Positions 1 through 30,465 of a stretch of 30,465 nucleotides of DNA are shown here, piece by piece. Within the stretch, counting starts at the first letter, position 1, and every line of letters begins with the position of its first letter. The translations under genes were made by a program, and so were the position numbers. The DNA comes from Candidatus Latescibacterota bacterium (GTDB lineage: Bacteria; JAAXHH01; JACQVL01): NCBI GenBank assembly GCA_016209865.1, contig JACQVL010000218.1:1-30465 (forward strand), in the 5' to 3' direction. The notes below the pieces were generated by a model. The model saw only the letters and a list, made by a program, of their open reading frames with translations, did no database searches and was not told the DNA's origin.

Positions 1-9
1 AAAACCCAT

Positions 10-501
10 TCACTTCATCTCTGTCGCCGGTTGCCGTTTCACTTTGATGATCACATAGACGATGGATTGGCCCGGCTCTACCCACACTTGATGGGGCATT
101 CCGGCGGGGATGATCATCATATCGTTCGTCGCCAGGCTCTGGCGTGTTCCTCCGATGATTTCTCCGCCCAGAGTTTCTCCTGGATTATTCTCACGCCCCC
201 CCTTGAGCTGTCCTCCGTACAGGAGCGACCCCTTGCCCGCCTGCACGACGAAGACGTCCGTCCAGTCGGCATGCCGTTCGACCTGGCCGGTCGAGTCGCG
301 CCGGACGATCCAGTAGTTGTAATTTCCCCGCTCTCCCATGCGCTTGAAGAGCAGGCCGGGCTGCGGTTGTCCGGATGGGGCGGTGATGGCTGCTCGCAGT
401 TGCGCGGCGGACAGGTACTCAGGCTCCGTCTGGGACTGGGCAAAGACGGAGGATGCCCAGAGACAGAGCACCACCAAACCGAACACAAGCCGAGTCAACA
501 T
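10..501 (-). CDS. Exported cupin-domain protein
   Basis: A 163-residue protein. The N-terminus (residues 1-22, basic LTR followed by a hydrophobic run ending VFA before QSQ) is a Sec signal peptide, so the mature protein should be periplasmic or secreted. The rest fits one small cupin barrel. Motif 1 lies around residues 77-91 (H77, then a VVQAGKG turn) and motif 2 around 126-144 (IPAGMPHQVWVEPG, with H137). Only two of the usual metal ligands are obvious, so metal binding and activity are uncertain. I chose the ATG at 501 because it follows AGGAGG at good spacing; a longer frame reaches 549 but would bury the signal peptide behind 16 extra residues. It is the last gene of the minus-strand set, after another cupin, and is separated from it by three hairpins. 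The family covers enzymes, binding proteins and regulators, so no substrate can be named. Confidence 0.8.
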   Translation of the reverse strand: MLTRLVFGLVVLCLWASSVFAQSQTEPEYLSAAQLRAAITAPSGQPQPGLLFKRMGERGNYNYWIVRRDSTGQVERHADWTDVFVVQAGKGSLLYGGQLKGGRENNPGETLGGEIIGGTRQSLATNDMMIIPAGMPHQVWVEPGQSIVYVIIKVKRQPATEMK

Positions 502-540
502 AGGTCTCCTCCTGTGAAGTGATCGTTGCCATACGGTCCG

Positions 541-611
541 CACGCCCATGAATGGGCGTGCTCATGGAACCAAGCCCCTGCGGGGCTCCCGTCCCAGCCC
601 CGTTGACGGGG
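541..611. repeat. Cluster of three tight hairpins
   Basis: Three perfect stem-loops stand in a row between the two cupin genes. The first is 541-560, arms CACGCCCAT/ATGGGCGTG with a 2-base loop. The second is 573-587, arms AGCCCC/GGGGCT. The third is 598-611, arms CCCCGT/ACGGGG. None is followed by a T-run on either strand, so they look more like a compound intergenic repeat than an intrinsic terminator, although the structure could protect RNA ends or attenuate transcription. Confidence 0.6.
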
Positions 612-621
612 TTTCGTGCAT

Positions 622-1023
622 TCAGCCCGCCGTCAACCGTTCCATCTTAGCCAGCCATTCTTTCGACGGGATCACGCAGATGAACCCTAACGGCTCGTCG
701 CTGATCGTTTCAAACTGATGCTGTTCATTCGGCGCGATGTACACCACGTCGCCCGGCCCGACTTCGAACAGGTCCCATCCCAACAGCAGTCGCGCTCGCC
801 CGCGCCAGATGACGACCCCCTGGTCGTGCGGATGCTGCTCGAACGTCGAGGTCCCGCCCGGCGGAATCTCGAAATACCGGATGGCGAAGTTCTCCGCCCC
901 TTCACGCGGGCCGATCAGGACGCGCCGCGTCGCGGTGGTATTCCCGCTGCCCGTGTACGCCTCGACCGGGACGTCCTCCCAATCGAACGCGCTCTCAGCT
1001 TTTCGTCTATGGATGAAACCCAT
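622..1023 (-). CDS. Small cytosolic cupin-domain protein
   Basis: A 133-residue single-domain cupin without a signal peptide. Motif 1 is at residues 64-80 (HPHDQGV, H64 and H66) and motif 2 at 90-105 (GPGDVVYIAPNEQHQF, H102). This gives a three-histidine metal site; the glutamate usual four or five positions after HxH is replaced by small or hydrophobic residues. Such proteins bind a divalent metal and act as dioxygenases, isomerases or ligand sensors; the substrate cannot be told from sequence. The ATG at 1023 follows GAGGGA. The gene lies 80 bases downstream of the ferritin-like di-iron gene, with a heptamer array and a small inverted repeat in the gap, so it may have its own promoter or be read through from the MetE-OsmC-di-iron operon. 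Confidence 0.8.
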   Translation of the reverse strand: MGFIHRRKAESAFDWEDVPVEAYTGSGNTTATRRVLIGPREGAENFAIRYFEIPPGGTSTFEQHPHDQGVVIWRGRARLLLGWDLFEVGPGDVVYIAPNEQHQFETISDEPLGFICVIPSKEWLAKMERLTAG

Positions 1024-1051
1024 CGGCGGTTCCCTCTACTCAGCCTGTATC

Positions 1052-1066
1052 AGCATAAGATATGCT
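1052..1066. promoter_or_regulatory. Inverted repeat upstream of cupin gene
   Basis: The perfect inverted repeat AGCATA-AGA-TATGCT lies 29-43 bases upstream of the cupin start at 1023. On the minus strand it contains TATCTT, a possible -10 element. The heptamer array just upstream offers GTGACG 16 bases away as a weak -35. It could be an operator or part of a promoter. The evidence is sequence shape only. Confidence 0.3.
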
Positions 1067-1070
1067 CTTC

Positions 1071-1091
1071 TCGTCACTCGTCACTCGTCAC
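1071..1091. repeat. Heptamer array (TCGTCAC)x3
   Basis: Three perfect tandem copies of the 7-mer TCGTCAC lie between the di-iron gene stop and the downstream cupin. The same unit, with single-base variants, recurs at 3984-4004, 8825-8845 and (reversed) 12973-12986. Confidence 0.85.
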
Positions 1092-1103
1092 CGCTTTTAT
1101 CTG

Positions 1104-2144
1104 TCAACAGAGAACCTTCACCGCGCCCTGGTACAGTCCTGCGATGTAGTCCGCGCTGCCCTGATCGAACCCGGCCTGCCGCAAACGATCCAGGAGGTTG
1201 GTCTGCATCTGGCGGTAGAGGTCGCCGACCCGCTGGAGACCGCGTTCGACCTGATCGGGCGCCGACCCGCCGCCCGCAAGCACCGCCATCGCGTGCTGCA
1301 TGAACGGGACGGCGCCAGCCGCCTGCCGCAAGAACGGGACACGGTCCTGCGCGGCCCGGACGAGCTTCGGGACGACCGTCGCGTCGTGCTGGAGGTGATA
1401 CGCGAAATGCGAGATGCCGTAGGCGACGTGCCGGGCCTCATCCTGACGCACCCGGCGATAGATGTGAGCCGTGGCCGGGTCGGGCGCGACCTCTTCGAGG
1501 AAGCGCAGGAGGTCGAGCCATGTCCCTGCACCCAGGAGATGCAGCATGAACGATGCTTCGCTGTAGTCGTCCTGTGACAAGAGGACCCGGAGCGACCACT
1601 CCGTCGCCGCGGAGACGTACTGCAGGCCGCCGCCGTTGGCCAAGGCCCGTTTGGTGAACACTTCCACCTCACGTGCCTCGTCGTGCATCTGGGCGGTCAA
1701 GAACAGGACGACTTCCGTGAAACGCGGGTCGATGCGCGGCAAAAATTTGCTCACTAAGTACAGTGCGAGGGTGGCGTTCTCGATCAAGCACGTGCAGCAC
1801 TGGCAGACCGCACGCTCGACCGCCTCGGGCAACGGCCGCAGCGTCGCCCATTCAACGTCCGTCGTGGCGTTCCACCCCTCCGCGTTGGCCTGCTCCACTA
1901 ACTCCGCGATCGTCTCCGCCCAGACGACCTCTTTCCGGCGGATCGAAAACTCGAACATCGGGTTGGCCGGGTCGATCACCGCCCCGCGCGGCGCGAAGCC
2001 CAGGTCGACGGGCACGTCGTCCGGAATCACGCCCGCGCGGCCAGCGGTCATGTCGCGCAGGTCGATCCCGCGCCCATCACGCGGCGTCACGCGGATGCCC
2101 CAATCTGGGGTGTCCCAGTCCGTAACTTTAGGGAGTTTAATCAT
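1104..2144 (-). CDS. Ferritin-like di-iron oxidase family protein
   Basis: A 346-residue, mostly helical protein with the paired carboxylate/histidine motifs of ferritin-like di-iron enzymes. The likely ligands are E122 (IENATLALYL), D155-E156 with E159 (MHDEAREVE), E196 or a nearby acidic residue in the third helix, and D235-E236 with H239 (QDEARHVAYG). The family includes R2-type radical generators, ligand-binding oxidases and AurF-like N-oxygenases; which reaction is catalysed cannot be decided here. A compact cysteine cluster (C114, C116, C117, C119) sits just before the first metal-ligand helix, which is unusual and could bind metal or form disulfides. The start at 2144 lies 7 bases after the OsmC stop, with no clear Shine-Dalgarno, so translation is probably coupled. 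The genetic partners are a MetE-type methyltransferase and OsmC, suggesting a sulfur, thiol or methyl-group oxidation role (inference). Confidence 0.75.
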   Translation of the reverse strand: MIKLPKVTDWDTPDWGIRVTPRDGRGIDLRDMTAGRAGVIPDDVPVDLGFAPRGAVIDPANPMFEFSIRRKEVVWAETIAELVEQANAEGWNATTDVEWATLRPLPEAVERAVCQCCTCLIENATLALYLVSKFLPRIDPRFTEVVLFLTAQMHDEAREVEVFTKRALANGGGLQYVSAATEWSLRVLLSQDDYSEASFMLHLLGAGTWLDLLRFLEEVAPDPATAHIYRRVRQDEARHVAYGISHFAYHLQHDATVVPKLVRAAQDRVPFLRQAAGAVPFMQHAMAVLAGGGSAPDQVERGLQRVGDLYRQMQTNLLDRLRQAGFDQGSADYIAGLYQGAVKVLC

Positions 2145-2151
2145 GAGACTT

Positions 2152-2670
2152 TTACAGAATCGCGATCTCCGTCGTCACGTTCACCGGCCGGGTGAGGGAA
2201 TTGAAGACCGGCGACGTGTGGACGGTGTGTTCCCAGACCTGGCGCAGGTCGTCTTCGCTCGCGTCGGCCTGCACGTACAGTTTCGCGCGGATGTCGCAGA
2301 ATCCGGGATGCCCGTCTGACGACAGGCCGAGGAACGTCAGGATGTTGTCCTGGTTGGATTCGAGGGTGACTTCGAGGTTCCGGACGCGCAGTCCTTGCCG
2401 CGTCGCGTTGAACACGAACCCGGTGACCAGACACCCGCCGAACGCACCGAGGACGTACTCCATCGCGTTGGGCGCTTCTGGTTCTTCATCGGGGCTTGGC
2501 GCCTCATCGACGATGAACGTCTGATTCTGCACGAACACTTTCGCCTTGAGACCGTTCATCCAGCGCACGCGGGCGTGCTTCGGGGCGTGCGCGGCCTCCG
2601 GGTGCTGCGCCAAGGCGGCGAGGTTCGCGTCGATCTCGGCCGGGATGAGGCCGTTGAGTGATTCAGGCAT
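2152..2670 (-). CDS. OsmC-family protein
   Basis: A 172-residue protein with the OsmC/Ohr fold. It has a variable N-terminal strand region, the signature helix around GAFGGCLVTGF with nucleophile-position C80, then RQGLRVRNLEVTLE and a C-terminal helix-strand unit. Classical OsmC and Ohr proteins use a second cysteine in a CPV motif to reduce organic hydroperoxides. Here that position reads SPVFNSL with S153, while another cysteine, C125, occurs in an earlier strand. A standard two-cysteine peroxidase cycle is therefore doubtful and a binding or thiol-transfer role is possible. I use the ATG at 2670, 11 bases after the upstream gene's stop; the open frame extends far upstream only because it overlaps the neighbour. 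It is the middle gene of the MetE-OsmC-di-iron operon. Confidence 0.8.
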   Translation of the reverse strand: MPESLNGLIPAEIDANLAALAQHPEAAHAPKHARVRWMNGLKAKVFVQNQTFIVDEAPSPDEEPEAPNAMEYVLGAFGGCLVTGFVFNATRQGLRVRNLEVTLESNQDNILTFLGLSSDGHPGFCDIRAKLYVQADASEDDLRQVWEHTVHTSPVFNSLTRPVNVTTEIAIL

Positions 2671-2681
2671 GGTGTGTAAAG

Positions 2682-3857
2682 TCAATACCGCGCGCGGAGG
2701 GTCTGCGCCGCCTGAGCGATCGACCGCAGCTTCGCGGTCGCCACGTCCGGGGTGTTGAGGATGCGTTCCGCGAACGTCCCGAACCCACAGTCCGGGTTCA
2801 GATAGACCTGGCCCGGGTCGAAATACTCCAACGCCTCGTCGACTCTCGCCACGATCGCGTCGGGCGGCTCCACCTCGTCGGACCGCGGGTTGGCCACGCC
2901 TAAGCCGATCTCCCGCTGTCGCGCGTAGGGCTGGAAGACGGACAACTCGCCCGCGCGCGGGATGGAGAACTCCAGCACCAGTTGATCGATGTGCATTCCC
3001 AGCATCGGCTCCACTAAGGGGGCGTAGCTGCCCGTCAGCAGGACGTCTTCCCGCCGGCTCCAGTTGCCGCGGCAGACGTGCAGGCCGGTATGAACACCGG
3101 TCACCCCGTCGACCACCTGGTTGATGAGCTGTGTGGCGGACGCCAACTCGACCGCCGGATCGCCCGATGAGGCGGCCATCGAGGCGCACATGAAGGTGCG
3201 TTCCTTCACCTCCGGCCGGAAGACGACATCCGTCAGCACCGGCTCGTCGAACTGCACGAACGCCGCGCCCGCGTCGCGCAGCCGGATCAGTTCGTCGTGG
3301 AGGATGTGGACGATGTCATGCGCCAGGCTGTCGAGCGTCGGGTATGCCGCCTCGGAGATGCCCGCCACCCACATCGACCGCGTCAGCAGATACGGGCCGG
3401 GCAGGGTGACCTTGATCGGCTTCTTCGTGTGCTCGCGGGCGAAGAGGTACTCATCCAGCGCGAGCGGCATCCGGGGCTGCACCTTGTCCACGACGGTAGG
3501 GTTCTTGATGGCGAATGCGGGGGCGTCGAGGTTCCGGAGGACCTGATCGAAGGCAACGGTGTCTTTCACGTGCTCCATCAGCTCGGCGAGCGTCATCAGC
3601 GTGACGCCTTCCAATTTCTCGACGACGAACGAGTAGAAGTTGTCCCGCCGCTGCTCGCCGTCGCTGACGATATCGACCCCCGCCTCCTCCTGATACCGGA
3701 GCGCCTCGACGACGGCCCGGTCAGCGCCCCGATTGAATTCTTCGAACGTCATCTGGCCGGCTTGCCGCTTGCGCAGCGCCTCGAGCAGCCAGGACGGCCG
3801 GGGCCAACTGCCCACGACAGTGACAGGGAACAGGGGAACACCAGGGATGGTCATCAT
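2682..3857 (-). CDS. MetE C-terminal-type zinc methyltransferase
   Basis: A 391-residue protein matching the catalytic half of cobalamin-independent methionine synthase. The landmarks are GSWPRP at residues 16-21, SDGEQRRDN at 65-73, QFDEPVLTD at 202-210, the zinc ligands H260 and C262 (HVCRGNW), E296 (LVLEFS) and C357 (NPDCGFGT). The protein lacks the N-terminal half of full-length MetE (about 750 residues), so it belongs to the short MetE-like group that moves methyl groups between small-molecule donors and thiol acceptors. True methionine synthesis, coenzyme-M-type demethylation or another thiol methyl transfer are all possible. Two ATG codons stand in tandem at the start; AAGGAG precedes the first. 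A plausible promoter lies at 3905-3933. As the first gene it should drive OsmC and the di-iron protein. Confidence 0.88.
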   Translation of the reverse strand: MMTIPGVPLFPVTVVGSWPRPSWLLEALRKRQAGQMTFEEFNRGADRAVVEALRYQEEAGVDIVSDGEQRRDNFYSFVVEKLEGVTLMTLAELMEHVKDTVAFDQVLRNLDAPAFAIKNPTVVDKVQPRMPLALDEYLFAREHTKKPIKVTLPGPYLLTRSMWVAGISEAAYPTLDSLAHDIVHILHDELIRLRDAGAAFVQFDEPVLTDVVFRPEVKERTFMCASMAASSGDPAVELASATQLINQVVDGVTGVHTGLHVCRGNWSRREDVLLTGSYAPLVEPMLGMHIDQLVLEFSIPRAGELSVFQPYARQREIGLGVANPRSDEVEPPDAIVARVDEALEYFDPGQVYLNPDCGFGTFAERILNTPDVATAKLRSIAQAAQTLRARY

Positions 3858-3904
3858 GGACTCCTTTCCTTTTTCATCAGAGATAGATCGCTTACAACTG
3901 CTTT

Positions 3905-3933
3905 AATATAAACTGGACCGGCACTGGAAGCAA
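3905..3933 (-). promoter_or_regulatory. Putative sigma70 promoter for MetE-like operon
   Basis: Read on the minus strand, TTGCTT and TATATT stand 17 bases apart. The -10 matches the consensus at five of six positions and the -35 at three. The predicted transcript start is about 40 bases before the MetE-like ATG at 3857, in an AT-rich pocket of an otherwise GC-rich region. Confidence 0.5.
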
Positions 3934-3945
3934 CGGGATTCTTGA

Positions 3946-3972
3946 TGGATTCCCACGTGGGCAGGGATGACA
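3946..3972. repeat. dRS3-like palindromic repeat
   Basis: An imperfect palindrome centred on CCCACGTGGG, flanked by TGGATTC on one side and GATGACA on the other. Read in reverse it matches the layout of the element at 13062-13092 (GTCAT-TCCC...GGGAATCCA), so both belong to one dispersed family, here in opposite orientation. Confidence 0.6.
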
Positions 3973-3983
3973 CCAGATTTCTC

Positions 3984-4004
3984 TCGTCACTCGTCACTTG
4001 TCAC
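3984..4004. repeat. Heptamer array (TCGTCAC) x3
   Basis: Three units: TCGTCAC, TCGTCAC, TTGTCAC. The array ends 8 bases from the stop codon of the AttH-like gene. The rest of the gap 3858-4012 holds the promoter and palindrome listed above and nothing else I recognise. Confidence 0.8.
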
Positions 4005-4012
4005 TGTTTCTG

Positions 4013-5194
4013 TCAAATCCCTGGCAGAGCCCCGGCATACCCCGTCAGTTCCACGTACCCGACCCCCTTCACCGGCTTGCCGCGATCCCGGCCCTCAACC
4101 CGGACGCTTCCCTCCCAGTAGATCACTCCGGTGACTCCTCCGGTGACCAATTCCTGATCGACGACGGTCGGCGTGACCCGCAGTTCCATCTGCTCCCCCG
4201 GCACGCGGATCACCCAGCCGGACGGGTACACCCCCCGACTGGCCGGGCTTTTCCACGTGCCCGTCCGCTGAATCTGGTACGCCGACAGCGGTAAGTGCGT
4301 CCACGTCCCGTCTGCGTTGACGACCGTCCCGCTCGACATCGGTTCGATCCCCCCGTTCTTCAAGCGCATGACGTACAGCATCAATTCGCGATCATTGTCC
4401 AACTGAATGCTGAACCAGTCCCAGCCCGCCTGCTGGGGAGTCAACTGATTGCTGCCGAATTCATGATCCATCCAGGAGAGGCCGGTGACGGCGAACTCTT
4501 CTCCTTTGATCGTGAGCCGTCCGGACGTGGTCATCCGCGTGATCGAATAGTAGTGCGACGCCCGGCCCGGCCCCGACGCTTTCTGGCTGACCCCGTTGAA
4601 GCCGTGGATGACGGGCGGCTTGGCCTCGATCAGGTCGAGCGCGATGGAGAAGTCACGGCTCGTCGCTTTCAACCGGTGCGTGGTGTGATCCGGTTGCAGC
4701 TCCACAGACCAGTTGCCGATCCATGTCCGGTACCGGTCCTCAGACGCTCCGGCGACTCCAAACACAGGCCGACTGATATTCTCGGTATAGTGGAAAGCTT
4801 TCCCATTCTCATCGGTCACCGCGAGATGGGCGAAGTAGATCATCGACAACGCCCATGTCGAGGGGCTGTCCTTGCGTTTCGGGTCGATCCCGACCCGGAA
4901 GAACGTGAGTTCGTAGCCGAATGTCCGATCACCGCTTGACAGATGGCCGGTGTAATACCACCACTCCGTCCGGTAGGCTGGATGCGCGGCATGATCGCGC
5001 GGGAACTGGAAACGGTAGGGTGGGAGGGCGAGTCTGTACCCATCGGGCGTGAGGCTGTCCGGGACGGCTCGTGCCGTCGCCCGGCTCGGCTTGATGGCGG
5101 ATTGACTGGCTGGCTGAAGGGACGAGACGGCCAGTCCGGTGAGGATGAGGACGATGGTCACCACAAGGATGGATGGTCTCTGTGTGCAGGACAT
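4013..5194 (-). CDS. AttH/CrtC lipocalin-like exported protein
   Basis: A 393-residue protein with an N-terminal hydrophobic segment (residues 8-25) acting as signal peptide or anchor. It is followed by the two lipocalin-like halves of the AttH/CrtC (carotenoid 1,2-hydratase-like) family. Signature stretches are EWWYYTGHL at 77-85, GYELTFFR at 93-100, LSWMDHEFGS at 239-248 and GWDWFSIQL at 257-265. Most family members are not carotenoid enzymes; they sit beside an ABC transporter, as in attEFGH, and probably bind a hydrophobic ligand or lipid in the periplasm. That context is exactly present here, with FtsX permease and LolD-type ATPase upstream on the same strand. The ATG at 5194 has no Shine-Dalgarno; instead a 56-base double-hairpin repeat begins 9 bases upstream. 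The ligand is unknown. Confidence 0.85.
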   Translation of the reverse strand: MSCTQRPSILVVTIVLILTGLAVSSLQPASQSAIKPSRATARAVPDSLTPDGYRLALPPYRFQFPRDHAAHPAYRTEWWYYTGHLSSGDRTFGYELTFFRVGIDPKRKDSPSTWALSMIYFAHLAVTDENGKAFHYTENISRPVFGVAGASEDRYRTWIGNWSVELQPDHTTHRLKATSRDFSIALDLIEAKPPVIHGFNGVSQKASGPGRASHYYSITRMTTSGRLTIKGEEFAVTGLSWMDHEFGSNQLTPQQAGWDWFSIQLDNDRELMLYVMRLKNGGIEPMSSGTVVNADGTWTHLPLSAYQIQRTGTWKSPASRGVYPSGWVIRVPGEQMELRVTPTVVDQELVTGGVTGVIYWEGSVRVEGRDRGKPVKGVGYVELTGYAGALPGI

Positions 5195-5203
5195 GGCGAA
5201 TCG

Positions 5204-5259
5204 GTAGGGGCGAATCTTGTATTCGCCCCGATGTGGGCGATCACAAGGATCGCCCCTAC
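5204..5259. repeat. Double hairpin of the GTAGGGGCGA family
   Basis: A 56-base element bounded by GTAGGGGCGA and TCGCCCCTAC. It contains two adjacent stem-loops: GGGGCGAAT/ATTCGCCCC with loop CTTGT, and GGGCGATC/GATCGCCC with loop ACAAG. The second hairpin is an inverted near-copy of the first, so the loops are complementary and could pair (a kissing interaction) if transcribed. It lies within the ABC operon, between the permease and the AttH-like gene. Confidence 0.8.
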
Positions 5260-5285
5260 TGGCCCCCTGTTTGAACGTGCCAACG

Positions 5286-7886
5286 TTATTCCGCCCGCAT
5301 CGCGTCCGCCGCCACCCGCGTCGCCGCTAATCGCGCGGGCCACAGGCCCGCTAAGACGGCCGTCACGACCATCAGCCCCACCGCCTGTACGAACACCACC
5401 GGATCGACCGTCATCCTGATGCTCCATCCGAAGAACTGTTTGTTGATGACGTAAATCAAGAGAATAGAGAGCGCCACTCCGCACACGCAGCCCATCAGCG
5501 CCCCGATCAGCCCCAGCAATCCGCTTTCGACGAGCACCATTGTGTGCACCTGCCGCCGCAACGCGCCCACCGCGCGCAGCACGCCAATCTCCCGGCCGCG
5601 CTGCAGGATGAGCGCCGTCAGCGTGCTGATGACGCCTAAGACCGCGACGACGATGGCGATCGCCTGCAGAGCATAGGTAATCTGGAACGTCTGGTCGAAC
5701 ACCGCCAGCACGCGTTCGCGGAGGCCGCGGTTGGGCATGATATGCAGGACGATCCGGCGGCCTGCCGCTTCGATGAAGCGGGTACGGACCTGATCGACGC
5801 TGGCTCCGGGTTTCACGTACATCGCCAGGCTCTCGGTTCGTGGGTCGTTCCACAGCCGGGCGAAGACCTGGCGATCCATCAGGATGGCGCCCGCGTCTGT
5901 GCTGTAGTCGTAGAAGACCCCGGCGACCGACAGGACGGCCGTCCCGGTCGGCGTCAGCACCCTCACCGTATCCCCGGCATCCACACGATGGCGGTAGGAA
6001 AAACTCTCCGTCACCACGACGCCGTTCCCGGAACGAGCGCGGGCGATGACCTCAGCCGAGTTCCCGCGGATGAACTGGAGACGGCCATACTGCTGCTGGA
6101 TGTCGAAATCGACGGCAGCGACGTAGGCAATCTTGCCCTCGTAGGTGATCCGGACGCTCCGGTACGTGTTCACCGCCGCGACGCCCGGGATGTGCCGGGC
6201 GATCTCCACCAGGTCGGGCGGCAGGACCGTCGCGCTCCCAGTCACCCGCCGGCCGACCGGCTCGACGTAGAGGTCGCCCCGGATCGTCTGGTTGATCCAC
6301 AGGTCGACCGTCTGGCGGAAACTGCTGACCATGATCGACAGTCCGACCATCATGCCGACCGCCACCATCAGCGCCGCGACGACGACACTCGTCCGCGCCA
6401 CCGCGTCGCGCAGGTAGCGGGCTCCTAACACCCCCTCGATCCCGGCAACCAGGCGCATCAGCGGCCCGGTCAGGTGTTCCATCAGCAGCGTAAATCCAGG
6501 AGCGACGAGCGAGAAGCCCACGAGCAGGAGGAACGCGCTGACGAACCCGCCGAACGGCCGCCGCTGGCTCACCGTCCACAGCGCGACGGCGCTCGCCATG
6601 ACCAGCGTCCCGACGCCCGCCGCCGTCCACCGGCCGATGGACAGGGGCATGGCTTCGATCAGGATGCCCTGTCTGACCGTGACGTTGGGGACGGTGCGGG
6701 CCGCCTCGAACGCGGGCGCCAACGCGGAGAGGAGGGACATCCCGACGCCTAACGCGAACCCCTGGAGAAAGATGACGGGATCGAGGTACAGGTTCCTGGC
6801 GTGGACGACCAGGTAGAGGTCGGTCAGCGTCCGTGAGATCGAGCCGAGGGTGGCTTTGGCCAGCACCGTCCCGGCCGCCAGGCCGACCGCGCTGCCCACG
6901 ACGCCCAAGAACAGCGCCTCGCTCATGAACTGCCCCATCACCTGACGCCGGGTGACCCCGATGCTCCGCAGGATGCCGATCTCGCGCCGCCGGCGCAGGA
7001 CGGCCATGGAGACCGCGTTGAAGATCAGGAACGTCGAGACGAACAGAGCAATGAACGAGAGGGCGGTCAGGCTCAGCCGGAAGGCGCTGACCATGTTCTC
7101 CACCTGCTGAGTCCGCCCCTGAGGCTGGCCGACTTCCGCGTGCGGCGGCAGCAGCGGCTGAAGAGCGGCCTGCACCGCCTCCTTCTGGCCGGGATCGACG
7201 AGCAGGTCGATCCGGTCGAGTGTGCCGTACCGATGGAACACCTCCTGCGCCGTGGCGATGTCCATGATCACCACGTTCCCGCCCATCGCCTGCTGGAATT
7301 CCTGCGACTCGATGATCTGGCGGATCGTCAGGACGACCGGCTGTCCGGCGGAGAGGAGGGTGAGAGCCTCCCCTTGCTTCAGATGATGCCGGTTGGCCAG
7401 CGTCCGGGTGACGGCGACGCCGCGGGGGTCGGCGAGGAAGTCGAGCAGGGCGCTCCGGTCGCCGCGCCGGGGGGACTCGTACCGCGCGAACGGGGCTTCG
7501 GAGAAGAGGTCAACCCCCAGGACGAGCAGTGTCTCGTTGTACGGGCCTCGATCTCCGGACGTGTAGAGACTTTTGCCGTCCGGCTTACCCGGAGCCGCTA
7601 AGGCGTACGTCTGGACGACGGGGGCGGCCGCCTGCACCCCCGGTACCGCGCGCACCTTCGGGTAGATGCGTTCATCGAACCCCTCAGAGTCCGACACCAC
7701 CTGCAGGTTCGCCTTCCCGGCCACCGCATCGACGGTATCGGCGAAGGACGCCAGGGCCGAGTGGTTGGCCAGACGGATGCTGACGAACACCGCCACGCCC
7801 AGCGCGACGCCCAGGACGGTGAGCAGCGTCCGGCCGCGTTCCTGGAAGAGATGCCGGCATGTGATCCAGCGGAAGAGGGGGCGCAT
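5286..7886 (-). CDS. ABC transporter permease with two FtsX domains
   Basis: An 866-residue inner-membrane permease of the LolC/E-MacB type. A first membrane helix near residues 20-42 is followed by a periplasmic core. Then comes FtsX domain 1 at roughly 265-400 (RRRREIGILRSIG coupling helix), a central set of helices at about 415-530, a second periplasmic core, and FtsX domain 2 at about 735-866 (QRGREIGVLRAVGA). This is the fused two-unit form seen in Att/Dev-type exporters, so one polypeptide could pair with an ATPase dimer. It probably moves a lipid-like molecule or lipoprotein out of the inner membrane, with the AttH-like protein as acceptor (inference from context). The ATG at 7886 lacks a Shine-Dalgarno; a four-unit heptamer array ends 7 bases upstream of it. 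Confidence 0.88.
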   Translation of the reverse strand: MRPLFRWITCRHLFQERGRTLLTVLGVALGVAVFVSIRLANHSALASFADTVDAVAGKANLQVVSDSEGFDERIYPKVRAVPGVQAAAPVVQTYALAAPGKPDGKSLYTSGDRGPYNETLLVLGVDLFSEAPFARYESPRRGDRSALLDFLADPRGVAVTRTLANRHHLKQGEALTLLSAGQPVVLTIRQIIESQEFQQAMGGNVVIMDIATAQEVFHRYGTLDRIDLLVDPGQKEAVQAALQPLLPPHAEVGQPQGRTQQVENMVSAFRLSLTALSFIALFVSTFLIFNAVSMAVLRRRREIGILRSIGVTRRQVMGQFMSEALFLGVVGSAVGLAAGTVLAKATLGSISRTLTDLYLVVHARNLYLDPVIFLQGFALGVGMSLLSALAPAFEAARTVPNVTVRQGILIEAMPLSIGRWTAAGVGTLVMASAVALWTVSQRRPFGGFVSAFLLLVGFSLVAPGFTLLMEHLTGPLMRLVAGIEGVLGARYLRDAVARTSVVVAALMVAVGMMVGLSIMVSSFRQTVDLWINQTIRGDLYVEPVGRRVTGSATVLPPDLVEIARHIPGVAAVNTYRSVRITYEGKIAYVAAVDFDIQQQYGRLQFIRGNSAEVIARARSGNGVVVTESFSYRHRVDAGDTVRVLTPTGTAVLSVAGVFYDYSTDAGAILMDRQVFARLWNDPRTESLAMYVKPGASVDQVRTRFIEAAGRRIVLHIMPNRGLRERVLAVFDQTFQITYALQAIAIVVAVLGVISTLTALILQRGREIGVLRAVGALRRQVHTMVLVESGLLGLIGALMGCVCGVALSILLIYVINKQFFGWSIRMTVDPVVFVQAVGLMVVTAVLAGLWPARLAATRVAADAMRAE

Positions 7887-7893
7887 AAGAATA

Positions 7894-7921
7894 GGGGTCA
7901 GGAGTCAGGGGTCAGGGGTCA
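7894..7921. repeat. Heptamer array (GGGGTCA)x4
   Basis: Four units: GGGGTCA, GGAGTCA, GGGGTCA, GGGGTCA. The array is 7 bases upstream of the permease start. Its reverse complement recurs at 8051-8078 with the same variant pattern, so the gap between ATPase and permease is bounded by inverted arrays. Confidence 0.88.
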
Positions 7922-8050
7922 GTAAAGATCGTCGATAAATAGTGAGAATGAATAATCTTCATCTGTTACACAGAACCGGTATCCGCTGCATCATGAAATA
8001 GTATTTCAGCCCAGGACTCGCCCAAGTTTTGTTACGCAACCTTGTTTTCC

Positions 8051-8078
8051 TGACCCCTGACTCCCGACCCCTGACCCC
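8051..8078. repeat. Heptamer array (TGACCCC)x4, inverted partner
   Basis: Four units: TGACCCC, TGACTCC, CGACCCC, TGACCCC. The array lies 3 bases from the ATPase stop codon and is inverted relative to 7894-7921; together they could close a stem of about 28 bases around a loop of about 130. The loop sequence (7922-8050) is AT-richer and shows no gene or recognised RNA. Confidence 0.88.
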
Positions 8079-8081
8079 CAA

Positions 8082-8819
8082 TCATTTCATCTCATCCCTC
8101 ACAACCTGCCCGTCGCGCAACTCCACCACCCGGTCCGCCACCGCCGCCGCTTCCCGGCTGTGGGTGACCAGGACGACCGTCGCCCCGTGCTGCTGTCCGA
8201 GTTGGCGCAGGAGGGTGATCACCTGATCGGCCGTCCGCGAATCGAGGTTGCCGGTCGGCTCATCGGCCAGGACGAGCATGGGGGAGTGGATGAGCGCGCG
8301 GGCCAGGGCGGTGCGCTGCAGCTCCCCGCCGGAGAGGGTATGCGGGCGGGCGTCACGGCGGTGGCTCAGGTCGACTTCTTCGAGCAGTCTCTCAGCGCGG
8401 GCGAGCACCTCGTCCTCCGGTTCACCCGACAGCAGAGCCGGGAGGGCGACGTTCTCTCTGACGGAAAGCGTGGAGAGCAGGTTGAAGAACTGGTACACCA
8501 TCCCGATCTGCTCGCGCCGCAGGCGGGTCAGGTCGTCGTCCGTCATGCGGCTCAGTTCGTGTTCGCCCACCCAGATGCGACCGGAGGTGGGCGTGTCGAT
8601 CCCGGCTAAGAGGTTCAGCAGGGTGCTCTTCCCGGAGCCGCTCCGGCCGACGACGGCGAGACATTGTCCGGATGGGATGTCGAGCGACAGGTGCTCGATC
8701 GCGCGGACGCGCTGGGCGCCCACGGCGTACTCTTTGACCACGTCCACCAGACAGACGGCGAGGGGGCTGGACGGCGGGCGTTCAGAAGCGGGACTGATCG
8801 TACGAGTCGGTTGGATCAT
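8082..8819 (-). CDS. LolD/MacB-type ABC transporter ATPase
   Basis: A 245-residue nucleotide-binding subunit with a complete set of motifs: Walker A GRSGSGKST at residues 58-66, Q-loop MVYQFFNLL, signature LSGGELQRTALARAL, Walker B LVLADEP, and the switch histidine in LVTHS. The sequence style (VKEYAVG, GNLDSRTAD) is that of the LolD/MacB/FtsE export branch. It energises the FtsX permease encoded downstream. I prefer the ATG at 8819; the frame also contains a GTG at 8831, but that GTG lies inside a heptamer repeat. No clear Shine-Dalgarno precedes either codon. The 262-base spacing to the permease is unusually long for such a pair and is filled by inverted heptamer arrays. Confidence 0.9.
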   Translation of the reverse strand: MIQPTRTISPASERPPSSPLAVCLVDVVKEYAVGAQRVRAIEHLSLDIPSGQCLAVVGRSGSGKSTLLNLLAGIDTPTSGRIWVGEHELSRMTDDDLTRLRREQIGMVYQFFNLLSTLSVRENVALPALLSGEPEDEVLARAERLLEEVDLSHRRDARPHTLSGGELQRTALARALIHSPMLVLADEPTGNLDSRTADQVITLLRQLGQQHGATVVLVTHSREAAAVADRVVELRDGQVVRDEMK

Positions 8820-8824
8820 TTTAC

Positions 8825-8845
8825 TTGTCACTGGTCACTCGTCAC
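8825..8845. repeat. Heptamer array (NNGTCAC)x3
   Basis: Three units: TTGTCAC, TGGTCAC, TCGTCAC, placed 5 bases upstream of the ATPase start codon at 8819. The array occupies the place where a ribosome-binding site would be expected. Confidence 0.82.
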
Positions 8846-8864
8846 TGTTGTTCACCTTTCCCCC

Positions 8865-10199
8865 TCAATACTTCTGATACCGATCCCGCAGCCACGTCTG
8901 CCGGGTATCGAGCGGCACTTCCTTCCCGGCGATGATCAGGTGCTTGACGTGCGACCGGATCTGCAGCGGATCCCCATCCCAGACGACGATGTTGGCGACC
9001 TTGCCGGCTTCCAGACTGCCCAGCCGGTCCGCGACGCCCAAGATGTTCGCCGTGGTGATCGTCACCGCCCTCAGCGCCGTCTCAGGAGAGAGACCGTACG
9101 CCACCGACTGCGCGGCGATGTAGGGCAGGTTGCGGACCTGATGGGCGGTTGACGTGGTGAACGCGAACGTCACGCCCGCTTTCTCCAGCCGGCCCGCCAT
9201 CCGGAAGTAGTAATCGTACGGCTGCCGGTCGCTGGGCGCGCGGTACGTCGCATCGAAGAGGATGGGGATATTCCGGCTTTTGATCTCGTCGAGCAGCGGG
9301 TCGGCCTCATCTGCGCCGAGCAGGACGGCCTTCAGCTTGAACTCGTCCGCGATGTGGAGGGCGGCGCGGATTTCCTGGACTTCCCGGCAGAAGAAGATCG
9401 CCGGAATCTCGCCCTTCAGTACCTTGCCGAGCGCGTCTTTGTTAAGGTCCACAGCGGGCGGGGTTTTCTTTTCCGGGGCTTTCTCCCCCTTCTTCGGCGC
9501 TGCGGGCTGCTCCGCTTTGGTCTTCTTGTCGATGTACTCTTGCGCGTCGTACAGCTCCTGACGGATCATCGCCACGATGCCCGGCCGGGTGCCCGGCGGC
9601 GCCCCTCCGGCTCTCCGGGCGCTGTTGTTGATGGAGAACACCAGCCCGGCGGGGGCTTTGACCAGCATCTCGTCGACCACTCGTCCGTTCAGGTTGATGA
9701 TCGCCGTCAGCCCGTCGATCGGGTTGCCCGTCCCCGGTGAGGTCATCACCGTCGTGATGCCGTTGACGCGCGTGACCGGGATGACCTCGCTGTCGGACGC
9801 GATCGCCCAGGCGGTCTCGACGGCCGCGGTGTTCGTCTTCGTCCGCTCCTCCGTGTCATCGGTCATCCGGTCTGCCGGCACTTCGACCAGACCAACCGTG
9901 GTGTTCGGGTCGATCATGCCGGGATAGACGAGCAGTCCACGCGCATCGATCACCTTCACGCCGGCAGGGACAGGAATCCCCTGGCCGATCGCCGCGATCG
10001 TCCCGCCCCGCACGATGACCGTCCCGTTCTCGATGATGCCTTTTGTCACCGTCACCACCCGCCCGCCGGTGATCGCCAGGTCCTGGGCGAAGAGCAAGGA
10101 CGAAGGACAAAGGACGAAGGACAAAGCAAAGACGAAGGACAAAGGATGAAGGACGAAGAGGAACAGAAAGCTGTGCAGATCACGAATTCGGTTTATCAT
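8865..10199 (-). CDS. Exported amidohydrolase-like pseudoenzyme
   Basis: A 444-residue amidohydrolase-fold protein, paralogous to the next gene upstream. The fold is clear (AITGGRVVTV at 42-51, VYPGMID at 91-97, GSLEAGKVANIVVWDGDP near the end). However, every metal ligand of the paralogue is replaced: the HxH histidines by N99 and T101, the third histidine by F270, the fourth by G295 and the aspartate by S350. Hydrolase activity of the usual kind is therefore unlikely; it may bind ligand or partner the active paralogue. A Lys/Pro/Ala-rich insertion lies at about 226-249. The signal peptide (residues 10-38, cleavage after LFA) is encoded largely by a heptamer repeat. The ATG at 10199 follows GAGGGA. 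Both proteins should be periplasmic. Confidence 0.85.
   Translation of the reverse strand: MINRIRDLHSFLFLFVLHPLSFVFALSFVLCPSSLLFAQDLAITGGRVVTVTKGIIENGTVIVRGGTIAAIGQGIPVPAGVKVIDARGLLVYPGMIDPNTTVGLVEVPADRMTDDTEERTKTNTAAVETAWAIASDSEVIPVTRVNGITTVMTSPGTGNPIDGLTAIINLNGRVVDEMLVKAPAGLVFSINNSARRAGGAPPGTRPGIVAMIRQELYDAQEYIDKKTKAEQPAAPKKGEKAPEKKTPPAVDLNKDALGKVLKGEIPAIFFCREVQEIRAALHIADEFKLKAVLLGADEADPLLDEIKSRNIPILFDATYRAPSDRQPYDYYFRMAGRLEKAGVTFAFTTSTAHQVRNLPYIAAQSVAYGLSPETALRAVTITTANILGVADRLGSLEAGKVANIVVWDGDPLQIRSHVKHLIIAGKEVPLDTRQTWLRDRYQKY
10096..10155. repeat. Heptamer array (AAGGACR) inside a coding region
   Basis: Seven near-perfect units of AAGGACG/AAGGACA with one irregular 11-base interruption at 10124-10134. 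It lies wholly within the coding sequence of the degenerate amidohydrolase and encodes the hydrophobic core of its signal peptide (period of seven residues, FVLxPLS-like). Its inverted partner lies at 10254-10281, upstream of the start codon. Confidence 0.9.
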
Positions 10200-10253
10200 A
10201 ATGGTCCCTCACGGTGAATTCAAGACGCCATAACGACAAGAGAGGTTAGCTTT

Positions 10254-10281
10254 TTCGTACTTCGTCCTTCGTACTTTGTCC
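10254..10281. repeat. Heptamer array (TTCGTMC)x4
   Basis: Four units: TTCGTAC, TTCGTCC, TTCGTAC, TTTGTCC. It is the complement-orientation partner of 10096-10155 and fills most of the gap between the two amidohydrolase genes. Confidence 0.85.
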
Positions 10282-10297
10282 TTCATAAATTCTGTCC

Positions 10298-11542
10298 TTA
10301 TTTCGTGATGTCGAAGTACACCTCTCCCTCGATCAGTGTCATCACAACTTTGCTGAAGCTGTCGAACGGATGCCGGTCGAACACCGCTAAGTCAGCGTCC
10401 TTCCCCGCCTCGAGGCTGCCCGTGCGCTTGTCGATGCCCAGCGCCTTCGCCGCGTTGAGGGTGATCATCCGGAGCGCATCCTGTTCCGAGACGTCGCTGT
10501 ACTTGATCGTCTTCGCCGCTTCCTGGTACAGCCGTCGCATGAAATCGTCGCTGTCGGACTTGATGACCGCGTTCACCCCTTGACGCAGGCACATCGCCGC
10601 GTTGTACGGGATGGCGTCGTACGCTTCCCACTTGTACCCCCACCAGTCCGCGAACGTGGCGATGCTCACCCCACGTTTGGCGATCTCATCCGCGACCTTG
10701 TACGCTTCGAGACAATGACTCAGGACATCCACCTTCACCTTGTATTCATCGATAATCTTCATCAACTGGACGATCTCGCTCGCGGAGTAGCAGTGACAAT
10801 CGACGTGGATCTCCCCCTTGAGCACCTTCGAGAGGTTCTCCAGTTGCAGATCCCGCTTCGGGGCCTCCGCCGACTTCTCCCCGTTCTTCACTTTCCGGTC
10901 GTACTCGTCCCACTTCTGCTGGTATTCCTTTGCCTTGTTCAGGTTGTCCCGCAGGACGTAGAAGACGCCCATGCGGGTGGACGGCGTCTGGCTACGATTC
11001 CCGTAGACACGCTTCGGGTTCTCCCCCAACGCCCATTTCATCTGCCGCGGCGCGTCGGGAATGATCATGTTCTCTATTTTCCGGCCGTACTTGAGCTTGA
11101 CCGTCTGACAGACGCCGCCGATGACGTTCGCGCTCCCGTGCATCAGCTTGGCGGTCGTCACTCCGCCCGCGACCGCACGAAAGATGGCGGGGGCATCCGG
11201 GACGATCGCGTCGAGCATGTCGACCTGGGCGGTGACCGGGCTCGTCACTTCGTTGATGTCCCCGTCCAGGGCGATGTGCGCGTGCGTGTCGATGATTCCC
11301 GGCGTGATGAATTGACCGGTCAGGTCGAGGACCTTCGTCCCGGCGGGCGCGTCCACGTTCTGCCCGATCGCGGCGATCTTCCCGTTCCGGATGAGGATCG
11401 ACCCGTTCGGGATCGTCCCGTTAGCGGCGGTCAGAATCGTCGCGCCTCGGAGGAGCAGGTCTTCAGCCCGCGCGGCCGGGAGTAGGAACAGGAGCATGAT
11501 GACAACGGTCATGCTGAGAACGATGCGGCTCTGGAAACGCAT
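10298..11542 (-). CDS. Exported metal-dependent amidohydrolase
   Basis: A 414-residue member of the amidohydrolase superfamily (imidazolonepropionase/prolidase-like branch) with a signal peptide ending at about A26 (PAARA). The metal site is intact: H87 and H89 in IDTHAH, H250 in DCHCYS, H276 in VLSHCLEA, and an aspartate (D330 or D332) in KSDSDD. It should hydrolyse a C-N bond of a small periplasmic substrate with a one- or two-metal centre; the substrate is unknown. An insertion at about 203-233 with charged residues corresponds to the Lys/Pro-rich insertion in the downstream paralogue. The ATG at 11542 follows AAGGAGG. The downstream paralogue starts 98 bases after the stop, so the two are likely co-transcribed and may form a hetero-oligomer. 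Confidence 0.88.
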   Translation of the reverse strand: MRFQSRIVLSMTVVIMLLFLLPAARAEDLLLRGATILTAANGTIPNGSILIRNGKIAAIGQNVDAPAGTKVLDLTGQFITPGIIDTHAHIALDGDINEVTSPVTAQVDMLDAIVPDAPAIFRAVAGGVTTAKLMHGSANVIGGVCQTVKLKYGRKIENMIIPDAPRQMKWALGENPKRVYGNRSQTPSTRMGVFYVLRDNLNKAKEYQQKWDEYDRKVKNGEKSAEAPKRDLQLENLSKVLKGEIHVDCHCYSASEIVQLMKIIDEYKVKVDVLSHCLEAYKVADEIAKRGVSIATFADWWGYKWEAYDAIPYNAAMCLRQGVNAVIKSDSDDFMRRLYQEAAKTIKYSDVSEQDALRMITLNAAKALGIDKRTGSLEAGKDADLAVFDRHPFDSFSKVVMTLIEGEVYFDITK

Positions 11543-11567
11543 AGCGCCTCCTTAATGACGGGTCGGA

Positions 11568-11590
11568 GGGGCGAGGCAGCGCCTCGCCCC
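11568..11590. repeat. Hairpin of the GGGGCGAGGC type
   Basis: A perfect stem GGGGCGAGGC/GCCTCGCCCC with a 3-base loop. It lies 8 bases downstream of the stop of the 141-residue gene and 25 bases upstream of the amidohydrolase start. There is no T-run, so it is more likely a member of the GTAGGGGCG hairpin family than a terminator. Confidence 0.65.
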
Positions 11591-11598
11591 GAATGCCC

Positions 11599-12024
11599 TC
11601 ACCCGCGCTTATAGTACACCCGATCTAATTTCTTCAGGGCCGTCACTCCCAGTTCACAGAGGCGCTTCCACACGCTCTCCTCTTGCTCAAACCGGCCCCA
11701 GGGATCGCTCAAGAAATGGACCTCGAAGTAGTGCATCTCCGGGTCTCCGTAGAGCTCCCCGAACTCTTTCGGCGTAAAGTACCGGATGTTGCGGTGGTAG
11801 GGTAACTCCAGCTTGTTGAGGATCCGCTTGAAATACGCCCACACTTCTTCATCGGACATGTCCATGTCGTAGAACTGGAGACATGCCCCGTAGCCGTGGA
11901 GATAGTTGCACGGCCCGAACAGCGAAATCTCGAAGTCCTCCCCGGCAAAGTGTGGCTCCCCGTTCTCTTCCCAATACCCTCGGCCTACGTTGGGACGTTT
12001 CGCCTTCTGTGCGGGAGTCAGCAT
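11599..12024 (-). CDS. Uncharacterised small protein
   Basis: I do not recognise this 141-residue protein. It is soluble, has no signal peptide or membrane segment, and is rich in aromatic residues and acidic/basic pairs (for example YDMDMSDEEVWAYF at 52-65 and YGDPEMHYFEVHF at 92-104). Three cysteines occur singly (C39, C48, C123). It is very likely real: a strong AAAGGAG precedes the ATG at 12024, and a promoter with a perfect TTGACA box lies upstream. It is transcribed divergently from the short-chain dehydrogenase gene and faces it across a compact control region, so it may share regulation or substrate with it. A hairpin-forming inverted repeat lies in its predicted 5' leader. Confidence 0.75.
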   Translation of the reverse strand: MLTPAQKAKRPNVGRGYWEENGEPHFAGEDFEISLFGPCNYLHGYGACLQFYDMDMSDEEVWAYFKRILNKLELPYHRNIRYFTPKEFGELYGDPEMHYFEVHFLSDPWGRFEQEESVWKRLCELGVTALKKLDRVYYKRG

Positions 12025-12062
12025 GTGATCTCCTTTGAGGAATGGGTGAACATCGATGAGGA

Positions 12063-12084
12063 CACGTTTGCGCGTTCAAACGTG
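12063..12084. promoter_or_regulatory. Inverted repeat in leader of the 141-residue gene
   Basis: Perfect 8-base arms CACGTTTG and CAAACGTG are separated by CGCGTT, 39 bases upstream of the ATG at 12024. It lies between the predicted transcript start (about 12104) and the ribosome-binding site, so it could be an operator for a dimeric regulator or an RNA hairpin in the leader. Confidence 0.5.
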
Positions 12085-12110
12085 CGGATACCATCAGAAA
12101 GCCGGGTGTG

Positions 12111-12139
12111 AGGATAGAGCCGGAGGCCGGGTGTGTCAA
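12111..12139 (-). promoter_or_regulatory. Sigma70-type promoter for the 141-residue gene
   Basis: On the minus strand a perfect TTGACA stands 17 bases from TATCCT (four of six). A 10-base direct repeat, GCCGGGTGTG, occurs at 12101-12110 and 12126-12135, spaced 25 bases. One copy covers the expected transcript start and the other overlaps the -35, an arrangement that suits a repressor site. Confidence 0.6.
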
Positions 12140-12155
12140 GGAGAAAAGCGATAGC

Positions 12156-12184
12156 TTGACAAATGCTTTCCATCGTTGTACAGT
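12156..12184 (+). promoter_or_regulatory. Sigma70-type promoter for the dehydrogenase gene
   Basis: A perfect TTGACA stands 17 bases from TACAGT (four of six), about 54 bases before the ATG at 12238. Its -35 is only 16 bases from the -35 of the opposite promoter, so the two promoters stand back to back and could be co-regulated. Confidence 0.6.
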
Positions 12185-12237
12185 ACTGTCGCTCACTGCT
12201 TACCGATTACTGAGGTGATGAGAGAAGGAGCCGTGCG

Positions 12238-12951
12238 ATGAACTATCAGGGGAACGTGGTACTGATTACCGGTGGGACGGGCGCGTTGGGGACGGCAGTG
12301 ACGGGCGCGTTCCTCCGCGCCGGCGCGATGGCGGTCGTCACGTACATCATCGACGCGGAGGTCGAGCCGTTCTACGCCGCGGTGAAGGACCGGCGTCCCC
12401 ACGTGACGCTCTACAAGGCGGACGTGACGAAGGAACGGGATGTCCGGCGCGTCGTGCAGAACACGATCAACAAACACGGCCAGATCGATGTCCTGGTCAA
12501 CATCGCTGGCGGGTTCGTCGGAGGGATTCCAGTCGCCGAGACCCCGGAGGAGAAGTGGGATTTCATGCTCAACCTGAATACGAAATCTGCGTTCCTGTGC
12601 TCGAAGGCGGTGCTCCCGCACATGCTCACCCGCCGGGCCGGCAGGATCGTCAACATCTCCGCGCGGGCCGGGCTGCACGGGTCGGCGGGCCTGGGGGCGT
12701 ACGCGGTCGCCAAGAGCGGGGTGCTCATCCTGACGCAAGCTATAGCGGACGAGGTGAAGGATCAGGGGATCACCGTGAACGCCGTCCTGCCCAGCATCAT
12801 CGACACGCCCGCCAACCGGAAAGCGATGTCGGACGCCGATCACACCCGCTGGGTGCGTCCGGAGGACATCGCCCGCGTGATCCTGTTCTTAGCGTCTGAC
12901 GATGCGCGAGCGATCACCGGGGCGGGGATTCCGGTGTACGGACGGGCATAG
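12238..12951 (+). CDS. Short-chain dehydrogenase/reductase
   Basis: A 237-residue classical SDR. It has the Rossmann cofactor motif TGGTGALG at residues 11-18, D62 (ADVT), NIAGG at 88-92, N113, S141 (VNISARAG) and the catalytic Y155-K159 (YAVAK), with the C-terminal NAVLPSIIDTPANR segment typical of the substrate lid. The basic or acidic discriminator after the second strand is not clear-cut, so the NAD versus NADP preference is open. It should oxidise or reduce a hydroxy/keto group of a small molecule. The ATG at 12238 follows GAAGGAG. It has its own promoter and is followed by a repeat-rich gap, so it is probably monocistronic. Confidence 0.9.
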   Translation: MNYQGNVVLITGGTGALGTAVTGAFLRAGAMAVVTYIIDAEVEPFYAAVKDRRPHVTLYKADVTKERDVRRVVQNTINKHGQIDVLVNIAGGFVGGIPVAETPEEKWDFMLNLNTKSAFLCSKAVLPHMLTRRAGRIVNISARAGLHGSAGLGAYAVAKSGVLILTQAIADEVKDQGITVNAVLPSIIDTPANRKAMSDADHTRWVRPEDIARVILFLASDDARAITGAGIPVYGRA

Positions 12952-12953
12952 AT

Positions 12954-12967
12954 TCGGTGGTCGGTAA
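12954..12967. repeat. Heptamer pair, inverted partner of 13097-13124
   Basis: Two units, TCGGTGG and TCGGTAA, immediately after the dehydrogenase stop codon. They are the reverse complement of the units at 13097-13124, so the gap is bounded by inverted arrays. Confidence 0.7.
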
Positions 12968-12972
12968 AAATC

Positions 12973-13024
12973 AGTGACGAGTGACGGGTAAAACTCGGGG
13001 TGCGGGATTCGGGGTACGGGATTC
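12973..13024. repeat. Two further heptamer arrays
   Basis: AGTGACG occurs twice at 12973-12986. The alternating units GGGGTGC, GGGATTC, GGGGTAC, GGGATTC follow at 12997-13024. Three different heptamer types therefore share one 200-base gap. Confidence 0.8.
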
Positions 13025-13066
13025 GGGAAGGGCAGGACAATAAACAGAACCGATCTCTCTGATGTC

Positions 13067-13086
13067 ATTCCCGCGAAAGCGGGAAT
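13067..13086. repeat. dRS3-like palindrome
   Basis: Perfect arms ATTCCCGC/GCGGGAAT enclose a GAAA loop and are flanked by GTC and CCA. The general form ATTCCC-N8-GGGAAT is that of the dRS3 repeat known from Neisseria and similar elements in other bacteria. Its translation on the minus strand gives the well-known spurious peptide WIPAFAGMT. Confidence 0.8.
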
Positions 13087-13096
13087 CCATTTGTTT

Positions 13097-13124
13097 TTAC
13101 CGACCACCGATTACCGACCACCGA
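13097..13124. repeat. Heptamer array (TTACCGA/CCACCGA)x4
   Basis: Units TTACCGA and CCACCGA alternate, two copies each, ending about 26 bases upstream of the likely start of the membrane-protein gene. It is inverted relative to 12954-12967. Confidence 0.85.
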
Positions 13125-13182
13125 CTACTGTTTTCTGAAGGGAGCTTCTCTGACACTCTCCGACGGTATCACTTGGCGAGCA

Positions 13183-15069
13183 GTGCTGATCGGGTTCATC
13201 CTGTCCATCCTGCTCAACATCTGGACGCTCTACTCGTCGTACATCGCCCGGTCCTCGATCATCGCCGTCACCCACCTCCCGATCGCCTGTCTGTTCCCGT
13301 TTGTCGTCGTGGTGCTGGGCATGAACCCGCTCCTCGCTCGACTCCGTCCCGGACGGGCGCTGACCTCGCCGGAATTGATCATCGTCTTTTTCTTAGCGTT
13401 CACGGCGTCGGCCATCCCCGGCTGGGCGTTCAGCACGTACTGGCTCTCCGTCATCACTGGGCCTTATTACTATGCCTCCCCGGAGAACCAGTGGGCGGAG
13501 CTGTTCTTCCAGTACCTCCCGTCATGGCTGATCGTCTCGAACAACGGGCATGCGATGGAATGGTTCTTCGAGGGACTCCCCAAGGGCCAGGCCGTGCCGT
13601 GGAGCGTGTGGGTCGTTCCCCTCTTCTGGTGGTCGACGTTCTTCTTCGCTCTCTTCTGCGCGGGCGCGTCGGCAATGGTCATCCTGAGGAAGCAGTGGGT
13701 GGAGTCCGAGCGCCTGACGTTCCCGTTAGCCCGAATCCCGCTCGCCCTCGTTCAGAACCTCCACCCTCGATCCGCCCTCCCCGCCATCACCAAAGACCGG
13801 TTGTTCTGGTTCGGGTTCGGGATGACCTTAGCGATTCTCATCTGGAACATCTTCAGCTTTTTCGACGCCGTCCCTCCGATTCCCATCGGCGCGATGTACG
13901 TCACGAACGTGACGATTGCTCAGTCTTTCCCGGGGTTCCCGGTCAAATTCAACTACCTCATCGCCGGGGTGGCGTTCTTCACGAACCTCGACGTGCTGGC
14001 CAGCGTCTGGGTGTTCTTCATCATCTCGCTCCTCCAGATCGGGGTGATGAACCGGCTGGGGGTTCCGGCCACGAACGAGGTCGTCCTCTCCCAGCACTTA
14101 GGCGGCTTTTTTGTCTTCATCCTGTTCTGTCTCTGGGCCGCGCGACGGCATCTGAGGGATGTCGTCCGCAAGGCGCTCGGCCGCGCCCAGGACGTCGACG
14201 ATTCGACGGAATTCTTCTCGTACCGGATTGCGCTCTGCGGCCTGGTCTTCGGCCTCCTCTACATCATCTTCTGGCTCCATGCGGCGGGCATGTCGTACGG
14301 GATCGTCCTGTTCCTGATCGGCTCGCTGTTCCTGATGTACGTGGGCGTCGCCCGGATCGTCGCGGAGACCGGTCTGGTGTTTCTCGACCTCCCCTACAAC
14401 GGTCAGGACTTCACCGTCGCCGCCATCGGTTCCGCGCAGATTGCTCCCCACGACCTGATGGGACTCACCCTGGCGCATACCTACGCCCGCAACTGGCGGA
14501 CGTTGGGGATGTGCTCGATGATCCACGTTAACAAAGTCGGGGATGAGATGGGGGGACACAAACGCGGCATCTTTGCGCTGATCATCCTCACCCTGGTCGT
14601 GAGCGTGGCCACGGCGATCGGGTACACGATGTACCTCGGCTACGCGACCTATGGGGCGTACCAGTTCGGTGAAGTCTTCGGCGAGGGCAGCCGCAACGCG
14701 TACACCTATCTCATCGGCTGGATCAAGAACGCCAAGATTTTCTCCGGCATGGAATTCACCTTCCTCTTCTTAGGCGGGGTCTTCACCGCGTTTCTGATCG
14801 TCTGTCACCACCGGCTTCCCTGGTGGCCGCTGCATCCGATCGGGTTTGGGGTGGTGCGCACCCCTGGCGTCGGGGCCTCCGTGTTCTCTATCCTCGTCGC
14901 CTGGCTCGTCAAAGCTATCCTGATCAAGATCGGAGGCGTGCAGTTGTACCGAAAGGCGCAGCCGTTTGCCATCGGGATGATCGTCGCGTTCGCCGTCGGG
15001 GTGATGCTCTCGTTCATCGTCGACCTGATCTGGTTCCCGCAGAGCGGCCATCCGGTGCAGAATTGGTGA
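13183..15069 (+). CDS. DUF6785-type polytopic membrane protein
   Basis: A 628-residue inner-membrane protein with many hydrophobic helices spread over its length. Conserved loop features include NPLLARLRPGRALTSPELI near residues 48-66, YYYASPENQWAELF around 99-112, and RKQWVESERLTFPLARIPL around 169-187. I recognise these as the DUF6785/DUF6784 family found mainly in environmental bacteria; distant resemblance to OPT-type peptide transporters is possible, but no transport substrate is established. The listed start is the GTG at 13183, which lacks a ribosome-binding site. The frame stays open upstream, and a CTG at 13150, preceded by AGGGAG at 5-base spacing, would add TLSDGITWRAV, a family-like N-terminus. 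A second, related-looking protein lies at 16127-18112, suggesting a two-component complex. Confidence 0.82.
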   Translation: MLIGFILSILLNIWTLYSSYIARSSIIAVTHLPIACLFPFVVVVLGMNPLLARLRPGRALTSPELIIVFFLAFTASAIPGWAFSTYWLSVITGPYYYASPENQWAELFFQYLPSWLIVSNNGHAMEWFFEGLPKGQAVPWSVWVVPLFWWSTFFFALFCAGASAMVILRKQWVESERLTFPLARIPLALVQNLHPRSALPAITKDRLFWFGFGMTLAILIWNIFSFFDAVPPIPIGAMYVTNVTIAQSFPGFPVKFNYLIAGVAFFTNLDVLASVWVFFIISLLQIGVMNRLGVPATNEVVLSQHLGGFFVFILFCLWAARRHLRDVVRKALGRAQDVDDSTEFFSYRIALCGLVFGLLYIIFWLHAAGMSYGIVLFLIGSLFLMYVGVARIVAETGLVFLDLPYNGQDFTVAAIGSAQIAPHDLMGLTLAHTYARNWRTLGMCSMIHVNKVGDEMGGHKRGIFALIILTLVVSVATAIGYTMYLGYATYGAYQFGEVFGEGSRNAYTYLIGWIKNAKIFSGMEFTFLFLGGVFTAFLIVCHHRLPWWPLHPIGFGVVRTPGVGASVFSILVAWLVKAILIKIGGVQLYRKAQPFAIGMIVAFAVGVMLSFIVDLIWFPQSGHPVQNW

Positions 15070-15076
15070 GAAGGAC

Positions 15077-15176
15077 AGTGATCAGTGGCCAGAAAAAGCA
15101 ATCGAAGAAAGTCCTTGACAGTATCTTCAATTTCCCTCAGTGTAAACAAGAGAAGGATTTTTACTGACCACTGACC
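15077..15176. repeat. Inverted heptamer pairs around a short spacer
   Basis: AGTGATC-AGTGGCC at 15077-15090 faces ACTGACC-ACTGACC at 15163-15176. The 70-base interior shows no gene. The whole gap between the membrane protein and lipoprotein genes (15070-15209) is occupied by this structure. Confidence 0.7.
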
Positions 15177-15209
15177 ACTCCTGAACCGTTCATCCCTGAG
15201 GGCTTCATC

Positions 15210-15677
15210 GTGTCAGTCCGCCTGCTCTTCGCCTCGCTCGCCATCTCGGTGCTCCTCTTCAACGGCTGTGGGGACGACTCCTTAGGGCCCGTGGCCCGGC
15301 CGCTGGTCGGCTCCTACGCCCTCGAAAGCCGTACGTTCATCGCGCAGGACTCTGCCGGGACACAGCTCGCGGTGTTGACACCCCCACAGTTTCGCGCTGT
15401 CTTGACCCTCACCGGTACCGGCCGGTATGCGTATACCGAGACCTTGACGACCGCGCTCGGCGATACCGTCTTCGCCGAGACAGGCCAGTGGAGTGTGCTG
15501 AGCAACCAGTTGTTCCTTCAGTCGGATACCGGTGGGTCCGCCTCCGGTTTGTACGCCTTCGATGGGACGCGCCTCGTCCGTACGGTTCCCGACCTGCCCG
15601 CGTCCAACGTGCCCGGCGGGTTGTATAAAGTCGTCGATGTGTGGCTGAAGGAAGGGTTCGTACTCGGAACGCTGTAA
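15210..15677 (+). CDS. Small predicted lipoprotein
   Basis: A 155-residue protein with a lipoprotein signal: hydrophobic residues 5-17 and a lipobox-like LFNGC with C20 as the acylated cysteine (F and N before G are slightly atypical). The mature part alternates beta-type segments (VGSYALES, VLTLTGTGRYAYTETL, WSVLSNQLFLQS), as in small beta-barrel or lipocalin-like exported proteins that report a value against a background; no known family was recognised. The start is the GTG at 15210 with GAGGG upstream. It lies between two large membrane proteins on the same strand and may be an outer-face partner of them. The next gene starts 38 bases after its stop. Confidence 0.75.
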   Translation: MSVRLLFASLAISVLLFNGCGDDSLGPVARPLVGSYALESRTFIAQDSAGTQLAVLTPPQFRAVLTLTGTGRYAYTETLTTALGDTVFAETGQWSVLSNQLFLQSDTGGSASGLYAFDGTRLVRTVPDLPASNVPGGLYKVVDVWLKEGFVLGTL

Positions 15678-15715
15678 GAAGAAGGCAGACTCCTACCAGG
15701 CCGCAGACCCTGACG

Positions 15716-15991
15716 ATGGACCAAGAGACGAAACGGCAGCAGGTCGAGCAGCGGATCGGCCAAACGCTCGAGGAATACTTCAGCCAGGGTTCCTCGGAGC
15801 ACGCCCCGATCCGCACGATCGCCCGCGAGCTCGGCATCAGCCTCATCACCGCGAAAATCTGGGCGGAGCGGTACCGTCCAGGGAAACGCCAACTGACGTT
15901 CGGCGTGCTGTTGACTGCTCTCTTCGTCCTGATCATCGCGGGGGTGCTGGTCGGGGCGTGGTTGACGTTGTATTGGCTGAATCGACTATAA
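15716..15991 (+). CDS. Membrane-anchored helix-turn-helix miniprotein
   Basis: A 91-residue protein with an unusual two-part layout. Residues 1-30 are charged and helical. Residues 31-54 (PIRTIARELGISLITAKIWAE) read as a helix-turn-helix. Residues 61-87 form one strong membrane helix ending WLTLYWLNRL at the C-terminus. The DNA-binding-like part would face the cytoplasm, tethered to the inner membrane. I use the ATG at 15716; the frame is open back to 15641, but that would overlap the lipoprotein gene. No strong Shine-Dalgarno is visible. Its place between lipoprotein and transporter genes suggests a local regulator or a membrane sensor of the operon, but the HTH-like segment could also be a simple helical hairpin. 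Confidence 0.65.
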   Translation: MDQETKRQQVEQRIGQTLEEYFSQGSSEHAPIRTIARELGISLITAKIWAERYRPGKRQLTFGVLLTALFVLIIAGVLVGAWLTLYWLNRL

Positions 15992-16017
15992 ACCCCTCAC
16001 CGTTCCCTTCCCCACCG

Positions 16018-16094
16018 GGCAGGTGGGCAATGGGCAGTGGGCAATGGAAGCCATTCCCCCGTCTACTGCCCATCTGCCTATCTGCCTACTGCCC
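16018..16094. repeat. Heptamer arrays GGGCART and ACTGCCC, inverted
   Basis: GGGCAAT/GGGCAGT repeats at 16018-16045 are followed by CTGCCC/CTGCCT repeats at 16065-16094 (periods 7,7,8,8). They are mutually complementary and could fold as one hairpin with a loop of about 20 bases, ending 32 bases before the transporter start. Confidence 0.85.
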
Positions 16095-16126
16095 AGGATG
16101 GGAGGGGGCGGGAAGAGGGGCTGGAG

Positions 16127-18112
16127 ATGTTCCGCATGGCTGATGTGACCGACGAGGTCCGCGTCGTCGAACAGGGAAAGGACGAACCAGAATTCGTCGA
16201 CGGGTTCAACATGAAGACGGTGATCGGGGTGCTGTTCCTGGGTCTGTTCATGATCCCAGGGTCGATCTACCTGAACCTGATCGCCGGTCAGAGCCTCGGC
16301 CCGGCTGCGGAATGGACGACGATCATCCTCTTCACGGAAGTCGCCCGCCGGTCGTTTACCGTCCTCAAGCGGCAAGAAATCTACATGCTCTACTACGTCG
16401 CGGCGAGTCTTACGGCGGGGGTTAAGGTCGCGCTTTCCGGCGGACCGTTTGCCAGTTTGATCTGGAACCAGTACTTCATCCAATCCCCCGCCGCAAAAGC
16501 GTTCGGGATCGCGGACCAGATTCCCAATTGGATTGCGCCGCCGGCCTCATCAGAGGCGATCATCAACCGGACGCTCTTCCATGCCGCCTGGGTCCCGGCT
16601 ATCCTTCTGACCGCCGCTCTGTACGTCTTCAGCCGGGCGAGCGCGTTCAGTCTGGGTTACGCGCTCTTCCGCCTCACCGCGGATGTCGAACGCCTGCCCT
16701 TCCCGCTCGCTCCGGTCGCAGCAGAAGGAGCAACCGCGCTGGCGGAGAGTTCGTCCGGACGGGAGACCTGGCGGTGGCGGGCGTTCAGCATCGGGGCGAT
16801 GATGGGACTGGTGTTTGGGGCATTCTATATCGGAATTCCGGCGCTGACCGGGGCGCTCCTGACCGAACCCATCACCCTCCTGCCGATCCCCTTCATCGAC
16901 CTCACCCGCAACACGGAGAGCTTCCTCTCTGCATCCGCGGTTGCCATCGAGGTCGGCCTCGCCCCGATCCTGACCGGGTTCGTCCTCCCCTTCTGGATCA
17001 TCATCGGCGGGGTGATCGGATCATTACTGACTCTTTTCTTCAACCCGTTCCTCTACAACTTAGGGGTACTGAAGACCTGGACCCCTGGCATGGACACGAT
17101 CCAGACGACGCTCGTCAACGACATTGATTTCTGGATGAGCGTCCGGATCGGGACGGGGTTCGCCGTCGCGCTCATCGGCGTCTGGAGCATCATCCGGGGA
17201 CTGTGGGCGCGACGCGGAACGGCTCGTGCCGCCCTCCGGCCACTCGCCCCGCCGTCGGGACGGGGGGATTTCCCACTGTCAGTCATTTTCGGCGTGTTCT
17301 TGCTCTTGACCGTCGGGTACGTGACGTTGAGCTACAAACTTGTCCCCGGATTTCCGATCCTTTTCTTTATTTTTTACGGGTTCATTTATACGCCGCTCAG
17401 CTCATACGCCAGCGCCCGGATGCAGGCGATCACGGGTACCGGGCTCTCTTTCCCGATGATCAAGGAGGCGACGTTCATCCTGAGCGGGTACCGAGGAGTG
17501 GCTATCTGGTTTGCTCCGATCCCGATCTTTAACTACGGGGGACAGGCCCAGGCGTTCCGGGAGATCGAGCTAACGGGAACGAAATTTACGAGTGTGCTGA
17601 AAGCGGAGTTGCTGATGATCCCGGTGTTGCTCTTCTGCAGCCTGCTCTTCTGGCACTTCATCTGGGGTATGGCGCCGATCCCGTCTCAGGCGTACCCGTA
17701 CGCGCAGAAATTCTGGCAGCAGAGCGCCACGATGGATGCCCTATGGTATTCCAGCACAACAGGCTCGGGTGTGGAAAACAGCGATCTGGCCAAGGCGATC
17801 AAGTTCGAGTACATTCTCAGCGGAGCCGGATTCGGCCTCCTGGCCTACGGCCTTCTGGCTGCCTTCAACCTGCCCGTCATGCTCATCTTCGGCATCATCA
17901 GCACGATCGGGACGATCTCACAAGGGTTTTTGCCGCAGTTCGCCGGGGCGCTGCTCAGCCGGTATTACCTGGAGCAGCGGTTCGGACGGGAGATGTGGCC
18001 TCGTTATACGCCAGTCCTCCTGGCCGGCTATTCATGCGGCACCGGACTGGTCGGGATGGCCACCGTGGCGATCGCCCTCATCTCGAAGACGGTCTCGCCG
18101 CTGGTGTATTGA
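16127..18112 (+). CDS. OPT/DUF6784-like polytopic membrane protein
   Basis: A 661-residue multi-spanning inner-membrane protein. A hydrophilic N-terminus of about 24 residues is followed by alternating hydrophobic helices to the end. Loop motifs such as GSIYLNLIAGQSLGPAAEWTTI near 43-64 and ARRSFTVLKRQEIYMLYY near 72-89 resemble the peptide/OPT-like DUF6784 group. The substrate is unknown. I chose the ATG at 16127 (AGAGGGG upstream); an ATG at 16136 with GGAGAT upstream is an equal alternative. The longer frame from 16037 is translation of the repeat array and is rejected. It follows the HTH miniprotein and ends 9 bases from the convergent nitroreductase stop, leaving no space for a terminator. 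Confidence 0.82.
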   Translation: MFRMADVTDEVRVVEQGKDEPEFVDGFNMKTVIGVLFLGLFMIPGSIYLNLIAGQSLGPAAEWTTIILFTEVARRSFTVLKRQEIYMLYYVAASLTAGVKVALSGGPFASLIWNQYFIQSPAAKAFGIADQIPNWIAPPASSEAIINRTLFHAAWVPAILLTAALYVFSRASAFSLGYALFRLTADVERLPFPLAPVAAEGATALAESSSGRETWRWRAFSIGAMMGLVFGAFYIGIPALTGALLTEPITLLPIPFIDLTRNTESFLSASAVAIEVGLAPILTGFVLPFWIIIGGVIGSLLTLFFNPFLYNLGVLKTWTPGMDTIQTTLVNDIDFWMSVRIGTGFAVALIGVWSIIRGLWARRGTARAALRPLAPPSGRGDFPLSVIFGVFLLLTVGYVTLSYKLVPGFPILFFIFYGFIYTPLSSYASARMQAITGTGLSFPMIKEATFILSGYRGVAIWFAPIPIFNYGGQAQAFREIELTGTKFTSVLKAELLMIPVLLFCSLLFWHFIWGMAPIPSQAYPYAQKFWQQSATMDALWYSSTTGSGVENSDLAKAIKFEYILSGAGFGLLAYGLLAAFNLPVMLIFGIISTIGTISQGFLPQFAGALLSRYYLEQRFGREMWPRYTPVLLAGYSCGTGLVGMATVAIALISKTVSPLVY

Positions 18113-18121
18113 GGGTAGTGG

Positions 18122-18739
18122 TCAACTGATCGGCTGTTCCCAGTCCTCCTCGAACACGAGCTCAGTGAGCGGCCTTCGCTTCCTCGGAGCGATTTCCTGG
18201 ACGGCACGCTCAGGCGGAAGCACGGCCGGGTCGTCCTGGTAACCGAGCGCGATCATCGCCGCCGGCTCGAAGCCATCCGGGATGTGGAACACCTCCCGCG
18301 CCTTCTCGACATCGAACCCCGCCATCTCATGGGCGACGAGTCCCTGGTGGAAAGCTTCGAGGAAAAAATTCAGCGAGGCCGCCCCGACGTCGTGCATGGC
18401 GTGCCGGTTCGGCTGCCCGTTCCGGGTCAACGTGAGCTTGGCCGCAGAACAGACCAGGACGGGCGCGCGCTTCGCCCAGGCATTGCCTTCCACGAGCACA
18501 CTCTGCGCCTCGGCCAGCCGCTCGGGGGTGTCAGACGTGACGACGACGTACCGCCACGGTTGCTCATTGTAGGATGAGGGTGCCCACCGGGCGGCCTCAA
18601 GGCAGGCCAGGAGCTTCTCCCGTTCCACGGGCTGGGGGGAGATTGCCCGCGGGCTCCACCGGTCACGGATCAACGGGTGAATCGGATAATCTGCCGGGGC
18701 GGGGTTCGGATGCATAGGCTTCTCCAGTCCCTCTGTCAT
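18122..18739 (-). CDS. FMN-dependent nitroreductase-family protein
   Basis: A 205-residue nitroreductase-fold flavoprotein. The FMN phosphate and ring contacts are visible as R27-W-S (RDRWSPRAI), the APSSYNEQPWR stretch at 53-63, HDVGAASLNFF at 116-126 and GYQDD near 167. It should reduce a nitro, quinone, enone or similar acceptor with NAD(P)H. The start overlaps the DUF362 stop by four bases (ATGA), indicating translational coupling and probably a shared pathway. The gene is the last of a five-gene run and converges on the plus-strand transporter gene. Confidence 0.88.
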   Translation of the reverse strand: MTEGLEKPMHPNPAPADYPIHPLIRDRWSPRAISPQPVEREKLLACLEAARWAPSSYNEQPWRYVVVTSDTPERLAEAQSVLVEGNAWAKRAPVLVCSAAKLTLTRNGQPNRHAMHDVGAASLNFFLEAFHQGLVAHEMAGFDVEKAREVFHIPDGFEPAAMIALGYQDDPAVLPPERAVQEIAPRKRRPLTELVFEEDWEQPIS

Positions 18740-19806
18740 GCGGTCTGCTTCAACTCATCCGCCTTCGGGTCGTACTCCTCGAACAGGTCTTTCTTCGGGT
18801 AGTCAGCCGGGATGTCCCGGTAGACCTCGAACTTCGGGTCGGCGATGTACGGGACGATATCGTCGCACCGGGAGGTGTTGCCGTCCTTCACCAGATAGAT
18901 ATCGATCTCGTCCAGCCGCGACGGGCAGATATTGCGTTCGACTCCCACCCGCAGGTAGACGAGCGTCTCGACGGTAAACCCCATCAGATGGGCGGCGACG
19001 AAATCGACGCTGGGCATATCGTACCCGGCGACGACAAGCCCGGTCGGGAAGTTCCGGCCTAAGTAGAACGCGTTCCCGTCGCGTCCGACGATCCCCTCGA
19101 CGATGTTGAAATCCGGCTGGCAGGCCAGGTAGACGTCCCAGTGCATGTGTCCGATCGTCCGCTGCCAGGACTCGTGGATCTCCGGCGTCATCCACTGCCG
19201 GCCCGGCTTCGCGTCCCGGCCGAAGGTGATCCTCCACGCCTCCGAGCACAGGTGGCGGTCGAGCACCGGGACCATAATCCCTTGCTGGTTCTTCCCGCAG
19301 AGGGTGGCCACGCTCAGGTTGTGGGTCTTCAGCTTCGGGGCGTTGATGTAGAACACCTCATCGGACTTGGCCCACCGGGAGATGCCGATGTTGTGGAGGT
19401 GGACCGTCTTCCCCGGCGTCACCCGGATGTTCCCGTAGTCTGCCAGGTCGAGCAGGGTGGTTCGTTTCTCGCGCGCCATCGCCGTGTACCCGCTCCGCGC
19501 CCAGCCGAGGTCTCGATCGGCCTGGGTCGTCCGCGGGTCGGTGCACTCCGCGACGAAGACCTGATCGCGGGACAGACCCACGTCATCCGCGAAGTAATCG
19601 ACCAGCCCGCCGATGAACGTCGGATGCGTCACGATCCCGCTGTTCCGGGGGCAGCCGGCGGTGACGTTCGGTTTCATCATCACCGGCCGGCCGGCCGGGT
19701 TGACACCGAGCGCGCGCATCATCTCGAGGCCCGACTGTTCGAAATCGACTTCACGCGCGTTGCCGTTCAACTCCCGCTTCAGAATAAAGACTTCTCGTGC
19801 GGACAC
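18736..19806 (-). CDS. DUF362-domain protein
   Basis: A 356-residue protein with the DUF362 hallmarks: VMMKPNVT at 42-49, an acidic strand FVAECTDP at 84-91, INAPKLKTHNLSVATLCGKNQQG at about 154-176, and a distal D-containing FNIVEGIVGRDG segment. Many DUF362 proteins carry a ferredoxin module; none is present here. The function of the family is unknown; the KPN and PKLKTHN residues look like a binding site. The start is GTG at 19806 with AAAGGAG 8 bases upstream. It lies 35 bases after the M24 peptidase stop and overlaps the nitroreductase start, so it belongs to the middle of a redox/hydrolase operon. Confidence 0.85.
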   Translation of the reverse strand: MSAREVFILKRELNGNAREVDFEQSGLEMMRALGVNPAGRPVMMKPNVTAGCPRNSGIVTHPTFIGGLVDYFADDVGLSRDQVFVAECTDPRTTQADRDLGWARSGYTAMAREKRTTLLDLADYGNIRVTPGKTVHLHNIGISRWAKSDEVFYINAPKLKTHNLSVATLCGKNQQGIMVPVLDRHLCSEAWRITFGRDAKPGRQWMTPEIHESWQRTIGHMHWDVYLACQPDFNIVEGIVGRDGNAFYLGRNFPTGLVVAGYDMPSVDFVAAHLMGFTVETLVYLRVGVERNICPSRLDEIDIYLVKDGNTSRCDDIVPYIADPKFEVYRDIPADYPKKDLFEEYDPKADELKQTA

Positions 19807-19841
19807 TGGATGGCTCCTTTCTCTATGAAGATGAACGTTAG

Positions 19842-21032
19842 TTACAACGTCAACCCGTTCGGAAACGTGGACAGCACCTCCGCCTGGCCGGGTTTATCGC
19901 CCCACAGCACCATCTCTTCCACGCGCAGTCCGCCTATATCGGGGACGTAGATACCCGGTTCCAGCGAGGTGACCATCCCCGGTTTGACGACATACGACGA
20001 CCCCGTCCCGATCCCTCCTTCTTCATGGTAGGAGAAGCCGAGGGGATGGCCGATACCGTGCACGACGTATTCTGCGTAGCCGCCTTTCTTCATGACCGTG
20101 AACGCCGCCTTGAACAGCACATCCCCGGTGCTCTGTCCCGGCACGTACGCGTCGATCGCGGCCTGGCGGGCGTCCCGGAGCACGTTCCAGATGTCCTGGA
20201 CGGTGTCCGGCGGCTTCCCGATCGTCGCCATCCGGGTCAGGTCCCACCAGAACCCGTCTGCATGGCCGCCGTATTCGAGCATCACCACGTCCCCAGGCAT
20301 CATGACCCGGTCGGTGGCATGGTTGGTCATCGTCCCGGCCACCGCGGTGCGCTCCGGCCCGGAGGTGATCTGCGGCGGGTCAGAGTCGATGAACCGTACT
20401 CCGTTGTAGCCGACCTTCATGTCGGTCGCGTACCGGACCATCGCCGCCAGCTCACATTCCCGCCGGCCCGCATGCACGTTGCGGTAGAAGATATCGACTC
20501 CCACTCCAGCGATCTCCAGAGCGGTTTTGATTTTGCCGACCTCATGCGTCGTTTTCACGGCCCGCACCTCATGGATGAGCGGCGCGGCGTCCGTCACCGC
20601 GTCGAATATCGCCGGCAACCGTTCCTTGATGTCGTAGTACGTGGAGCACTCCGACGCGCCCCGCGTGGCGCTGTAGTGACCGAACCGATGATCGTAGCCG
20701 ATCCGGCTCAGCCCATGCTTCCGCTGGACCTCCTTCAAGAGGCCACCCGTCGCGGAGACCGGGTCCGGGCTGTCTAATCGTTTCATCCAGTCGTACGCGA
20801 GAATCTCATCCGCCCACGAATCCGCCCGGTCGTACGGTTCACGCCACCAGGGGGTGATCAGGGTGACAGAGCCGTCCGCGGTGACCACGGCAAACGCATA
20901 CGTACTGCCGGGCAGAATGCCCGTTCCGAGCAAGACGTTCTCAGGATGGAGGAAGACGAACGCATCCAGAGCGTGTGTGTTCAGGGCCTGCGTCAGGCTG
21001 GCGAGACGCTCCGCGTCTTTGGCAATCGGCAT
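19842..21032 (-). CDS. M24 peptidase, Xaa-Pro aminopeptidase-like
   Basis: A 396-residue protein with a creatinase-type N-terminal domain (residues 1 to about 160) and a pita-bread catalytic domain. The metal ligands of M24 peptidases align as E253 (where aspartate is usual, in VMLEYGGHADG), D264, H329 (HGIGHPLG), E358 (SLEPGIY) and E372 (RVEEMVL). The first ligand is therefore Asp to Glu, which may change metal affinity. The likely reaction is removal of an N-terminal residue before proline, or creatinase/prolidase-like hydrolysis. The ATG at 21032 has GAGGAG upstream; a frame extending to 21203 only shadows the neighbouring gene. The start is 10 bases after the upstream stop, so the genes are co-transcribed. 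Confidence 0.88.
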   Translation of the reverse strand: MPIAKDAERLASLTQALNTHALDAFVFLHPENVLLGTGILPGSTYAFAVVTADGSVTLITPWWREPYDRADSWADEILAYDWMKRLDSPDPVSATGGLLKEVQRKHGLSRIGYDHRFGHYSATRGASECSTYYDIKERLPAIFDAVTDAAPLIHEVRAVKTTHEVGKIKTALEIAGVGVDIFYRNVHAGRRECELAAMVRYATDMKVGYNGVRFIDSDPPQITSGPERTAVAGTMTNHATDRVMMPGDVVMLEYGGHADGFWWDLTRMATIGKPPDTVQDIWNVLRDARQAAIDAYVPGQSTGDVLFKAAFTVMKKGGYAEYVVHGIGHPLGFSYHEEGGIGTGSSYVVKPGMVTSLEPGIYVPDIGGLRVEEMVLWGDKPGQAEVLSTFPNGLTL

Positions 21033-21042
21033 GGTGGACTCC

Positions 21043-22431
21043 TCACGATGAATTTCGCTTAAACGCCCACATGAACATCTGCAGGTATTCCGGTTTGCCG
21101 TCGGTCCCCAGTCCCAGCACGAATTCCTGGGCCTGCGACGCGCCGGGGAACGTGACGGAGAAGCGGGCCGGGCCGATCCGGGTGATCGGTAAGTCGAGGC
21201 CAAACTGCTTCATCACCAGCTTCCCGTCTGCCTTCACGATCTGGATCGTCCACCGGTTGGGGTTCGAGTACGTCCCGACGTAGCCAGCCATCTCCGCTTC
21301 AGTCATCGGCAGCGCTTTCGGGAGCTTCGCTTCCGCCGGAGCACTCACCGGCAGGACGAGGTCGAACGCGGCGTGAGCGATGGCATCCAGCCGGGTTTCC
21401 CGGTTGGCCAGGGCGATCACGGCGCATCGATGCTCCGGAACGATGCGCAACAGCCCGCTGAACCCGGGCATCGTTCCTTCGTGCCCGACCCAACGCACTC
21501 CCCGATACGTGCCGATCAAGAAGCCATACCCGTACTTCTCGCCAGTCGCCGGAATATCGGCGTAAGGAGTTGAGAGTTTCGTGATCACGGCTGGAGGCAG
21601 GACGGGCTTGCCCTCAAGACTCCCGCCGTTCATGAACGCGATAGCGAACCGCGCCAGGTCGTTCACGTTCGAGAACATCTCACCCGCGGGCCACAGGCGG
21701 GCGTCATCCGCCATCGGCCGGACGACCGCCGGCTTCTCTTGCCCCCTGGCTCGATGTCCGACGGCCAGCGGGTAGGTCATCGCCATCGTCGGCCGGAAGG
21801 TGGTGCGGCTCATCCCCAGGGGGACGAACAGGCGTTCGTTCATCTGATCCGCATACGGTTTTCCGCCGACCGCTTCCATCACAAACCCGGCCAGGGCCAG
21901 ACCGGAGTTGGAGTAGGAAAACACCTTCCCCGGCGGGAGTAAGCCATAGTCGTCTTTCCAGGATCGCACATACGCGCTCAGGGCTGATTCGTCGTGCAAT
22001 CCATACTCATCCGGCTCGTCTTTCAGTCCGGCGGTGTGGCTCAACAACTGATGCACCGTGACCTGAGCGAGCTTCGGGTTCAATCCGGTGACGTACGTCC
22101 CGATCGGCTCATCGAACTTGATTTTCCCCTCCTCGGCCAGCGTCACTAAGGCGGTCGCGGTGAACATCTTCGTCATCGACCCGATCTGGAAGAGCATCTC
22201 CGGAGTCACGGAATTCCCCGTCTCGATGCTGGACACGCCGAACCCTTTGGCGAACACGACGCGGTCTCCCAGGATCACCGCCACGGCCGCGCCCGGGGTG
22301 TTCGTCTTGTCGAGTTCGCTCAGCACAGCTCTTTCCATCGTCCCGCTGACATCGACGGTGCGTTGCTGAGCGAGGAGGGAGGATGTGAGAAGCACGAACA
22401 CAAAAGGCAGGATCAGCCAGGCTCGTTTCAA
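21043..22431 (-). CDS. Exported serine beta-lactamase-like hydrolase
   Basis: A 462-residue class C beta-lactamase/esterase-fold protein with a signal peptide (about residues 1-22, ending SLLA). The active-site motifs are S85-M-T-K88 (QIGSMTKMFTA), Y173-S-N175 (FSYSNSG) and H317-E-G319 (VGHEGTMPGF). A C-terminal lipocalin-like extension follows (AGYVGTYSNPNRWTIQIV onward), as in many environmental serine hydrolases. Esterase or D-aminopeptidase activity is more likely than antibiotic resistance. I place the start at TTG 22431: AAGGAG stands 7 bases upstream, while the GTG at 22437 directly abuts it. It is followed after 10 bases by the M24 gene, so the pair may process the same peptide-like substrate in two compartments. 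Confidence 0.87.
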   Translation of the reverse strand: MKRAWLILPFVFVLLTSSLLAQQRTVDVSGTMERAVLSELDKTNTPGAAVAVILGDRVVFAKGFGVSSIETGNSVTPEMLFQIGSMTKMFTATALVTLAEEGKIKFDEPIGTYVTGLNPKLAQVTVHQLLSHTAGLKDEPDEYGLHDESALSAYVRSWKDDYGLLPPGKVFSYSNSGLALAGFVMEAVGGKPYADQMNERLFVPLGMSRTTFRPTMAMTYPLAVGHRARGQEKPAVVRPMADDARLWPAGEMFSNVNDLARFAIAFMNGGSLEGKPVLPPAVITKLSTPYADIPATGEKYGYGFLIGTYRGVRWVGHEGTMPGFSGLLRIVPEHRCAVIALANRETRLDAIAHAAFDLVLPVSAPAEAKLPKALPMTEAEMAGYVGTYSNPNRWTIQIVKADGKLVMKQFGLDLPITRIGPARFSVTFPGASQAQEFVLGLGTDGKPEYLQMFMWAFKRNSS

Positions 22432-22453
22432 GAGCACTCTCCTTCATCATGCA

Positions 22454-23242
22454 TCATTGGGGTATCGCTACCCCCAGGGTGCTCAGCATAACACGGGTAT
22501 ACCGGTTGAACTTTCCATAGAACCGCCGGACCTCCGGGTCGGGGTGGTCACGCCAGAGTCGCGGCGGGATGAGCGTGACCTCGCTCAACGACGGCCGGTG
22601 CGGATGGCCGTAGTACACCTGGATCGTCCGGCGGACTCGCTGCGTCTTCCGGATGGTGACACCGTGGAGCATGGCGCAGTTGAAGAGAATCGCCGACCCG
22701 GCACGCCCGTAGAAATGGACGACTCCCCGGCGTTCGACCTGCTCAGGCGGGTCGAGGATGTTGCCATCCGCCGGTTCCGGGCTGATCGTGAAGCAGTGCG
22801 TCGTCTCGTCCACGTCGTTCAGGTAATAGATCACTTGCGGATAATCGAGGTGAAGCGGGTGGTCGCGCCAGTGGGGGCGGTCCCGGTGCCACCCGGTGTC
22901 ATGCGTCGTCTCGGAGGGCCCTCGGTGCCGCACCGCCAGTTCCTCGAAGCAGACTGGCCCGCCCATGAGGGCTTCGACCAGACTGAGGACACGGGAATGG
23001 TGGATGGCGACCTCGAAGACCGGCTCGGTCAGGAGCAGGTTGCAGTTATAATCCGGCGTCGTGGTCGTATACCACATGAACGGGTGCTGCTGCCGGTCCC
23101 GGTCGATCGCCGCGTTGAGTTGCGCGACCTCCTCCGGCGATAACACATCCGGCAAGATGACGTAACTCTGCGTCTGGAACGAGGCGATCTGGGCGTCCCG
23201 ATCGTCCGGGGCCGGGATGGAAGGGTCGAGCAGTCGGGGCAT
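22454..23242 (-). CDS. Phytanoyl-CoA dioxygenase-like Fe(II)/2OG enzyme
   Basis: A 262-residue PhyH-family double-stranded beta-helix protein. The iron ligands read H119-x-D121 (WHRDRP) and distal H193 (MLHGVTI), with R202 or R204 (QRVRR) for 2-oxoglutarate. It should hydroxylate an unknown small molecule; bacterial members act on far more than phytanoyl-CoA. I use the ATG at 23242. A longer frame (to a GTG at 23350) translates a heptamer array into the NPKSKI-type peptide and is likely spurious, but no Shine-Dalgarno precedes 23242 because the array abuts it. The gene stands 22 bases upstream of the serine hydrolase and opens the five-gene operon. Confidence 0.85.
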   Translation of the reverse strand: MPRLLDPSIPAPDDRDAQIASFQTQSYVILPDVLSPEEVAQLNAAIDRDRQQHPFMWYTTTTPDYNCNLLLTEPVFEVAIHHSRVLSLVEALMGGPVCFEELAVRHRGPSETTHDTGWHRDRPHWRDHPLHLDYPQVIYYLNDVDETTHCFTISPEPADGNILDPPEQVERRGVVHFYGRAGSAILFNCAMLHGVTIRKTQRVRRTIQVYYGHPHRPSLSEVTLIPPRLWRDHPDPEVRRFYGKFNRYTRVMLSTLGVAIPQ

Positions 23243-23244
23243 GG

Positions 23245-23272
23245 GATTTTCGATTTTGGATTTTGGATTGAA
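23245..23272. repeat. Heptamer array (GATTTTG)x4
   Basis: Four units: GATTTTC, GATTTTG, GATTTTG, GATTGAA. The array starts 2 bases upstream of the PhyH start codon. It is AT-rich, unlike the GC-rich arrays elsewhere, but has the same 7-base period. Confidence 0.85.
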
Positions 23273-23343
23273 CTCTGCGCTGGATGACCGATCAACCGTC
23301 ATGAAAATGCTATCGTCGCGTCCCTCTGTCAAGTCTGTAATTC

Positions 23344-23360
23344 TTTTCACTCTTCACTCT
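23344..23360. repeat. Short heptamer array (TTTTCAC/TCTTCAC)
   Basis: Two clear units plus a partial third, abutting the EcfT stop codon. Confidence 0.5.
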
Positions 23361-24109
23361 CACCTCCCGCTCCACGCGATCACGTCCGCAGCCAGGAGCG
23401 CCGCGATGATCGCAGCGTCACGCCAGCCGAACGGAAACCGGAGGTACTCTGTGCGTGTCCCCCGCATCCCGAACCCTTTCGATTCGAGCGCCATGGCGAG
23501 CAAATCCGTATCTCGAATCGCATAGATGAAGATGGGGACGAGCAGCGGGACGTATTTCCGGGCTCGTTGGAGGAGATGTCCGGTCTGGAGGTCGAGACCG
23601 CGGGATTGCTGCGCCTGGACGACGATCCCAATCCGGGTAAAGAACAGCGGGACTAAGCGAAACGCCAGCGACAGCGCGAAGCTGACGGGAAACGGCAGGC
23701 CGAGCGCGCGCAGGCCGAACGCGAATTCCTCGACTTTCGTGCAGGAGACGAAGACCATGCCGGACAGGAGCATCGCGTCCAACCGGATGCCCATCGCCAG
23801 GCCGTACTGGATCGACTCGCGCGAGAGCGAGAGCGGGCCGAACGACCAGAACGGGACGCCGACTCGCCGGAAGAGCGACCACGTGGTACTGCTGAACAGC
23901 ATGATCGTCACGACGAGCGGCAGGATACGCCGAAGGTTGCTCAGGGAGCGCGACAGGACGGCAAGCCCCAGGACAAACCCCAGGCCCGGCAACTGTTCGG
24001 CCGGCGTGGTGAACGCGACGGTCACGACCAGGAGCAGAATCAGCCCGATGAGCTTGGTCGCCGGATGGAGCCGGTGCAGGAAAGTGTTGTAAGGGAGGTA
24101 GAGGAACAT
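23360..24109 (-). CDS. ecfT: ECF transporter transmembrane component EcfT
   Basis: A 249-residue membrane protein of the CbiQ/EcfT family. Membrane helices lie at roughly 18-50, 60-75, 105-122 and 230-246, with the long cytoplasmic coupling region in between. The two coupling-helix motifs (consensus Ala-Arg-Gly) appear as S169-R-G171 (QQSRGLD) and S210-K-G212 (LESKGFG); they dock into grooves of the two ATPase domains. It joins the S component to the ATPases for vitamin or metal uptake. It is the last gene of the S-A-T cluster, 104 bases after the ATPase stop, with a perfect hairpin in that gap and no visible Shine-Dalgarno. Confidence 0.9.
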   Translation of the reverse strand: MFLYLPYNTFLHRLHPATKLIGLILLLVVTVAFTTPAEQLPGLGFVLGLAVLSRSLSNLRRILPLVVTIMLFSSTTWSLFRRVGVPFWSFGPLSLSRESIQYGLAMGIRLDAMLLSGMVFVSCTKVEEFAFGLRALGLPFPVSFALSLAFRLVPLFFTRIGIVVQAQQSRGLDLQTGHLLQRARKYVPLLVPIFIYAIRDTDLLAMALESKGFGMRGTRTEYLRFPFGWRDAAIIAALLAADVIAWSGR

Positions 24110-24164
24110 AGGCTAATGAATTTTGATGAACAAATTCGGTAATCGATTGATTAATGGCGCGGCT

Positions 24165-24192
24165 GTAGGGGCGCAGGATTCTGCGCCCCTAC
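24165..24192. repeat. Perfect GTAGGGGCGCAG hairpin
   Basis: A 12-base perfect stem GTAGGGGCGCAG/CTGCGCCCCTAC with a GATT loop, between the ECF ATPase and T-component genes. It shares GTAGGGGCG with the element at 5204-5259 and is a third copy of that hairpin type. Without a T-run it may act as an RNA stabiliser or partial attenuator rather than a terminator. Confidence 0.8.
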
Positions 24193-24213
24193 TTAACCTC
24201 AACCTGACTTTTT

Positions 24214-25893
24214 TTATCGTGTCAAACACCCGTACAGCTCATCAACCGAGCGTACGGGAACGCCGAGCCTGGCGCCGAGCCGGACTGCCTCCGGCGCTTC
24301 CAGGGCGAGGTCAGCCAGCCGCGCCGGGTCTTTGAAACTCTCCCGGATGTCTCCATCGGCGACGATGCGGCCTCGCTGCATCATCACGCACCGGTGCGCG
24401 TACTCGGCGACGACCCACATCGAGTGCGTCACGATGATGATCGTCCGGCCCGTCTGGTTCAACCGGCGGATCAGGTCGAGGATCGACCGCTGTCCGTGAT
24501 AATCAAGGCCGGTGGTCGGCTCATCAAGGATCAAGATCTCCGGGTCGGACGCCAGGACGGATGCGACGGCGAGCTGCTGCCGTTCCCCCTTCGTCAGGCT
24601 GAACGGGTCCTCGTCTTCCCGTCCGCGTAAGCCCACCACCTGGAGCGCCTCCACCACCCGCGCGTCGATCTCCGGCTCCGGGAGGCCGAAGTTCCGGGGG
24701 CCGAACGCGACTTCCTCCTGGACGGTGTTCGCAAAAATCTGGTGATCCGGGTTCTGGAACACGTACCCGACGCGCCGGCCGAGTTCGGCTAACGACCAGG
24801 AGGACGCCTCCCGGCCGAGCATCCGGATCGACCCTTTCGTCGGGCGCAACAGTCCGTTGAACTGTTTGACGAGGGTCGTCTTCCCGCACCCGTTCTGGCC
24901 GATGATGGCGACGAATTCTCCGCGCCGGATCGTCAGGGAGACGGCGTCCAGCGCGGCCGGCCCGGCGTCGTACTGATAGCTCACCGCGTTCACGTCGATG
25001 ACCGGCTCGTGATCGGCCAGGTTGGAGATTGGTTGATGCAATCGCGCCACGGCGGCCGGATCGGCCCGCCATCCGGCATCCTGGATGATGTGGAACGCCG
25101 TGTCAACGTCGAGTCCGGTCGTCGGGAGGCCAAGCCGTCTGAGGAGGACGGTCGTCTGCAGCGGCCGGACCCCGTTTGTTTCGAGGAGGCCGGGGTCGCT
25201 CAGCAACTCCTGCGGCCGCTCATCCGCCAGGATGCGCCCTTCGCGCATCAGCACCAACCGGTCGGCCGTCAGCACATGTTCCGTCTCGTGCTCGACGAGG
25301 ATGATCCCCTGGATTTCCTGGCGGAGCGCCCGCGCCAGATGAAAGACGTCCCGTTTCCCGATGGGGTCGAGGTCGGTCGTCGGTTCGTCCATGACCAGGA
25401 TCATCGGCCGGCTGACGAGGATGGAGGCGATGGCCAGGCGCTGCTTCTCCCCGCCGGAGAGGGTGGACGGGTCACGGCCTTCAAACCCGGTCAGGCCGAC
25501 CCGGCCGAGGGCCTCCCTGACCCGGTCCCTCATCTGTTCATACGGCACGGCGAAGTTTTCCAGGCCGAACGCGACTTCCAACTCGACATTCGTCGAGAAG
25601 AGTTGTGCCTCGAAATCCTGGAAGACGAGTCCCACCCGCCGGGCGACGTCGTACACCGGACGGCCGGTCATGCGTTCTCCCAGGATCGTCAGCTCTCCGG
25701 ATAGGGTTCCCTTGATGAAGGCAGGGATGAGACCGTTCAGGCACCGGCAGAGGGTCGATTTGCCCGCGCCGGTCGCCCCGATGATGGCGGTGAACTCGCC
25801 GGCCTGATGGGTATAGGTGATGCCGTGAAGCGCCGGATGGGAGGCATGCCGGTAAGTAAACGAGAGGTCGCGGATGTGGAAGAGAGGCTGCAC
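24214..25893 (-). CDS. Fused ECF transporter ATPase (EcfA-EcfA')
   Basis: A 559-residue tandem ABC ATPase. Domain 1 has Walker A GATGAGKST at 39-47, signature LSGGEKQRLAIAS at 145-157, Walker B ILVMDEP and H202. Domain 2 has Walker A GQNGCGKTT at 332-340, a divergent signature LTKGERQQLAVAS at 433-445, Walker B ILILDEP and H490. The two halves replace the separate EcfA and EcfA' subunits and energise the EcfT/S complex. The non-canonical second signature implies that the two ATP sites may not be equivalent. The GTG start at 25893 overlaps the last base of the S-component stop (TAGTG), so expression is coupled. Confidence 0.92.
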   Translation of the reverse strand: MQPLFHIRDLSFTYRHASHPALHGITYTHQAGEFTAIIGATGAGKSTLCRCLNGLIPAFIKGTLSGELTILGERMTGRPVYDVARRVGLVFQDFEAQLFSTNVELEVAFGLENFAVPYEQMRDRVREALGRVGLTGFEGRDPSTLSGGEKQRLAIASILVSRPMILVMDEPTTDLDPIGKRDVFHLARALRQEIQGIILVEHETEHVLTADRLVLMREGRILADERPQELLSDPGLLETNGVRPLQTTVLLRRLGLPTTGLDVDTAFHIIQDAGWRADPAAVARLHQPISNLADHEPVIDVNAVSYQYDAGPAALDAVSLTIRRGEFVAIIGQNGCGKTTLVKQFNGLLRPTKGSIRMLGREASSWSLAELGRRVGYVFQNPDHQIFANTVQEEVAFGPRNFGLPEPEIDARVVEALQVVGLRGREDEDPFSLTKGERQQLAVASVLASDPEILILDEPTTGLDYHGQRSILDLIRRLNQTGRTIIIVTHSMWVVAEYAHRCVMMQRGRIVADGDIRESFKDPARLADLALEAPEAVRLGARLGVPVRSVDELYGCLTR

Positions 25894-26693
25894 TACAGCA
25901 ATAACGCTCCCACGACAAGCAGTCCGATCAGTGGCATCAGACTCGTGCCCACACTCGTTCCCCAGCGGGGAATATCGGAGAGCGAGAGCGACCAGTGCGC
26001 TCCGCCCGGCAGGTTCAGCGTGAACGTCTGGGATTCAGTCACCCCCAGGGAGATGACGATCCCCAGGATCAACCCGCCGAGCACGGCGCCCCAGAGGAAC
26101 AGGTGGGCGAGGTAGGGAAGCCGTCCTCCCCACAGGTCTTCTGTCTCCATCACATCAGTGTACAGCAGACCCCAGCGTTTGATCCTCGGGTACAGGATGG
26201 GCAGGAGCAGGGGGCCGAGCAGGCTGGCGGTGACGAAATTGTTCAGTCCGATAAGCGGGCCGAGAATATGGAAGGGTACGAAGCCTAACATGTCCAGGCC
26301 CCAGCTAATCTGCACGGCACAGGCCAGGCTGGCCAGGAGGGAGACGATAAAATATCTGGCCAGCCGTCCGGCCGACCACGGGATGGGATCACTGCTCGAC
26401 AGCGTGCGCCAGGCCCGGTAGGGGAAGTAGCCGTACCAGAAGTTCCCCAGCATCCCGAAATAACTGCCCAGCCCGGAGGTGCCCCCTAAGAGGTCGCCGA
26501 TCAGGTTGCCGAAGGCGGAACCCCAGGCGGCGGCTGGCCCGAACATCAACGAACAGATCACCGGGAGAACGTTCGCGGGACGGAGTTCCGTGATACCAGG
26601 GATGAGAGGGAGGAGTTTGAACGGAATCAAAACGGCGGCATACAGTGCCGCCGTCAACGCCACCAGGACGACCATCCTGGTGTATTTCCACAT
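25893..26693 (-). CDS. ECF transporter S component, substrate unknown
   Basis: A 266-residue membrane protein. The first half has the S-component style: ALTAALYAAVLIPF at 12-25, LRPANVLPVICSLMFGPAAAWGSAFGNLIGDLLGG in the 38-71 stretch, and NFWYGYFPYRAW at 84-95. More helices follow at about 112-135, 142-166 and 195-216, and a further helix at about 250-265. It is longer than typical S components (about 180-200 residues), with an extra C-terminal module. The substrate cannot be read from sequence, and no riboswitch was seen in the short upstream gap. The ATG at 26693 replaces the longer frame from 26831, which translates repeat sequence. It is the first gene of S-A-T. Confidence 0.8.
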   Translation of the reverse strand: MWKYTRMVVLVALTAALYAAVLIPFKLLPLIPGITELRPANVLPVICSLMFGPAAAWGSAFGNLIGDLLGGTSGLGSYFGMLGNFWYGYFPYRAWRTLSSSDPIPWSAGRLARYFIVSLLASLACAVQISWGLDMLGFVPFHILGPLIGLNNFVTASLLGPLLLPILYPRIKRWGLLYTDVMETEDLWGGRLPYLAHLFLWGAVLGGLILGIVISLGVTESQTFTLNLPGGAHWSLSLSDIPRWGTSVGTSLMPLIGLLVVGALLL

Positions 26694-26731
26694 TGTGATG
26701 ACTTCCCGCACGGGCGATCTCCGGGACCGGC

Positions 26732-26752
26732 CGATTGCGGATTGCGAATTTG
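26732..26752. repeat. Heptamer array (GGATTGC-like)x3
   Basis: Three units: CGATTGC, GGATTGC, GAATTTG, in the 94-base gap before the S-component gene. A partial inverted match (ATTCCGCAAT) occurs at 26774-26783. Confidence 0.65.
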
Positions 26753-26787
26753 ACGTCCAGACCTTCAGTCCACATTCCGCAATGGCA

Positions 26788-27396
26788 TTACGCTTTCCTC
26801 GTCTGTTCCTCCAGCTTCCGGATCTCGTCACGGATTTGGGCGGCCAGCTCGTAGCGCTCTTCGTCGATCGCAGTCTGGAGCCGTCTGCGTAAGACCGCTA
26901 AGGGGCTGTCATCCTCGATCTCTTCGGCTTCACGGGCCTTCGCCTCAGCCGCCTTCACTTCCATCTTCTCAGCCGCCCCGAATTTGTCCTTCGGCATCTG
27001 ATCACTCGCTTCGGTCCAGACCTCATCGGAGACGAAGATGGGGGCGCCGACCCGAAGGGCGAGTGCGATCGCATCACTCGGCCGGGAGTCGATCACGATC
27101 GAGTGCCCGTTCACATCCACGCTGATCTCGGCGTAGAACGTCGCATCCCGGAGGGCGGTGATGATGATGTTCCGGATTTTCGCCTGGAAGTGCTCAAAAA
27201 TGGACTTCATCAAGTCGTGCGTCTGCGGCCGCGGTGGAGGAACTTCATCCGTGAGCTTCGTGGAGATCGCCATCGCCTCGGGAAGCCCGATGGTGAGGAT
27301 CAGGATGCGTTCTTCCTGTTCATCGGTCAGCAGCAAAATCGGCGTCGTATTGATCGCATACGGTTGGGCCACCCCGTAGACTTTGACCTTAATCAT
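26788..27396 (-). CDS. Bifunctional-nuclease (BFN/DUF151) protein with UVR motif
   Basis: A 202-residue two-part protein. Residues about 15-130 match the BFN/DUF151 fold, with IDSRPSDAIALALRVGAPIFV at 102-122 as its hallmark. Residues 144-163 are an acidic/Lys/Ala-rich linker, and 170-199 (LQTAIDEERYELAAQIRDEIRKLEE) form a UVR motif, the helical hairpin by which UvrB and UvrC interact. BFN proteins have been described as nucleases in plants and as structural homologues elsewhere; whether this one cuts DNA is unknown. The UVR tail suggests protein contacts in repair or with a Clp/McsA-like partner. The ATG at 27396 follows AAAGG. It lies 81 bases after SpoVR and may belong to the same stress operon. 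Confidence 0.85.
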   Translation of the reverse strand: MIKVKVYGVAQPYAINTTPILLLTDEQEERILILTIGLPEAMAISTKLTDEVPPPRPQTHDLMKSIFEHFQAKIRNIIITALRDATFYAEISVDVNGHSIVIDSRPSDAIALALRVGAPIFVSDEVWTEASDQMPKDKFGAAEKMEVKAAEAKAREAEEIEDDSPLAVLRRRLQTAIDEERYELAAQIRDEIRKLEEQTRKA

Positions 27397-27477
27397 CGTC
27401 AGGACCTTTCTCTCCATTCGTCCGGGGCCGGAGGTCACGACGCTCGCCGACCCGTGCCAGGATTTCATCGACGACGC

Positions 27478-28998
27478 TCATCGATGCACCCCTCCGAGTT
27501 GCTTCACCGAATGCTCCTCACCGTCACACGTCAGGAGCACCATCCGATTATTCTCGACCGTTTCCAGGTGGACAGGACGTTGCCAGACCTTATGGAGGTT
27601 CTTCAGGGTATCGATGGCATAATCACGCTTGAGATCGATGCCTTCGTGACGGTGCGTCAGGTACAATTCACCACGATTCCGGTAATTCCCGTCCGTAATA
27701 TAAATAAAAGGCCGACCGAAATTGGTCAAGCTGAAAAGTAGTTTCTCCTTAATTTTTTTAAAATCCCGGTCAGCGATCTCATACCGCCCGGTTCGTTCGT
27801 TATACTTGTACGTGAACAACTTATGATCTTCACAGAACTCCGGGGTCAGGAACGTGTCGATGAACGTCACGTCGTTGTAGATCTTGCGGACCTCGAAGAT
27901 CTTCTCCCGTCCGATCCCGGCGTGGGTGTTCCAGTTCCGGCGCGCGGCGCGGTCCTCACAGTCCTCGTACTCTTTCCCGAACCGGCCTTTGTTCCAGCGA
28001 TCCTCGATGTCGAGGAGCAATTCGACGCCGAGCTTGTACGGGTTAAGCCGGCCCGGGCTCGTCCCCAGCGTCCCGGAGTGGTGGTCGGCATAGTCGACGA
28101 TGTCCGCATCGCGCGCGAGCTTCTGGGTCATGATCGTGGAGTGCCAGTACGTCGCCCAGCCTTCGTTCATGATCTTTGTCTGGCCCTGCGGGGCGAAGTA
28201 GTAGCTCTCTTCCCGGATGATCGACAGGATGTCCCGCTGCCAGTTGTCGAGGGGCGCGTGTTCGATCAGGAAGAGCAGGAGGTCTTTCTCCGGGTTCCGG
28301 GGGAACTGCCTGTCCTTCTGCTCCTCCTCCTCCAGCTTGCGCCGCTGTTCTTCGATGAACTCAGGCGGGTTGATGAACGAGTCCATGTACTCTTTGCTGC
28401 GCAGCTTCTTCACCGTCCGGTCCTCGTCCTGCGGGTCGAACGTCGAATCCGGGACCTCCTCCCGCCGTTTGATGAACGGCGCGTGCCAGTCGATCAGGTC
28501 GTCGATGGAGAGGCAGCAGTCGAGGAACACTTCGACTTTCTCGGCGCCGTGCCGTTCGACGTGCCGACGGAGCCGGCTTCCGTGGTTGGCCATCTCGTCG
28601 ATCATCTTCCGGTTCGTGTGGCCGAACCACATGTTGTTCTTGAAAAAATCACAATGTGAATACACATGGGCCATGACGATTTTTTGATCCACCAGGTTGT
28701 TCGATTCTAACAGGTAGGCATAGCACGGGTCGTTGTTGATGACCAGTTCGTAGATCTTCTGCAGGCCGTACGCGTACCCCTTGCTCATCCGCTCGTAGTC
28801 CATCCCGAATGTCCAGTGGGGATAGCGCGTCGGGAAGCCCCCGTAGCTGGCGATCTCGTTCATCTGCCGCCAGTCGACGACCTCAAAGATGCAGTCGAAG
28901 AAGTCGAGGCCGTACTCCCGGGCGTACTCTTCGACCTCGTACTTGATGAGTTTCAGCTCGGTCGGGAATTTTTTGACCGCGCGGGACACCGTCACCAT
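27478..28998 (-). CDS. SpoVR-family protein (YcgB-like)
   Basis: A 506-residue protein matching the SpoVR family over its full length (E. coli YcgB has about 510). Typical stretches include [24 protein letters not shown] near 33-56, [13 protein letters not shown] near 59-71, [15 protein letters not shown] near 110-124 and [13 protein letters not shown] near 279-291. The biochemical role is unknown; it is expressed with the PrkA kinase and DUF444 protein in stress and sporulation contexts. Its start lies 3 bases after the DUF444 stop, with GGAAGGGG upstream, so the three genes are an operon. SpoVR does not imply sporulation here, as the triad is common in non-sporulating bacteria. Confidence 0.95.
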
Positions 28999-29001
28999 GC
29001 C

Positions 29002-30098
29002 CTATTTCCCCTTCCGCAAGAACGCCTTGATCGAGTCATAGATGCCGTCGCGACTGGTGATCCGGGACATCGCTAAGTTGTCTGCATCGGCTAAGGCGTG
29101 TTCCAGGCTGGAGAAGAAGTGCCCCCCGCCGTAGATGCTCTCCACCTGACCGTAGCAGAACAGGTTGCATTTGCGGAGGAGCTGAGTGGACAGCAGCTCG
29201 ATGCACTGGTCGTCATCTTCCCCCCAGTTGTCCCCGTCGGAGAAATGGAACCCGTAGACATTCCAGTCGGACGGGTTGTACTCCTGGTCGATGATCTGGT
29301 GGCACAGTTTGTAGACGGAGGAAATCATCGTCCCCCCGCTCTCCCGTGTGGTGTAGAACATCTTCTGGTCGACTTCGCGGGCGACCGCGTCATGGATGAG
29401 GTACCGGGAGATCAGGCCACGGTAGTGAGCGCGGAGCCAGGTGTCGATCCAGAACGACTCGATCCGGACGATCTCCTTCTGTTCATCCGACATCGACCCG
29501 GAGACGTCCATCATGTAGAAGATGACGGCGCTGCTCTGCCGGCTCTGCGAGACTTGCCAGGATCGGTACCGCTTGTCTTCCCGGATGGGGATGACCAGGG
29601 GGTCCTCGTAGTTGTAGATCCCTGAAGAAACCTGTCGCTTCAGGGCTTCTTTGTACGTCCGTTTAAAATGGCGGAGGGATTCGGGGCCGGCCTGGCGGAT
29701 ACCGATGTACTTCTTTTTCTCGTCGATGATGTTCTGTTTGCCTTTGGGCTTGATCCGGGGGAGTTCGAGCTCTTCCCCCAAGATCTCCGCCAACTCTTCC
29801 AGGGTCACGTCCACTTCGACCAGGTGTTCGCCCGGCGCGTCCCCCGCGCCCATGTTCCCCGGCTCATCCCCGACGCCGATGGGCGTACCCGACTCCCCGT
29901 CCCCCTGGCCGACGCCGCCCACCTTCTTCGCCCCGTATACGAAATGGGGGATGTTGATCTGAGGAATCGGGATGCTGACGAGGTCTTTCCCCTTCCGGCC
30001 GATCATCTCGCCGTGGGTGATGTATTTCCGCAGTTCCTTCTTGATCCGGCCGCGCACCATCTGGCGGAAGCGACCGTGGTCTTGTTCGATGCGAGCGA

Positions 30099-30102
<4 letters not shown>
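29002..30102 (-). CDS. DUF444 protein with VWA-like MIDAS (YeaH/YhbH-like)
   Basis: A 366-residue protein of the YeaH/YhbH family. The N-terminus is basic ([12 protein letters not shown]), followed by a Gly/acid-rich linker at about 60-93, then a von Willebrand A-like domain with the metal-ion-dependent adhesion motif DVSGSMSD at 199-206. Such proteins act with the PrkA kinase, which sits immediately upstream, in starvation and stress signalling. The start overlaps the PrkA stop by four bases (ATGA), and the stop is 3 bases from SpoVR, showing strict coupling of the triad. Confidence 0.95.

Positions 30103-30465
<363 letters not shown>

Follow-up and report, generated by a model that had tools for sequence, protein, structure and literature searches.

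Why should tandem arrays of a single period, 7 nt, fill so many intergenic gaps of a Candidatus Latescibacterota genome, and why should each gap appear to keep a unit of its own? We examined both questions in a window of 30,465 bp (contig JACQVL010000218.1), the whole stretch of DNA analysed here, and in the genome (G000) to which it belongs. Heptamer repeats have been noted for decades in cyanobacteria, Xanthomonas and Beggiatoaceae, and have received separate explanations (quadruplexes, translational control, slippage). The reading that we favour, at a probability of about 0.6, is that the heptamer arrays form the arms of short palindromic elements, non-coding and interspersed, which turn over within gaps.

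The period-7 class

The initial annotation had described a strict 7-base repeat class, and its strong over-representation is borne out across the genome. At an X-drop score of at least 12, 609 kb contained 114 period-7 arrays, compared with 0 in shuffled sequence and with 2, 0, 0, 12, 5, 0, 3 and 1 arrays of periods 4, 5, 6, 8, 9, 10, 11 and 13, respectively. The refuting result named in the annotation, a frequency of period 7 no higher than that of neighbouring periods, was thus not obtained. Within the window TRF recovered period-7 (or 14) arrays, 12 main ones plus short ones, in agreement with the more than a dozen originally counted, and the point variants described inside arrays are real. 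Merging gave 156 arrays genome-wide, of which 124 were intergenic, 19 overlapped a gene edge and 13 lay within a predicted gene; about 80% were intergenic, yet 88% of the DNA is predicted to be coding (this division relies on genes called with a codon-usage finder of our own making). The annotation was right to see the class as mostly intergenic, and right too that the window's genes offer no explanation of it; no known RNA families were found in the window.

One account treats the arrays as ordinary long simple sequence repeats, in which slippage would favour units of 7 nt, the length of DNA that the polymerase holds, with a separate origin and separate growth of the arrays from gap to gap. 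The point variants within units fit this account, and heptamers are the most frequent long repeat class in many bacterial genomes, for which slippage was proposed earlier, according to the citations of that work in PMC4679880 and PMC4692102.

Hairpins with heptad arms

An inward-facing inverted partner was found for 62 of the 156 arrays and an outward-facing partner for none (0/156); the control gave 29/771 inward and 8/771 outward. With the arrays paired in this inverted manner, what a gap contains is a hairpin whose arms consist of heptads (Table 1). These partners were overlooked in the annotation, whose GGATTGC array survives, as two units only. About 60% of the arrays in this genome are without a partner at the threshold used. 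The G-rich arm came first in 20/20 clear pairs, and 103 of 126 arrays obey the rule that the G-rich strand is sense after stops and antisense before starts. The loops between arms measure 12-201 nt.

Table 1. Heptad arrays and associated features in the window (positions are those of the window; the strand of each gene is in brackets).
Position	Strand	Feature	Gene context	Detection or pairing
1070-1091	-	lone heptad array, G-rich strand AGTGACG	12 nt from stop of gene 1104-2144(-)	TRF
3983-4005	-	lone heptad array, AGTGACG family	8 nt from stop of gene 4013-5194(-)	TRF
7893-7922	+	left G-rich arm, GGGGTCA family	6 nt from start codon of gene 5286-7886(-)	TRF, inverted pair
8048-8079	-	right C-rich arm	2 nt from stop of gene 8082-8831(-)	TRF (8049-8078), partner of 7893-7922
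8823-8847	-	lone heptad array, AGTGACG family		TRF
10096-10158	+	left arm, AAGGACG family, two blocks		TRF, inverted pair
10254-10284	-	right arm		TRF, inverted pair, partner of 10096-10158
12954-12970	+	outer left arm GGTCGGT of nested composite	just past stop of gene 12238-12951(+)	inverted pair with 13094-13128
12972-12986	+	second, inner left module AGTGACG, two units, of nested composite		
12995-13028	+	third, innermost left module CGGGGTT/CGGGATT of nested composite		TRF
13066-13089		palindrome CATTCCCGCGAAAGCGGGAATCCA, dRS3-like, in loop of composite		
13094-13128	-	outer right arm ACCGACC of nested composite		TRF (13097-13128), inverted pair with 12954
15076-15092	+	left arm AGTGATC/AGTGGCC, degenerate, about two units	just past stop of gene 13183-15069(+)	inverted pair with 15163-15179
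15163-15179	-	right arm ACTGACC		TRF, partner of 15076-15092
16017-16047	+	left arm GGGCAGT/GGGCAAT		TRF, inverted pair with 16063-16095
16063-16095	-	right arm CTGCCCA/CTGCCTA		partner of 16017-16047
23244-23269	+	lone array GGATTTT	adjoins predicted start codon of gene 22454-23242(-)	TRF
26733-26749	+	left arm GATTGCG, two units		inverted pair
26774-26783	-	right arm ATTCCGCAAT, short		partner of 26733-26749

Arm lengths peak at 24 and at 30-32 nt (about 3.4 and 4.4 units), with almost none beyond 38 nt, and the lengths cluster modulo 7 (Rayleigh R 0.44, p about 1e-12); the arrays look like fixed-size modules of 24 or 31 nt, and not like open-ended tandem repeats. Slippage predicts neither this quantised length, its hallmark being a broad, open-ended unit number, nor inverted same-unit partners of one polarity. 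We consider it unlikely as the source of the arrays, although it could still account for the first acquisition of period 7 by an arm.

A preference for four units would also follow from the four G tracts needed for a quadruplex, as proposed by Rehm et al. 2015 (PMC4692102) for the quadruplex-forming GGGNATC / GGGGA(C/T)T heptamers of Xanthomonas and Nostoc, which have the four-unit preference, gene-adjacent position, polarity and inverted pairs in common with the arrays described here. As a general cause this is very improbable: a canonical G3 motif occurs in only 21/156 arms, whereas 112/156 arms without GGG or CCC still peak at 30-33 nt (54 arms) and 23-26 nt (33 arms). The four-unit preference cannot, then, be put down in general to quadruplex formation.

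Alternatively, the arms could be arrays of binding sites for a cooperative protein contacting 7-bp repeats, which would set the period and the unit number and would explain the strict period, the fixed array length and the constant phase in which arrays end. A precedent for such contacts is the omega protein of plasmids, a ribbon-helix-helix protein that binds at heptads. We give this little credence, for a dozen units per genome and differing families at orthologous slots (see below) would call for many proteins or for very loose specificity, and no candidate gene was identified. A telomerase-like addition, like the omega-like protein, was considered on form only.

Returning to interspersed hairpins, we picture a complete element of about 60-200 bp as a G-rich array, some 3.4 or 4.4 heptads long, joined through a loop (about 10-200 nt) to its inverted C-rich copy; such elements lie in the non-coding stretch that separates a stop codon from the gene that follows, and can be nested or mosaic. 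Nesting is seen in the composite that begins at 12954. The right partner of its AGTGACG module is missing here and present in two other copies (L003 and L004), and the composite of CGGGGTT module, loop and palindrome recurs at several genome sites with up to 98% identity.

A shared vocabulary of units

The notion of a separate unit for every gap is only half correct. This genome draws on a vocabulary of about a dozen unit families that recur from gap to gap, and a unit is not confined to one of them: TCGTCAC by itself is present at 1070, 3983 and 8823, its pattern AGTGACNAGTGACNAGTGAC has 345 matches in the genome, and identical 28-nt variants were found at up to six loci. What stands is that neighbouring arrays in one gap often share a unit (the same family in 23/33, compared with 2/16 across one gene and 16% of random pairs), and a gap owes its theme to the fact that the two arrays in it form the opposite arms of a single inverted pair. 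Contrary to the annotation, the set of units is not specially GC-rich; its most frequent families include GGATTTT and AAGGACG. Independent slippage would predict neither the shared families nor the identical variants at separate loci. With many related copies dispersed over the genome, the elements behave like non-autonomous mobile DNA, and dispersal would have been through copying or transposition rather than independent birth.

A panhandle between arrays flanking a gene is unsupported, as units match there in only the 2/16 cases above. Variant patterns were not mirrored between the arms in this genome (rank 0.51, a partner being no closer than same-family arrays elsewhere), so that neither arm is simply a recent copy of the other, and simple arm-to-arm copying is likewise unsupported. 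Most loops in this genome are not conserved within a unit family. The variant patterns, these loops and the arrays without a partner all count against the favoured reading.

Folding at gene ends

RNA fold prediction paired the arms with each other in 36/41 elements (median z -3.7; z -4.9 for the GGGGTCA pair at 7893-7922/8048-8079), and a single arm by itself gave a median of -0.2 kcal/mol. Arms adjoin stop codons (commonly 0-7 nt away) and lie about 20 nt ahead of starts, and the sequence after the C-rich arm is T-rich in 29% of cases, compared with 8% of random intergenic 12-mers. These features would suit hairpins retained under selection for a role in terminating or insulating transcription, the content of which may change while the hairpin stays; a read-through transcript would carry both arms, and so a hairpin plus U residues before the next gene, and a transcript started in the loop would carry one arm. 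However, the loops are long for intrinsic terminators, the T tracts flank an arm on either side and have complementary A tracts at its partner, and may therefore do no more than extend the stem, many gaps have no arm or one arm only, and period 7 and fixed arm length are left unexplained. We hold termination to be a doubtful explanation of the arrays taken by itself; as a function of the elements it is compatible with interspersed hairpins that turn over, for which the folded DNA or RNA hairpin may be the thing recognised or selected.

Copies and turnover in other genomes

Hairpins of the same design, with heptad arms, occur in unrelated bacteria of many phyla. In Acidobacteria, 145/160 arrays had an inward partner and 4 an outward one, an 84-bp element matched more than 30 places in one genome (G019) at about 82-94% identity and mostly on both strands, and loops were alike in 15.6% of same-unit pairs compared with 1.2% of different-unit pairs; such multi-copy elements with conserved loops are again not predicted by slippage. 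Among relatives of the window's genome, G011 and G013 have a few 7-mer arrays with other units, and the genus g3 genomes had none in the stretches sampled (one sample being all N).

The evidence for turnover comes from two sister Acidobacteria (BP_15 and BP_17), which are MAGs of a distant phylum, the window's genome having same-order relatives only. Of their 37 orthologous hairpin gaps, 16 held an alignable copy, 8 a different unit and 7 another copy with the same unit. Orthologous gaps were alignable in 19/37 hairpin-bearing and 50/62 hairpin-free cases (Fisher p 0.003). In several swaps the two sequences differ over a span that runs roughly from stop codon to start codon; clean empty sites are rare, with 2 clear cases that are not precise. 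A unit swap in the same gap of sister species is not explained by ordinary microsatellite slippage. The retention of a hairpin despite sequence change is what a terminator role would give; in these sisters an orthologous slot often retains a hairpin, though one of another unit family, and if the elements turn over as we suppose, the swaps would be replacements rather than double independent insertions. With entire hairpins differing among genes that are otherwise almost the same, the two species offer a directly testable system for asking what copies or swaps the hairpins and what sets the period.

An IS200-like (RAYT) transposase (PF01797, Y1_Tnp) was absent from the genomes G000 (83% complete), G019 and G022, with positive controls, which argues against it as the mover in these array-rich genomes. 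Direct repeats outside the arms, of pairs and of single arrays, were no commoner than in the control and gave no sign of target-site duplication. The lack of such duplications, the missing transposase and the scarcity of clean empty sites weigh against the favoured reading. A search for plasmid carriage with two representative elements returned no matches.

Relation to described repeats

The repeats of Rehm et al. 2015 (PMC4692102) are like those described here in period 7, four-unit preference, intergenic siting near gene ends, polarity and inverted pairs, which are common in Xanthomonas (70 and 75 cases), where gene context is usually kept between two species. They differ in that here about a dozen families occur per genome, most unable to form a G3 quadruplex, in multi-copy composites with loops, and with the unit family swapped at orthologous slots (in the sister Acidobacteria). 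Cyanobacterial STRR and the TAACTGA of Beggiatoaceae (MacGregor 2015, PMC4679880) likewise consist of direct heptamer repeats in intergenic DNA, with a sporadic occurrence among phyla; the TAACTGA repeats use one unit and are almost only direct, with one indirect repeat reported, whereas the present arrays are largely inverted pairs of many units. The likeness to STRR, heptamer direct repeats in non-coding DNA, is one of form only, and to that extent the earlier comparison with cyanobacteria was apt. The data suggest a single hairpin design common to heptamer repeats, one of constant arm length and polarity. We put forward, tentatively, that STRR, GGGNATC and TAACTGA may be members of an unrecognised class of heptad-arm hairpins in many phyla, sited in slots between genes, which would be swapped in place for hairpins of other units through neither RAYT transposition nor slippage.

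REPINs (Bertels and Rainey 2011, PMC3116915) are similarly extragenic, multi-copy inverted doublets with a spacer, in which the doublet is the unit and a hairpin is predicted; in contrast to the REP, which is itself a small palindrome and carries a GTAG tag, the arms here are heptad arrays with next to no hairpin of their own, GTAG or CTAC lies near only 13% of them, and no RAYT was detected in the three genomes searched. BIMEs and bacterial MITEs resemble the present elements as short, non-coding, multi-copy and gap-filling DNA with mosaic structure or terminal inverted repeats, but the terminal repeats here are internally periodic and lack a detectable target-site duplication. A dispersed dRS3-like palindrome, ATTCCCGCG...CGCGGGAAT, often occurs in the same gaps and inside loops; it is a separate module and is not heptad-periodic.

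Excess of period-7 arrays

The initial annotation had counted more than a dozen period-7 arrays (tandem runs of heptad units) in gaps of the window, and TRF found arrays at the places it named. The 3.75 Mb source genome G000 (356 contigs, 83% complete) was sampled as 61 stretches totalling 609 kb, window included. When only arrays with an ungapped X-drop score of 12 or more were counted, period 7 gave 114 and shuffled sequence 0, whereas periods 4, 5, 6, 8, 9, 10, 11 and 13 gave 2, 0, 0, 12, 5, 0, 3 and 1; the 7-base class thus withstood comparison with neighbouring periods and with shuffled sequence (114 versus 0–12 and 0). Exact runs likewise stood out at lags 7, 14 and 21. A gene finder based on codon usage called 523 genes, leaving 88% of the sequence coding, and 124 of 156 merged arrays were intergenic. 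Arrays occupied 82/272 gaps of at least 40 bp. Array density in the sample is somewhat too high because some contigs were picked for matching a window gap; this bias should not touch the between-period comparison.

Inverted pairing and polarity

The arrays were present as first described, but their inverted pairing had been overlooked. For 62/156 arrays an inverted partner was present inward, no more than 300 bp away, and for none (0/156) outward; with arrays of other gaps as control queries the counts were 29/771 and 8/771. The G-rich arm was on the left in all 20 clear pairs, and for 103 of the 126 arrays in gaps, lone ones counted, the G-rich strand ran into the gap, away from the nearest gene. 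Arms commonly begin 0–7 nt away from a stop codon, or some 20 nt from a start codon. A-rich and T-rich tracts at both arm ends lengthen the stem, and in predicted RNA folds one arm pairs with the other in 36/41 cases (median z -3.7). Some arrays, among them ones in L020, L021 and L025, share about 12 nt with a gene's predicted 3' end and seem to provide its stop codon (TGA within AGTGACG). Within the window, an AAGGACG hairpin separates two tandem amidohydrolase genes and extends into the predicted start of one.

Features located in the window and in other stretches
Feature	Stretch	Position
Inverted pair	window	7893/8048
Inverted pair	window	10096/10254
Inverted pair	window	12954/13094
Inverted pair	window	15076/15163
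Inverted pair	window	16017/16063
Inverted pair	window	26733/26774
Nested composite gap	window	12952-13182
dRS3-like palindrome	window	13066-13089
dRS3-like palindrome	window	3947-3971
Second palindrome	window	5204-5259
Second palindrome	window	24164-24193
Tandem amidohydrolase genes	window	8865-11542
Amidohydrolase gene entered by hairpin	window	8865-10199 (-)
SpoVR-family gene	window	27478-28998
Swapped hairpin	L333	11615-11707
Hairpin facing other DNA	L345	15411-15587
Pair of reversed polarity	L088	1813-1914

Unit families and composites

On the G-rich strand the units group into about a dozen families (AGTGACG, GGATTTT, GGTGGTC, GGGGTCA, CGGGGTT, AAGGACG, GGGCAGT, AGTGGTC and rarer ones). 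Each gap had been said to keep its own unit; most families are common to many gaps, so units are not private to one, and what stands is that neighbouring arrays within a gap mostly match (23/33, compared with 2/16 for arrays either side of one gene and 16% for random pairs), the "theme" arising because inverted arrays within a gap share a unit. Stretches of 28 nt were identical, variants included, at up to six loci. Array lengths are quantised at 24–25 and 30–33 nt (length modulo 7, Rayleigh R 0.44, p about 1e-12) and the ends keep a fixed phase, most AGTGACG arrays beginning AGTGAC and finishing GAG or GAGT.

In the nested composite of the window, GGTCGGT, AGTGACG and CGGGGTT modules are followed by a loop that carries the palindrome CATTCCCGCGAAAGCGGGAATCCA, and lastly by ACCGACC. 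Several more G000 sites hold copies of the inner part of this composite, up to 98% identical and with differing right arms. After array masking, 97/290 gaps had sequence in common with another gap, largely because of CATTCCCGCGAAAGCGGGAATCCA. Palindromes of the form ATTCCCGC...GCGGGAAT, which we take to be dRS3-like, occur with a degenerate form in about thirty or more sampled gaps, often within heptad hairpin loops. A second dispersed type, GTAGGGGCG...CGCCCCTAC, lies in gaps without heptad arrays, the first of the two window examples having near-identical copies in L020, L066 and L033.

Hairpin differences and probable replacement between sister species

BP_15 and BP_17 are Acidobacteria MAGs (Pyrinomonadaceae), about 93–96% identical across aligned stretches. 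Over 372 kb of BP_15, 145/160 arrays had an inward inverted partner and 4/160 an outward one; loops were alike in 15.6% of same-unit pairs versus 1.2% of different-unit pairs. An 84-bp BP_15 element matched more than 30 BP_17 sites at about 82–94% identity, mostly on both strands as expected of a palindrome, and hairpin-within-hairpin composites occur repeatedly.

The comparison covered 109 orthologous gaps whose flanks are 96% identical; in BP_15 a hairpin is present in 37. Sixteen of the 37 were alignable in both species, 7 held another copy of the same unit and 8 a different unit family; the remainder were present in one species only or doubtful, with only 2 simple absences among them. The two species could be aligned across 50/62 hairpin-free gaps (40 bp or longer) versus 19/37 hairpin gaps (p 0.003). 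In L333 the arms are AAGTTTCAGGTTTC in BP_15 and GTGAATC in BP_17 (84 versus 85 bp), the gene ends matching. Such differences may represent assembly error, both genomes being MAGs, but the elements are short and their flanks collinear. Swaps outnumber simple absences, and from this we infer that an existing hairpin was more probably replaced in its slot than two hairpins inserted independently. In L345 the site of a BP_15 hairpin is filled in BP_17 (L355) by roughly 0.9 kb of different DNA, so larger insertions or deletions may also happen at hairpin slots.

Origin and relation to known repeats

The heptad arrays are most likely the arms of non-autonomous, dispersed hairpin elements. No IS200-like transposase was found in the array-rich genomes G000, BP_17 and BP_15, and no target-site duplication around the elements. 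They have the inverted-doublet logic of REPINs (PMC3116915), but none of the defining features of these, i.e., GTAG tag, palindromic arm and RAYT. T-rich sequence follows the C arm in 29% of cases versus 8% of random intergenic 12-mers; a terminator or insulator role is possible, and could be why a slot retains a hairpin while its sequence changes.

The GGGNATC heptamers that Rehm et al. 2015 reported from Xanthomonas and Nostoc show 70–75 convergent pairs per Xanthomonas genome and a preference for four units, a number that these authors tied to quadruplexes (PMC4692102); the gene-edge polarity is the same as in G000. Neither GGG nor CCC occurs in 112/156 G000 arms, and these keep the same lengths, which rules out quadruplexes as a general cause. 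A proposal cited in passages of PMC4692102 and PMC4679880, that heptamers mirror the DNA length held by polymerase, may account for their origin but leaves pairing, polarity, fixed length and swaps without explanation. Heptamer repeats themselves were thus already described; new here are their wide spread across phyla and the swaps at individual slots.

Distribution

Among 16 genomes of the phylum the AGTGACN pattern occurred in G000 only. Two relatives of the same order, G011 and G013, had a few period-7 arrays with other units, and none in exact register were seen in stretches from genomes of the genus g3. One pattern scanned over GTDB genomes matched at least 110 stretches, partly other repeat kinds, the matches listed including Acidobacteria, Chloroflexi, Cyanobacteria, Verrucomicrobia, Bacteroidetes, Nitrospirae, Proteobacteria and others. 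Of the 110 loci listed, 42 held at least three period-7 arrays; an inverted partner lay inward of 107/274 arrays and outward of 17/274. Unlike G000, G013 had 8 period-8 and 7 period-7 arrays in 100 kb (L088–L092), and its TTTGTAC / GTACAAA pair places the pyrimidine-rich arm first, the reverse of the usual polarity. The SpoVR-family gene of the window had matches, partial ones, only in G011 among 18 relatives searched, possibly representing lineage-specific gain or loss.
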